The notes beneath the pieces are model-generated. The model worked only from the letters and a program-made list of their open reading frames with translations. It was not told where the DNA came from and made no database searches. A program made the translations under genes and the position numbers. A DNA stretch of 64,000 nucleotides, taken from NCBI GenBank assembly GCA_030407315.1, contig JALQPE010000581.1, positions 37,747 to 101,746 on the forward strand. The letters run 5' to 3'. Within the stretch, counting starts at the first letter, position 1, and every line of letters begins with the position of its first letter. The DNA comes from Asparagopsis taxiformis (taxonomy: Eukaryota; Rhodophyta; Florideophyceae; Bonnemaisoniales; Bonnemaisoniaceae). Shown in pieces: positions 1 through 64,000 of this stretch.

Positions 1-1277
1 CCAGCGTTTTCCACGTTATTTGCAACAGCAATCGTACGGATGAACTGCTGGATGGACGACAAGATTCGAACCAGGGAGCGCTCCGTCAGTTGCGTCCCAG
101 TCGTATGGTTCGACTCTGCACTCTTGTGGATGATCTCATGAGGCTGAAGATCACTGTCGTCCTTGCGGCGAAGGTAGTACACATCCAGAGGCTGAGTAAC
201 CCAGCGCAAGCGGTTTGCGTCCTGTGGCAGCTTGGTTCTGTGCATACGGGTGAGGCGCGTGAAGTCATCGGCAATGCTATGCATAGCATTGAGACGATGC
301 AGTCCGTCGATCACGGTCACGTTCGCATTGGCATGGAATTTGCCATTCTGGAACAGACGCGTGTCGGCGGGCAGATGCGTGTTCTGCGACCTCAGCACCG
401 TCACAGTGATACGCGAAGAGCTCACATACCCCACAGCCAACATATTGTTGCGCAGGTCCTCCACGTGGTCTTCTTTCACATCCCGAAGGGTCACGGCCGG
501 TTCCACTAGCTGCCTCACCAGCACAGTCGCTCCTTCTCCGACGTAATCCGACGTCACAAACTTGGGCACCGTAATTTGCGTCCCCTGCTGCTCACGAATG
601 CTTTCCGCCACCTCCGGTTCGTCGTCCACTTCGGTTACGTCCTGCGTAGTAGCTTCGGTGACGTTGGAGCGAGCAGGGTGCTTCGTGCCTCCACTGGAGG
701 GTCTTGCAGAGCGAGCAGGGCGCTTCGTGCCTCCCGAAACCGGGACGGAGCGTGCTGGATGCTTCGTACCCCCCGAACCAGTGATTTCGCCTGCCGGACC
801 GGTACTGGGCATCCGTCCCGAGCTGGCCTGGTTCGTCGCTGCGTTGAAGTTTGACGCTGCAGCAGGGGTACGAATGTCGCTAGGGCCATCCTCCGCAGCG
901 GGGCGCATCATCCGAGTATCCCAAGGGTAAAACGCCGCGGCGTATGCTCCACCCATCGTCTCCGGCGGTCCCTCGGCGCCATCAAACATGTACGGGAACG
1001 GGAGGTCCTTGAACTTGTCCTTAGTCGCAATGTTGCGCACGACGATGTAGTCGGCCTCGTCGGTTTCCGGCAGCTTGTGGTTGTGCAGCGTGCGCGGAAG
1101 GCCAACATCGCCACCAGCAGTGCTCACCGAAGCCGTCCCAATATGCACAGCCGCACCGTCCACGTCCGCAAACAAATTGACATCGACGCCGCGCTTGAGT
1201 CCGCGCGACTCCGCTGACGCGCTCACTTGATCGCCGCAAACCGTTGAAAACAAACTGCTGAAATGCGTATCCGCCAT
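1..1277 (-). CDS. ParB-like domain protein, C-terminus cut by window start
   Basis: An uninterrupted minus-strand frame of 425 codons starts at the ATG at 1277 and is still open at base 1. Residues ~1-150 are unrecognised. A low-complexity stretch follows with three imperfect GGTK(H/R)PARS peptide repeats (encoded at ~655-775). The C-terminal third looks like a ParB/sulfiredoxin-type nuclease fold: a VKEDHVEDLRNNM helix, then an extended strand region, then VTVIDGLHRLNAM, which matches the ParB-N pattern of a helix followed by V(I)DGxHRxxA. ParB-N domains bind or cleave DNA or hydrolyse CTP, and in phages they often accompany DNA methyltransferases. The gene diverges from the methyltransferase locus at 4240 across a repeat-filled intergenic region. 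Its base composition is higher in GC than the AT-rich sequence beyond 6977. Frame and start are solid; the family call rests on motif resemblance only. Confidence 0.7.
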   Translation of the reverse strand, partial: MADTHFSSLFSTVCGDQVSASAESRGLKRGVDVNLFADVDGAAVHIGTASVSTAGGDVGLPRTLHNHKLPETDEADYIVVRNIATKDKFKDLPFPYMFDGAEGPPETMGGAYAAAFYPWDTRMMRPAAEDGPSDIRTPAAASNFNAATNQASSGRMPSTGPAGEITGSGGTKHPARSVPVSGGTKRPARSARPSSGGTKHPARSNVTEATTQDVTEVDDEPEVAESIREQQGTQITVPKFVTSDYVGEGATVLVRQLVEPAVTLRDVKEDHVEDLRNNMLAVGYVSSSRITVTVLRSQNTHLPADTRLFQNGKFHANANVTVIDGLHRLNAMHSIADDFTRLTRMHRTKLPQDANRLRWVTQPLDVYYLRRKDDSDLQPHEIIHKSAESNHTTGTQLTERSLVRILSSIQQFIRTIAVANNVENA

Positions 1278-1620
1278 GATTGTTGAGTTGGAAAGTAAAA
1301 GAGATGGTTGACGTTGACGTATTCGAGTGATGTGGATGGTAGGTTTCACGTTGCTTGAAGAATGGTCGTGAACGCCAATCGCTGGAAATAATAACACAAT
1401 ACAACCGAAATTTTGTTAGGTACACACCTATCGTGACCGCTGGAATGCAAGACAGGCAATCGAGATGTGAGTGTCCGTTCGGAACGGGCCCGAGTCGGGC
1501 TCTCGAAACCTGACGAGGTGGCGTGAAGCAGGCAGTGTCCTTGATGTGTAATGTGTTAAAATTACAGCTGTCAAGCTAGGCGGCTTTTGGGGCGGCTGCG
1601 AGCACCCCTTTATCCGGGGA
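1278..1620. other. intergenic leader of the ParB-like gene
   Basis: No convincing coding frame. It lies directly upstream of the minus-strand ParB-like start and probably contains its promoter; I cannot name a promoter element. It ends where the first ~200 bp repeat copy begins. Confidence 0.4.
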
Positions 1621-1833
1621 ACACCCTGATTTGAGTTAAAATTTGGGCTATTCTCAAAAACATGCACATGTGAACATGTTTTTGAGATGGGGGTGTGCCG
1701 TACGGCACAATCGACCCGCCCAAATCGTTGATTTTTGCAAGATTTTTTGTGCCCGAAATTTTAGAATTTCTGGGCTGGCCAGCAGTGCAATCGAGCTGGA
1801 CATCCACCGGACGTCCATTTCAGGTTGGTCGTG
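1621..1833 (+). repeat. 200 bp hairpin/palindrome repeat, copy A
   Basis: First of four direct copies. It contains an inverted repeat, CTCAAAAACATG / CATGTTTTTGAG, at 1653-1686 with a 10-nt loop. Eight bases later comes a perfect 14 bp palindrome, GTGCCGTACGGCAC, at 1695-1708. The copy ends in a segment shared with copy B (TCGAGCTGGACATCCACCGG and beyond). Confidence 0.9.
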
Positions 1834-2123
1834 TGCTGCCTACATCCACGCATTGCAGTAACTAAGCAGGCGGGATCACTACTAATATAAAGTGCACGGA
1901 ATATGAGTAACGTGATGGGTGAGTAGTGTTTGTGTTGAGGGAGTAAGGCGGGACCATTATGAAACACGGAAGAAGATGCGTACCTAGCATAACTTAGGCT
2001 TGAAGCCTGGAATCGACCCATCTTTCGGCGCCATTTAGCCTCACAGTTAGTGCTTACAGAAGCCAGTGATGACCCCGCTCGGGGCGGCGGCTCCGGTTCC
2101 TGGGGCCGTTGTGGCCAAATTAG

Positions 2124-2334
2124 ACACCCTGATTTGAATTAAAATTTGGGCTATTCTCAAAAACATGCACATGTGAACATGTTTTTGAGATGGGGGTGTG
2201 CCGTACGGCACAATCGACCCGCCCAAATCGATGATTTTTGCAATTTTTTGTGCCCGAAATTTTAGAATTTCTGGGCTGGCCAGCAGTGCAATCGAGCTGG
2301 ACATCCACCGGACGTCCATTTCAGGTTGGTCGTG
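2124..2334 (+). repeat. 200 bp hairpin/palindrome repeat, copy B
   Basis: Near-identical to copy A. The hairpin is at 2156-2189 and the GTGCCGTACGGCAC palindrome at 2198-2211, with the same 8-nt spacing. Confidence 0.9.
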
Positions 2335-2509
2335 AGAGAGTGAGGCGGGACCATGATGGAACAAGGACCAAGACCTGTCCCTGGCGTATTGAGCCTGAAA
2401 TTGACCCTTCGTCAGACGCCATTTAGCCTTACAGTTAGTGCCTACAGAAGCCAGTGACAACCCCACTCGGGGCGGCGGCCGGTGCCTGGGGCCGTTCTGG
2501 CCAAATTAG

Positions 2510-2680
2510 ACACCTTGATTTGAATTAAAATTTGGGCTATTCTCAAAAACATGCACATGTGAACATGTTTTTGAGATGGGGGTGTGCCGTACGGCACTTT
2601 CGACCGCCTAAATCGATAAAATTTTGCAATTTTTTTCCTGCCCGAAATTCTACAAGTTCTGGGCTGGCCAGTAATGCATT
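2510..2680 (+). repeat. 200 bp hairpin/palindrome repeat, copy C
   Basis: The hairpin is at 2542-2575 and the palindrome at 2584-2597, both perfectly conserved. The right third has diverged and breaks off after the CTGGGCTGGCCAG block. Confidence 0.88.
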
Positions 2681-2690
2681 AGCTATCTCC

Positions 2691-3170
2691 TCTAAACCGA
2701 TTCTAACAAGCAGAAAGAATCCTCTCCTTCATGACGATGCTCTCCATCGTCTTTTCGAAGCCATTTCCGTACGAAAAATAATCGAAAAACATATTTGACT
2801 TTAACCTAACAGCTATCGCGAGCACCGTACTCAGCTATATTTCCTCTGTAATTTCCTTCCTCCAACCAATCAATAGCCGCTTGGTCACAGGCTTAAAAGC
2901 CTTCCACTATCTGTCCTATCCATCGAAGACCCTCGGAGGGTTCGATCCAGGCCTTGATCACCCATGATGGGTGTGCAACCCGAGAAAATGAAAATGGAAC
3001 ATATTGCGACAGGGACGAGATATCATTCCATGAAAGAGAACTTCTCTTTCGTTTACTTTTTTCTAACAAGATTCTAAACGTCTACAAACCCTATGTCGTC
3101 CGTCCGTTTTCATCCCGGAGAGATGTGGATGTGAGGTAAGACGCAGTGGTGATGTTGTGTTGATTCCCAC
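2691..3170. other. no gene seen
   Basis: Short frames only, with no recognisable motif. AT-rich sequence between repeat copy C and the GGAGG minisatellite. Confidence 0.4.
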
Positions 3171-3173
3171 AGA

Positions 3174-3412
3174 CGGAGGTGGAGGAGGTGGCTACGGAGG
3201 AAGCCTGGAGAACTTGTCCGGTACTGACATCTCACATGTTGCCATTAACGGAGGTGGTGGAGGAGGCTATGGTGCAAGCCTGGAGAACATGTGACTCACA
3301 TCTCGCAGATGTCAGTACCCATGGATGAGAAGAAAAGCATGTTGAGGTGCGGTTCGGATATTCGATCCATTAACGGAGGTGGTGGAGGAGGCTATGGTGG
3401 AAGCGTGGAGAA
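3174..3412 (+). repeat. GGAGGTGGxGGAGG minisatellite, 3 copies
   Basis: Three diverged copies of a purine-rich block (GGAGGTGG.GGAGG..GGCTA.GG..) start near 3174, 3247 and 3371. Each runs into an AGC.TGGAGAA tail. Interspersed segments containing ACCCATGGAT are also repeated (near 3318 and 3430). In one frame the blocks read as a glycine run ending in YGGS, but stops interrupt it. Confidence 0.7.
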
Positions 3413-3707
3413 GAATAGAGTAGTCCTATACCCATGGATCACAAGAAGACGTTGTTGGGCTCCTTTTCGAAGCCCATTCGTCTCTTGAATAAATTTAGCA
3501 CCCAAATCATATACGATTGCCGAGTTGACACCCCGTATGTCTCGTTGGTAGAAATAGCAGGGGTTCCACCACTCAGCTGGCGGGAAGTAGTTACTGATTA
3601 TATGAGATATGGCTTAGCTCCCGCCAAAACCGATAGCTCTGGGCTCAGGTTCTCCAAATGTGGTTATACGAATGTGTTCTGACAATGCTAGAAGACGAAT
3701 ATCTGCA
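3413..3707. other. spacer with an unsupported 82-codon frame
   Basis: A plus-strand frame at 3434-3682 opens with ATG inside the repeated ACCCATGGAT segment. It has no recognisable domain and no paralogue in the window, so it is treated as unsupported. Confidence 0.25.
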
Positions 3708-3912
3708 TCCTGATTTGAATTAAAATTTGGGCTATTCTCAAAAACATGCACATGTGAACATGTTTTTGAGATGGGGGTGTGCCGTACGGCACAATCGACC
3801 GCCCAAATCGATGTTTTTTTGCAATATTTTTGCTGCCCGAAATTGTAGAATTTCTGGTCTGGCCAGCAATGCATCTGAGCTGGACATCCCCATGTCCAGT
3901 GGCCGTCCGGAT
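3708..3912 (+). repeat. 200 bp hairpin/palindrome repeat, copy D
   Basis: An isolated fourth copy. The hairpin is at 3737-3770 and the palindrome at 3779-3792, with the same 8-nt spacing. The flanks have diverged but keep the GGCCAGCAATGC and CTGGACATCC blocks. Confidence 0.9.
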
Positions 3913-4239
3913 GTCGCTCACCTGGTAAGCGTGATGCACCTGTGACAACCTATGTGACTGCAGTCACAGCCGCCATGGCGGCCGTGCAGTACAACCCTCA
4001 AAGACAGGGAATCACAATCTTTTTAAAATTTTTGTCTACCACGTATCCGTCACAACTTATTACCTACACCGGTTACGGGTTTCAAGACCTTTCCAGTGCT
4101 GTGTACCCGTATACTCTGTTCCGTTCGATATCAACCAGTGTTCCTCACGAAAGAGTGCAAACGTCACGAGATACGTCGTCAAATTTGACTGTCTCGCCGA
4201 GCGGTCGCCATCCTGTACCGAATTTCCACTCATTCCATT
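3913..4239. other. leader of the methyltransferase locus
   Basis: No coding frame I can support. It lies between repeat copy D and the ATG at 4240 and presumably carries the plus-strand promoter and 5' UTR. Confidence 0.4.
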
Positions 4240-5652
4240 ATGACGAATAAGCGCAGGCGCAACAGCAATCCGATCGTTGACGACGCAACCGTGCCAATTC
4301 TGCGCGAACCCGCTAGCCCTTGGGAGGATTCTAGTGACATGGGTACACGTCGAAACGTAGGTCGCGCCGCCCGCGAAACTACTCTCGCTGGCAAAGACTT
4401 CCTCCGCCTCTTGCTGGATTTATTCGCCCACTCAAGTTTCGCAGACTTGACGGACAAGCCGGGAGGTTTCACATACGCGGACCTTGGCGCTTGGGTTGCG
4501 CAGGGCACGGAAGAACAATTTGTGGCGCTGCAAGGTCGACTCAGCATGTCCTTCAGCGGTCGTTCGAAGAATGCTGGAGTCGAGGCGGATGTTGCCGAAA
4601 TCGTCATGGCAGAGATGAACGTTGAGCGAGCCAAGCAGATTGTTCGTCTGGCATTACCCATTGCCGAGTTTTCAAGACAGGATGAGCGTATCGGGCAATG
4701 GGTTGAGCACTGCATCCTTTCTGGGATCGTGCCGCAGACCTTCCTTATTGGATGTAACATGCTTCCTTCGCCACTACAGGCGCCGCAGCGCGGGGAACCA
4801 AGCGCCTTCGTTCTTGCTCCACCGGAAACGTTCGAGGTATTGATGTATTTCCAAGCGTTGTCTATCATCCGAAATCACAACAAGAACCTGCCGCGTCGCC
4901 GAATAGGAGATGCGGCCGAAGAGGGGAACGAAGCCGCACGCGTCCCAGCCCATCGGAAAAGCACTAATCGAGCTTGTTACGTGGTTCAAGTTTTATACCA
5001 TGCTTGGACCGATGTGGCCTACGCCGCAAAGTTTTCCAGCTTCGAAGAGTTGATGGCGCCGTACATCATTTTCGACAGCAGTGAGCATTGGTTTGACGTG
5101 CTCGATGAAGGTCTATTCGCACCGATGGAGCAGAAGCTAGATCTCTACCACAACAAAGCTCCCCTATCTCATCCTGATGGATATGGTGGAAAAGTAGAGA
5201 CAAGAACCAGTGCGCAGCACAGTGCATTTAGGGACCTTGTGAGGAAGTTCTTCGACCGGTTGCAGTTTCTTATCGTCAACCCGGACCTGTACACCTGGCC
5301 GGAGTCCGACCGCTGGGGGGCACTGGAAATATACTTCTCAAGCGGAAATCCGGACAAGCTGCCAGCGTATTTGACACCCTCGACGAAGACGTTATGGCTG
5401 TCCTCCGCCCGGCACCACAAGCCGCGGACGCAGAAAAGGTCCCCAAGCCGGTTGATGACACTCCCACTCGTCGCAACACAGGAGGGAGAGGTTTGGTTCC
5501 GTCGACAAGACACACAACCAGGCTTCAACTTGGACCTGGGAGGACCAGTCTTACTGCCCAAGGGCCGTCTCCCCCGTCACCGTCACCCCATGCGACAGAA
5601 GAGCAGGAAAGTGAAGGGCAGGCTCTCGCAAAGGACTTTCTTTCGAAAATGA
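4240..5652 (+). CDS. N-terminal part of the methyltransferase locus, unknown domain
   Basis: A 470-codon frame from the ATG at 4240. After a basic, NLS-like start (NKRRRN) it looks like a helical soluble protein up to about residue 370. It then degenerates into arginine/proline-rich sequence where it overlaps the next frame. The overlap (5394-5652) and the change of protein-like character near 5340-5390 suggest that this frame and the downstream one were or are a single protein of about 880 residues. The second frame is -1 relative to this one. A sequencing indel, a genuine frameshift mutation or an unseen small intron could each explain the break. No domain is recognised in this half. The gene diverges from the ParB-like gene at 1-1277. 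Confidence 0.65.
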   Translation: MTNKRRRNSNPIVDDATVPILREPASPWEDSSDMGTRRNVGRAARETTLAGKDFLRLLLDLFAHSSFADLTDKPGGFTYADLGAWVAQGTEEQFVALQGRLSMSFSGRSKNAGVEADVAEIVMAEMNVERAKQIVRLALPIAEFSRQDERIGQWVEHCILSGIVPQTFLIGCNMLPSPLQAPQRGEPSAFVLAPPETFEVLMYFQALSIIRNHNKNLPRRRIGDAAEEGNEAARVPAHRKSTNRACYVVQVLYHAWTDVAYAAKFSSFEELMAPYIIFDSSEHWFDVLDEGLFAPMEQKLDLYHNKAPLSHPDGYGGKVETRTSAQHSAFRDLVRKFFDRLQFLIVNPDLYTWPESDRWGALEIYFSSGNPDKLPAYLTPSTKTLWLSSARHHKPRTQKRSPSRLMTLPLVATQEGEVWFRRQDTQPGFNLDLGGPVLLPKGRLPRHRHPMRQKSRKVKGRLSQRTFFRK

Positions 5653-6935
5653 GTCAGTATTGCCGGGTGTACGACGTCCCTTTCGAAGATTTGGTCAGTG
5701 CCGACGAGAGCCGAGAACACGTGCCCATCACGGGCAACGTTCAGCTCATTCTGACTGATCCGCCCTACAATGTTCGTCGTAAGAGGAACGATTCCAACTC
5801 TTCGTACGACAGGCTAACTGCAGAAGATATGCAGGCTAGCATCGAAGTGTTTGACGAGCTGTTGCGCCCCGGTGGCCACGGCATCGTGTTCTGCTCGGTT
5901 TTGCAGTTCTACGAATGGTTCCATTACTTGGAAACGTACAAAGGACCGCAGTCAGAAGGCCCAACCGATACTGCTGCCAGTGATGACGGGTCGGATGAAG
6001 AAGAGGTTACGTCCATGAATTCGGACTCCGAAGCATCGCAGCACAGTGGCGAAGAAAGTGCGGATGAGGAGGAGGACGAGGAGGAGGAGGACGTCGTTCG
6101 GAATTCAGTTTTCTTCGTTGACGAGGTACCTCTGTTGTTTGTCCGACTACCTGGGCACCTCTATCAAATGCCGGGGCGGAAGAGGTACCAACGCATGAAC
6201 ATGGCAGAGGTCGCTATCCACTTCTGGAAGCGAGGTGTTCCGTTCAAGACCGGAAGCGAGATGGTGGCCTATAGGAACCACGGATACATGGACGGCACGT
6301 ACCCGGCGTGGTGCAACGTCACCATCAATATGCCCGCCATCGATTCGAATGAGATGGTGTGGCGAACAAGGAGCACAACCGGTGCTACGGTCAGAGTTCG
6401 TGCAGAGCAGAAGAGCGTCGCTCTCATGATGGAGTTGATCAGCCAGCATTCACAGCCTGGTGATATTGTTGTCGATCCATTCTCTGGCACTTTCGCAACG
6501 GGAAAAGCAGCTATGAGCTTGCCTGAGCACCGTGTTTTCGTCGGCAGTGACATGGACAAATTGTGTGTGGTACGATCGCTTCCAAAGCTGTGTGCAGTCA
6601 TGTCACGTGTAATTCTTTCAAACAACACTGACATGAGGGTCACGACAGAAGCGAAACAGAGTGCTGAGAAGTTCTTGGCGTCCCCCTCTGTCACGATGCG
6701 TACGCAGAGGGAACGCAGGATCATCGAACCCCCACCTGGCCTTCCCCTGTACCAGAGGTTCCCGAAATATATTCGGCAGTACCTCTGGCAGCTGTGCCCA
6801 GAGTCGATTGCGTCGCGCGAGCACATGGAGAAACCGGTACATTATTGGCCACCTTCCCTGCGCCGCTGGTTGCAAACTGAAAACCCTCGCGTGATGCGGG
6901 CACACGATTGTGTTGCGAAAAAATTGAGCGTTTAG
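5394..6935 (+). CDS. DNA N6-adenine/N4-cytosine methyltransferase-like protein
   Basis: A 513-codon frame; it stays open upstream of its ATG, so the true start is probably in the preceding frame. After a low-complexity linker (residues 1-80) it carries LTDPPYNV (catalytic motif IV, residues 120-127). It then has an acidic insertion (~195-233), a GTYPAW block, an EQKSVALMMELI helix (motif X-like), VVDPFSGTFATG (SAM-binding motif I, 359-370) and VFVGSDMD (motif II). Motif IV before motif I is the beta-class order of the N6_N4_Mtase family, which methylates the exocyclic amine of A or C in DNA. The DPPY rather than SPPY tetrad leans towards adenine but does not settle it. The stop codon is the first TAG of a telomere-like tract, so the native C-terminus may be lost. 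Confidence 0.8.
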   Translation: MAVLRPAPQAADAEKVPKPVDDTPTRRNTGGRGLVPSTRHTTRLQLGPGRTSLTAQGPSPPSPSPHATEEQESEGQALAKDFLSKMSQYCRVYDVPFEDLVSADESREHVPITGNVQLILTDPPYNVRRKRNDSNSSYDRLTAEDMQASIEVFDELLRPGGHGIVFCSVLQFYEWFHYLETYKGPQSEGPTDTAASDDGSDEEEVTSMNSDSEASQHSGEESADEEEDEEEEDVVRNSVFFVDEVPLLFVRLPGHLYQMPGRKRYQRMNMAEVAIHFWKRGVPFKTGSEMVAYRNHGYMDGTYPAWCNVTINMPAIDSNEMVWRTRSTTGATVRVRAEQKSVALMMELISQHSQPGDIVVDPFSGTFATGKAAMSLPEHRVFVGSDMDKLCVVRSLPKLCAVMSRVILSNNTDMRVTTEAKQSAEKFLASPSVTMRTQRERRIIEPPPGLPLYQRFPKYIRQYLWQLCPESIASREHMEKPVHYWPPSLRRWLQTENPRVMRAHDCVAKKLSV

Positions 6936-6976
6936 GGGATTTAGGGGATTTTAGATTAGGGGATTTAGGGGATTTT
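6931..6976 (+). repeat. interstitial telomere-like tract
   Basis: Four TTAGGGGA-type repeats with variable T runs, G-rich on the plus strand, plus one more ATTAGGGGGATT just downstream near 6998. The tract begins in the last codons of the methyltransferase frame and supplies its TAG stop. It is the same repeat type and orientation as the tract at 33632. Confidence 0.85.
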
Positions 6977-8094
6977 CCTTTTATATTATATATATTAGGG
7001 GGATTAATGGCATTTGGCCGTAAGGTTAGGTTTAGGCCATTCGAACTAGGAGGATGTGTCTTTTGCCATGTTTCAGGTTTAAGGAAGTCGAAGTTTTTTA
7101 ATTAGTCTTTAGGCAGGTAAATGTTTTGGATATAGGAGTAGTCACTAGGAGATTTGTTGGTAGACGATATTCTTCGCGCAATAGGCGCTAGGAGTATAGA
7201 TGGTGGCAGACTATGAGGGTTTCAGTAATAAGTACGTGCATGAAGGATTTGTCTGTTATGATGATTCTAATTGAAGGAAGTAAAGAGGTCTGGACTTAGT
7301 CTTGAAACGGATGATTGTTCTGGGATTTTGAGATAATCATTAAGGTGCTTATGACTGGACGAAGTGCTCTGCCTAATACATTTGAAGAGGATCAAAGGAA
7401 GCGCTCAAGGTTGAAAACACGGTTGAACTCCAAGCAGACTATGTGCGTATTCAGAAAACCTAGGAAAGCTATAACTGTAAGCCCTCTAAAATACGACGAC
7501 CCACTCATATGGTAGACTTCTGCAGAATCTTTTACAGCTACCACCGATGTCGCCACTGCGTATTATTTCGAGGATACACTCCTGCCATTAAAATGTCGGC
7601 CAGCACAGACCACACATCATCTCCAGTAGCATCCGGGTGTTCACGTCTACAATGCAGCCCTACCTCAAAGTGAGGACTTATCAGATACCTTATAACATCT
7701 GTATTAATTTGAAGTAGCTATTTATTTCCGTTCGAGATCACGGAGTCCAAAACAATGCTGTATTGAGCAATCATCACATTAATGTTATGGGTCCAGCTGA
7801 AATGTCATGGGAGAGTTCACACCTTAGTATGACCTTCCAATGTGCAAAACATGTTCTATGACGAGCATATGAAATAGAAAGAGCTCGTTTGATGTATAAA
7901 TAAGGAGCATTCCATTTTCAGTAAGTAACCGACAAGTGGTATCTCTCACATATACATGAGATCCCATACGCCCACCTCCAGCGTATTATGCGAGTATCTA
8001 TTCTCTAAAATACAAATATCACGTACACCACAGGCTCATATTTAGTTTATCAGATTTCCATATTTGGTTTTTGGCCCCATGAAAAACCCAAATA
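6977..8094. other. AT-rich, no gene seen
   Basis: Only short frames without recognisable motifs. Composition shifts to AT-rich immediately after the telomere-like tract. Confidence 0.45.
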
Positions 8095-8709
8095 ATGATA
8101 GTAACTCTTTCTGGAGCATTTGAAAATAAAATTGGTTTCTTATGCCTGCAAAAAGTGTACATAGTTCCTCAGATGTATTATGTAATATACAGCTACGATT
8201 TCTTCCCCTGGACAAAATACAACTTCACAATACCTGTAACAGCCATTTCCAACCAATGGCTGACTACTGACAAAAATAGTTTCACTATTATTATCAGTGA
8301 ATCTCTGTTGAGTACCTTTCTGAGAAATATTTTCCTGCCTTTCCGCCCCAAGGACAGTTCATGCCGTATAATGCGGTGTAATAGTTTCATTACACGTTAT
8401 CACCTCTCGTTGCACAATACGAAACAAAAAGATTCTGCTAGGTTTCTCCTCCCGAGTATAGTCCATTGCTACGCCATTCAACAAAACATGTTAATTGATG
8501 CATTATGTCAAAGCAAAATGGGTCCTGAATCTTCTGCAACTAGACCTGACATGTATAAAGGATGTTTCCTTCGTAGAAGAACCTACTGTCATTCCATAGA
8601 GTACATGCAGAATAAGGGAGCAGTACAGCGGCTAGTTTCTTTGGCTTTCGATCAAGTTACACAGTGCATCGCGTACAATTCCGCAACATTTTCGCAGAAT
8701 GAGCAATAG
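8095..8709 (+). CDS. unassigned 204-codon ORF
   Basis: An ATG-initiated frame in AT-rich DNA. The translation is rich in S, T, Y and F, shows no domain or repeat I recognise, and has no paralogue in the window. Chance or relic is at least as likely as a real gene. Confidence 0.15.
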   Translation: MIVTLSGAFENKIGFLCLQKVYIVPQMYYVIYSYDFFPWTKYNFTIPVTAISNQWLTTDKNSFTIIISESLLSTFLRNIFLPFRPKDSSCRIMRCNSFITRYHLSLHNTKQKDSARFLLPSIVHCYAIQQNMLIDALCQSKMGPESSATRPDMYKGCFLRRRTYCHSIEYMQNKGAVQRLVSLAFDQVTQCIAYNSATFSQNEQ

Positions 8710-10106
8710 AGAACATATTTCATTACATCCCAAAACCCTAGTGGACATTTGTATGTATTTTGAGTAGTTTTGGAGGTCGATAAGAGTACAAGGGGTCAGA
8801 AGCATGTTGAGTGGAGGATATCCGCCCTCGGGAAAAGTATTTTTATGTAATAAAAGTTTGGGGGTCAAAACCATGCTGAGTGGAGGAGTTTACGAAGATA
8901 TTGTGATGCATCACAAAGCATGCTTTCCGGAGCATTCACCTCGTATTTGGAGCATACATAGAGGTCAATTGGATCATCCATACGTGCTCCATAAACCCTC
9001 GTAAATGTCCACTAGGGAAAATTATTACATAACTTCCTCCCATCGTATCATGCTACACTTGGAAGAACTATTTCATCGATACTATTAACATTTCCATCGG
9101 TCAACTAACGCGGCCGTAAATTAGACACGTACTCTCTTCCTGTTCAATTAGGTAGTCCCAGTGGCTGGGAGCTCGCCAATAGATTAGTCATCCCTACCAA
9201 AAACATAAGATGATGATGGATTTGCATATTGTTCTATATGATACCTCTTTTGCTTCAGATTAGGTGGAGGCATATAACGAGGAGCCAGAAAACTCTTGCA
9301 CCAGAAAAAAGGGTGTGCTTGCATCCTAAGAAACTAAATATCCTCGAGGACGTTCGATCGAACAGCTCGCAATAGTATTATTCATGGAGTGCAAAGCTAA
9401 TGCCTCGACTCCTAGCTCACTAGATCCATACGATCTGGAGACAGTATAATGACTTAGAGCGGTAAGGTAGGATGCTTCTGGGCACCATTGCAATTCCTCT
9501 TCCTGAAGCACCAAAAAGGAAGACAGAAGTACAGTCAGGCTTTTCGTCGGCATAGCAAATGACAACACAGTTTTTTTCAAATCCTTCCAAATCATCTCCC
9601 CCTATTTTGGTGATCATTACGACTCAGGAGACACTGTTTCAGTACAGTAAGAAACATGTTTCTGTAGGGCGCTCGACTCTCTAGGCCTCTCTGCCGTTGT
9701 TGGACGCAGCCTGTATGGAACCCAATAGGACCAATATATAATCTAGAAAACCCTAAAAATTTATTTTTCAACTCTAAATATTCAAGAAAATACAAAAACG
9801 TTTCAAGAACAAAACATGGACCCTTTAACTTGAACGTACCAGCTACAATATCGTTAACTTTTGTTATTTCAGGGAACTACCCCTTCAAACGGGCAACATT
9901 AATCCCATCCCTAGGTTTCCTGTACCTTACAATATACTACATACTTAGCCTGGTCAGGGAATCATGACAAATAACAAACCTGTTGATCCCGCAGCCGCGT
10001 AAGCCTTGACCTGAGTAGTACCACTACTTTCAACGTCCTTCACCGGTAGAATATATGTGTCGAATACGACTGAAACCTTTGACAGTGCCTTGATCGGGCA
10101 AACGTA
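8710..10106. other. no gene seen; one short direct repeat
   Basis: The only structure noted is a ~30 bp imperfect direct repeat, GGTCA.AA.CATG.TGAGTGG, at about 8795-8825 and 8862-8892. Confidence 0.4.
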
Positions 10107-11960
10107 CTACCTTAAATGAAAGCCGTCAGATTGCAAATACATACCACTCAGAATACCAGAAAGATACGACAGGAAATTAATAGTCCCCGACACCCCTTCA
10201 GAGGGCAGCGAAAGGAGCTTCAAATCCTGCCGTATATGTTTATCTAGAATCGTGTTGGAGTACCCCTTACCATCGTTACATCCCACATCGTACGATGTGG
10301 ACGTCCGCACGGATTCATTCCCAGCAAGTTTCCGCGTGCTTTTCTCCCCATATGTAGTGTAATACCGAAGCACGACCAGAGATGGGCGGGGAAGGGTCAG
10401 CCGTCCCCGCCTCAGGCCTATCACACCCGATACAGGCGAAATCATCCGAGAACTCATTGCATCTCTGAGTAAGGTCGTGGAAGATTGTTTCCAGAGCTTC
10501 ACGCTTTCGCTTGTGCATCCTAGCCCTACCGTCACTACGGCGCTTCGAAATATCTGGGAATGCGTTACTCTGAAGAACCCGCCCGTCTATAGATCCTCTC
10601 TTACCTCTGCTTTTCTCGACTAGCGGCGACAGCTCGGTTCGTTCCAGGGTTTTAGCAACGTCAGAGTTCCCACTTTTCTCGCGCTTATGGATTGCTATAG
10701 TCCCTAAAAACGCAGGGAACACTCCGTGCTGGTTTTTCGTAGGACACTATTAATCCCGAATCTCTAGGTCGATCACGTTCACGGGGAGCTCAAAATCCTT
10801 TTGACTTCGTTCATCCACACGAGCCCGGTTCCGCCAGCTATCAACTATCTGCAGGGCGTATTACCTCATCTTGCAACTAGTATTAGGAAGGCTGTCCCTC
10901 AACATCTCTCTCGCCATTCGCTGCGCCCTACCGAAGTGTAGCGCAGGGTGATCTCGATGCCGAGAATCTTCTCGGAGTTCAGATTCCGTTTCCCCTACAT
11001 AACCTAGCAGACAGACTGGATTTTCCGTTGATCTGAGATCGGTTTTTTTCTTCCTCCTCTTCCTCACTAGAGCACTCCGGAGACGAACTCACTCTCTTGC
11101 GGGCTAACCGATCCCGCTGCCTCGTGGCCGTGGGACCACTTGCCTATCCGCTACCCCTTTTCCTCCCTTGTAACCTTCCGTCGGTTCTCTATTCGATGAA
11201 ATCTACCAGGCTCCTATCTTTCGCGAGTCCCGACAGCTCTAAGTACTTCAGTCGTTCCAGAACTTTCTGATTGTCCGCCCGCTTATCCTCGAATCTGTTT
11301 TGAATGCTGGACAGCTTTTCCAGAATAGGCAAAGTTCCAGTTCTATCCAATGTCTGTGTGCTTCCTCTCCCCAAGTTTCCGTGGAGCACCAGTGTTAACC
11401 AGCATTGCTGAATTCCCAGGACGGTTCGGTCCCCCCTCATCCTTCAAACATCTGAACAGATCGGCTTCTACCGCTTCTTTTGGATCGGCACCCTCCTCGG
11501 TACCCGATTTAGAATCCGAGTCAATCCCGCCTCCGCTTGCCTCTGGGAGGGGAGCAATTCTGCTCACTCTTCTTCCCTTTCTATTCGGGTTCATGGCCTT
11601 TTTAGCCTCCTTACACCCAGTTAGTTCGCTTCTAACACATTCTTTCGGCTCGTCGCTCTCACCTCCCCGAGCGTCCACTTCCCTATTGCTGGAGGACAGT
11701 ACGTTGAGTTTGGAGGTCACAAACTCCCGGAATAATTCTTAAGGGGCTTCACGTCGGACTAGCGTGTGTGCCCGTCTCTCGTAATGAGATTCGCAGAAGT
11801 TTGGCAAGAGCTTTCTTCGTCGCTTCCGGGGCTTTCTCCACGAATCTATTACATTCAGAAATGGCTGTAGCGAGAATTTTGTGGATCTGCACTGGCCGCA
11901 GTTGTTTTTTCAGCCGCTACTGGGGATTTCATTCTCTTATATTTTCTGTTAAACATAATT
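10107..11960 (-). pseudogene. decayed gene relic, family unknown
   Basis: The minus strand carries a string of protein-like fragments in shifting frames, separated by stops. The upstream one (about 11870-11760) includes a helical, alanine/lysine-rich run with SECNRFVEKAPEATKKAL. The next (11343-11720) is 125 highly charged codons. The next (about 11189-11345) has a coiled-coil-like ILEKLSSIQNRFEDK...VLERLKYLELS. The last (10315-10722) includes KRKREALETIFHDLTQR. Fragment order and strand are consistent, which suggests one old gene broken by several indels. I do not recognise the family; a nuclear or gag-like protein would fit the composition, but that is a guess. Confidence 0.4.
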
Positions 11961-13299
11961 TTTTCATAGAACCGGCATGCTCACTCCGGCCCCTTGCTGG
12001 ATGTTTCGGGACTCAACTTGATTATACTCCCAAGTAGGTCTACCCGCAACCGCAAGGGTTTCCATGGCCATATATTTACAACATCTCAGACGAGCCCCAT
12101 TTTTCACTTTCTCCAGAGCAACTCTAGCATCCTAGCATCTTCCATCCAGTCCCAATGGTTCCTTTGTTCCGTCCACCTAAGATACAACGATGACGCTCTC
12201 CTCTGCATGCAAACGGTTATAATGCATCAAAACAGTACAATTTCCTATCGCTAACGCCTCTCATTCATATTCGCTACCCACATGATGTTGGAATTGTGAA
12301 TGGCTCCGAGAGAATCTAAGAGATTTCTAGCCCTTGAACTAAACAAACACTCGAAAGTTCTTTTACGCCTCAATCCAACATAGAACGAGTTCGATAAGTA
12401 CACAGCTCTCCATAGGAAGCATCAAGGCGCATCCAACAATTCTAGACCCCGTATTTCAAATTAATACAGCGCTACCTCGTCACGACAATATCCAGTTGCA
12501 TCCACCACAGGACTCTTGAGGAAAAGATTATTATCCTCTCAACGCATTCGTCGGCGCAAAACATGCCATCTGCAGTACTAGAAAATGTGGTTTATTTTTC
12601 GACAATGTCCATACAATGAGTCACGATCTCAGAAATAGTACATCGAGAATCAGATAAATGAGCCTGATCAGGTTTCTTCGACTTTGAAACAGTATTGAAG
12701 CAGGAAAGAGCTCTAAACCACAATTCAAAATTAGTATCTAGTTTCTATTACAGTAAACTTGCTCTAATTCCGCCGAAACAGTCAGTTCTTTGCGTGAAAT
12801 ACCTGCATCCATCATGATGTTAATTTCCTGACCTCCACTAAATATATGAAAGAAATGATTTTACATAAGTTGCCTGTCCCCTGTTATCTCATGCCTAGAA
12901 TCCAGATCGAGCTGCTGATCTATATATGAGAACTATTTCAGCTTCAATTGTTACTCTAGCTCAGTTTCCTCCGGAAAGATATCCATATGATACTCGCTTC
13001 ACTGAAAACGCACAGTAACCCGTTTTCAGGGTTTATTTGTGCTATTTGCATAGTAAAGTTTCCTCATACAACCACTCTCATAATGAACATCCTTCATGGA
13101 GACTGTCAGCTCTAGCAGTTGACTTTCACAGCCGTGCATACCCCAAGAGAAGACACTGCTATTTCTTGGTATAGTTTCCTGCCTTTACACTGTGATTTGG
13201 TCTCCACAGCGCTGTGGACATAATGGTAAGAGGAACTCAAACATGGAATATATTTTTGTTGGCCGCTAGGGAACACCTTCTATCAGTACCACTACTCTG
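11961..13299. other. AT-rich, no gene seen
   Basis: No frame or repeat I can support between the relic and the recombinase gene. Confidence 0.45.
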
Positions 13300-15063
13300 C
13301 TAGTTGTACTCAGATTCACTGGATATGGCATCCTTATCACAAGTACTTTCGCGGTGAAGAATTGACGCGAATGCTGAAGCATTCTGCTCGAAGGACCGAT
13401 CTAGATTACCGACGTAAGTTTCTCGCAGCTGTTCTACTGAAGTATTCATTATTTTCGAAAGGTAGTCGAGGAACTGTTCTTCCCTCAGATTCTTCAGAAC
13501 TTCTCCTTTTCTGTAGCGCAGTACCATATTGGTCGCAAAGCTAGCTCTTAGACTCATTGGTGTCATGGACGAAAGCTCGGGATCTATTCTTGACAAGAAT
13601 GACTTCATTGAGTTCTTGATCTGTTCTGAACTCAATCGTTCTCCGTTCTTGCTGTTGATAAAGAATGAGCTATAGGCTGGCCCTTCTCCATTTGAGCCGG
13701 CAATATTGGTTATTGAAGGGCGCATTACCTTGACATGAAAGTGTAGGAAGGAGAAACAAGATTGGGGAAACATGACATTCGAAGAGTCCACAGTTCTTGT
13801 CCTCTTTTCAAATATAGTTTTCATCTCGAAGTAGCCTTTCTCTTCACATGAAGATCTCATCAACTCTAGGTCACTTGCTCTCGGGAGAAGGAGCTGTGTG
13901 AACACCTGAGGCCTTTGCCCTCCGGCAGTGAATATAAAAAGACACAGCAGATTTAAACACCACTTACTAACAATTTTCTTCTCTGAGGCAAGTTTTTTTT
14001 CTACTCCAGATTGTCCACCAGAGCTCGCCACCATCTTTATGGACCGCATGACACCCTTGCAGGCATTCAATGCCGTCAGGACACACCTGTCAATATCTTT
14101 TGATGTGAGATGTTTCAGAGATTCCACTCGGTTTTCCATAGACTTTCGGTGTCTAGACTGCAATCTACAAGCAGTTTTATGAGAGCTTGCGATACCAGAT
14201 AGATAGCGGATGTTGAGTTGAATATCAGCTCTCTTCGCTCCATCTTCACAGAAATGTATGTCAGCATAGTTACAGAGCTTCAACAAGTGATTTGCTTTGC
14301 ACATTACTGTTGCATATGCACTGCGAACCTGAAAATATCCGATGAATGCTTTTGTCGCTTTCAACAAGGTTGTTAGTCTCAGCAGTGATCCTTTCTCAGA
14401 GAGGTCATTGACTTCAACTTCCCGAACAACGACGCAGAAACGTGCATACTGTCCGATAGCCACCCGAAACTGCTCATATGTCCCCAGTGGCAAACCCAAA
14501 GACTGTCTTCCCTCCCACTCACTAGCGAATATTGATTTCATATCTTCTGAGTTGTGTTCATTTATCCTCAATCCTTGATATGCCGCCTGCCCTTTTCTTA
14601 CTGAAGTCGAAATTTTCATTTTCGCCTCGGGTGACGTAAAAAAGTCTTCCTCAAGGGTATCTGAATAGAGCTCCCATATCTCTGTACAGGTCTGCGCATT
14701 TGCGGCTGCCTGAAGGAGTGAAGTGCCCCTCAGCTTCTTAGGCGCTCTATACCCAGTCATAGCCTTCACAAAAGGATCTCTCCTTTTACCCAGAACCCCT
14801 TTCTGCGATGAGATAATATCGTCAAGCATAGAATACTGTCCAAGCTGGTTTTGTTCCGATGATTCGTTGAAAGTATTCTTTAGTGTTCCACAGAATCCCT
14901 CACTTTCTGGATTATAGCTAGAGTCATCACCAGGGTCTAGCTCTGGTGAATTCTCCTCCCTTCCATTCACATCACTTCGATGCCCATTATGTTTCTTTTC
15001 CTGTCCATCTGGACTCAGTTGTTCGGGTGAAGAATCGCTATGGTATTCCATCAGAGTATCCAT
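13300..15063 (-). CDS. Crypton-like tyrosine recombinase
   Basis: An intact 587-codon frame. Residues 1-100 are acidic and disordered. Residues ~130-295 form an all-helical N-terminal (core-binding-like) region shared with two other genes in the window. The C-terminal half has tyrosine-recombinase signatures: TAGGQRPQVFTQL (catalytic Arg at 384, with the RPQ context typical of Crypton elements), the SMTPMSLRASFAT box (Arg 506) and LSKIMNTSVEQLRETYV (candidate nucleophile Tyr 550). The residue three before Arg 506, usually His in HxxR, is Met 503. So either this lineage tolerates the change or activity is reduced. Crypton recombinases cut and rejoin DNA through a 3'-phosphotyrosine link and mobilise circular intermediates. 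I found no element termini. The start is the ATG at 15063, ahead of the acidic leader. Confidence 0.82.
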   Translation of the reverse strand: MDTLMEYHSDSSPEQLSPDGQEKKHNGHRSDVNGREENSPELDPGDDSSYNPESEGFCGTLKNTFNESSEQNQLGQYSMLDDIISSQKGVLGKRRDPFVKAMTGYRAPKKLRGTSLLQAAANAQTCTEIWELYSDTLEEDFFTSPEAKMKISTSVRKGQAAYQGLRINEHNSEDMKSIFASEWEGRQSLGLPLGTYEQFRVAIGQYARFCVVVREVEVNDLSEKGSLLRLTTLLKATKAFIGYFQVRSAYATVMCKANHLLKLCNYADIHFCEDGAKRADIQLNIRYLSGIASSHKTACRLQSRHRKSMENRVESLKHLTSKDIDRCVLTALNACKGVMRSIKMVASSGGQSGVEKKLASEKKIVSKWCLNLLCLFIFTAGGQRPQVFTQLLLPRASDLELMRSSCEEKGYFEMKTIFEKRTRTVDSSNVMFPQSCFSFLHFHVKVMRPSITNIAGSNGEGPAYSSFFINSKNGERLSSEQIKNSMKSFLSRIDPELSSMTPMSLRASFATNMVLRYRKGEVLKNLREEQFLDYLSKIMNTSVEQLRETYVGNLDRSFEQNASAFASILHRESTCDKDAISSESEYN

Positions 15064-16594
15064 CGATATTTGCGACTTAGAGGGAACGAAAATAGATGTT
15101 TGAAGTGCAGAAGGTGTCTGCCTCTGCCATCACATCACATAAAGCCTTTGTCGTGGTGCAAATCCGATTCGGAAACAAGAAATACATACAGAACTGGTTT
15201 CACAGAATCGGGAGCTCCCTCAGTGCAAAACTCTCCGGAATTAGCTCCGTGTCCTAATCATCCATTACGTAGAGTGCCAAAAATATCCTGATTAATGCTG
15301 GTAGCTCTCGGAGTAAGGCAGAGAAATGGTACAACTTCAATTTGTTGGAAGGGGCGAACGTATAGACATCACCCTGCATTGTGAAACAATCTATAATTTC
15401 TCCACCTATCTTCAGTCAAAGTAGAACTCAAGATAGGATATGATTACTCCGCACGAATTACCTAAAGGCCCCTTCTAGTCTGATGGAAACAGTGGGAGTT
15501 CTTGATTCTCATAGAGAGAGTGATTGAGACTTAATTTCGACTGTTGGTTTCCACAGCTCGGCATCATGAGCCATTGATACGCATTAGAGCTTCATACAGT
15601 TCTTGACTTATTGCTTCGAATTGCTTGTAACACATGTCAGCCAGAATTATATTTTCACGTTGTGCATTTTGAGAGAACCAGCCTTTTTCGGATCCATGAT
15701 CAATATCAATTTGAGCTCTCTGCGCATCGGATAAGAGTAGTAGAAATCTGCTCGACTGATAATCAACCTTCGAAATCAGTTGAGAGTGCTGCTTAAGCTT
15801 GATTGCAGCTTAAGTTATGATCGTTCTCACCATCTTTTGAATAGTAGGACTACGTATAAAGGTAAGAAAAATCTTTAATCAGATCATACGGATCCTATTA
15901 CTACTGTTGTCCTATTTCCAAGCAGGGATACGGAGCTCCTGGAATCTTCAGTTTCCTGGGCCATGGAAGCTTCACGTTGATTTCGAAAGCAGAGAATTCT
16001 TGTATGCTTTCAGGCAGCTAGGATGAGTTTGAACTGACTATATGTATATTTCAACGCCTTCAAATAGCTATTGCAGTTCATAATGTCTAATATTACTTTC
16101 TCAAATAAGTCCTAATACTAAAAAGTTATATATGCTTTCATATGGGATAGTTTATGACGTATTGGAAACCTTCCGCGACCATTACGGTCTATGTTCCTTA
16201 TTATTAATTTAGCGTACTGTATGAGGATGTAATATTCCAATGAAGGAGAAGAAATATATGGACAACTTCATGGCTTTATTATAGCTCTATTTACTCTCCT
16301 GAGTTTTGTCATAAAGAATATGAGATGACAGAGTGAGCTGGCGAAACTGCGCAGACTCAAGACGACATTGAAACAAGGCCCGAAAGGGGAGCTATTGTTT
16401 TGAGAAGCTTCAGTGGTGTACTGAAGAAAATGACGATATGATGAGAGCTGAGAAACCTATCCCTATTCTGGGGCTTCTTAAGGAATTCAAATTTGTTCCC
16501 AATCAGACAATGGAGATGTTCAAACTCTTTCTATCGGAACAGTTCACTTTGTTGGTAACAAGTTCTTGATCAGACGAGAGACATTGATCTCACC
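15064..16594. other. divergent intergenic region, no gene seen
   Basis: Lies between the full-length recombinase (minus) and the first N-terminal-only paralogue (plus). No supported frame; promoters for both neighbours are presumably here. Confidence 0.4.
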
Positions 16595-17284
16595 ATGGAA
16601 GAAAAGAAAAACTGTGGAGGAGCGGCTGCAGAATCAAACTCCAAATCTGAGCCAAGCTTCTACGGTCTACCCCTTCCCATGCCTGGTCCGGGGACTGGTC
16701 ATAGCTATGAAGCCTCGTGGAAATCTTATCTTGCAACTTTACCATCAAACTTTTGTCAAGGAAACAGAGCACAAATGCGATATCCTCGAATTTTTCTCAG
16801 TGAAACTCTGACGTTCGAGGGTCTAGAGCTCAATCATTGGAACTGTGCGGATATCGATCATATATTCAAAGAAAAATGGAGCTCGTCTGTTGAACCGGAG
16901 GGTTTCTTGTCTGATCATATGTACTTCCGGAGCACAATTGGACAATTTGCTAGATTCTGTGTAGCGAGGGGAGAAAGTGACATAATGCTATTCCATAAGA
17001 CTGGGAAAGTGTTCTATCTAGCTTCTCTTTCTGACTCAATGCGATTATTCATAGACTCTTCTGTGGAACTTTACTTGGAGAAGTCATCTGTGTCCAGCAT
17101 ACTTTTCTCTAGGATGCTTCATCTCATTGACTTGTGCAAAGAGGCAGAAACATTTTTCATCTCCAGTCTAGACTACAAGTTATATGAGCAAGTTCTCAGC
17201 AATAAGGAATATCTTTATGGATACATTGAAACTAACAGCTTATCATCTCTTCATGGGAAGGAGTCAGATGGTGGTAGTTCCTAA
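16595..17284 (+). CDS. recombinase N-terminal-domain-only paralogue 1
   Basis: A 229-codon frame from the ATG at 16595. From about residue 45 it aligns with residues ~130-295 of the recombinase at 13300 and with the gene at 19186. Shared landmarks are GLELNHWNCADI (GLRINEHNSEDM in the recombinase), TIGQFARFCVARGE (AIGQYARFCVVVRE) and MLHLIDLCKEAETFF (NHLLKLCNYADIHF). It stops before the catalytic region. I see none of the catalytic Arg, HxxR-like or Tyr motifs in the following 1.8 kb. It could be a stand-alone DNA-binding derivative, a truncated element or a first exon. The regular frame and conserved spacing argue that it is or recently was under selection. Confidence 0.65.
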   Translation: MEEKKNCGGAAAESNSKSEPSFYGLPLPMPGPGTGHSYEASWKSYLATLPSNFCQGNRAQMRYPRIFLSETLTFEGLELNHWNCADIDHIFKEKWSSSVEPEGFLSDHMYFRSTIGQFARFCVARGESDIMLFHKTGKVFYLASLSDSMRLFIDSSVELYLEKSSVSSILFSRMLHLIDLCKEAETFFISSLDYKLYEQVLSNKEYLYGYIETNSLSSLHGKESDGGSS

Positions 17285-19185
17285 GCAAGGTCATTGCGGT
17301 CGTTCATTGCTTTTAAAGTAAACAAAAGCTCTCAGCTGGCTCCAGGCCTGGAATTGTAACTCGTTTCAGCATTTCCGTACCGATTTCTTGAGGTTAGTAA
17401 AATAATTCTTCTTCTACTTGAGATCTGTCTATGGAGAAAGCTGATATAAATCATCCAACATTATTCTCCATAGAGTGTATCCCACTACATTACGAATAAA
17501 TCATGTCCTGGGATACATTTCTCTACAGAATTCAGGAGCTTTACGGGAAAATGGCGTACTAACCGACACGGTGCTGGCCGAAGCCGTATAAGCACCATTC
17601 TTCTATATCGCCAGTTTACAGATTTTCAGTAAAGTAGATCCGAAATTCTTTCACTTTGTATGATACCACTATTCCTATTTGGAAAGATCACCGAAAAGCT
17701 CTGTATAGACTTGGGATAGAACGCAATAAAGAGCATCTTGAACGACTTTTCGTACCAAGCTTTGGAATGGAGGCTTTCTCGCGTTCAAGCCATTCCTACC
17801 AGCCTCTGGTGTTTCCTTCTCACAAGCTTTCCAAGTATGTCATGCAGAGGGTATAAGATAGCTCTCCGGTTGTATTCGCTTATTTTAATATAAAATTGAT
17901 CCACGCTTCAATAATAAAATCATGATAGTAGTGAATTTACTCCTCAAGTCGGGAGGACAAACTTGTATCAAATATAATACATGAATGAATCATCCATGGC
18001 CCTGGAGATCCAGTTTAGAAGTATTACGAACACATCTATTTACCAATATACGGTTCATTATCTGTACTGAGTCAGTGCTATCATAATAAAAAGTTCTAGA
18101 GCTGGCTGTCACCTATCTATAACAGTTCTGAAATGCTGGAAACCTAAAATTGTCCTTCACGGAGTACTATGGAACCAAAGCTCTCCAAAAGCAACAGCCA
18201 ACTCTAATGGTATATTCAATTCTAGGGATTCCAATGTGCTAAACGTTATGAGAAAAAATTAAATTTTCTACTGTAGATAGAACACTCTCTCTGAGTATGT
18301 TCTCGTTCTCTGATTTCATACTTTCGAGCAGGTTTTGACTGTATATGACGTAAAAATATTTTTAGTACACGTGGCTTGAAACTCTACCATGGTACTTTTC
18401 CTGCAAACGCGCGAGAAAAAGAGAAACTATGCTGCTTAAGCACCTTTCCATATCAATATAATGCAATTCATTTGTTCTAGAATGGAAGTATGCCGACCAA
18501 TTTACCAATCAACTCCTGTAAAGCACTGATTGGAAGAATGCTTTGATGAAATCAATACGTCGGGCTCTGAAGCTCATCCACGTGTTCTACTTGTTATGGT
18601 GAGTTAATTTATTATATTTCTGCACTCCTGATTCGATTCATTACGATTTTCTCCTTTCGACGAGGCTGCCAGCTTGGCTCAGTGAGCCGTTCTGCAAGAG
18701 AATACGAATCGGAAACTTTTAGCGGTCTCATATATGAAACTTTGAATCCTTGGCTTTGTCTATACTTGGCTGAACGCACATTGGAGGGATAAAAGACGAT
18801 TCATGCGAGATCTATGGAGTACTCAACCGCTTTATCGTATACGCTAGAGATATACGTGGCTACCTCTGCCCTCACTTTCGAAATCAACCAATGTAAGCTG
18901 GGATTAGTAACAACCTAGAATATATTGCAGTTTAGCGATTGGTCAGCTCTTTAGTTCGTTTTCAATCAGTTCTGTCTCAGTCATATAGAGTACGCTCCCG
19001 GCTCAGATGAACCCAAACTGCCAGTAATGGCTCAGCCCCCTAGACTGTTACATTTTCCGCATATAAAAGAAAGAAAAGAGTATTTTCAACCAACACGTCC
19101 CGAACTGGAGCTTGAAGTACAAGGCCTGTGATAACTTCATTCCTTGACTTGTAGTCTGGGAAGAAGAAGAAGATTTCCAGAGAAA
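17285..19185. other. AT-rich, no gene seen
   Basis: I looked for a displaced catalytic domain of the upstream paralogue and found none. Only a 66-codon frame at 17656-17856 without a recognisable motif. Confidence 0.4.
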
Positions 19186-19920
19186 ATGAGCACCCCAATG
19201 GAGGAACTCGAAGTCAAAGAAAGAAATCTGGAAGTTTCCATGTTGGATGAATCTGAGGAAACCGTGATTGCGAAGGAAGGATCTCGCGCTCATGAAGGAA
19301 ATAATGACGATGACAATGGCGATTACCCGGACTATGCTGAAACATGGAGATCCTACATAAACAGCCTACCAGCAAACTTTTGCTCAGGGTACTATGCCCG
19401 CATGGAGTACCCACTGATTCGCGATGGCGAGACAATCGAATATGTAGGACTCAAAATCAACCACTGGAACTCTGAGGATATGCACAAAGTGTTTGAAGAG
19501 ACATGGGCTTGCTCAGATGACTCCGAACCATTCCTTGCGCAGTATTGCTCATTTCAAGAGACAATTGGAAAGCTTGCTAGGTTCTGTGTGGCAAGAGGTG
19601 ATTGCAATATCGAATCATTGCATTGTAGAGGTAATCTTTTCCGTCTGGCTTCGAAGAAGGAATCAATTCGACAATTCATCAAAAAGCAAGAGACTCAGGG
19701 GAGATATACAACAGTTCTTTGTATGTCGACGCATCTTCTAACACTATGCCAGGAAGCCGAGATATACTTTATCTGTACTCTCAACAATCCAATGTATGAG
19801 AGGGTTTTGGAGAATAGAGAGTACTTCTGTGCCCTAGTGGACGCATACAAGAGCTCAGCTCGCAGTTTCGGTGGATTCCCCAGTGCTAAAAGAGCTGAAG
19901 ATATGTATGAGAGCTCTTAG
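19186..19920 (+). CDS. recombinase N-terminal-domain-only paralogue 2
   Basis: A 244-codon frame. The ATG at 19186 is preferred over an in-frame TTG 42 bases upstream. An acidic leader (~residues 1-45, including NDDDNGD) is followed by the shared helical region: SYINSLPANFC, GLKINHWNSEDM, TIGKLARFCVARGD and THLLTLCQEAEIYF. It is closer to paralogue 1 than to the full-length recombinase (both share SLPxNFC and HWN, which the full-length protein lacks). It ends after a short tail with no catalytic domain. Same strand as paralogue 1, about 1.9 kb downstream. Confidence 0.68.
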   Translation: MSTPMEELEVKERNLEVSMLDESEETVIAKEGSRAHEGNNDDDNGDYPDYAETWRSYINSLPANFCSGYYARMEYPLIRDGETIEYVGLKINHWNSEDMHKVFEETWACSDDSEPFLAQYCSFQETIGKLARFCVARGDCNIESLHCRGNLFRLASKKESIRQFIKKQETQGRYTTVLCMSTHLLTLCQEAEIYFICTLNNPMYERVLENREYFCALVDAYKSSARSFGGFPSAKRAEDMYESS

Positions 19921-20434
19921 TTTCCACTTCAAGCATATGTGGACCGAAACATAGGAGAGGGATATACGGCTACGAAAGATTCCTAGAATTATTCCAGCAT
20001 TCATCACCCTAGCTTTTTCTAGCTCTTACAGTTTCGTTTATGTAGGCATGAACCAGATATCATTGATGAATTAACACTAAGTTGGTTCCTGCCCCCAAGT
20101 AGCTGGCGGTACTCCATACCCTTTGACTTTCTGTCATCTACTCAGTGATATGGCCGTTTTATGTTATGACAGAAAAATCTTAGGATTGATATGAGCGTCC
20201 TGCTATACCTCGATGGTATGCTATCACTGTACGAAGCATCCAGTATTTGAATTTCAGAAATTGCCGGTTCACGTAGAGCAAGCTACCGATTTTAAAAGTT
20301 AGATATCAGAAGCCTCCGGAACCGAAATGTACCACCAGAGTTGCTATGTAAGCCTTTAGTCTTCACAGCCTTCAAGATCGTTTGAAGAATGTGCACATGC
20401 CGCGACTACGCGCAGTATTCACTCAGTGTGGATT
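19921..20434. other. no gene seen
   Basis: Spacer between the second paralogue and the first dispersed repeat; no supported frame. Confidence 0.4.
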
Positions 20435-20640
20435 GATGGGTGGCTGTAGTTCTCAACGTTTTCGAGTCCAGACTGGGCTGGATCGATTACGGCTGGGCCA
20501 CAAATGTTTTGCGTCCCATTGGCTAGTGCAAATAGCCAGACCGGTTGCCGCTGCAGTGCGCCGAAAGTGACAGATTTCACTGACCCCAGAAGTAAGTCCA
20601 AAACCTCCGCGCAGGTGCATGTCTGACTTACTTCCCAGCG
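20435..20640 (+). repeat. dispersed repeat family, copy X
   Basis: Shares with copies Y and Z the order CTCAACGTTTTCGAGTCC, GGGCCA, GTCCCATTGG, a gap, then CCGGTTGC-like sequence, at low identity. It carries a 10 bp inverted repeat, GAAGTAAGTC / GACTTACTTC, near 20588-20637. Confidence 0.5.
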
Positions 20641-23435
20641 GCACGCGGCTGGCTGAGGGAAGAAATCCGACATTGCCGCCGCGCAAGTTTCACATGTGTG
20701 TAATGGATTCTAAAAAATTGAATTGAAATTTTTTTAACGTTATTGATGCGTGGCTGATACAGTTTCTACAAGTCAGCTCACGTCAGCATGGCCCACAATA
20801 ACGCTGGGAACCGTACAGCTCTCGCAGTGTTTGGAACATCGAACGACTAGAACACAGGTAGTAAATCTCCAGGCAATATCACTATTGACGCAAAAAAGAG
20901 GCATCACATGATTATTATTATGGAGCACTCAGCATCAACTCTTCCTTTTACGAGACAGGTCTCCACGGCGTATATTCGATGTTTAGTTCTTTTTGCTGTT
21001 GCCTGATTCGCGGGATACTACTCGAAAAGAAATATCTGGTCTGTGGTATTATATCGGTGAATCGAGAATGACATTGATTGCGTCATCCGCGCACTGTTCT
21101 GGTGGCTGATCTGTACACAATACAACACGATACACCACAACTATTGAAACCACATCGACAAAAAGCAGCGGCGGAACTGACCTCCTCCAGCAGAGTGGAA
21201 TGGCGAGGGAGCAACGGTCCGATGCAATGCCGCAACACCAAGCGCACGTGCTGGCTCAGAAGATCATCCGTTTCATGGTGTGTAGGAACACCACGAGGAA
21301 GCCAGTGGAAAGGTCAGAGCTTCCCTGGCATATTTTCGCCGGCATTGCAGAGAACAATTCACTTTGAGGGTGCAATCAGCAAAGAGTGTTTGAAGAAGTG
21401 TTTGCAGACACACAACCGCAGCTTCACTCGAGTTTTGGAATGGAACTTGTAGAACTTTATCTGAGAAGACCATGTCGACAGCAGAAGAGTGCGGACGGAC
21501 AACAAGTGCGCGGTCTTACTGGTGGCAGAACAGCGACCCAGACTGCAGATTCCGACAGTATGAAGGATTATATCCTCGTATCTTTTTTGTCACCGGAGAG
21601 TCGTGCTGTGGACAGAAAAATGCTAGTGGAAATCTCTCTGCTGAGTTTAATTGTAGCCTTCATATTCGTAGAGCTTGACTGCTGCGTGACGCAGACGGAA
21701 CCATACGACGCGCTTTGTCGGGTTAGATTCAATGTACAGGGCAGGATAGCTGTCAATCGTGGAGAAATATGGAACAAAGGCAAAACGATGAGGACCTAGA
21801 TTCAATCGACGCTACCAATGTAGTGGTGCTTGGAGGGACTGCCAGGGAATGACGGTACGTACACATACACAATTTTATTCCGACTGCGAGCAGAGCTAAG
21901 CGACTCGGACTTGCTGATTACGTGGACGACATTCTAGGAACCGACCTATTGGGACGGGGCCGATAGATACGGAACTGTTGCAGAAGGACTTGGTGAGACC
22001 GGACGCAGAGACCTACGAACGCGAATAGATGAAGCTTCATCGGAGACATTCTTTGCTTGAGCTCTTCGGTAGTCAGCTGGTCAGTTCCCGGCATGTCTAC
22101 TGAGCAGCAGTAGCCCAAAATGATGGAATTGTACTGTGTGGTTACTACATTCCTAAGGATACCATACATGTCTCTGTTTTGGTGTTAATGGGTCTGAGTG
22201 CAAGTGAAACTGAGATAGAGAATTAGGGGATATGCAGATCATACAGGACTATCTTACCTAGTATTATGTCTGAGTAGCTAGATCATATCATTGTATGGTG
22301 GGTTGTGTCTATGATGTTGGCGTTATTTGGAGATCCGTGACGACCCGATGAACATGGTCATACACATGTAGACAACAGTAATATTGCATGCTCCATGCTT
22401 CCGGCGTACTGCCTGTCTGGACCTTCTCTAGCATCGTTCGTTTCCTGAGTTGTACAACTAGATCGCATCCGAAGTGCTGTTGACAGCGACAAATGGTTCA
22501 GGGAGCTACCTAGCGCGTTTCGCCCGCCTCGAACTAACTATGTGTTGTAAGGCGGGTATACATTTGCAGCCCGTCGTAACACTACGCGTATCCTTTTTAG
22601 CCTTGGTAATTTTTCCTCTCTTTTGTTCCTGCTGGCAGGAAACACATTTTCGCCGCAGTCGCACTTGATGCTCTGGGTGTTGGGATCGTGACGGAATTGG
22701 TTGGACGCTTCCAGTGGTGGACACATCAGCTCACAACGGCCGGCTACAAGGCGTACTACAGATGCACACTTGTACCCAGCACTGCGTGCTACGTCGACGG
22801 ATGGGGATCTCCATCTCGAGCAGTTTTTATTGGTTGTTTCAGGAAAAACCGATGCAGTAGGTGGATTCGAGGCTGGCATGAGATGGCAAATAAATAATTG
22901 AAAAAGGCATAATTTGAATAGAATCAAATATGATAAAGCAGCATGCTCGGCCACGCTGCACACGCCCGTGCTTCTCTTGAATAGAACGTTACTATGCTCT
23001 GTGTACTGCCGCGAGAGTCATGGTGCCTCTGCGTCAACGTACATATAATGATTTTTGCCATATTCTCTGCACTGTGCAGTATTGAACTTGCAGAAATGCG
23101 CTTATGGGCGTCTGGTTGCTACTTGCATATAACTTTCCGTCTCAACTACTGTAGACTTGCGCGACCTAGGATAGGTTACCCCAAACAGCCCAACATTAGC
23201 AGTTCATGATGTCTCCTTACGTTGGATACGTTCCGCGTTATCATCAGTGTTTCCCTGTCAGTGCCACACCAGCTACAGGTAGATAGATAAGTACGTAGCT
23301 AAACGACTTAATGGTTTATATAATTTTCACCATTATCATAACAGTTCCATCAATTTGCTCTGTCCAGCTTGAGTGTATGTACATTTTGAAAAACGTATCC
23401 AGTTACTAACTGGCTAGTATTAATTCCAATTTTCT
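20641..23435. other. no gene seen
   Basis: Several overlapping frames of 60-141 codons on both strands, none with a recognisable domain, consistent composition or paralogue. A minus-strand frame at 22538-22963 is cysteine-rich in its second half but I cannot assign it. A single ATTAGGGGAT occurs near 22224. Confidence 0.35.
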
Positions 23436-26400
23436 TCATGCCGTTGTTGGTATTGGTACACGGGCAATATGTGTATGTTGCACATCTTCTTCCATATCGT
23501 TGATACGCAACTTGTATCCATTCAGATAAACGCTATCTTGTAATCTACAGAAGTCCCTCGTCATGTACACATGAAATCGAACGTGCATGTTGTCCCTGTC
23601 CTCGACGTAGTGCGGCCCATTTCCTTCTTCTCCGCCAGCACCACCATGTGGCAGGTCTCCCCTTGCAATCAGCACAGAATATGGGGGCACAAAGACGAGA
23701 CGAGAAGGTAGCCGCCGTCCAATCTTTTGGGCCAATTGCAACTCACAGTGTAGTACAATGTGTCCTTTCGGCCAGACACGGATGTGGAAACCATCAGCAC
23801 CGCTCATCATACCAAAGTAGGAAAGATTTGCTGTTCCTGGATTCCAGGGAACGGCACCTTCGATGCTTCCATAGTCAAGCTGCTCGAAGTCGAAGTGCGG
23901 CAGCTGCGGTGGTGCATGCTTTGTATGAAACAGAAGTCTTGAGCCTGTAACTGGGAAAAGCAGTGGTCGCTCGTGGTCCTCATCCTGGATGATATCTTGG
24001 CTGAGAGACGCCAGTGCAGCTTCAGCTAACAATCGGTTGCGAAACACTTCGGAATGATTTTTAATGCAATCGTCAACCAGCGCTTTGACATCCACAGAGA
24101 ATCTTCCTATTCCCATCCTTGCATTGCCACTGTCCACCAGCTCGCCGCGATTGAAAATATGTTTCCATGGCTGCTCTGCACTTTGCTCCTGGACCGGCGT
24201 TTCCCCTTCCCAAAACTTGGCAAAGTGTGTGATGACGCTGTCCAGTGCCATTGCAATTGGTGATTCTTCGAAAACTCCAGGAAGAACTGTCCATCCAGCA
24301 CTGTGCAGCTCACCCTTTCTCTCACGACAATACGCTCTGTGACCAAGTTCACTTGCCATTGAACCTTCTGGGTGATTCCCTGCGTAATATTGCTGAGCAC
24401 AGCGCTGCTTCAGGAAGCTGCTAAGTACTGTCATGTTTTCGTTGGTAATGAAATGTCGCCAGGCGCCCTTCTCGTGACACATTGTCGGCAGCTTCTGCAC
24501 TCCTGTCGGATCTGGAAGTGTGGCACATATCTTGTCATAAAAAGGCGGTAGATGAACTCTGCTACTAACCGGAGACTCTGAGTGCCGTGGCAGTGCTGTT
24601 GCCGGCTCTTGCTCTAGGCTGATATCCATTGTGGGCAAACTTGGCTCTTCTTCAACAACGCTATGCATGCTTGCCCCATCATTGCTCTTTCTGGTGCGCT
24701 TCTTCCATCTTTGTGACGAAATTTCTGCTGAGCTTCGCTTGACGCCACAACCAGGCTCCAGTGTTGCACCAAGGGGATCGTCACAGCCAGCACCACTATC
24801 AAGTATCTCTTCACTTTCCGTACCAGCGTCAGTGTTCATCGTCACCAGGGCATCTCTCGGAGTATTTGCGCTCGTCGGTGTCTCTGTCATGACAGACATG
24901 TTCGTCGGTGATAGTGACGCACCTTTCTTTTCCAGTAGGTTAGCACCGCTACATGAACCATTCCTCGCTGCCGTAGTAGGCGGAGGTTGCACTGCGTTTC
25001 CATCAACATCAGCTGCTGCTACAGCTCTTGAATTTGATGGACTTGTAGCAGTGGAACCGGTTTCTATGGTTCTTCCCTCACCAGCCTCGCTCGGTTTATT
25101 CGCTGACTCTGCCAGCAATGACAAATCCTTATTTGGAGAATGTGGTCCATGTTCTGCTTCTATTGTCATCAATTCCGGTGATCGCGGAAATACAGTCACA
25201 GGAGCTTGAATTGTTGCTTTTTCGGCCCCTTTTCCCTGTTCTGAAGACTGAACCACAGTGGGTGGTATTGAATCTAGCTTCTTGCTCGGCGGCACAGCTG
25301 GGTTTTCTTTGTCTGCATAAGCCGAACGTGCAGTAGTCGTATCTTGAGTAGTTACAGCCGTACTGGGAGCAAGGAGGGGCTGTGGAATTGGTGGCGGCGA
25401 CAGCAGAGGTGCCGACAGCTGCGCATCCTTTGGGGGAACTAGAGCATCGACTGGCAAGAGAGGCTTGAGGAACATATCGGGCTGAAAACCTGTTTGTGTG
25501 CCGAGCTGATGTCTCCACTTGCGATTGAAAGGCCACTGCACCATGATTCGTTCCAGCTGAATCATGGTGTGCTCAGATTTCCATGCCGTTTTTGGATCCC
25601 ATTGCATGAGGTAGGACATTATGATAGTAGCGACAGTCAATTGTGGGAAATACTCTTTGGCCGGCCGACCGTCAGCAGTCGGAAGCGGTTTGCAGTATCT
25701 TGAAATGAGAATTTCCCAGATTGTGGGATGTGGAGCACCGCATCGCTCTTTTGCAAGGTCCTGCATACGTTCCAGTGCCTGTGCTATCAGCTGTAGAAAT
25801 TTAGTCACCTGAGCACGATCCACTGAGCTCAGTCTGAGCCGCTTTCTCTCCTGCTGGAGACGATAAAGGGCAATCATCATTGTGCACTTGACCGCATCCG
25901 GTGCCTCATTGAATGTCTGTCGCGCAAATGTGCGCATCGACCACAATCCAGTTGTCACGCGCTGGCCTTCATGCGTGAAGGAGCTGAATAGCAGAAAGCG
26001 TGCTCGCGGTGAGCCGATTAGCGAAGCTCCCAGCCGAATAAATTGCGCCTGTCTTGACCTTGCAGTCGTTTGTTCAGCACCGGAAATGGATGCGGATGTT
26101 GGGTCGGTAGGGTCGGCTGCTTTGGTCAGGTCGGAATGACCGAGCATCCTATTCGTGTATGGAATCAAGTTGCAATACACAGCTTCTTCAATGAACTGAT
26201 TCACTTTTGCCCAGATCGCAAGCGTGGTTGCGCCCGCTCTCTCGGATACTGCAATCTCATGGGACAAGTTCAAATCGTGCAGACGACATTGAATGAAGCG
26301 CTCGGCCAGATTTATATTCTCCAGTGTGGTCATAGGTCGTATACGCCCCAGTTTTGCATTGAAGTGTGCCGCAATGATAAGCTTTTCTGTCGCACCAAAT

Positions 26401-26906
26401 TCGTCTCTTGAAACAGCACCATGATCGTTGACGCGCTGCAGAAGTGCACATTGAACCTTTTCCACCAGCAGCACCTCATCTCTTCGCACACAGTGTTTGT
26501 TCCACATAGACTGCTGCAACTGGATTTGACGATTTCCATCCATGGACGACACAACTTTGATCTTCTTCTCTGTGACGAGCTCATTGAATGCCTGCAGAAG
26601 TTGTGCTCCGCGCAGCACTTGTCTCCTACCGCTGTGCTCGCAATACAATATGAAACCTTGTTCATCGTCGATACCCTCCTCTAGTAGACTGTTCTTCAGT
26701 TCATCCACATGCGCGCGCGTTGTGTCTCTTGGATAGTAGTCTGGGACTGAGACGTCCGCCAGTTGCTGTGCAGTTAGAAGCACGAGAGATGTCTTATGTG
26801 AAGCGCGCTGCAGAGATTTCTGTCCGTGTGCTCGTGACGCGGGTGAAGACTGGTTCTGTGCCTTGAATTTCTTTCGCGCCGTCGTCGTTATGCATCTCCG
26901 CGTCAT
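23436..26906 (-). CDS. ParB-like / 2OG-Fe(II) dioxygenase-like fusion protein
   Basis: A single intact frame of 1156 codons from the ATG at 26906. Residues ~45-135 resemble a ParB-like domain (DTTRAHVDELKNSLLEEG, then RRQVLRGAQLLQAFNEL). Residues ~140-480 are a helical region I do not recognise. Residues ~485-785 are a Pro/Ser/Thr-rich disordered linker with a basic KKRTRKS cluster (~735) that could be a nuclear signal. Residues ~790-1130 end in a dioxygenase-like double-stranded beta-helix signature: PHFDF (HxD iron ligands His 1004, Asp 1006), ARGDLPHGGAG (distal His 1087) and HVRFHVYMTRD (candidate 2OG-binding Arg 1110). Such enzymes hydroxylate or oxidise a substrate using Fe(II) and 2-oxoglutarate. 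The DNA-binding-like partner hints at nucleic acid or chromatin, but the substrate is inference and the subfamily is unresolved. Confidence 0.7.
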   Translation of the reverse strand: MTRRCITTTARKKFKAQNQSSPASRAHGQKSLQRASHKTSLVLLTAQQLADVSVPDYYPRDTTRAHVDELKNSLLEEGIDDEQGFILYCEHSGRRQVLRGAQLLQAFNELVTEKKIKVVSSMDGNRQIQLQQSMWNKHCVRRDEVLLVEKVQCALLQRVNDHGAVSRDEFGATEKLIIAAHFNAKLGRIRPMTTLENINLAERFIQCRLHDLNLSHEIAVSERAGATTLAIWAKVNQFIEEAVYCNLIPYTNRMLGHSDLTKAADPTDPTSASISGAEQTTARSRQAQFIRLGASLIGSPRARFLLFSSFTHEGQRVTTGLWSMRTFARQTFNEAPDAVKCTMMIALYRLQQERKRLRLSSVDRAQVTKFLQLIAQALERMQDLAKERCGAPHPTIWEILISRYCKPLPTADGRPAKEYFPQLTVATIIMSYLMQWDPKTAWKSEHTMIQLERIMVQWPFNRKWRHQLGTQTGFQPDMFLKPLLPVDALVPPKDAQLSAPLLSPPPIPQPLLAPSTAVTTQDTTTARSAYADKENPAVPPSKKLDSIPPTVVQSSEQGKGAEKATIQAPVTVFPRSPELMTIEAEHGPHSPNKDLSLLAESANKPSEAGEGRTIETGSTATSPSNSRAVAAADVDGNAVQPPPTTAARNGSCSGANLLEKKGASLSPTNMSVMTETPTSANTPRDALVTMNTDAGTESEEILDSGAGCDDPLGATLEPGCGVKRSSAEISSQRWKKRTRKSNDGASMHSVVEEEPSLPTMDISLEQEPATALPRHSESPVSSRVHLPPFYDKICATLPDPTGVQKLPTMCHEKGAWRHFITNENMTVLSSFLKQRCAQQYYAGNHPEGSMASELGHRAYCRERKGELHSAGWTVLPGVFEESPIAMALDSVITHFAKFWEGETPVQEQSAEQPWKHIFNRGELVDSGNARMGIGRFSVDVKALVDDCIKNHSEVFRNRLLAEAALASLSQDIIQDEDHERPLLFPVTGSRLLFHTKHAPPQLPHFDFEQLDYGSIEGAVPWNPGTANLSYFGMMSGADGFHIRVWPKGHIVLHCELQLAQKIGRRLPSRLVFVPPYSVLIARGDLPHGGAGGEEGNGPHYVEDRDNMHVRFHVYMTRDFCRLQDSVYLNGYKLRINDMEEDVQHTHIARVPIPTTA

Positions 26907-27733
26907 AGTTGCGCTGGCAGTACAGAAAAATAAGGAAAAGAAGCGAAGCGATTTTCACAGGAATGGAGAGCTGCTGATGTTGTGGAAAGTAGCAGCCGAA
27001 CTCAACGAAGAGTATGAAGGAGACTAGGAGGACGTCACACAATCATATACGAAGCAGTGTGGTGAGGCTTGCGGCCAATTTTTGTTACCGCTCGGAGCGC
27101 GCGTATTTTCCAAAGGTTATTCTAGTGATGGCGGTCGCTTGAACGCAACAGCAGGAATGGTAGGATCAGTGATGTGACGAAGCTGCAGGAGCAGTGCTGT
27201 GTCGGCAAAACACATCGAGTTGTGCTGGCGGTAAATGTGCCTGGAAATCGTTTTGGGTGTCCTAATCTGATGCGCCACCGCAGTGTCGGAATGTGCGCTC
27301 AGAATCGTGCCGGAAGCATTTTTGGATTCCTGTAAGCGGAGAAACAGTAGGGTATGCAAGTGCGTTGAACAGTTACGGCAGGCTGTGATTGGTGTCGCGG
27401 CAGATTTGCATGGAAAGCCACCACTGGCATAGTCGGCCACGTGTATACCCAGTGGAAGGCTCCGGCGACGATCGAACTGGGACATGGGCAGAAATTATTG
27501 CCAAGTTATTTTTCGGAAGACTTTGGCTCTGCAATTGTAGTTGCAAGCCAATCAGTTTTATCTGTGGGTTTCGTCCGGCTGGGCAGACAAGTTTTGTCCA
27601 GACTTGCGTTTAACTACGCGTGCAATGTGTGGAACGTGCAAGATTATCTCCAGTTGTGTAGCAAATATGAGTGGTCCAGTACGTCAACATACAAAATACC
27701 GGTCACATAACGGTGTAGCACACACACATCCTA
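26907..27733. other. upstream region of the fusion gene, no gene seen
   Basis: Frames on both strands overlap one another without a domain. The first ~200 bp presumably hold the promoter of the 23436-26906 gene. Confidence 0.35.
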
Positions 27734-28332
27734 CGCTGCACTGGAGGAATTTGGCAATAGCCACATGACTAGTTTGTGACTAATTTTGCGCAGCGGCGGT
27801 GCTGGCTCGGCGCACTCTCCTGGACAAATGCGTTCAAGGGAGAGCAAAACAGTTTAGCTTACAGATACCTAGAAATAAAATGTCTGCAGCTATAATCTAA
27901 AAGCGAATGTAAAACGGAAGTTCCGCAGTTCGGTCACCGTCACTGTCACAATGAGGCCGGAAAGATCACGCCCATGAAAAAAACCCAGCTGTCTTTCGTT
28001 TTGATAGATGCAGTCAGTAGACGACACTCCAGCCTCGGCAGCGTGCTTATAGGATAGCGAGACAGGTGTCTAATGCACTAATATGTCACGCCTTGGAAAA
28101 GCAGGGAACTATCCTGGCTACTTTTGGGAAAAGCTTTCAATTAGTTGAACTTTATCTCTGTGAACTAAAACCTACTGTAATTCGACAACATGTTCAGTCA
28201 TGCTCACCATCCCTCCCCAGAAGAAAGATATCCTAGAGAGTGCGCTGCGTGTGCACCACCGCTGCGCAGAACTAGTCAAAAACTAGTCACAAAGTAGTCA
28301 TGTGGCTATTGCCAAATTCCTCCACTACAGTG
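27734..28332. mobile_element. TIR element (MITE-like), 599 bp, non-coding
   Basis: The ends are long imperfect inverted repeats. The left arm starts CGCTGCACTGGAGGAATTTG and the right arm, read in reverse complement, starts CACTGTAGTGGAGGAATTTG. Both continue through GGCAATAGCCACATGACTA, then GCGCAGCGG.GGTG and GCGCACTCTC, giving arms of about 90-100 bp. The interior (~400 bp) has no coding frame. I could not identify a clear target-site duplication. The terminal CACTG-like end and lack of coding capacity suggest a non-autonomous DNA transposon; the superfamily is not assigned. Confidence 0.72.
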
Positions 28333-28459
28333 AACTTTGCATGCTGCGCACGGAATGCAAAACTCCACTATTTCTGTACATCAATTTTGGGATCTAATGC
28401 TACAAAAAATGATATACTGGGTGCATACCAATTCTTGTCCTCGGGCGCAATGAAGTGAA

Positions 28460-28690
28460 AACTTATTCGATACTATACTTCTCGATGTTTGAAAGTCCAT
28501 TCCCCATAGCTACAACTCCCATCGGGCCAGATCTGAGACGGGTCCCATTGGTTGCAGCATCTGGCCCGGTCCATCAACTGGTTCCGTTCCGTGGTATGAG
28601 AAATATCACGCCGTTCGGCTGCAGCCGTCAAACTTGCATGCAAGTTTGACAAGCCCAACCAGAAGTCCGGCGTCGGACTTACTATCCAAC
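28460..28690 (+). repeat. dispersed repeat family, copy Y
   Basis: Closely matches copy Z: AAGTCCATTC, CATAGCTACA, CGGGCCAGAT, GGGTCCCATTGGTTGCAGC, TCTGGCCCGGTCCATCA, GTGGTATGAGAAATAT and CGCCGTTCGGCTG in the same order. It ends near a perfect short hairpin, AAGTCCG-GCGT-CGGACTT (28663-28680). Confidence 0.75.
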
Positions 28691-29976
28691 GACCTCTCAT
28701 TGGTGCTCCAAGTCTCTACCCGTTGGTCACCTCTCCACCACGTGTACACACTGCAGCTAGTACATGTGGTGTAAACACCCTGCCCGGCCATCACACACCT
28801 ACCAGCCTCTACTACCCACACGAGTACATCCTACCTATGTTCCCTGACTATACTTCCCTTCCCATCGGTATGAGTCCCTTCTGAATATTTATTATTCCTA
28901 CCGTGTCTTATCTGCTACGAATAATTCTGGACGGCCTGTATATCATGGCATTACGCCCAGATTTAGCTCCTCGGCGTTAACGAATCTCTTTATCAATAGA
29001 TATAAGCGACGCAGGTGCTCAAGCACAGTGGGTGTCTACAGATAGCTGGATTTTATTTCTCGGCGTTAATGAGTCCGGTCTGCGGACTATGAATTCTGAG
29101 CGGGCCAAACCTGCAACGAATCTTATTGGATCCCCGTTTTGGCCCGCCACAGGCATTCCGAACACAGTGACGTGTGCACAATTATTGGCAAATTGTTTGT
29201 AAGGCCGACGAGTCAGGTAACAAATCCGACTTCGAACTTACAGCCGGTCGTGGTGTGATTGGTGCTTGAAGTCTGAAATGCCCAGCTGTCCGGTGCCACT
29301 GCCACACACCTACTGTGCCGGTCACAGCACACTATGCATTGGCAATGCTATGACTACACCTTCGGTACTGCAGCCACGGTAGTACACGTAGCGGATTAGC
29401 AGTAGCCTACAGGCCGGCACACGTTATCCAGGCACCCACTCTGACGCACGTGTGCAACGTAGTACATGAACCATTGAAAACTGCGTCATATATATAGCCC
29501 ATGTTCCGAGCACACGTGTGCCGTGTGCCCATCTCATCCACAGTTCCTGCATGTGCGTTGTGTATAGCCCAATGCACCTCCACTCCGACTTCTTTCTGTA
29601 AGGGACTCATACTTGACCTCTGATATACGCAATATCTCTACAAATTTATCTCAAAAAGATCCACCCCTGCGATCCCTCTCCAACGGGACCGCGGCCACCA
29701 GCATCTCTTCCGGGAGAGGACGTTTCGGACAGGACGAGCAAACAATACAACGAAATCACGTAACCATGGAAGGGTTGCTATGAGTCACCTTCAGCTAGAT
29801 ATAGGCAGCGTCCAGGATTTATTGTCCCAAAGCCCCCCAAATCAATTTTTATAGTGGTAGAAACCAACCCACTGCTCCCGGAAGCGCTTCAAGCATTAGG
29901 ACGGTGCGGAGGCAGCATGGGATGATCAGTCCCACAACCACCTCCTCAATTATATAAAAATAAATTTTCAAATTTT
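28691..29976. other. no gene seen
   Basis: Apart from repeat copy W (listed separately) I see no supported frame or structure. Confidence 0.4.
29095..29160 (-). repeat. dispersed repeat family, partial copy W
   Basis: Read on the minus strand it gives GGGCCA, ACGGGGATCCAAT, GTTGCAGGTTTGGCCCG, paralleling the core of copies Y and Z in the opposite orientation. Confidence 0.45.
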
Positions 29977-30042
29977 GGCGAGACTCGAACCGGGGCCCTC
30001 TCATTCTTGAAGGAATAATTACCCAGATGAGCTATTCTTTCC
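29977..30042 (-). tRNA. tRNA-like relic (probably pseudo-tRNA or SINE head)
   Basis: The minus strand has an A-box-like TAGCTCATCTGGGTAA and a B-box/T-arm GGTTCGAGTCTCGCC at tRNA-like spacing. The acceptor arms (GGAAAGA / TCTCGCC) have two mismatches. The D-stem does not close, and the anticodon arm has a six-base loop centred on TTC. A functional tRNA is unlikely; a decayed tRNA or tRNA-derived repeat fits better. It lies ~60 bp from repeat copy Z. Confidence 0.35.
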
Positions 30043-30104
30043 ATTTCCGTTGTGGTACTGTTCGACAAGAGTATATATATTGACAGAGCGAGAATCCCTA
30101 TTAA

Positions 30105-30290
30105 CATGTCCTTATTATATTCCTCGACGTTTTCAAGTCCATTCACCACAGCTACAGTTCCCACCGGGCCAGATTTGCCACGGGTCCCATTGGTTGCAGC
30201 GTCTGGCCCGGTCCATCAGCCAGCTCCGCGCCGTGGTATGAGAAATATTACGCCGTTCGGCTGTAAGTCCGACAACCCCAACCAGAATTC
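30105..30290 (+). repeat. dispersed repeat family, copy Z
   Basis: Best-preserved partner of copy Y, with the same ordered blocks (AAGTCCATTCACCACAGCTA, CGGGCCAGAT, GGGTCCCATTGGTTGCAGC, TGGCCCGGTCCATCA, GTGGTATGAGAAATAT, CGCCGTTCGGCTG) ending at GTAAGTCCGAC. Confidence 0.75.
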
Positions 30291-32718
30291 CTAATAGTAT
30301 GTCGTAGCGGGATCAAGTCTGATCCCTTGCAATGGCCTGGAAAGCGGCATGCACAGGAATCAAGTCCGATTGGTCGGGGATATATGGTGGTGGGAAAAGG
30401 TGATGGAGTGGGACATGAGGGAAGCGAAAATCGGTCAGGGAAGTAAGTCTAATAATATTATCCTGATAAATAGGGAGTGAACCTCGCTTCTGAGGGGTAT
30501 CTTGTAGATTGGGACCCATGTAGTAGTTATGATTCGAATTGCTGTGACTCGTATTTCAGCTGGGGCAAATCAATTTTCTCTGAAATTGGAATATTTAGTA
30601 CGAGAGTCTGCATAACCCAAACAAACTATGAGGAAATTTTTACAGCCCTGGCCTGGGCGGACTTGTAGGTCAGCGTACTTTGCCGTCCAGAGCAGTAATA
30701 GCATTTTATCTGTGGTTGGGAATCAGCCCACGCGTTTGCATTGGACTGAAGATAGATCGTATGGTGCAGCGTTGTCGCCTTAAAATTCGTTTTGGCGGTA
30801 TATCTCTTTGTATGTACGCCTGCAGGTTATTCTGCACTGATGTTACACTATGTCCGAACTGTCAATTACAGGTGGAAGAGTGGATTAGTAATGTCGATTC
30901 TATGGAAGTCAAGACATGAGTTCTTTATACATAGGGTGATATAACTGGAGCAGAGCATGATATGGTAGCTTTTGTGAGACATACGTAGGTGGATCTATCG
31001 AGCTTTGGCAATTATTTTCTTGGATTGATTAGTCGTAAGTCAAAGGATGTGATCAGAGAGCCGGAACTGGAAATCATGTGTAGAAAAGGAAGTGATTGAT
31101 TGCTCGTTTCTCGACCTGACTAGAATCCTATGGTTCAGCTCTGGCTCTTTACTATTTTGTCCAGCGAAACGAAAAACAACTGAAATATTCTGCCAACCTG
31201 TTTTCTCTTCGAGGTACGATGTATTCTCCAGATGGCTAAAATGAAATAAAGCGCTGCTCTGGACTGACACAATCCATTCATTCTGAAGGGATAGCTCACA
31301 TTGTTGAAAGTCCTGTACTAACAGTTCGAGTAAGCTTAGAATTGTCCGTTTCGCAAGGTTGTTTTCGCTCTAGCCAAGCAGGAAACCTCACACTGACAAG
31401 TTTCTGCTTCGTATTGATTTCCAGATCTGCATTTGATCCCTGTGCGCTACTCGTATGAGAAGATTGGAAATGGAGCACACTGAAGAAGATAATATTCTTG
31501 CGCAGCACTTGCAACAATTCAGAGATACGATTCCGCTTGATGAAGTACCAACCCCTTATACTATTCTATCCCGGGGCCAAAGTCCAGGCCCGGTACATTG
31601 TAGTGCAATCGGATGTCAGTCGTAGCCAATTCCGGTTGGCTGACATAGAATCTGCAAAATTTTATACATGAGGCGAGGCCAGAAAAATTTGTAGAATTTT
31701 TGAAAACGCAAGTCCGGAGCTCAACCATGCAAGTCCACTGTAGACGCATGATAACCTTACCTGAATCGTAAGTCCGCTGCAGTGTGAGCCAATAGAATTG
31801 CAAGTCCGGTGGCGTCTGACAAGCAGATCTCACGCAAGGTACACTAAATGACTGACTCGCTGACTGACTGGAGATTGCAGGGTGATGACCAGTAAGGGTA
31901 GCCTGTAGCAGCTCGCTTAATTTCTGAAGCTGTATCAATGCGCGAGCCAAACTGCGCACAGCAGTGTTCCATGACTAGCTGCATGTAGTCTGTCAGACCC
32001 TTGACACTACTCACAGCATTGTGTGGTAATCTGTTTGCCAACATGATATGCCTCAGTGTACCAGTGTAGAGCATGGCGCATAGAAGCTAGATTGTAGGCG
32101 GAGTGTACACTAAGTATATGTTCTGCAAAATGATGGGTAATTTTCTAGTGAAAATATTACTCCAAATTTAGGAAGGAATTGTGTTGAGGATGATTTTTGA
32201 AAGATGAGACTGGGCCATCATTAGAATTGTAATTTTCTACATAATCTGAACGAGAAGCCGAAATTTTGCTGCCGAAGTGAAGATATATGAGTGGCCTATT
32301 TTTACGGCAATTGTATTCAAATTCACTGTCGCCCAAATTCACTGTACAACAATACAATACTGTTATACTGCTCCAGGAAGTTTTCACATCCGTGCAATGT
32401 GAGATAAGGAATGTTTACGATATGATCAAAATATGCGGCTCCATCGCATGGAGACGGTTTGAGTGTCCGAATGGTATGATAATAGGAACATTGTGAAACT
32501 ATGTGAGGATCAACATTCCGCTAGAGGCAATTATTTGAAGCCAGTGCTATCGAAACGAAAAGTCCCCCTCAGCGGTCCTTCAAAGTGACTTGTTCAGTGA
32601 ATCGAAATTGTATCAGAGACTTGGAGGGAGATAGCACTATAAAGCATGTACCTGAGACTGTTCTACTGTTTCCAACAGTTGATGTGCCGCAAAGTTTTCT
32701 TGACACTCAGGTTTAACT
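30291..32718. other. no gene seen; clustered GCAAGTCC motifs
   Basis: No convincing coding frame. Four G(C/T)AAGTCC motifs occur at 31708, 31729, 31768 and 31800, echoing the AAGTCC ends of the dispersed repeat family. The last ~200 bp precede the zinc-finger gene and may hold its promoter. Confidence 0.4.
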
Positions 32719-33243
32719 ATGGAAGAAGGGAAGTTCCTCCGCGGTCTTGAGGCGTCTATTGACTACAGCTTTCTCACCTTCAATTCTGTCGCTGAAGTAG
32801 TTGTGTGCACCTCGCATTCTGTTGCATTCTCTAAGTCTACAGCATTGTTGACCCATGTACGCAGTCGGCATGGAGTCAACAGTGTGTCAATTGACGATAT
32901 TCGGTCGTCCTTAATCAAGACTGATTCACTGAAAGAGCTTGTTGGCAGGAATATGGAACGAAGCACTCGTCAGGCTGCTGACCCTCTTGCAAAATACCCT
33001 CTGTGTCTAGGCGGTAAGGCTGAACCTTCCGAGTTTGCTTTGAAGTACCGAAATACACCTAGTGGACCGTTACAGAAAGGGGATATGCTTCAGAAAATTC
33101 CAAGCCTACCAACGCATTCTGCCCGACAGTGTTTGCACTGCTCGTTTTGCGCAATTTCAGACAGCGTTATGATAGCCCATTTTAAATCAAGTCACCCAAC
33201 GAGCTCAGAAGAAGCCAAAATTTATCTCCAAACTGCACGATAG
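32719..33243 (+). CDS. two-finger zinc protein, function unknown
   Basis: A 174-codon frame from the ATG at 32719. Two zinc-finger-like units share exactly the same spacing. The first is C30-x2-H33-x12-H46-x4-H51 (CTSHSVAF...HVRSRH) and the second is C138-x2-C141-x12-H154-x4-H159 (CLHCSFCA...HFKSSH). The pattern resembles paired C2H2 fingers of fungal/protist DUF3505-like proteins, often seen with mobile-element genes; that family call is tentative. A further coding-like frame follows at 33333 and runs into the telomere-like tract, so the native protein may have been longer, through an intron or frameshift. Confidence 0.55.
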   Translation: MEEGKFLRGLEASIDYSFLTFNSVAEVVVCTSHSVAFSKSTALLTHVRSRHGVNSVSIDDIRSSLIKTDSLKELVGRNMERSTRQAADPLAKYPLCLGGKAEPSEFALKYRNTPSGPLQKGDMLQKIPSLPTHSARQCLHCSFCAISDSVMIAHFKSSHPTSSEEAKIYLQTAR

Positions 33244-33332
33244 TGGATGTTCAAACAATTTCGCTAGGAAAAGCTGCGAGATATTTTCCTGTATACGGCG
33301 GACTGCATGACAGTCGCCGCGGAGGTATTTGA

Positions 33333-33638
33333 GATGAGGGGGAGATCAGGGAGCTTCAGAAAGATATCAGTGGACTCTCTGGAGAGTTGGGTAGTGAAGG
33401 CAATTTCAATATCCATTCTTCGCAGCGTAACGACCATGGCGCCATCCAAGTCAATTCTCCTCGCAACAGAGAATACAACGCTATAGTTGCATCTCTTTCA
33501 AAGAGACTTCTTCATCTACACCCATCTGCATCTAACCGATGCAGTGTGGGAGAGTCCAAGGTAAACTCGGAGACAAGGCAAAGGGAAACAAGCCTATTCC
33601 TGAAACTATGTGGCTTTGAAAACATACTCCAGGATTAG
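33333..33638 (+). pseudogene. coding-like fragment ended by the telomere-like tract
   Basis: An open frame of ~100 codons with protein-like, hydrophilic composition (starts DEGEIRELQKDISGLSGEL). It lies 90 bp downstream of the zinc-finger gene. Its stop codon is the TAG inside the first telomere-like repeat (33636-33638). It may be a second exon or frameshifted continuation of the upstream gene, truncated when the telomeric tract was added. Confidence 0.35.
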
Positions 33639-33978
33639 GGATTAGGGGATTAGGGGATTTTTAGGGGATTTTTTTAGGGGATTAGGGGATTAGGGATTTT
33701 AGGGGATTAGGGATTAGGGGATTAGGGGATTAGGATTAGGGATTAGGGGATTTTTTTAGGGGATTAGGGGATTTTTTTCAGGGGATTAGGTTTTAGGGGA
33801 TTAGGGGATTAGGGGATTAGGGGATTAGGATTTAGGGGATTAGGGGATTAGGGATTTAGGGGATTAGGGGATTAGGGGATTTAGGGGATTAGGGGTTAGG
33901 GGATTAGGGATTAGGGGATTAGGGGATTAGGGGATTAGGGATTAGGGGATTAGGGGATTAGGGGATTAGGGATTAGGG
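33632..33978 (+). repeat. telomere-like repeat tract, 347 bp
   Basis: About 40 units of (T)TAGGGGA or TTAGGG with variable T runs (up to seven T) and occasional missing G. G-rich on the plus strand, so by the usual rule the chromosome end lies to the right. It passes without a gap into the 3' end of the first Penelope-like element (GGGATTAGGGCAAGATCGG). Confidence 0.93.
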
Positions 33979-34142
33979 CAAGATCGGTCTTTGTTTGCTG
34001 TGCAGCACTTGAATTAACAGCTGGAGTGTAGAGCTCTCAGCCGAACTGTCGGGGTGACCTGGCTGAAATTTTTTCTCAGCTTTGGGGTCGACTTTTTCCG
34101 GGTTCAGGGAGCGGAAGCTGCTCGGGTTCGGGGCCAGAGGTA

Positions 34143-34305
34143 GTCCGGGATAGGGGCTTCACTGTTCCTGGGGACTATAAATTTTTCCAGCGTCCGGGAT
34201 AGGGGCTTCTCAGGTTCCCTGGGAACTATTCAATTTTCCAGTGTTCGGGTAGGGGCTTTCCCGTTGTCCTGGGAGTATATTCAGTTCCTGGTGTCCGGGG
34301 TCGGG
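34143..34305 (-). repeat. ~50 bp minisatellite in element 3' region
   Basis: Three full copies plus a partial one start with GT(C/T)CGGG at 34143, 34192, 34243 and 34293. Each carries TAGGGGCTT (plus strand), TCC(C)TGGGA and a short AT-rich segment. The same block recurs in every unit, about 165 bp into the unit from its 3' end. Confidence 0.8.
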
Positions 34306-34399
34306 GGCGATATCCTGCTTGATACCTCGGCAAAAAAATTTCGCTCGGTAGGGTACCGTAAAATGAATGCTGGGGATGATCGTCTTACTTGAGTGAGGG

Positions 34400-34480
34400 C
34401 TTGGGATCGTTCGCAGTTGCCAGTGTACTGAGAGAACGTTTCGACACCTTTAATGTGTCTTCATCAGCTCCTGACTAGAA
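34400..34480 (-). ncRNA. hammerhead-like ribozyme motif, incomplete
   Basis: The minus strand has CTGATGA (34461-34467), a hairpin GACAC-ATTAAAG-GTGTC, then GAAAC (34438-34442). These are the two conserved core strands and stem II of a hammerhead, with one extra A before stem II. A candidate stem III pairs ACGTTC with GAACG at 34406-34440, with a bulged A before TC. I could not complete stem I. Hammerheads are known in Penelope-like elements. The motif lies between the RT stop and the element 3' end in every unit (about 427-490 bp from each unit's start coordinate). Confidence 0.4.
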
Positions 34481-34680
34481 ACTATTCTACGATCCTGGCT
34501 GATCACCTCACTACTTATAGTGCCTGGTGTGTGCACCAAGCTATGAAATTGCTCTTCTGCTCTGTAAATTCTTGCAGCGGCGGCGGCGGAATCTAGGGCT
34601 TGAACAATTTCAGAAATTAGTGGTTTTTTGTCCATTCCTGGAATATTTTGGCCGGTTCAACGGTCCTGCAGGTGAACTGC

Positions 34681-36387
34681 TTATTGAATTCTCGGACTTT
34701 TGCGGAACATTGGGTATTTCCACGTTTGTTTTGCGGCTATGAGATGCTTCCCAATTTTCCTGAAGTCTTTGTAGACTATTTTGGGTGGCCATGCATCAAT
34801 TATGGCCTTTTGTTTTTTGTTGTATTGACCTAGCCTGCGGTCAATAAGGAGGGTCTTGATAGGGATTCTACTCAGCATAATTTTCCAGTGCTTGAATGTA
34901 TCATGATGATATCTTGTCAGAACCAGTTTTCCTTCTGGTGCGGTTCTTTCCCGCGTTTGAAAGATATACTTTTGTCGGTCATCAAACCTGATTCTTTTCC
35001 ATTTTTGTTTGATGATCGAAGCCTTATACCCTCTCTGCATGAGACCCTTGAAAATTGTCGACATTGCTCGCAGCCATTCGTAGCGACTACTTGTGTTTCG
35101 TAGCGCTCTAATTGCTTCTCCAGTGACAATTCCATTTTTCATGGAGCCTGGATGATTGCTGTTGGCTGGGAGATACAACATTTTGTTCGTAGGCTTGAAA
35201 AATACTTTGAGGTCGAACTTGCTCTCCATTTTGTATCTGATCCCTTTGAATATTGTGACGTCCAGATAGGTGGCCTCATAGTCACTGATCGTGTAGGTTA
35301 ATTTCAGATTAGAACAGCTGTTCAATTTTTCCAAGATTCTTGTTGCATCCACTCTTTCTTTCACAACCAGGACACCATCATCGATATATCTACTCTGGAA
35401 GTAGATGGACGAGTCTTGGAGTATTTCTTGAAACTTGAAATAGAGATACAGGTTTGCAAATGGTGGAGCAACCTGGGTTCCAGTAGCAGTCCCCACCATT
35501 TGTCTGTATATATTTTCTCCATGTTGAACATAATTGTTGTACATAATTAATTGGAGAACTTTTGTCCATATGTAATAGTCGCGTTTCATTATGTCCAAAT
35601 TTTCTTTCAGCGTGCTGATTGCATCTTTCAGGTCGATGTTCGGGTATAGTGATACCACATCGTATGTAACCAATACACAACACTTGGGTGCTTGAAAGAG
35701 CTCAAGCTGCCTTACAACACTTCTCGAATCTCTTGCTATTTCGGGGAGACTTTCAACTTCCTCTTGTAACACTCTGGCCAGCTCCTTACTGAGAGGCGCT
35801 AAGGTGTACGAATGTTGAGGAGTAATCGGGCGAGCACCCAGTCTCGACTTGTGCAGTTTTGGGATGATGTAAAATGGACACGGACTCTTAGCCTCTGTCG
35901 CATGTGTAATCCATTTCTTCTTTTTCCAGCCCGGTATTTCTGTCGCAAATCGTATCACGTTCTGTAGTCTCTCGACTATCTGTGCATGAGGAAATTTAGG
36001 GACTCGCTTAAATGTAGGCTCTCCGATATTTTTCCATACCAGAGACATATAGATGTCTCCGCGGACTGGTACAATACCAAGATTCTTGTCCGCGTTCTTT
36101 GTCACAACATCCATATTTTTCAAGTCATCAATTCCTTTTCGTATGGTATTTTCAAGCTTAGTCTGCCTTTGCTTGGGAATGGTCGCAATGTAGCGTAGAC
36201 ATTCTAGTTTCCACCTTTTCCAATTTTTCTGTTCATCGATGCTTAGTTCAGAGATGAGACTGGCGTAGGTATGTTCTACCTCGTTGATGAGCAGTGCCAA
36301 CGATCTCTGTAGATTACCTTGGAACGCGTATTTGTGTCCAAGGCGAAGTACCATTTTTGCAGCCGTTGAGAGTTTGTCCAGCTTCAC
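34681..36387 (-). CDS. Penelope-like reverse transcriptase (ORF2), unit 1
   Basis: 568 codons counted from a GTG at 36387; the first ATG is at 36354. The frame is open ~90 codons further upstream, overlapping ORF1. Motifs in order: KNADKNLG (98-104, equivalent of the Penelope DKG region), YIIPKLHK (173-180), ARPI, catalytic motif A TYDVVSLYPNI (Asp 243), motif B GTATGTQVAPPFANL (299-313), motif C YIDD (334-337), ATYLDV (372-377) and LPANSNHP (406-413). A PKIVYK...IGKHLI tail follows and no GIY-YIG domain. The protein copies element RNA into DNA, presumably priming from chromosome 3' ends. Unit 1 reads DDGVLVV after YI where other units have DDGLLVV, and DEQKN at residue 53 where others have DERKN. 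Confidence 0.9.
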   Translation of the reverse strand: MKLDKLSTAAKMVLRLGHKYAFQGNLQRSLALLINEVEHTYASLISELSIDEQKNWKRWKLECLRYIATIPKQRQTKLENTIRKGIDDLKNMDVVTKNADKNLGIVPVRGDIYMSLVWKNIGEPTFKRVPKFPHAQIVERLQNVIRFATEIPGWKKKKWITHATEAKSPCPFYIIPKLHKSRLGARPITPQHSYTLAPLSKELARVLQEEVESLPEIARDSRSVVRQLELFQAPKCCVLVTYDVVSLYPNIDLKDAISTLKENLDIMKRDYYIWTKVLQLIMYNNYVQHGENIYRQMVGTATGTQVAPPFANLYLYFKFQEILQDSSIYFQSRYIDDGVLVVKERVDATRILEKLNSCSNLKLTYTISDYEATYLDVTIFKGIRYKMESKFDLKVFFKPTNKMLYLPANSNHPGSMKNGIVTGEAIRALRNTSSRYEWLRAMSTIFKGLMQRGYKASIIKQKWKRIRFDDRQKYIFQTRERTAPEGKLVLTRYHHDTFKHWKIMLSRIPIKTLLIDRRLGQYNKKQKAIIDAWPPKIVYKDFRKIGKHLIAAKQTWKYPMFRKSPRIQ

Positions 36388-36389
36388 AC

Positions 36390-37312
36390 CTATTGGCGCG
36401 TTGTACGCTGTGAGCGGTTGGGTGGTTTTTTTCTTCCTCGCTCGGACTCTTGCGGTTTTTTCTGTGGTTTCTTCTTCTGGTATGGTTTTGATGTTTTCCC
36501 CTTGACTCCATTTTGTTCCTGCCGTACTGTAAAATTTTTTGTTCGGCCTCCGCCCTGGTTGGGTTTGGCCTTTCCGTTTTTCTGGGTCTGGGGTACTTGT
36601 GAAGTTATCCTTGACTGGAGTGCGGATACGTCTTGCTGCAGTTTTTTGACCTGTGGGTCAATTAGTTCTGCATCTATCCTTTGCTGTTCCTGTCGAGCCT
36701 TTTTTTCCTCCAATTTTTGGAGTTCTTCTCGTCGTCTGATCAGATCATTTGTCCTAATCTCATTTTCCAAATGGGATAGAATATGGTCAAGGTTGGCTTC
36801 AAGGCTTGCCAATTTTTGTTCGTCGGACGTCATGTTAGGCTGTGGGTGTAAATTCTCTGCAGAGAGTTGTGTCAAGATGGATGTAGTTTCGCGCTTCCAA
36901 TGTTGTCGCTTATTTTCCATCTCCTTCTTGATATCTGCAAGCTCTCCCTTGCGTGCAGTGAGTATCCCATTGATAACTGTATTTTGAAACACCTTTGCAG
37001 CTTCATCTATCACTTTGTCGATAGTTTGCTGTCTATTTCCTTTCACCATTACTCGGACGTTTAGGTGCAAGCTTTTTGGTGCGGTATTTTTTCCAGGTGT
37101 TCTTGTAGCGTGAGGATAGCATTTTCTTTAGCGCATAATGCCTTTAGGAGCTTACTTATTTCCCTTGTTGTGTTGGTTGTAAGCTTTTCTGCCCATGGCG
37201 GAATTTTTTGTAATATTCCTGGCATGGTGGGAGTCTCGTTTCCTAAGGGTACTCCCAGTGCTTCTCCTAATTTCCTTCTTCTCGCGCTTCGTTCGTTCGT
37301 TTCAAGCGGCAT
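36390..37312 (-). pseudogene. element ORF1, frameshifted, unit 1
   Basis: Same ORF1 as in unit 2, but one T is missing from a homopolymer near 37085-37091. The frame is split into an 83-codon 5' part (37061-37312) and a 226-codon 3' part (36390-37070). Unit 6 has the same change. Confidence 0.8.
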
Positions 37313-37342
37313 CTGGCTTCTTCCGTTTAGGATTCTTTTGTT

Positions 37343-37353
37343 GGGGATTAGGG
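37343..37353 (+). repeat. telomere-like junction motif GGGGATTAGGG, recurring
   Basis: The 11 bp joining unit 1 to unit 2. The same motif sits at every inter-unit junction: 40719-40729, 44095-44105, 47471-47481, 50847-50857, 54222-54232 and 57598-57608, and with one extra G at 60966-60977. It equals one and a half telomere-like repeats in the same orientation as the 33632 tract. Confidence 0.92.
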
Positions 37354-38055
37354 CAAGATCGGTCTTTGTTTGCTGTGCAGCACTTGAATTAACAGCTGGA
37401 GTGTAGAGCTCTCAGCCGAACTGTCGGGGTGACCTGGCTGAAATTTTTTCTCAGCTTTGGGGTCGACTTTTTCCGGGTTCAGGGAGCGGAAGCTGCTCGG
37501 GTTCGGGGCCAGAGGTAGTCCGGGATAGGGGCTTCACTGTTCCTGGGGACTATAAATTTTTCCAGCGTCCGGGATAGGGGCTTCTCAGGTTCCCTGGGAA
37601 CTATTCAATTTTCCAGTGTTCGGGTAGGGGCTTTCCCGTTGTCCTGGGAGTATATTCAGTTCCTGGTATCCGGGGTCGGGGGCGATATCCTGCTTGATAC
37701 CTCGGCAAAAAAATTTCGCTCGGTAGGGTACCGTAAAATGAATGCTGGGGATGATCGTCTTACTTGAGTGAGGGCTTGGGATCGTTCGCAGTTGCCAGTG
37801 TACTGAGAGAACGTTTCGACACCTTTAATGTGTCTTCATCAGCTCCTGACTAGAAACTATTCTACGATCCTGGCTGATCACCTCACTACTTATAGTGCCT
37901 GGTGTGTGCACCAAGCTATGAAATTGCTCTTCTGCTCTGTAAATTCTTGCAGCGGCGGCGGCGGAATCTAGGGCTTGAACAATTTCAGAAATTAGTGGTT
38001 TTTTGTCCATTCCTGGAATATTTTGGCCGGTTCAACGGTCCTGCAGGTGAACTGC

Positions 38056-39762
38056 TTATTGAATTCTCGGACTTTTGCGGAACATTGGGTATTTCCACGT
38101 TTGTTTTGCGGCTATGAGATGCTTCCCAATTTTCCTGAAGTCTTTGTAGACTATTTTGGGTGGCCATGCATCAATTATGGCCTTTTGTTTTTTGTTGTAT
38201 TGACCTAGCCTGCGGTCAATAAGGAGGGTCTTGATAGGGATTCTACTGAGCATAATTTTCCAGTGCTTGAATGTATCATGATGATATCTTGTCAGAACCA
38301 GTTTTCCTTCTGGTGCGGTTCTTTCCCGCGTTTGAAAGATATACTTTTGTCGGTCATCAAACCTGATTCTTTTCCATTTTTGTTTGATGATCGAAGCCTT
38401 ATACCCTCTCTGCATGAGACCCTTGAAAATTGTCGACATTGCTCGCAGCCATTCGTAGCGACTACTTGTGTTTCGTAGCGCTCTAATTGCTTCTCCAGTG
38501 ACAATTCCATTTTTCATGGAGCCTGGATGATTGCTGTTGGCTGGGAGATACAACATTTTGTTCGTAGGCTTGAAAAATACTTTGAGGTCGAACTTGCTCT
38601 CCATTTTGTATCTGATCCCTTTGAATATTGTGACGTCCAGATAGGTGGCCTCATAGTCACTGATCGTGTAGGTTAATTTCAGATTAGAACAGCTGTTCAA
38701 TTTTTCCAAGATTCTTGTTGCATCCACTCTTTCTTTCACAACCAGGAGACCATCATCGATATATCTACTCTGGAAGTAGATGGACGAGTCTTGGAGTATT
38801 TCTTGAAACTTGAAATAGAGATACAGGTTTGCAAATGGTGGAGCAACCTGGGTTCCAGTAGCAGTCCCCACCATTTGTCTGTATATATTTTCTCCATGTT
38901 GAACATAATTGTTGTACATAATTAATTGGAGAACTTTTGTCCATATGTAATAGTCGCGTTTCATTATGTCCAAATTTTCTTTCAGCGTGCTGATTGCATC
39001 TTTCAGGTCGATGTTCGGGTATAGTGATACCACATCGTATGTAACCAATACACAACACTTGGGTGCTTGAAAGAGCTCAAGCTGCCTTACAACACTTCTC
39101 GAATCTCTTGCTATTTCGGGGAGACTTTCAACTTCCTCTTGTAACACTCTGGCCAGCTCCTTACTGAGAGGCGCTAAGGTGTACGAATGTTGAGGAGTAA
39201 TCGGGCGAGCACCCAGTCTCGACTTGTGCAGTTTTGGGATGATGTAAAATGGACACGGACTCTTAGCCTCTGTCGCATGTGTAATCCATTTCTTCTTTTT
39301 CCAGCCCGGTATTTCTGTCGCAAATCGTATCACGTTCTGTAGTCTCTCGACTATCTGTGCATGAGGAAATTTAGGGACTCGCTTAAATGTAGGCTCTCCG
39401 ATATTTTTCCATACCAGAGACATATAGATGTCTCCGCGGACTGGTACAATACCAAGATTCTTGTCCGCGTTCTTTGTCACAACATCCATATTTTTCAAGT
39501 CATCAATTCCTTTTCGTATGGTATTTTCAAGCTTAGTCTGCCTTTGCTTGGGAATGGTCGCAATGTAGCGTAGACATTCTAGTTTCCACCTTTTCCAATT
39601 TTTCCGTTCATCGATGCTTAGTTCAGAGATGAGACTGGCGTAGGTATGTTCTACCTCGTTGATGAGCAGTGCCAACGATCTCTGTAGATTACCTTGGAAC
39701 GCGTATTTGTGTCCAAGGCGAAGTACCATTTTTGCAGCCGTTGAGAGTTTGTCCAGCTTCAC
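38056..39762 (-). CDS. Penelope-like reverse transcriptase (ORF2), unit 2
   Basis: Intact; same motifs as unit 1 with consensus DDGLLVV after YI. It begins 2 bases after the ORF1 stop if counted from the GTG at 39762. The open frame actually reaches back to 40032, overlapping ORF1 by 268 bp in the -1 frame. An ATG at 39729 would give 557 residues. Expression by -1 frameshifting from ORF1 is more plausible than GTG initiation. Confidence 0.92.
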   Translation of the reverse strand: MKLDKLSTAAKMVLRLGHKYAFQGNLQRSLALLINEVEHTYASLISELSIDERKNWKRWKLECLRYIATIPKQRQTKLENTIRKGIDDLKNMDVVTKNADKNLGIVPVRGDIYMSLVWKNIGEPTFKRVPKFPHAQIVERLQNVIRFATEIPGWKKKKWITHATEAKSPCPFYIIPKLHKSRLGARPITPQHSYTLAPLSKELARVLQEEVESLPEIARDSRSVVRQLELFQAPKCCVLVTYDVVSLYPNIDLKDAISTLKENLDIMKRDYYIWTKVLQLIMYNNYVQHGENIYRQMVGTATGTQVAPPFANLYLYFKFQEILQDSSIYFQSRYIDDGLLVVKERVDATRILEKLNSCSNLKLTYTISDYEATYLDVTIFKGIRYKMESKFDLKVFFKPTNKMLYLPANSNHPGSMKNGIVTGEAIRALRNTSSRYEWLRAMSTIFKGLMQRGYKASIIKQKWKRIRFDDRQKYIFQTRERTAPEGKLVLTRYHHDTFKHWKIMLSRIPIKTLLIDRRLGQYNKKQKAIIDAWPPKIVYKDFRKIGKHLIAAKQTWKYPMFRKSPRIQ

Positions 39763-39764
39763 AC

Positions 39765-40688
39765 CTATTGGCGCGTTGTACGCTGTGAGCGGTTGGGTGG
39801 TTTTTTTCTTCCTCGCTCGGACTCTTGCGGTTTTTTCTGTGGTTTCTTCTTCTGGTATGGTTTTGATGTTTTCCCCTTGACTCCATTTTGTTCCTGCCGT
39901 ACTGTAAAATTTTTTGTTCGGCCTCCGCCCTGGTTGGGTTTGGCCTTTCCGTTTTTCTGGGTCTGGGGTACTTGTGAAGTTATCCTTGACTGGAGTGCGG
40001 ATACGTCTTGCTGCAGTTTTTTGACCTGTGGGTCAATTAGTTCTGCATCTATCCTTTGCTGTTCCTGTCGAGCCTTTTTTTCCTCCAATTTTTGGAGTTC
40101 TTCTCGTCGTCTGATCAGATCATTTGTCCTAATCTCATTTTCCAAATGGGATAGAATATGGTCAAGGTTGGCTTCAAGGCTTGCCAATTTTTGTTCGTCG
40201 GACGTCATGTTAGGCTGTGGGTGTAAATTCTCTGCAGAGAGTTGTGTCAAGATGGATGTAGTTTCGCGCTTCCAATGTTGTCGCTTATTTTCCATCTCCT
40301 TCTTGATATCTGCAAGCTCTCCCTTGCGTGCAGTGAGTATCCCATTGATAACTGTATTTTGAAACACCTTTGCAGCTTCATCTATCACTTTGTCGATAGT
40401 TTGCTGTCTATTTCCTTTCACCATTACTCGGACGTTTAGGTGCAAGCTTTTTGGTGCGGTATTTTTTTCCAGGTGTTCTTGTAGCGTGAGGATAGCATTT
40501 TCTTTAGCGCATAATGCCTTTAGGAGCTTACTTATTTCCCTTGTTGTGTTGGTTGTAAGCTTTTCTGCCCATGGCGGAATTTTTTGTAATATTCCTGGCA
40601 TGGTGGGAGTCTCGTTTCCTAAGGGTACTCCCAGTGCTTCTCCTAATTTCCTTCTTCTCGCGCTTCGTTCGTTCGTTTCAAGCGGCAT
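39765..40688 (-). CDS. element ORF1, coiled-coil/basic protein, unit 2
   Basis: 307 codons from the ATG at 40688. The N-terminal ~75 residues are helical with RSARRRKLGEALG. Residues ~100-225 are strongly coiled-coil-like with heptad-type Leu/Ile and Lys/Glu (DLIRRREELQKLEEKKARQE). The last ~75 residues are very basic and Gln/Pro/Lys-rich (YQKKKPQKKPQ). No zinc knuckle. It resembles the nucleic-acid-binding ORF1 proteins of retroelements: likely to coat element RNA and oligomerise. Precedes the RT in the transcript. Confidence 0.8.
   Translation of the reverse strand: MPLETNERSARRRKLGEALGVPLGNETPTMPGILQKIPPWAEKLTTNTTREISKLLKALCAKENAILTLQEHLEKNTAPKSLHLNVRVMVKGNRQQTIDKVIDEAAKVFQNTVINGILTARKGELADIKKEMENKRQHWKRETTSILTQLSAENLHPQPNMTSDEQKLASLEANLDHILSHLENEIRTNDLIRRREELQKLEEKKARQEQQRIDAELIDPQVKKLQQDVSALQSRITSQVPQTQKNGKAKPNQGGGRTKNFTVRQEQNGVKGKTSKPYQKKKPQKKPQESERGRKKPPNRSQRTTRQ
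39909..39915 (-). promoter_or_regulatory. candidate -1 frameshift heptamer A-AAA-AAT
   Basis: In the ORF1 frame the codons ACA AAA AAT form the slippery pattern X-XXY-YYZ. The RT frame is exactly -1 to ORF1 and is open from 40032 onward, so a slip here gives an ORF1-RT fusion. A second A6 run (40017-40022) is less canonical. Present in every intact unit at the same offset (unit 1: 36534-36540). I could not evaluate a downstream pseudoknot. Confidence 0.5.
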
Positions 40689-41431
40689 CTGGCTTCTTCC
40701 GTTTAGGATTCTTTTGTTGGGGATTAGGGCAAGATCGGTCTTTGTTTGCTGTGCAGCACTTGAATTAACAGCTGGAGTGTAGAGCTCTCAGCCGAACTGT
40801 CGGGGTGACCTGGCTGAAATTTTTTCTCAGCTTTGGGGTCGACTTTTTCCGGGTTCAGGGAGCGGAAGCTGCTCGGGTTCGGGGCCAGAGGTAGTCCGGG
40901 ATAGGGGCTTCACTGTTCCTGGGGACTATAAATTTTTCCAGCGTCCGGGATAGGGGCTTCTCAGGTTCCCTGGGAACTATTCAATTTTCCAGTGTTCGGG
41001 TAGGGGCTTTCCCGTTGTCCTGGGAGTATATTCAGTTCCTGGTATCCGGGGTCGGGGGCGATATCCTGCTTGATACCTCGGCAAAAAAATTTCGCTCGGT
41101 AGGGTACCGTAAAATGAATGCTGGGGATGATCGTCTTACTTGAGTGAGGGCTTGGGATCGTTCGCAGTTGCCAGTGTACTGAGAGAACGTTTCGACACCT
41201 TTAATGTGTCTTCATCAGCTCCTGACTAGAAACTATTCTACGATCCTGGCTGATCACCTCACTACTTATAGTGCCTGGTGTGTGCACCAAGCTATGAAAT
41301 TGCTCTTCTGCTCTGTAAATTCTTGCAGCGGCGGCGGCGGAATCTAGGGCTTGAACAATTTCAGAAATTAGTGGTTTTTTGTCCATTCCTGGAATATTTT
41401 GGCCGGTTCAACGGTCCTGCAGGTGAACTGC

Positions 41432-43138
41432 TTATTGAATCCTCGGACTTTTGCGGAACATTGGGTATTTCCACGTTTGTTTTGCGGCTATGAGATGCTT
41501 CCCAATTTTCCTGAAGTCTTTGTAGACTATTTTGGGTGGCCATGCATCAATTATGGCCATTTGGTTTTTGTTGTATTGACCTAGCCTGCGGTCAATAAGG
41601 AGGGTCTTGATAGGGATTCTACTGAGCATAATTTTCCAGTGCTTGAATGTATCATGATGATATCTTGTCAGAACCAGTTTTCCTTCTGGTGCGGTTCTTT
41701 CCCGCGTTTGAAAGATATACTTTTGTCGGTCATCAAACCTGATTCTTTTCCATTTTTGTTTGATGATCGAAGCCTTATACCCTCTCTGCATGAGACCCTT
41801 GAAAATTGTCGACATTGCTCGCAGCCATTCGTAGCGACTACTTGTGTTTCGTAGCGCTCTAATTGCTTCTCCAGTGACAATTCCATTTTTCATGGAGCCT
41901 GGATGATTGCTGTTGGCTGGGAGATACAACATTTTGTTCGTAGGCTTGAAAAATACTTTGAGGTCGAACTTGCTCTCCATTTTGTATCTGATCCCTTTGA
42001 ATATTGTGACGTCCAGATAGGTGGCCTCATAGTCACTGATCGTGTAGGTTAATTTCAGATTAGAACAGCTGTTCAATTTTTCCAAGATTCTTGTTGCATC
42101 CACTCTTTCTTTCACAACCAGGAGACCATCATCGATATATCTACTCTGGAAGTAGATGGACGAGTCTTGGAGTATTTCTTGAAACTTGAAATAGAGATAC
42201 AGGTTTGCAAATGGTGGAGCAACCTGGGTTCCAGTAGCAGTCCCCACCATTTGTCTGTATATATTTTCTCCATGTTGAACATAATTGTTGTACATAATTA
42301 ATTGGAGAACTTTTGTCCATATGTAATAGTCGCGTTTCATTATGTCCAAATTTTCTTTCAGCGTGCTGATTGCATCTTTCAGGTCGATGTTCGGGTATAG
42401 TGATACCACATCGTATGTAACCAATACACAACACTTGGGTGCTTGAAAGAGCTCAAGCTGCCTTACAACACTTCTCGAATCTCTTGCTATTTCGGGGAGA
42501 CTTTCAACTTCCTCTTGTAACACTCTGGCCAGCTCCTTACTGAGAGGCGCTAAGGTGTACGAATGTTGAGGAGTAATCGGGCGAGCACCCAGTCTCGACT
42601 TGTGCAGTTTTGGGATGATGTAAAATGGACACGGACTCTTAGCCTCTGTCGCATGTGTAATCCATTTCTTCTTTTTCCAGCCCGGTATTTCTGTCGCAAA
42701 TCGTATCACGTTCTGTAGTCTCTCGACTATCTGTGCATGAGGAAATTTAGGGACTCGCTTAAATGTAGGCTCTCCGATATTTTTCCATACCAGAGACATA
42801 TAGATGTCTCCGCGGACTGGTACAATACCAAGATTCTTGTCCGCGTTCTTTGTCACAACATCCATATTTTTCAAGTCATCAATTCCTTTTCGTATGGTAT
42901 TTTCAAGCTTAGTCTGCCTTTGCTTGGGAATGGTCGCAATGTAGCGTAGACATTCTAGTTTCCACCTTTTCCAATTTTTCCGTTCATCGATGCTTAGTTC
43001 AGAGATGAGACTGGCGTAGGTATGTTCTACCTCGTTGATGAGCAGTGCCAACGATCTCTGTAGATTACCTTGGAACGCGTATTTGTGTCCAAGGCGAAGT
43101 ACCATTTTTGCAGCCGTTGAGAGTTTGTCCAGCTTCAC
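41432..43138 (-). CDS. Penelope-like reverse transcriptase (ORF2), unit 3
   Basis: Intact, 568 codons from GTG, all RT motifs present. Carries the KNQMAII variant that defines units 3-9. Confidence 0.92.
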   Translation of the reverse strand: MKLDKLSTAAKMVLRLGHKYAFQGNLQRSLALLINEVEHTYASLISELSIDERKNWKRWKLECLRYIATIPKQRQTKLENTIRKGIDDLKNMDVVTKNADKNLGIVPVRGDIYMSLVWKNIGEPTFKRVPKFPHAQIVERLQNVIRFATEIPGWKKKKWITHATEAKSPCPFYIIPKLHKSRLGARPITPQHSYTLAPLSKELARVLQEEVESLPEIARDSRSVVRQLELFQAPKCCVLVTYDVVSLYPNIDLKDAISTLKENLDIMKRDYYIWTKVLQLIMYNNYVQHGENIYRQMVGTATGTQVAPPFANLYLYFKFQEILQDSSIYFQSRYIDDGLLVVKERVDATRILEKLNSCSNLKLTYTISDYEATYLDVTIFKGIRYKMESKFDLKVFFKPTNKMLYLPANSNHPGSMKNGIVTGEAIRALRNTSSRYEWLRAMSTIFKGLMQRGYKASIIKQKWKRIRFDDRQKYIFQTRERTAPEGKLVLTRYHHDTFKHWKIMLSRIPIKTLLIDRRLGQYNKNQMAIIDAWPPKIVYKDFRKIGKHLIAAKQTWKYPMFRKSPRIQ

Positions 43139-43140
43139 AC

Positions 43141-44064
43141 CTATTGGCGCGTTGTACGCTGTGAGCGGTTGGGTGGTTTTTTTCTTCCTCGCTCGGACTC
43201 TTGCGGTTTTTTCTGTGGTTTCTTCTTCTGGTATGGTTTTGATGTTTTCCCCTTGACTCCATTTTGTTCCTGCCGTACTGTAAAATTTTTTGTTCGGCCT
43301 CCGCCCTGGTTGGGTTTGGCCTTTCCGTTTTTCTGGGTCTGGGGTACTTGTGAAGTTATCCTTGACTGGAGTGCGGATACGTCTTGCTGCAGTTTTTTGA
43401 CCTGTGGGTCAATTAGTTCTGCATCTATCCTTTGCTGTTCCTGTCGAGCCTTTTTTTCCTCCAATTTTTGGAGTTCTTCTCGTCGTCTGATCAGATCATT
43501 TGTCCTAATCTCATTTTCCAAATGGGATAGAATATGGTCAAGGTTGGCTTCAAGGCTTGCCAATTTTTGTTCGTCGGACGTCATGTTAGGCTGTGGGTGT
43601 AAATTCTCTGCAGAGAGTTGTGTCAAGATGGATGTAGTTTCGCGCTTCCAATGTTGTCGCTTATTTTCCATCTCCTTCTTGATATCTGCAAGCTCTCCCT
43701 TGCGTGCAGTGAGTATCCCATTGATAACTGTATTTTGAAACACCTTTGCAGCTTCATCTATCACTTTGTCGATAGTTTGCTGTCTATTTCCTTTCACCAT
43801 TACTCGGACGTTTAGGTGCAAGCTTTTTGGTGCGGTATTTTTTTCCAGGTGTTCTTGTAGCGTGAGGATAGCATTTTCTTTAGCGCATAATGCCTTTAGG
43901 AGCTTACTTATTTCCCTTGTTGTGTTGGTTGTAAGCTTTTCTGCCCATGGCGGAATTTTTTGTAATATTCCTGGCATGGTGGGAGTCTCGTTTCCTAAGG
44001 GTACTCCCAGTGCTTCTCCTAATTTCCTTCTTCTCGCGCTTCGTTCGTTCGTTTCAAGCGGCAT
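43141..44064 (-). CDS. element ORF1, unit 3
   Basis: Intact 307-codon coiled-coil/basic ORF1, the same protein as in unit 2. Confidence 0.8.
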   Translation of the reverse strand: MPLETNERSARRRKLGEALGVPLGNETPTMPGILQKIPPWAEKLTTNTTREISKLLKALCAKENAILTLQEHLEKNTAPKSLHLNVRVMVKGNRQQTIDKVIDEAAKVFQNTVINGILTARKGELADIKKEMENKRQHWKRETTSILTQLSAENLHPQPNMTSDEQKLASLEANLDHILSHLENEIRTNDLIRRREELQKLEEKKARQEQQRIDAELIDPQVKKLQQDVSALQSRITSQVPQTQKNGKAKPNQGGGRTKNFTVRQEQNGVKGKTSKPYQKKKPQKKPQESERGRKKPPNRSQRTTRQ

Positions 44065-44807
44065 CTGGCTTCTTCCGTTTAGGATTCTTTTGTTGGGGAT
44101 TAGGGCAAGATCGGTCTTTGTTTGCTGTGCAGCACTTGAATTAACAGCTGGAGTGTAGAGCTCTCAGCCGAACTGTCGGGGTGACCTGGCTGAAATTTTT
44201 TCTCAGCTTTGGGGTCGACTTTTTCCGGGTTCAGGGAGCGGAAGCTGCTCGGGTTCGGGGCCAGAGGTAGTCCGGGATAGGGGCTTCACTGTTCCTGGGG
44301 ACTATAAATTTTTCCAGCGTCCGGGATAGGGGCTTCTCAGGTTCCCTGGGAACTATTCAATTTTCCAGTGTTCGGGTAGGGGCTTTCCCGTTGTCCTGGG
44401 AGTATATTCAGTTCCTGGTATCCGGGGTCGGGGGCGATATCCTGCTTGATACCTCGGCAAAAAAATTTCGCTCGGTAGGGTACCGTAAAATGAATGCTGG
44501 GGATGATCGTCTTACTTGAGTGAGGGCTTGGGATCGTTCGCAGTTGCCAGTGTACTGAGAGAACGTTTCGACACCTTTAATGTGTCTTCATCAGCTCCTG
44601 ACTAGAAACTATTCTACGATCCTGGCTGATCACCTCACTACTTATAGTGCCTGGTGTGTGCACCAAGCTATGAAATTGCTCTTCTGCTCTGTAAATTCTT
44701 GCAGCGGCGGCGGCGGAATCTAGGGCTTGAACAATTTCAGAAATTAGTGGTTTTTTGTCCATTCCTGGAATATTTTGGCCGGTTCAACGGTCCTGCAGGT
44801 GAACTGC

Positions 44808-46514
44808 TTATTGAATCCTCGGACTTTTGCGGAACATTGGGTATTTCCACGTTTGTTTTGCGGCTATGAGATGCTTCCCAATTTTCCTGAAGTCTTTGTA
44901 GACTATTTTGGGTGGCCATGCATCAATTATGGCCATTTGGTTTTTGTTGTATTGACCTAGCCTGCGGTCAATAAGGAGGGTCTTGATAGGGATTCTACTG
45001 AGCATAATTTTCCAGTGCTTGAATGTATCATGATGATATCTTGTCAGAACCAGTTTTCCTTCTGGTGCGGTTCTTTCCCGCGTTTGAAAGATATACTTTT
45101 GTCGGTCATCAAACCTGATTCTTTTCCATTTTTGTTTGATGATCGAAGCCTTATACCCTCTCTGCATGAGACCCTTGAAAATTGTCGACATTGCTCGCAG
45201 CCATTCGTAGCGACTACTTGTGTTTCGTAGCGCTCTAATTGCTTCTCCAGTGACAATTCCATTTTTCATGGAGCCTGGATGATTGCTGTTGGCTGGGAGA
45301 TACAACATTTTGTTCGTAGGCTTGAAAAATACTTTGAGGTCGAACTTGCTCTCCATTTTGTATCTGATCCCTTTGAATATTGTGACGTCCAGATAGGTGG
45401 CCTCATAGTCACTGATCGTGTAGGTTAATTTCAGATTAGAACAGCTGTTCAATTTTTCCAAGATTCTTGTTGCATCCACTCTTTCTTTCACAACCAGGAG
45501 ACCATCATCGATATATCTACTCTGGAAGTAGATGGACGAGTCTTGGAGTATTTCTTGAAACTTGAAATAGAGATACAGGTTTGCAAATGGTGGAGCAACC
45601 TGGGTTCCAGTAGCAGTCCCCACCATTTGTCTGTATATATTTTCTCCATGTTGAACATAATTGTTGTACATAATTAATTGGAGAACTTTTGTCCATATGT
45701 AATAGTCGCGTTTCATTATGTCCAAATTTTCTTTCAGCGTGCTGATTGCATCTTTCAGGTCGATGTTCGGGTATAGTGATACCACATCGTATGTAACCAA
45801 TACACAACACTTGGGTGCTTGAAAGAGCTCAAGCTGCCTTACAACACTTCTCGAATCTCTTGCTATTTCGGGGAGACTTTCAACTTCCTCTTGTAACACT
45901 CTGGCCAGCTCCTTACTGAGAGGCGCTAAGGTGTACGAATGTTGAGGAGTAATCGGGCGAGCACCCAGTCTCGACTTGTGCAGTTTTGGGATGATGTAAA
46001 ATGGACACGGACTCTTAGCCTCTGTCGCATGTGTAATCCATTTCTTCTTTTTCCAGCCCGGTATTTCTGTCGCAAATCGTATCACGTTCTGTAGTCTCTC
46101 GACTATCTGTGCATGAGGAAATTTAGGGACTCGCTTAAATGTAGGCTCTCCGATATTTTTCCATACCAGAGACATATAGATGTCTCCGCGGACTGGTACA
46201 ATACCAAGATTCTTGTCCGCGTTCTTTGTCACAACATCCATATTTTTCAAGTCATCAATTCCTTTTCGTATGGTATTTTCAAGCTTAGTCTGCCTTTGCT
46301 TGGGAATGGTCGCAATGTAGCGTAGACATTCTAGTTTCCACCTTTTCCAATTTTTCCGTTCATCGATGCTTAGTTCAGAGATGAGACTGGCGTAGGTATG
46401 TTCTACCTCGTTGATGAGCAGTGCCAACGATCTCTGTAGATTACCTTGGAACGCGTATTTGTGTCCAAGGCGAAGTACCATTTTTGCAGCCGTTGAGAGT
46501 TTGTCCAGCTTCAC
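44808..46514 (-). CDS. Penelope-like reverse transcriptase (ORF2), unit 4
   Basis: Intact; the protein is identical to that of unit 3. Confidence 0.92.
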   Translation of the reverse strand: MKLDKLSTAAKMVLRLGHKYAFQGNLQRSLALLINEVEHTYASLISELSIDERKNWKRWKLECLRYIATIPKQRQTKLENTIRKGIDDLKNMDVVTKNADKNLGIVPVRGDIYMSLVWKNIGEPTFKRVPKFPHAQIVERLQNVIRFATEIPGWKKKKWITHATEAKSPCPFYIIPKLHKSRLGARPITPQHSYTLAPLSKELARVLQEEVESLPEIARDSRSVVRQLELFQAPKCCVLVTYDVVSLYPNIDLKDAISTLKENLDIMKRDYYIWTKVLQLIMYNNYVQHGENIYRQMVGTATGTQVAPPFANLYLYFKFQEILQDSSIYFQSRYIDDGLLVVKERVDATRILEKLNSCSNLKLTYTISDYEATYLDVTIFKGIRYKMESKFDLKVFFKPTNKMLYLPANSNHPGSMKNGIVTGEAIRALRNTSSRYEWLRAMSTIFKGLMQRGYKASIIKQKWKRIRFDDRQKYIFQTRERTAPEGKLVLTRYHHDTFKHWKIMLSRIPIKTLLIDRRLGQYNKNQMAIIDAWPPKIVYKDFRKIGKHLIAAKQTWKYPMFRKSPRIQ

Positions 46515-46516
46515 AC

Positions 46517-47440
46517 CTATTGGCGCGTTGTACGCTGTGAGCGGTTGGGTGGTTTTTTTCTTCCTCGCTCGGACTCTTGCGGTTTTTTCTGTGGTTTCTT
46601 CTTCTGGTATGGTTTTGATGTTTTCCCCTTGACTCCATTTTGTTCCTGCCGTACTGTAAAATTTTTTGTTCGGCCTCCGCCCTGGTTGGGTTTGGCCTTT
46701 CCGTTTTTCTGGGTCTGGGGTACTTGTGAAGTTATCCTTGACTGGAGTGCGGATACGTCTTGCTGCAGTTTTTTGACCTGTGGGTCAATTAGTTCTGCAT
46801 CTATCCTTTGCTGTTCCTGTCGAGCCTTTTTTTCCTCCAATTTTTGGAGTTCTTCTCGTCGTCTGATCAGATCATTTGTCCTAATCTCATTTTCCAAATG
46901 GGATAGAATATGGTCAAGGTTGGCTTCAAGGCTTGCCAATTTTTGTTCGTCGGACGTCATGTTAGGCTGTGGGTGTAAATTCTCTGCAGAGAGTTGTGTC
47001 AAGATGGATGTAGTTTCGCGCTTCCAATGTTGTCGCTTATTTTCCATCTCCTTCTTGATATCTGCAAGCTCTCCCTTGCGTGCAGTGAGTATCCCATTGA
47101 TAACTGTATTTTGAAACACCTTTGCAGCTTCATCTATCACTTTGTCGATAGTTTGCTGTCTATTTCCTTTCACCATTACTCGGACGTTTAGGTGCAAGCT
47201 TTTTGGTGCGGTATTTTTTTCCAGGTGTTCTTGTAGCGTGAGGATAGCATTTTCTTTAGCGCATAATGCCTTTAGGAGCTTACTTATTTCCCTTGTTGTG
47301 TTGGTTGTAAGCTTTTCTGCCCATGGCGGAATTTTTTGTAATATTCCTGGCATGGTGGGAGTCTCGTTTCCTAAGGGTACTCCCAGTGCTTCTCCTAATT
47401 TCCTTCTTCTCGCGCTTCGTTCGTTCGTTTCAAGCGGCAT
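46517..47440 (-). CDS. element ORF1, unit 4
   Basis: Intact; the protein is identical to that of unit 3. Confidence 0.8.
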   Translation of the reverse strand: MPLETNERSARRRKLGEALGVPLGNETPTMPGILQKIPPWAEKLTTNTTREISKLLKALCAKENAILTLQEHLEKNTAPKSLHLNVRVMVKGNRQQTIDKVIDEAAKVFQNTVINGILTARKGELADIKKEMENKRQHWKRETTSILTQLSAENLHPQPNMTSDEQKLASLEANLDHILSHLENEIRTNDLIRRREELQKLEEKKARQEQQRIDAELIDPQVKKLQQDVSALQSRITSQVPQTQKNGKAKPNQGGGRTKNFTVRQEQNGVKGKTSKPYQKKKPQKKPQESERGRKKPPNRSQRTTRQ

Positions 47441-48183
47441 CTGGCTTCTTCCGTTTAGGATTCTTTTGTTGGGGATTAGGGCAAGATCGGTCTTTGTTTG
47501 CTGTGCAGCACTTGAATTAACAGCTGGAGTGTAGAGCTCTCAGCCGAACTGTCGGGGTGACCTGGCTGAAATTTTTTCTCAGCTTTGGGGTCGACTTTTT
47601 CCGGGTTCAGGGAGCGGAAGCTGCTCGGGTTCGGGGCCAGAGGTAGTCCGGGATAGGGGCTTCACTGTTCCTGGGGACTATAAATTTTTCCAGCGTCCGG
47701 GATAGGGGCTTCTCAGGTTCCCTGGGAACTATTCAATTTTCCAGTGTTCGGGTAGGGGCTTTCCCGTTGTCCTGGGAGTATATTCAGTTCCTGGTATCCG
47801 GGGTCGGGGGCGATATCCTGCTTGATACCTCGGCAAAAAAATTTCGCTCGGTAGGGTACCGTAAAATGAATGCTGGGGATGATCGTCTTACTTGAGTGAG
47901 GGCTTGGGATCGTTCGCAGTTGCCAGTGTACTGAGAGAACGTTTCGACACCTTTAATGTGTCTTCATCAGCTCCTGACTAGAAACTATTCTACGATCCTG
48001 GCTGATCACCTCACTACTTATAGTGCCTGGTGTGTGCACCAAGCTATGAAATTGCTCTTCTGCTCTGTAAATTCTTGCAGCGGCGGCGGCGGAATCTAGG
48101 GCTTGAACAATTTCAGAAATTAGTGGTTTTTTGTCCATTCCTGGAATATTTTGGCCGGTTCAACGGTCCTGCAGGTGAACTGC

Positions 48184-49890
48184 TTATTGAATCCTCGGAC
48201 TTTTGCGGAACATTGGGTATTTCCACGTTTGTTTTGCGGCTATGAGATGCTTCCCAATTTTCCTGAAGTCTTTGTAGACTATTTTGGGTGGCCATGCATC
48301 AATTATGGCCATTTGGTTTTTGTTGTATTGACCTAGCCTGCGGTCAATAAGGAGGGTCTTGATAGGGATTCTACTGAGCATAATTTTCCAGTGCTTGAAT
48401 GTATCATGATGATATCTTGTCAGAACCAGTTTTCCTTCTGGTGCGGTTCTTTCCCGCGTTTGAAAGATATACTTTTGTCGGTCATCAAACCTGATTCTTT
48501 TCCATTTTTGTTTGATGATCGAAGCCTTATACCCTCTCTGCATGAGACCCTTGAAAATTGTCGACATTGCTCGCAGCCATTCGTAGCGACTACTTGTGTT
48601 TCGTAGCGCTCTAATTGCTTCTCCAGTGACAATTCCATTTTTCATGGAGCCTGGATGATTGCTGTTGGCTGGGAGATACAACATTTTGTTCGTAGGCTTG
48701 AAAAATACTTTGAGGTCGAACTTGCTCTCCATTTTGTATCTGATCCCTTTGAATATTGTGACGTCCAGATAGGTGGCCTCATAGTCACTGATCGTGTAGG
48801 TTAATTTCAGATTAGAACAGCTGTTCAATTTTTCCAAGATTCTTGTTGCATCCACTCTTTCTTTCACAACCAGGAGACCATCATCGATATATCTACTCTG
48901 GAAGTAGATGGACGAGTCTTGGAGTATTTCTTGAAACTTGAAATAGAGATACAGGTTTGCAAATGGTGGAGCAACCTGGGTTCCAGTAGCAGTCCCCACC
49001 ATTTGTCTGTATATATTTTCTCCATGTTGAACATAATTGTTGTACATAATTAATTGGAGAACTTTTGTCCATATGTAATAGTCGCGTTTCATTATGTCCA
49101 AATTTTCTTTCAGCGTGCTGATTGCATCTTTCAGGTCGATGTTCGGGTATAGTGATACCACATCGTATGTAACCAATACACAACACTTGGGTGCTTGAAA
49201 GAGCTCAAGCTGCCTTACAACACTTCTCGAATCTCTTGCTATTTCGGGGAGACTTTCAACTTCCTCTTGTAACACTCTGGCCAGCTCCTTACTGAGAGGC
49301 GCTAAGGTGTACGAATGTTGAGGAGTAATCGGGCGAGCACCCAGTCTCGACTTGTGCAGTTTTGGGATGATGTAAAATGGACACGGACTCTTAGCCTCTG
49401 TCGCATGTGTAATCCATTTCTTCTTTTTCCAGCCCGGTATTTCTGTCGCAAATCGTATCACGTTCTGTAGTCTCTCGACTATCTGTGCATGAGGAAATTT
49501 AGGGACTCGCTTAAATGTAGGCTCTCCGATATTTTTCCATACCAGAGACATATAGATGTCTCCGCGGACTGGTACAATACCAAGATTCTTGTCCGCGTTC
49601 TTTGTCACAACATCCATATTTTTCAAGTCATCAATTCCTTTTCGTATGGTATTTTCAAGCTTAGTCTGCCTTTGCTTGGGAATGGTCGCAATGTAGCGTA
49701 GACATTCTAGTTTCCACCTTTTCCAATTTTTCCGTTCATCGATGCTTAGTTCAGAGATGAGACTGGCGTAGGTATGTTCTACCTCGTTGATGAGCAGTGC
49801 CAACGATCTCTGTAGATTACCTTGGAACGCGTATTTGTGTCCAAGGCGAAGTACCATTTTTGCAGCCGTTGAGAGTTTGTCCAGCTTCAC
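48184..49890 (-). CDS. Penelope-like reverse transcriptase (ORF2), unit 5
   Basis: Intact; the protein is identical to that of unit 3. Confidence 0.92.
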   Translation of the reverse strand: MKLDKLSTAAKMVLRLGHKYAFQGNLQRSLALLINEVEHTYASLISELSIDERKNWKRWKLECLRYIATIPKQRQTKLENTIRKGIDDLKNMDVVTKNADKNLGIVPVRGDIYMSLVWKNIGEPTFKRVPKFPHAQIVERLQNVIRFATEIPGWKKKKWITHATEAKSPCPFYIIPKLHKSRLGARPITPQHSYTLAPLSKELARVLQEEVESLPEIARDSRSVVRQLELFQAPKCCVLVTYDVVSLYPNIDLKDAISTLKENLDIMKRDYYIWTKVLQLIMYNNYVQHGENIYRQMVGTATGTQVAPPFANLYLYFKFQEILQDSSIYFQSRYIDDGLLVVKERVDATRILEKLNSCSNLKLTYTISDYEATYLDVTIFKGIRYKMESKFDLKVFFKPTNKMLYLPANSNHPGSMKNGIVTGEAIRALRNTSSRYEWLRAMSTIFKGLMQRGYKASIIKQKWKRIRFDDRQKYIFQTRERTAPEGKLVLTRYHHDTFKHWKIMLSRIPIKTLLIDRRLGQYNKNQMAIIDAWPPKIVYKDFRKIGKHLIAAKQTWKYPMFRKSPRIQ

Positions 49891-49892
49891 AC

Positions 49893-50816
49893 CTATTGGC
49901 GCGTTGTACGCTGTGAGCGGTTGGGTGGTTTTTTTCTTCCTCGCTCGGACTCTTGCGGTTTTTTCTGTGGTTTCTTCTTCTGGTATGGTTTTGATGTTTT
50001 CCCCTTGACTCCATTTTGTTCCTGCCGTACTGTAAAATTTTTTGTTCGGCCTCCGCCCTGGTTGGGTTTGGCCTTTCCGTTTTTCTGGGTCTGGGGTACT
50101 TGTGAAGTTATCCTTGACTGGAGTGCGGATACGTCTTGCTGCAGTTTTTTGACCTGTGGGTCAATTAGTTCTGCATCTATCCTTTGCTGTTCCTGTCGAG
50201 CCTTTTTTTCCTCCAATTTTTGGAGTTCTTCTCGTCGTCTGATCAGATCATTTGTCCTAATCTCATTTTCCAAATGGGATAGAATATGGTCAAGGTTGGC
50301 TTCAAGGCTTGCCAATTTTTGTTCGTCGGACGTCATGTTAGGCTGTGGGTGTAAATTCTCTGCAGAGAGTTGTGTCAAGATGGATGTAGTTTCGCGCTTC
50401 CAATGTTGTCGCTTATTTTCCATCTCCTTCTTGATATCTGCAAGCTCTCCCTTGCGTGCAGTGAGTATCCCATTGATAACTGTATTTTGAAACACCTTTG
50501 CAGCTTCATCTATCACTTTGTCGATAGTTTGCTGTCTATTTCCTTTCACCATTACTCGGACGTTTAGGTGCAAGCTTTTTGGTGCGGTATTTTTTTCCAG
50601 GTGTTCTTGTAGCGTGAGGATAGCATTTTCTTTAGCGCATAATGCCTTTAGGAGCTTACTTATTTCCCTTGTTGTGTTGGTTGTAAGCTTTTCTGCCCAT
50701 GGCGGAATTTTTTGTAATATTCCTGGCATGGTGGGAGTCTCGTTTCCTAAGGGTACTCCCAGTGCTTCTCCTAATTTCCTTCTTCTCGCGCTTCGTTCGT
50801 TCGTTTCAAGCGGCAT
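49893..50816 (-). CDS. element ORF1, unit 5
   Basis: Intact; the protein is identical to that of unit 3. Confidence 0.8.
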   Translation of the reverse strand: MPLETNERSARRRKLGEALGVPLGNETPTMPGILQKIPPWAEKLTTNTTREISKLLKALCAKENAILTLQEHLEKNTAPKSLHLNVRVMVKGNRQQTIDKVIDEAAKVFQNTVINGILTARKGELADIKKEMENKRQHWKRETTSILTQLSAENLHPQPNMTSDEQKLASLEANLDHILSHLENEIRTNDLIRRREELQKLEEKKARQEQQRIDAELIDPQVKKLQQDVSALQSRITSQVPQTQKNGKAKPNQGGGRTKNFTVRQEQNGVKGKTSKPYQKKKPQKKPQESERGRKKPPNRSQRTTRQ

Positions 50817-51559
50817 CTGGCTTCTTCCGTTTAGGATTCTTTTGTTGGGGATTAGGGCAAGATCGGTCTTTGTTTGCTGTGCAGCACTTGAATTAACAGC
50901 TGGAGTGTAGAGCTCTCAGCCGAACTGTCGGGGTGACCTGGCTGAAATTTTTTCTCAGCTTTGGGGTCGACTTTTTCCGGGTTCAGGGAGCGGAAGCTGC
51001 TCGGGTTCGGGGCCAGAGGTAGTCCGGGATAGGGGCTTCACTGTTCCTGGGGACTATAAATTTTTCCAGCGTCCGGGATAGGGGCTTCTCAGGTTCCCTG
51101 GGAACTATTCAATTTTCCAGTGTTCGGGTAGGGGCTTTCCCGTTGTCCTGGGAGTATATTCAGTTCCTGGTATCCGGGGTCGGGGGCGATATCCTGCTTG
51201 ATACCTCGGCAAAAAAATTTCGCTCGGTAGGGTACCGTAAAATGAATGCTGGGGATGATCGTCTTACTTGAGTGAGGGCTTGGGATCGTTCGCAGTTGCC
51301 AGTGTACTGAGAGAACGTTTCGACACCTTTAATGTGTCTTCATCAGCTCCTGACTAGAAACTATTCTACGATCCTGGCTGATCACCTCACTACTTATAGT
51401 GCCTGGTGTGTGCACCAAGCTATGAAATTGCTCTTCTGCTCTGTAAATTCTTGCAGCGGCGGCGGCGGAATCTAGGGCTTGAACAATTTCAGAAATTAGT
51501 GGTTTTTTGTCCATTCCTGGAATATTTTGGCCGGTTCAACGGTCCTGCAGGTGAACTGC

Positions 51560-53266
51560 TTATTGAATCCTCGGACTTTTGCGGAACATTGGGTATTTCC
51601 ACGTTTGTTTTGCGGCTATGAGATGCTTCCCAATTTTCCTGAAGTCTTTGTAGACTATTTTGGGTGGCCATGCATCAATTATGGCCATTTGGTTTTTGTT
51701 GTATTGACCTAGCCTGCGGTCAATAAGGAGGGTCTTGATAGGGATTCTACTGAGCATAATTTTCCAGTGCTTGAATGTATCATGATGATATCTTGTCAGA
51801 ACCAGTTTTCCTTCTGGTGCGGTTCTTTCCCGCGTTTGAAAGATATACTTTTGTCGGTCATCAAACCTGATTCTTTTCCATTTTTGTTTGATGATCGAAG
51901 CCTTATACCCTCTCTGCATGAGACCCTTGAAAATTGTCGACATTGCTCGCAGCCATTCGTAGCGACTACTTGTGTTTCGTAGCGCTCTAATTGCTTCTCC
52001 AGTGACAATTCCATTTTTCATGGAGCCTGGATGATTGCTGTTGGCTGGGAGATACAACATTTTGTTCGTAGGCTTGAAAAATACTTTGAGGTCGAACTTG
52101 CTCTCCATTTTGTATCTGATCCCTTTGAATATTGTGACGTCCAGATAGGTGGCCTCATAGTCACTGATCGTGTAGGTTAATTTCAGATTAGAACAGCTGT
52201 TCAATTTTTCCAAGATTCTTGTTGCATCCACTCTTTCTTTCACAACCAGGAGACCATCATCGATATATCTACTCTGGAAGTAGATGGACGAGTCTTGGAG
52301 TATTTCTTGAAACTTGAAATAGAGATACAGGTTTGCAAATGGTGGAGCAACCTGGGTTCCAGTAGCAGTCCCCACCATTTGTCTGTATATATTTTCTCCA
52401 TGTTGAACATAATTGTTGTACATAATTAATTGGAGAACTTTTGTCCATATGTAATAGTCGCGTTTCATTATGTCCAAATTTTCTTTCAGCGTGCTGATTG
52501 CATCTTTCAGGTCGATGTTCGGGTATAGTGATACCACATCGTATGTAACCAATACACAACACTTGGGTGCTTGAAAGAGCTCAAGCTGCCTTACAACACT
52601 TCTCGAATCTCTTGCTATTTCGGGGAGACTTTCAACTTCCTCTTGTAACACTCTGGCCAGCTCCTTACTGAGAGGCGCTAAGGTGTACGAATGTTGAGGA
52701 GTAATCGGGCGAGCACCCAGTCTCGACTTGTGCAGTTTTGGGATGATGTAAAATGGACACGGACTCTTAGCCTCTGTCGCATGTGTAATCCATTTCTTCT
52801 TTTTCCAGCCCGGTATTTCTGTCGCAAATCGTATCACGTTCTGTAGTCTCTCGACTATCTGTGCATGAGGAAATTTAGGGACTCGCTTAAATGTAGGCTC
52901 TCCGATATTTTTCCATACCAGAGACATATAGATGTCTCCGCGGACTGGTACAATACCAAGATTCTTGTCCGCGTTCTTTGTCACAACATCCATATTTTTC
53001 AAGTCATCAATTCCTTTTCGTATGGTATTTTCAAGCTTAGTCTGCCTTTGCTTGGGAATGGTCGCAATGTAGCGTAGACATTCTAGTTTCCACCTTTTCC
53101 AATTTTTCCGTTCATCGATGCTTAGTTCAGAGATGAGACTGGCGTAGGTATGTTCTACCTCGTTGATGAGCAGTGCCAACGATCTCTGTAGATTACCTTG
53201 GAACGCGTATTTGTGTCCAAGGCGAAGTACCATTTTTGCAGCCGTTGAGAGTTTGTCCAGCTTCAC
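51560..53266 (-). CDS. Penelope-like reverse transcriptase (ORF2), unit 6
   Basis: Intact; the protein is identical to that of unit 3. Confidence 0.92.
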   Translation of the reverse strand: MKLDKLSTAAKMVLRLGHKYAFQGNLQRSLALLINEVEHTYASLISELSIDERKNWKRWKLECLRYIATIPKQRQTKLENTIRKGIDDLKNMDVVTKNADKNLGIVPVRGDIYMSLVWKNIGEPTFKRVPKFPHAQIVERLQNVIRFATEIPGWKKKKWITHATEAKSPCPFYIIPKLHKSRLGARPITPQHSYTLAPLSKELARVLQEEVESLPEIARDSRSVVRQLELFQAPKCCVLVTYDVVSLYPNIDLKDAISTLKENLDIMKRDYYIWTKVLQLIMYNNYVQHGENIYRQMVGTATGTQVAPPFANLYLYFKFQEILQDSSIYFQSRYIDDGLLVVKERVDATRILEKLNSCSNLKLTYTISDYEATYLDVTIFKGIRYKMESKFDLKVFFKPTNKMLYLPANSNHPGSMKNGIVTGEAIRALRNTSSRYEWLRAMSTIFKGLMQRGYKASIIKQKWKRIRFDDRQKYIFQTRERTAPEGKLVLTRYHHDTFKHWKIMLSRIPIKTLLIDRRLGQYNKNQMAIIDAWPPKIVYKDFRKIGKHLIAAKQTWKYPMFRKSPRIQ

Positions 53267-53268
53267 AC

Positions 53269-54191
53269 CTATTGGCGCGTTGTACGCTGTGAGCGGTTGG
53301 GTGGTTTTTTTCTTCCTCGCTCGGACTCTTGCGGTTTTTTCTGTGGTTTCTTCTTCTGGTATGGTTTTGATGTTTTCCCCTTGACTCCATTTTGTTCCTG
53401 CCGTACTGTAAAATTTTTTGTTCGGCCTCCGCCCTGGTTGGGTTTGGCCTTTCCGTTTTTCTGGGTCTGGGGTACTTGTGAAGTTATCCTTGACTGGAGT
53501 GCGGATACGTCTTGCTGCAGTTTTTTGACCTGTGGGTCAATTAGTTCTGCATCTATCCTTTGCTGTTCCTGTCGAGCCTTTTTTTCCTCCAATTTTTGGA
53601 GTTCTTCTCGTCGTCTGATCAGATCATTTGTCCTAATCTCATTTTCCAAATGGGATAGAATATGGTCAAGGTTGGCTTCAAGGCTTGCCAATTTTTGTTC
53701 GTCGGACGTCATGTTAGGCTGTGGGTGTAAATTCTCTGCAGAGAGTTGTGTCAAGATGGATGTAGTTTCGCGCTTCCAATGTTGTCGCTTATTTTCCATC
53801 TCCTTCTTGATATCTGCAAGCTCTCCCTTGCGTGCAGTGAGTATCCCATTGATAACTGTATTTTGAAACACCTTTGCAGCTTCATCTATCACTTTGTCGA
53901 TAGTTTGCTGTCTATTTCCTTTCACCATTACTCGGACGTTTAGGTGCAAGCTTTTTGGTGCGGTATTTTTTCCAGGTGTTCTTGTAGCGTGAGGATAGCA
54001 TTTTCTTTAGCGCATAATGCCTTTAGGAGCTTACTTATTTCCCTTGTTGTGTTGGTTGTAAGCTTTTCTGCCCATGGCGGAATTTTTTGTAATATTCCTG
54101 GCATGGTGGGAGTCTCGTTTCCTAAGGGTACTCCCAGTGCTTCTCCTAATTTCCTTCTTCTCGCGCTTCGTTCGTTCGTTTCAAGCGGCAT
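53269..54191 (-). pseudogene. element ORF1, frameshifted, unit 6
   Basis: Split by the 1-base homopolymer deletion into 83-codon (53940-54191) and 226-codon (53269-53949) frames. A recurrent homopolymer change could be biological slippage or a consensus error. Confidence 0.75.
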
Positions 54192-54934
54192 CTGGCTTCT
54201 TCCGTTTAGGATTCTTTTGTTGGGGATTAGGGCAAGATCGGTCTTTGTTTGCTGTGCAGCACTTGAATTAACAGCTGGAGTGTAGAGCTCTCAGCCGAAC
54301 TGTCGGGGTGACCTGGCTGAAATTTTTTCTCAGCTTTGGGGTCGACTTTTTCCGGGTTCAGGGAGCGGAAGCTGCTCGGGTTCGGGGCCAGAGGTAGTCC
54401 GGGATAGGGGCTTCACTGTTCCTGGGGACTATAAATTTTTCCAGCGTCCGGGATAGGGGCTTCTCAGGTTCCCTGGGAACTATTCAATTTTCCAGTGTTC
54501 GGGTAGGGGCTTTCCCGTTGTCCTGGGAGTATATTCAGTTCCTGGTATCCGGGGTCGGGGGCGATATCCTGCTTGATACCTCGGCAAAAAAATTTCGCTC
54601 GGTAGGGTACCGTAAAATGAATGCTGGGGATGATCGTCTTACTTGAGTGAGGGCTTGGGATCGTTCGCAGTTGCCAGTGTACTGAGAGAACGTTTCGACA
54701 CCTTTAATGTGTCTTCATCAGCTCCTGACTAGAAACTATTCTACGATCCTGGCTGATCACCTCACTACTTATAGTGCCTGGTGTGTGCACCAAGCTATGA
54801 AATTGCTCTTCTGCTCTGTAAATTCTTGCAGCGGCGGCGGCGGAATCTAGGGCTTGAACAATTTCAGAAATTAGTGGTTTTTTGTCCATTCCTGGAATAT
54901 TTTGGCCGGTTCAACGGTCCTGCAGGTGAACTGC

Positions 54935-56641
54935 TTATTGAATCCTCGGACTTTTGCGGAACATTGGGTATTTCCACGTTTGTTTTGCGGCTATGAGATG
55001 CTTCCCAATTTTCCTGAAGTCTTTGTAGACTATTTTGGGTGGCCATGCATCAATTATGGCCATTTGGTTTTTGTTGTATTGACCTAGCCTGCGGTCAATA
55101 AGGAGGGTCTTGATAGGGATTCTACTGAGCATAATTTTCCAGTGCTTGAATGTATCATGATGATATCTTGTCAGAACCAGTTTTCCTTCTGGTGCGGTTC
55201 TTTCCCGCGTTTGAAAGATATACTTTTGTCGGTCATCAAACCTGATTCTTTTCCATTTTTGTTTGATGATCGAAGCCTTATACCCTCTCTGCATGAGACC
55301 CTTGAAAATTGTCGACATTGCTCGCAGCCATTCGTAGCGACTACTTGTGTTTCGTAGCGCTCTAATTGCTTCTCCAGTGACAATTCCATTTTTCATGGAG
55401 CCTGGATGATTGCTGTTGGCTGGGAGATACAACATTTTGTTCGTAGGCTTGAAAAATACTTTGAGGTCGAACTTGCTCTCCATTTTGTATCTGATCCCTT
55501 TGAATATTGTGACGTCCAGATAGGTGGCCTCATAGTCACTGATCGTGTAGGTTAATTTCAGATTAGAACAGCTGTTCAATTTTTCCAAGATTCTTGTTGC
55601 ATCCACTCTTTCTTTCACAACCAGGAGACCATCATCGATATATCTACTCTGGAAGTAGATGGACGAGTCTTGGAGTATTTCTTGAAACTTGAAATAGAGA
55701 TACAGGTTTGCAAATGGTGGAGCAACCTGGGTTCCAGTAGCAGTCCCCACCATTTGTCTGTATATATTTTCTCCATGTTGAACATAATTGTTGTACATAA
55801 TTAATTGGAGAACTTTTGTCCATATGTAATAGTCGCGTTTCATTATGTCCAAATTTTCTTTCAGCGTGCTGATTGCATCTTTCAGGTCGATGTTCGGGTA
55901 TAGTGATACCACATCGTATGTAACCAATACACAACACTTGGGTGCTTGAAAGAGCTCAAGCTGCCTTACAACACTTCTCGAATCTCTTGCTATTTCGGGG
56001 AGACTTTCAACTTCCTCTTGTAACACTCTGGCCAGCTCCTTACTGAGAGGCGCTAAGGTGTACGAATGTTGAGGAGTAATCGGGCGAGCACCCAGTCTCG
56101 ACTTGTGCAGTTTTGGGATGATGTAAAATGGACACGGACTCTTAGCCTCTGTCGCATGTGTAATCCATTTCTTCTTTTTCCAGCCCGGTATTTCTGTCGC
56201 AAATCGTATCACGTTCTGTAGTCTCTCGACTATCTGTGCATGAGGAAATTTAGGGACTCGCTTAAATGTAGGCTCTCCGATATTTTTCCATACCAGAGAC
56301 ATATAGATGTCTCCGCGGACTGGTACAATACCAAGATTCTTGTCCGCGTTCTTTGTCACAACATCCATATTTTTCAAGTCATCAATTCCTTTTCGTATGG
56401 TATTTTCAAGCTTAGTCTGCCTTTGCTTGGGAATGGTCGCAATGTAGCGTAGACATTCTAGTTTCCACCTTTTCCAATTTTTCCGTTCATCGATGCTTAG
56501 TTCAGAGATGAGACTGGCGTAGGTATGTTCTACCTCGTTGATGAGCAGTGCCAACGATCTCTGTAGATTACCTTGGAACGCGTATTTGTGTCCAAGGCGA
56601 AGTACCATTTTTGCAGCCGTTGAGAGTTTGTCCAGCTTCAC
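54935..56641 (-). CDS. Penelope-like reverse transcriptase (ORF2), unit 7
   Basis: Intact; the protein is identical to that of unit 3. Confidence 0.92.
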   Translation of the reverse strand: MKLDKLSTAAKMVLRLGHKYAFQGNLQRSLALLINEVEHTYASLISELSIDERKNWKRWKLECLRYIATIPKQRQTKLENTIRKGIDDLKNMDVVTKNADKNLGIVPVRGDIYMSLVWKNIGEPTFKRVPKFPHAQIVERLQNVIRFATEIPGWKKKKWITHATEAKSPCPFYIIPKLHKSRLGARPITPQHSYTLAPLSKELARVLQEEVESLPEIARDSRSVVRQLELFQAPKCCVLVTYDVVSLYPNIDLKDAISTLKENLDIMKRDYYIWTKVLQLIMYNNYVQHGENIYRQMVGTATGTQVAPPFANLYLYFKFQEILQDSSIYFQSRYIDDGLLVVKERVDATRILEKLNSCSNLKLTYTISDYEATYLDVTIFKGIRYKMESKFDLKVFFKPTNKMLYLPANSNHPGSMKNGIVTGEAIRALRNTSSRYEWLRAMSTIFKGLMQRGYKASIIKQKWKRIRFDDRQKYIFQTRERTAPEGKLVLTRYHHDTFKHWKIMLSRIPIKTLLIDRRLGQYNKNQMAIIDAWPPKIVYKDFRKIGKHLIAAKQTWKYPMFRKSPRIQ

Positions 56642-56643
56642 AC

Positions 56644-57567
56644 CTATTGGCGCGTTGTACGCTGTGAGCGGTTGGGTGGTTTTTTTCTTCCTCGCTCGGA
56701 CTCTTGCGGTTTTTTCTGTGGTTTCTTCTTCTGGTATGGTTTTGATGTTTTCCCCTTGACTCCATTTTGTTCCTGCCGTACTGTAAAATTTTTTGTTCGG
56801 CCTCCGCCCTGGTTGGGTTTGGCCTTTCCGTTTTTCTGGGTCTGGGGTACTTGTGAAGTTATCCTTGACTGGAGTGCGGATACGTCTTGCTGCAGTTTTT
56901 TGACCTGTGGGTCAATTAGTTCTGCATCTATCCTTTGCTGTTCCTGTCGAGCCTTTTTTTCCTCCAATTTTTGGAGTTCTTCTCGTCGTCTGATCAGATC
57001 ATTTGTCCTAATCTCATTTTCCAAATGGGATAGAATATGGTCAAGGTTGGCTTCAAGGCTTGCCAATTTTTGTTCGTCGGACGTCATGTTAGGCTGTGGG
57101 TGTAAATTCTCTGCAGAGAGTTGTGTCAAGATGGATGTAGTTTCGCGCTTCCAATGTTGTCGCTTATTTTCCATCTCCTTCTTGATATCTGCAAGCTCTC
57201 CCTTGCGTGCAGTGAGTATCCCATTGATAACTGTATTTTGAAACACCTTTGCAGCTTCATCTATCACTTTGTCGATAGTTTGCTGTCTATTTCCTTTCAC
57301 CATTACTCGGACGTTTAGGTGCAAGCTTTTTGGTGCGGTATTTTTTTCCAGGTGTTCTTGTAGCGTGAGGATAGCATTTTCTTTAGCGCATAATGCCTTT
57401 AGGAGCTTACTTATTTCCCTTGTTGTGTTGGTTGTAAGCTTTTCTGCCCATGGCGGAATTTTTTGTAATATTCCTGGCATGGTGGGAGTCTCGTTTCCTA
57501 AGGGTACTCCCAGTGCTTCTCCTAATTTCCTTCTTCTCGCGCTTCGTTCGTTCGTTTCAAGCGGCAT
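56644..57567 (-). CDS. element ORF1, unit 7
   Basis: Intact; the protein is identical to that of unit 3. Confidence 0.8.
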   Translation of the reverse strand: MPLETNERSARRRKLGEALGVPLGNETPTMPGILQKIPPWAEKLTTNTTREISKLLKALCAKENAILTLQEHLEKNTAPKSLHLNVRVMVKGNRQQTIDKVIDEAAKVFQNTVINGILTARKGELADIKKEMENKRQHWKRETTSILTQLSAENLHPQPNMTSDEQKLASLEANLDHILSHLENEIRTNDLIRRREELQKLEEKKARQEQQRIDAELIDPQVKKLQQDVSALQSRITSQVPQTQKNGKAKPNQGGGRTKNFTVRQEQNGVKGKTSKPYQKKKPQKKPQESERGRKKPPNRSQRTTRQ

Positions 57568-58310
57568 CTGGCTTCTTCCGTTTAGGATTCTTTTGTTGGG
57601 GATTAGGGCAAGATCGGTCTTTGTTTGCTGTGCAGCACTTGAATTAACAGCTGGAGTGTAGAGCTCTCAGCCGAACTGTCGGGGTGACCTGGCTGAAATT
57701 TTTTCTCAGCTTTGGGGTCGACTTTTTCCGGGTTCAGGGAGCGGAAGCTGCTCGGGTTCGGGGCCAGAGGTAGTCCGGGATAGGGGCTTCACTGTTCCTG
57801 GGGACTATAAATTTTTCCAGCGTCCGGGATAGGGGCTTCTCAGGTTCCCTGGGAACTATTCAATTTTCCAGTGTTCGGGTAGGGGCTTTCCCGTTGTCCT
57901 GGGAGTATATTCAGTTCCTGGTATCCGGGGTCGGGGGCGATATCCTGCTTGATACCTCGGCAAAAAAATTTCGCTCGGTAGGGTACCGTAAAATGAATGC
58001 TGGGGATGATCGTCTTACTTGAGTGAGGGCTTGGGATCGTTCGCAGTTGCCAGTGTACTGAGAGAACGTTTCGACACCTTTAATGTGTCTTCATCAGCTC
58101 CTGACTAGAAACTATTCTACGATCCTGGCTGATCACCTCACTACTTATAGTGCCTGGTGTGTGCACCAAGCTATGAAATTGCTCTTCTGCTCTGTAAATT
58201 CTTGCAGCGGCGGCGGCGGAATCTAGGGCTTGAACAATTTCAGAAATTAGTGGTTTTTTGTCCATTCCTGGAATATTTTGGCCGGTTCAACGGTCCTGCA
58301 GGTGAACTGC

Positions 58311-60014
58311 TTATTGAATCCTCGGACTTTTGCGGAACATTGGGTATTTCCACGTTTGTTTTGCGGCTATGAGATGCTTCCCAATTTTCCTGAAGTCTTT
58401 GTAGACTATTTTGGGTGGCCATGCATCAATTATGGCCATTTGGTTTTTGTTGTATTGACCTAGCCTGCGGTCAATAAGGAGGGTCTTGATAGGGATTCTA
58501 CTGAGCATAATTTTCCAGTGCTTGAATGTATCATGATGATATCTTGTCAGAACCAGTTTTCCTTCTGGTGCGGTTCTTTCCCGCGTTTGAAAGATATACT
58601 TTGTCGGTCATCAAACCTGATTCTTTTCCATTTTGTTTGATGATCGAAGCCTTATACCCTCTCTGCATGAGACCCTTGAAAATTGTCGACATTGCTCGCA
58701 GCCATTCGTAGCGACTACTTGTGTTTCGTAGCGCTCTAATTGCTTCTCCAGTGACAATTCCATTTTTCATGGAGCCTGGATGATTGCTGTTGGCTGGGAG
58801 ATACAACATTTTGTTCGTAGGCTTGAAAAATACTTTGAGGTCGAACTTGCTCTCCATTTTGTATCTGATCCCTTTGAATATTGTGACGTCCAGATAGGTG
58901 GCCTCATAGTCACTGATCGTGTAGGTTAATTTCAGATTAGAACAGCTGTTCAATTTTTCCAAGATTCTTGTTGCATCCACTCTTTCTTTCACAACCAGGA
59001 GACCATCATCGATATATCTACTCTGGAAGTAGATGGACGAGTCTTGGAGTATTTCTTGAAACTTGAAATAGAGATACAGGTTTGCAAATGGTGGAGCAAC
59101 CTGGGTTCCAGTAGCAGTCCCCACCATTTGTCTGTATATATTTTCTCCATGTTGAACATAATTGTTGTACATAATTAATTGGAGAACTTTTGTCCATATG
59201 TAATAGTCGCGTTTCATTATGTCCAAATTTTCTTTCAGCGTGCTGATTGCATCTTTCAGGTCGTTCGGGTATAGTGATACCACATCGTATGTAACCAATA
59301 CACAACACTTGGGTGCTTGAAAGCTCAAGCTGCCTAGCTACAATTCTCACAACACTTCTCGAATCTCTTGCTATTTCGGGGAGACTTTCAACTTCCTCTT
59401 GTAACACTCTGGCCAGCTCCTTACTGAGAGGCGCTAAGGTGTACGAATGTTGAGGAGTAATCGGGCGAGCACCAGTCTCGACTTGTGCAGTTTTGGGATG
59501 ATGTAAAAGGACACGGACTCTTAGCCTCTGTCGCATGTGTAATCCATTTCTTCTTTTTCCAGCCCGGTATTTCTGTCGCAAATCGTATCACGTTCTGTAG
59601 TCTCTCGACTATCTGTGCATGAGGAAATTTAGGGACTCGCTTAAATGTAGGCTCTCCGATTTTTTCCATACCAGAGACATTAGATGTCTCCGCGGACTGG
59701 TACAATACAAGATTCTTGTCCGCGTTCTTTGTCACAACATCCATATTTTTCAAGTCATCAATTCCTTTTCGTATGGTATTTTCAAGCTTAGTCTGCCTTT
59801 GCTTGGGAATGGTCGCAATGTAGCGTAGACATTCTAGTTTCCACCTTTTCCTTTTTCCGTTCATCGATGCTTAGTTCAGAGATGAGACTGGCGTAGGTAT
59901 GTTCTACCTCGTTGATGAGCAGTGCCAACGATCTCTGTAGATTACCTTGGAACGCGTATTTGTGTCCAAGGCGAAGTACCATTTTGCAGCCGTTGAGAGT
60001 TTGTCCAGCTTCAC
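58311..60014 (-). pseudogene. RT (ORF2) broken by indels, unit 8
   Basis: The RT is recognisable in pieces: the motif A to SNHP region is intact as a 265-codon frame (58531-59328), flanked by frameshifts. The indel pattern suggests base-calling error more than biological loss. Confidence 0.8.
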
Positions 60015-60016
60015 AC

Positions 60017-60936
60017 CTATTGGCGCGTTGTACGCTGTGAGCGGTTGGGTGGTTTTTTTCTTCCTCGCTCGGACTCTTGCGGTTTTTTCTGTGGTTTCTT
60101 CTTCTGGTATGGTTTTGATGTTTTCCCCTTGACTCCATTTTGTTCCTGCCGTACTGTAAAATTTTTTGTTCGGCCTCCGCCCTGGTTGGGTTTGGCCTTT
60201 CCGTTTTTCTGGGTCTGGGGTACTTGTGAAGTTATCCTTGACTGGAGTGCGGATACGTCTTGCTGCAGTTTTTGACCTGTGGGTCAATTAGTTCTGCATC
60301 TATCCTTTGCTGTTCCTGTCGAGCCTTTTTTTCCTCCAATTTTTGGAGTTCTTCTCGTCGTCTGATCAGATCATTTGTCCTAATCTCATTTTCCAAATGG
60401 GATAGAATATGGTCAAGGTTGGCTTCAAGGCTTGCCAATTTTTGTTCGTCGGACGTCATGTTAGGCTGTGGGTGTAAATTCTCTGCAGAGAGTTGTGTCA
60501 AGATGGATGTAGTTTCGCGCTTCCAATGTTGTCGCTTATTTTCCATCTCCTTCTTGATATCTGCAAGCTCTCCCTTGCGTGCAGTGAGTATCCCATTGAT
60601 AACTGTATTTTGAAACACCTTTGCAGCTTCATCTATCACTTTGTCGATAGTTTGCTGTCTATTTCCTTTCACCATTACTCGGACGTTTAGGTGCAAGCTT
60701 TTTGGTGCGGTATTTTTTTCCAGGTGTTCTGTAGCGTGAGGATAGCATTTTCTTTAGCGCATAATGCCTTTAGGAGCTTACTTATTTCCCTTGTTGTGTT
60801 GGTTGTAAGCTTTTCTGCCCATGGCGGAATTTTTTGTAATATTCTGGCATGGTGGGAGTCTCGTTTCCTAAGGGTACTCCCAGTGCTTCTCCTAATTTCC
60901 TTCTTCTCGTCGCTTCGTTCGTCGTTTCAGCGGCAT
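60017..60936 (-). pseudogene. ORF1 broken by indels, unit 8
   Basis: A 154-codon middle part is intact (60232-60696). Frameshifts lie near 60270 (A run), 60730 and in the first ~90 bases of the gene. Confidence 0.75.
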
Positions 60937-61681
60937 CTGGCTTCTTCCGTTTAGGATTCTTTGTTGGGGGATTAGGGCAAGATCGGTCTTTGTTTGCTGT
61001 GCAGCACTTGAATTAACAGCTGGAGTGTAGAGCTCTCAGCCGAACTGTCGGGGTGACCTGGCTGAAATTTTTTCTCAGCTTTGGGGTCGACTTTTTCCGG
61101 GTTCAGGGAGCGGAAGCTGCTCGGGTTCGGGGCCAGAGGTAGTCCGGGATAGGGGCTTCACTGTTCCTGGGGACTATAAATTTTCCAGCGTCCGGGATAG
61201 GGGCTTCTCAGGTTCCCTGGGAACTATTCAATTTTTCCAGTGTCGGGTAGGGGCTTTCCCGTTGTCCTGGGAGTATATTCAGTTCCTGGTATCCGGGGTC
61301 GGGGATAGTATATCCTGCTTGATACCTCGGCAAAAAAATTTCGCTCGTAGGGTACCGTAAAATGAATGCTGGGGATGATCGTCCTTACTTGAGTGAGGGC
61401 TTGGGATCGTTCGCAGTTGCCAGTGTACTGAGAGAACGTTTCACACCTTTAATGTGTCTTCATCAGCTCCTGACTAGAAAACTATTCTACGATCCTGGCT
61501 GATCACCTCACTACTTTAGTGCCTGGTGTGTGCACCAAGCTATGAAATTGCTCTTCTGCTCTGTAAATTCTTGCAGCGGCGGCGGCGGAAATCTAGGGCT
61601 TGAACAATTTCAGAAATTAGTGGTTTTTGTCCATTCCTGGAATATTTTTGGGCCGGTTCAACGGTCCTGCAGGTGAACTGC

Positions 61682-63391
61682 TTATTGAAATCCTCGGACT
61701 TTTGCGGAACATTGGGTATTTCCACGTTGTTTTTTGCGGCTATGAGATGCTTCCCAATTTTCCTGAAGTCTTTGTAGACTATTTTGGGTGGCCATGCATC
61801 AATTATGGCCATTTGGTTTTTGTTGTATTGACCTAGCCTGCGGTCAATAAGGAGGGTCTTGATAGGGATTCTACTGAGCATAATTTTCCCGTGCTTGAAT
61901 GTATCATGATGATATCTTGTCAGAACCAGTTTTCCTTCTGGTGCGGTTCTTTCCCGCGTTGAAAGATATACTTTTGTCGGTCATCAAACCTGATTCTTTT
62001 CCATTTTGTTTGATGATCGAAGCCTTATACCCTCTCTGCATGAGACCCTTGAAAATTGTCGACATTGCTCGCAGCCATTCGTAGCGACTACTTGTGTTTC
62101 GTAGCGCTCTAATTGCTTCTCCAGTGACAATTCCATTTTTCATGGAGCCTGGATGATTGCTGTTGGCTGGGAGATACACATTTTGTTCGTAGGCTTGAAA
62201 ATATCTTTGAGGTCGAACTTGCTCTCCATTTTGTATCTGATCCCTTTGAATATTGTGACGTCCAGATAGGTGGCCTCATAGTCACTGATCGTGTAGGTTA
62301 ATTTCAGATTAGAACAGCTGTTCAATTTTTCCAAGATTCTTGTTGCATCCACTCTTTTCTTCACAACCACCAGAGACCATCATCGATATATCTACTCTGG
62401 AAGTAGATGGACGAGTCTTGGAGTATTTCTTGAAACTTGAAATAGAGATACAGGTTTTGCAAATGGTGGAGCAACCTGGGTTTCCAGTAGCAGTCCCCAC
62501 CATTTGTCTGTATATATTTTCTCCATGTTGAACATAATTGTTGTACATAATTAATTGGAGAACTTTGTCCATATGTAATAGTCGCGTTTCATTATGTCCA
62601 AATTTTCTTTCAGCGTGCTGATTGCATCTTTCAGGTCGATGTTTCGGGTATAGTGATACCACATCGTATGTAACCCATACACAACACTTGGGTGCTTGAA
62701 AGAGCTCAAGCTGCCTTACAACACTTCTCGAATCTCTTGTGCTATTTCGGGGAGACTTTCAACTTCCTCTTGTAACACTCTGGCCAGCTCCTTACTGAGA
62801 GGCGCTAAGGTGTACGAATGTTGAGGAGTAATCGGGCGAGCACCCAGTCTCGACTTGTGCAGTTTTGGGATGATGTAAAATGGACACGGACTCTTAGCCT
62901 CTGTCGCATGTGTATCCATTTCTTCTTTTTCCAGCCCGTATTTCTGTCGCAAATCGTATCACGTTCTGTAGTCTTCGACTATCTGTGCATGAGGAAATTT
63001 AGGGACTCGCTTAAATGTAGGCTCTCCGATATTTTTCCATACCAGAGACATATAGATGTCTCCGCGGACTGGTACAATACCAAGATTCTTGTCCGCGTTC
63101 TTTGTCACAACATCCTATTTTTCAAGTCATCAATTCCTTTTCGTATGGTATTTTCAAGCTTAGTCTGCCTTTGCTTGGGAATGGTCGCAATGTAGCGTAG
63201 ACATTCTAGTTTCCACCTTTTCCAATTTTTCCGTTCATCGATGCTTAGTTCAGAGATGAGACTGGCGTAGGTATGTTCTACCTCGTTGATGAGGCAGTGC
63301 CAACGATCTCTGTAGATTACCTTGGAACGCGTATTTGTGTCCAAGGCGAAGTAACCATTTTTGCAGCCGTTGAGAGTTTGTCCAGCTTCAC
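61682..63391 (-). pseudogene. RT (ORF2) broken by many indels, unit 9
   Basis: All RT segments are recognisable but spread over several frames; the order matches unit 7. Confidence 0.75.
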
Positions 63392-63392
63392 A

Positions 63393-64000
63393 CTATTGGC
63401 GCGTTGTACGCTGTGAGCGGTTGGGTGGTTTTTTTCTTCCTCGCTCGCTCTTGCGGGTTTTTCTGTGGTTTCTTCTTCTGGTATGGTTTTGATGTTTTTC
63501 CCCCTTGACTCCATTTTGTTCCTGCCGTACTGTAAATTTTTTTGTTCGGCCTCCGCCCTGGTTGGGTTTGGCCTTTCCGTTTTTCTGGTCTGGGGGACTT
63601 GTGAAGTTTATCCTTGACTGGAGTGCGGTACGTCTTGCTGCAGTTTTTTGACCTGTGGGTCAATTAGTCTGCATCTATCCTTTGCTGTTCCTGTCGAGCC
63701 TTTTTTTCCTCGCCATTTTTGGAGTTCTTCTCGTCGTCTGATCAGATCATTTGTCCTAATCTCATTTTCACAAATGGGATAGAATATGGTCCAGGTTGGC
63801 TTCAGGCTTGCCAATTTTTTTTCGTCGGACGTCATGTTAGGCTTGTGGGTGTAAATTCTCTGCAGAGAGTTGTGTCAGAAGATGGATGTAGTTTGCGCTT
63901 CCAATGTTGTCGCTTATTTTCCATCTCCTTCTTGATATCTGCAAGCTCTCCCTTGCGTGCAGTGAGTATCCCATTGATAACTGTATTTTGAAACACCTTT
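63393..64000 (-). pseudogene. ORF1 broken by indels and window end, unit 9
   Basis: The C-terminal basic tail and part of the coiled coil are recognisable in shifting frames; the N-terminal third lies outside the window. Confidence 0.7.

Follow-up and report, generated by a model that had tools for sequence, protein, structure and literature searches.

The end of contig C581 (101746 bp) raises the question of how an array of retroelements came to lie directly beside telomere-like repeats, and whether such an array stands in for ordinary telomere maintenance. We addressed it in the window, i.e., the whole analysed stretch of 64,000 nucleotides that ends with this contig, and in a search of the 141 Mb genome assembly.

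A Head-to-Tail Array Abuts an Inner Telomere-Type Tract

TRF identified a tract of 347 bp at 33632–33978 (score 383, repeat unit GGATTAGG). The tract is of the TTAGGGGA type, irregular with the pattern T(2-7)AGG(G)(G)A, and its G-rich strand (plus) reads towards the contig end. It runs directly into a head-to-tail array, as the initial annotation had described; of the nine units of ~3376 bp counted there, eight are complete and the last is cut by the right edge of the window, which is the end of C581, i.e., the contig stops inside the array. Units start at 33978, 37353, 40729, 44105, 47481, 50857, 54232, 57608, and 60977, with lengths of 3375, 3376, 3376, 3376, 3376, 3375, 3376, 3369, and at least 3024 bp, respectively. 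The C581 genes lie on the minus strand, meaning that the element 3′ ends face the tract, a point absent from the initial annotation.

Compared to unit 1, units 0–6 differ by 0–5 bases. Units 2–6 (40729–57607, minus strand, 3375–3376 bp each) are identical save for the length of one T-run in unit 5. Relative to these, the innermost unit 0 (33978–37352, minus strand, 3375 bp) has seven substitutions, a 1-base T-run deletion, and a broken ORF1 frame, and unit 1 (37353–40728, minus strand, 3376 bp) has three substitutions. Unit 7 and the cut unit 8 (57608–64000, minus strand) carry scattered 1-base indels, as in raw long-read sequence, as far as the contig end. Neighbouring units are joined by the linker GGGGATTAGGG, an element-encoded landing sequence, which lies at 37343–37353 (plus strand) between units 0 and 1 and starts again at 40719, 44095, 47471, 50847, 54222, 57598, and 60967; the common sequence noted earlier between units was thus recovered at 8/8 junctions. 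All nine units further contain a 50–51-bp repeat (2.6 copies, 37518–37649 on the plus strand in unit 1) in the 3′ region, in the interval between hammerhead and linker.

Units Encode Two Proteins and Carry a Hammerhead Motif

Each unit comprises ORF1 and an endonuclease-less, apparently Penelope-type reverse transcriptase (RT; ORF2). The ORF2 of unit 1 (38056–39762, minus strand) encodes 568 aa, and this frame is intact in units 0–6, i.e., in 7/9 units. ORF1 of unit 1 (39765–40688, minus strand) encodes 307 aa with a basic C-terminus; including the copies at 43141–44064, 46517–47440, 49893–50816, and 56644–57567, it is intact in 5/9 units. ORF2 has a Pfam match to RVT_1 and a telomerase-like RT fold. 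Residues invariant among 27 relatives include DKN, FY-PK-HK, RP, DDG, HP, and GE, which we take to be Penelope-type; the RT tree comprised relatives without named Penelope families, and the assignment rests on motifs, not clade position. No GIY-YIG domain was recognised by Pfam in the unit 0 and unit 1 ORFs, and none was found in ORF2 of the families A–E described below or in ORF1 of families A, C, D, and E, supporting the initial classification as endonuclease-deficient Penelope-type elements. The ORF1s of the families are related to one another, and the protein database yielded no ORF1 relatives.

A type I hammerhead motif lies at 37779–37870 (minus strand) in unit 1, where cleavage is predicted after window base 37810. 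The same 92-base sequence begins at 34404, 41155, 44531, 47907, 51283, 54658, and 58034, and the copy of unit 8 (61404–61495) differs from the others; every C581 unit hence has the motif, which the initial annotation had overlooked. By motif and covariation, one putative hammerhead per examined unit was predicted in each of the five families, located in the 3′/pLTR region. Its stem III is minimal (two bases), and its core starts 141–490 bases before the unit end. The descriptor was composed after the motif had been seen, and an Rfam search gave no hammerhead match.

Five Families Have the Same Junction with Telomere Repeats

The RT search of the genome yielded at least 78 matches on 21 contigs, of which we read 16, corresponding to 17 loci (C2014, C901, C1114, C613, and C2361 were left out; the arrays on C250, C316, C40, C997, C2578, and C2579 were read in part, for some units only). 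Five RT families form tandem arrays of units of 3002–3376 bp with two ORFs each. Their RTs are 51–66% identical and separate in the tree, and recent copying of one family was therefore rejected. The arrangement of element and tract thus recurs on other contigs, as the initial annotation had suggested checking, and the architecture is the same on many contigs, with differing flanks as anchors, and in all five families. For several families, near-identical copies were found at different chromosome ends.

A tract adjoins the element at 13/17 loci, always at the element 3′ end and with the G-strand running outward. Of the remaining four loci, two consist entirely of array, and two (C2013 and C740) hold one truncated copy each, with a two-repeat remnant beside that of C2013. 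A short run of bases at the element 3′ end, with an AATCCCC core, complements the telomere and extends the G-strand of a short TTAGGGGA tract. Linkers between units differ by family, yet all have GGGGATT in common, and are therefore element-encoded; telomerase-added repeats between units were rejected on the same family specificity. Tracts beneath elements measure 65–347 bp (C250b and C842 have a common flank and were taken as one case; the C40 tract was measured only after the test), and terminal tracts beyond elements 425–885 bp, which the contig end may have shortened. The contigs did not place the arrays between unique sequence on all chromosomes, the counter-case named by the initial annotation; the exception is C250, whose array is followed by 7.7 kb of different subtelomeric sequence.

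The Host Has a Telomerase Gene and Telomere-Ended Contigs

A telomerase RT gene is located on C1700 (matches to Telomerase_RBD, RVT_1, and TERT_C), and a telomerase-less host was accordingly rejected. Five element-bearing contigs (C442, C188, C143, C956, and C740) end in a terminal TTAGGGGA tract. Among 25 sampled contigs with telomere words, drawn partly from the first 100 of 2073 places, 21 had no RT match and four had one, the RT matches listed being a lower bound. The proposal that the array caps the chromosome or substitutes for telomere maintenance is not supported by these findings: given the TERT gene and the element-bearing contigs ending in telomere repeats, the array is no replacement for telomerase.

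Phycobilisome linkers of the genome mark the host as a red alga. A prokaryote or phage origin was rejected, as TERT and nuclear phycobilisome linkers are present. Viral and species genomes gave no confirmed relatives, since the 13 and 33 pattern stretches, respectively, all failed tblastn. Telomere information for red algae is mostly missing or fragmentary, according to the accessible part of one review (PMC7046594). Our literature search found no paper linking TTAGGGGA with telomeres and, by title, no work on Penelope-like elements of this kind in red algae; a TTAGGGGA-type telomere motif is now provided for a red alga.

Terminal Priming as the Likely Origin of the Arrays

In five families, the element faces the telomere with its 3′ end and the AATCCCC core, and the unit examined of each has one hammerhead motif; five element-bearing contigs end in telomere repeats. 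We consider it likely that these endonuclease-less Penelope-like retroelements are added to chromosome ends by terminal priming, and that telomerase would then reseal the ends. A short, exposed G-strand would pair through its 3′ end with the telomere-like portion at the 3′ side of the element RNA and so prime reverse transcription of that RNA, i.e., terminal target-primed reverse transcription, for which no endonuclease would be needed. Later copies would be added atop earlier ones: a chromosome terminus lying within an element could base-pair with the corresponding position of a further element RNA, which would give seamless tandems. Outward growth by serial addition is suggested by the order of variants; the evidence is mixed, because family D variant 1680G, found both in the outer units of C997 and in old copies at other places, runs against the age order. 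In families A, C, D, and E, ORF1 begins at most 42 bases from the unit start; the promoter is therefore probably located in the adjacent distal unit, within its 3′ region, and tandem order would thus favour expression. Having a stem III of only two bases, the hammerhead would act as a dimer and cut RNAs holding two copies.

Tandem amplification on the DNA level is a possible, though not the favoured, source of the arrays: retrotransposition would place first copies only, in one or a few terminal insertions, and the arrays would then be built and homogenised through unequal exchange, through break-induced replication, or through excised DNA circles copied in rolling-circle fashion. The near-identity of C581 units 2–6 is consistent with this, as is family C, whose units on C442, C865, C2578, and C2579 have 0 substitutions except for two in one C865 unit and one in one C2579 unit. 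Exchange would also fit the mixed family D variants and the subtelomeric sequence that the C250 end has in common with those of C865 and C316. DNA circles would also fit a family C copy, near-identical and from other data, on a contig of 3271 bp (3130 + 141), the length expected of cyclic assembly at k = 141, which we presume to be the k value used. However, every family shows a linker of its own and an unchanged 3′ junction at unrelated ends, which requires many first insertions in any case, and the arrays on C581, C40, and C997 each hold more than one unit type.

A single-step origin of multi-unit arrays, from an RT running several times round circular or end-redundant RNA (after hammerhead cleavage and ligation, or by a 5′-to-3′ jump between RNAs), appears unlikely. 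Such copying would suit the one minimal-stem III hammerhead per unit in five families, the seamless junctions, and the runs of identical units. At 3/4 outer ends following full units, we further found short terminal pieces of 189–402 bases that hold the hammerhead; however, these begin 48–189 bases upstream of its core and not at the cleavage site, and the last template was therefore not hammerhead-cut. The starts of these pieces showed no clear common sequence by eye. In the available text on an Anolis element, insertion in vitro was unaffected by hammerhead mutants (PMC11167929).

Also unlikely is that the element, with its own telomerase-like template (the AATCCCC core), acts as a back-up telomere lengthener, which would be recruited to short telomeres and add many 3-kb units per processive event from end-redundant or hammerhead-made circular RNA before telomerase resumes. 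If true, the element would represent a working intermediate between retroelement and telomerase. An assembly or library artefact, in which the assembler inflated a short tandem or circle, is very improbable: read-like indels in the last two C581 units, several contigs stopping within arrays, and 27 indels in the innermost C40 unit, although away from the contig end, would fit, but the same architecture occurs in different flanks on many contigs and in five families, and C442 and C188 have terminal telomere repeats on the far side.

Comparison with Known Systems

Telomerase and Penelope-like elements are believed to have a common ancestor. With terminal priming as the preferred reading, one telomerase-gene genome has five families adding themselves beside short telomere tracts, with several closed ends readable, which makes it a tractable case for the chromosome end as primer of an endonuclease-less RT, the role of the hammerhead, and a possible rescue of eroded telomeres. 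Drosophila HeT-A, TART, and TAHRE are likewise retroelements in head-to-tail order at chromosome ends. The HeT-A promoter serves the neighbouring copy, and we infer such a promoter for the red-alga units; the RT of the Drosophila elements is of a different class, and, unlike the Drosophila type, the red-alga host possesses both TTAGGGGA ends and a gene for telomerase.

Canonical Penelope-like elements with pseudo-LTRs also show tandem or partial-tandem order and a hammerhead with minimal stem III, as far as the available parts of the reports describe (PMC7761336, PMC6155905, PMC11167929). Unlike these, the red-alga elements have no GIY-YIG domain that we could find and a position tied to telomere tracts. 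Coprina-type elements are compact, endonuclease-less, Penelope-like, and located at telomeres. With the Athena/Coprina group, the red-alga elements have in common the lack of GIY-YIG and the 3′ end at telomere repeats, the G-strand continuing into the antisense element (13/17 loci). Fungi, protists, and plants are named as hosts of endonuclease-deficient Penelope-like elements in the accessible text of two sources (PMC3846280, PMC12477314), and in Agaricus, Penelope elements are described at telomere-lacking ends in the part available (PMC7473861). Compared by description, the available portions of these three sources (PMC3846280, PMC12477314, PMC7473861) describe no homogeneous fixed-linker arrays for Coprina-type elements.

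The closest resemblance is to Athena/Terminon elements, for which the accessible descriptions give a telomerase-related RT with proposed priming from exposed chromosome ends, a 3′ end joined to telomere repeats, a hammerhead motif, and head-to-tail arrays (PMC6431247, PMC12477314, PMC3846280, PMC5537684). Terminons are giant, multi-ORF elements of up to 40 kb, whereas the red-alga units comprise 3.0–3.4 kb and two ORFs; most Terminon copies are described as 5′-truncated by telomere stretches, whereas the red-alga array units are mostly full-length and near-identical, with element-encoded linkers in place of such stretches. The Terminon hammerhead lies next to telomere-like C-rich repeats, whereas the red-alga core lies 141–490 bases before the unit end, and the host itself sets the arrays apart. 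Athena/Terminon elements are thus the nearest known kind, and the red-alga arrays represent a variant that is compact and self-landing and belongs to a new lineage.

Retroelement Units Directly Adjoin a Telomere-Type Tract

The window (C581:37747-101746, from an assembly of 141.5 Mb in 3156 contigs) extends to the last base of its contig, position 101746, so that its right edge coincides with the contig end. An irregular TTAGGGGA-type telomere tract of 347 bp (33632-33978) is followed by endonuclease-less, apparently Penelope-like retroelements of 3369–3376 bp. The initial annotation had placed nine ~3376 bp units behind this tract; tract and array are as described, but eight units are complete and one is cut. 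Numbered outward from the tract, units 0–6 are near-identical in sequence, whereas units 7 and 8 carry scattered single-base indels (at 58600-64000), most likely reflecting unpolished long-read sequence at the contig end. Each unit encodes ORF1 (307 aa, intact in five of nine units) and the reverse transcriptase (RT) ORF2 (568 aa, RVT_1 domain, intact in seven of nine). As both genes lie on the minus strand, the G-strand of the plus-strand telomere leads straight into the antisense of the element 3' end.

Elsewhere in the window, an OrsD/C2H2 zinc-finger frame (32719-33243) ends 388 bp short of the tract, and a MAGE homology domain (21368-21796; E 1e-11) is perhaps one exon. A frame with an N6_N4_Mtase DNA methylase domain (5394-6935; E 5e-16) was found in this eukaryotic contig, and directly at its end lies a short interstitial TTTAGGGGA tract (6931-6975), beside which no match to the element was detected.

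Five Families Share the Same Orientation on Telomere Tracts

A genome search with the RT returned at least 78 matches on 21 contigs, and 17 loci on 16 of these contigs were examined. Five array-forming families were identified among them, i.e., A (unit of 3376 bp; C581), B (3106 bp; C250 and C316), C (3130 bp; C442, C865, C2578, and C2579), D (3227 bp; C40 and C997), and E (3002 bp; C188). A whole-genome check for elements next to tracts, proposed in the initial annotation, recovered the same arrangement on further contigs: a telomere tract is present at 13 of the 17 loci (C581, C250 in two places, C316, C442, C865, C40, C997, C188, C143, C2598, C842, and C956), where it always adjoins the element 3' end, with the G-strand running from tract to element at all 13. 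Twelve tracts under elements measured 65–347 bp. C842 and one of the two C250 places have a common flank, and the C956 element is a family E relative (78.6%) whose alignment ends 21 bases short of the unit's terminus. A two-repeat remnant is present at the element 3' edge on C2013, whose truncated copy is also found on C740. Two further contigs consist of array throughout, namely C2578 and, as far as it was read (to 0.8 kb from its end), C2579. Family D copies on C2598 (near 100948), C842 (near 7621), and C250 (near 39673) have different cut points (334, 833) and the same outer sequence.

Unit junctions contain short linkers, namely GGGGATTAGGG in family A, AGGGGATTTGGG in B, GGGGATTGGG in C, AGGGGATTGTT in D, and TTTAGGGGATTTTT in E; some copies deviate slightly. 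Since linkers are family-specific and AATCCCC occurs at unit junctions in all five families, the linker is part of the element. Repeats added by telomerase are ruled out as its source, as each family has its own linker sequence.

Some Element-Bearing Contigs End in Telomere Repeats in a Genome Encoding Telomerase

The array had been proposed as a chromosome cap, but five element-bearing contigs finish in telomere tracts (C442, 647 bp; C188, 885 bp; C143, 425 bp; C956, 619 bp; C740, 799 bp). Element and terminal tract are separated by about 5 kb on C740 and by 2.2 kb on C143, where the block between the terminal partial unit and the telomere (C143:101507-103734) had no match among the other loci examined. 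A role as replacement telomere maintenance is likewise not supported, as the genome contains a gene for telomerase RT (TERT) on C1700. Its frame of 1168 aa is open across the RNA-binding and RT parts (Telomerase_RBD, E 1.3e-27), RVT_1 and part of TERT_C were also matched within the stretch examined, and human telomerase is its closest match in the PDB (E about 1e-51). Among named organisms, the nearest TERT relative comes from Agarophyton chilense (38% over 99%); three further relatives reach 42–46%. Phycobilisome linkers gave 13 matches on 10 contigs, in a search that among 14 control genomes matched Synechococcus only; one scored highest against chain 5y6p LRC3 (655 bits) and lower against 6kgx (403), which we take to be Griffithsia and Porphyridium structures, respectively. 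Together with the TERT relatives, these linkers identify the host as a red alga, probably a florideophyte.

Where an array includes full units, its outer end is formed by a piece of 3' sequence of 402 (C442), 189 (C188), 332 (C143), or about 1015 bases (C250). The first three contain a hammerhead motif, with 87, 48, and 189 bases, respectively, between their start and the motif core; we interpret them as copies stopping at the RNA 5' end, in which case they would be pseudo-LTRs, although they may also stem from ordinary 5' truncation. Beyond the C250 family B array lie 7.7 kb (C250:1-7658) of subtelomeric sequence partly common to C865 and C316, which can be explained by later burial of the array or by a chimeric contig.

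Order and Age of Units

The distribution of variants suggests that the units nearest the tract are the oldest. Two family D variants, 2648G and 2747C, are found both in copies at other ends and in the unit closest to the tract on C40 and on C997. In C581, unit 0 and then unit 1 diverge from the remaining units, which would fit this order under one polarity of change. Against this order, 1680G is present in other-end copies and outer C997 units but absent from the innermost C997 unit, and a more distal C40 unit carries only 2747C. Family D variants on C997 and C40 (1680G, 2648G, 2747C, and 3176A) form a mosaic with no single clean nested order, and the innermost C40 unit contains 27 indels, so that some of its substitutions are possibly errors. 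Arrays of families B, C, and E were uninformative on unit order. Serial addition with some exchange is the simplest reading. The family C units examined on four contigs have no substitutions except two in one C865 unit and one in one C2579 unit; as the flanks of C442 and C865 differ, this points to recent copying.

A Predicted Hammerhead Ribozyme

On the element strand, each C581 unit carries a type I hammerhead motif (GAG-CUGAUGA, stem II, GAAAC-GUU-CUC), in which stem III comprises just two pairs. A descriptor, composed after the motif had been seen, matched eight of nine units, compared to one match in 12 Mb of first-order random sequence, and gave no further match on either strand in the rest of the window; in the ninth unit, a single base of the core region is missing. 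A search of Rfam yielded no hammerhead match. Families B–E each contain one core in the unit examined, and the distance from core start to unit end is 490 (A), 215 (B), 315 (C), 143 (D), and 141 bases (E). Across the five family sequences, both sides changed at four of five stem II pairs, and pairing was retained in 97.5% of cells, compared to 80.6% when shuffled and 40–56% when slid. The hammerhead is predicted from motif and stem II covariation.

Relatives of the RT and Comparison with Known Elements

In a structural comparison with an AlphaFold2 model of the RT (27 sequences; mean pLDDT 89, pTM 0.81), telomerase chains rank at the top, and the lower matches include a DGR RT and group II RTs. 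Public sequences contained 142 RT relatives; among the 120 listed, 89 are on contigs of 3.0–4.2 kb, whereas 10 are on contigs longer than 5 kb. Contigs of one-unit size would be expected if tandem arrays collapsed in short-read assembly, the comparison being uncontrolled. One relative, P0004, shares 99.8% identity with family C across the 554 residues compared and sits on 3271 bp, i.e., a family C unit plus 141. A tree with 113 rows splits the five families into two groups among the relatives, with A, B, and C in one and D and E in the other, and they thus look like old and separate families.

Architecture, orientation, linkers, and sealing of the arrays are directly observed in the assembly, and unit order suggests outward growth. 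In the most likely mechanism, elements would be added to short telomeres, with the G-overhang priming reverse transcription of element RNA; the promoter probably resides in the distal neighbouring unit, and the hammerhead would work as a dimer. The tandem arrangement may originate from end-redundant or circular RNA or from recombination.

In the open-licence papers covered by the searches, we found neither compact, self-landing arrays with element-encoded linkers nor a red-algal host. Primary papers on related elements are those of Gladyshev and Arkhipova (2007), Cervera and de la Pena (2014), Arkhipova (2017), and Craig (2021). The endonuclease-less telomere-associated element itself is of a known kind: earlier work describes telomere-located elements that lack an endonuclease, Penelope-like elements with hammerheads, and Terminons arrayed head to tail (PMC6431247, PMC12477314, PMC3846280, PMC7761336, PMC6155905, PMC11167929, PMC5537684).
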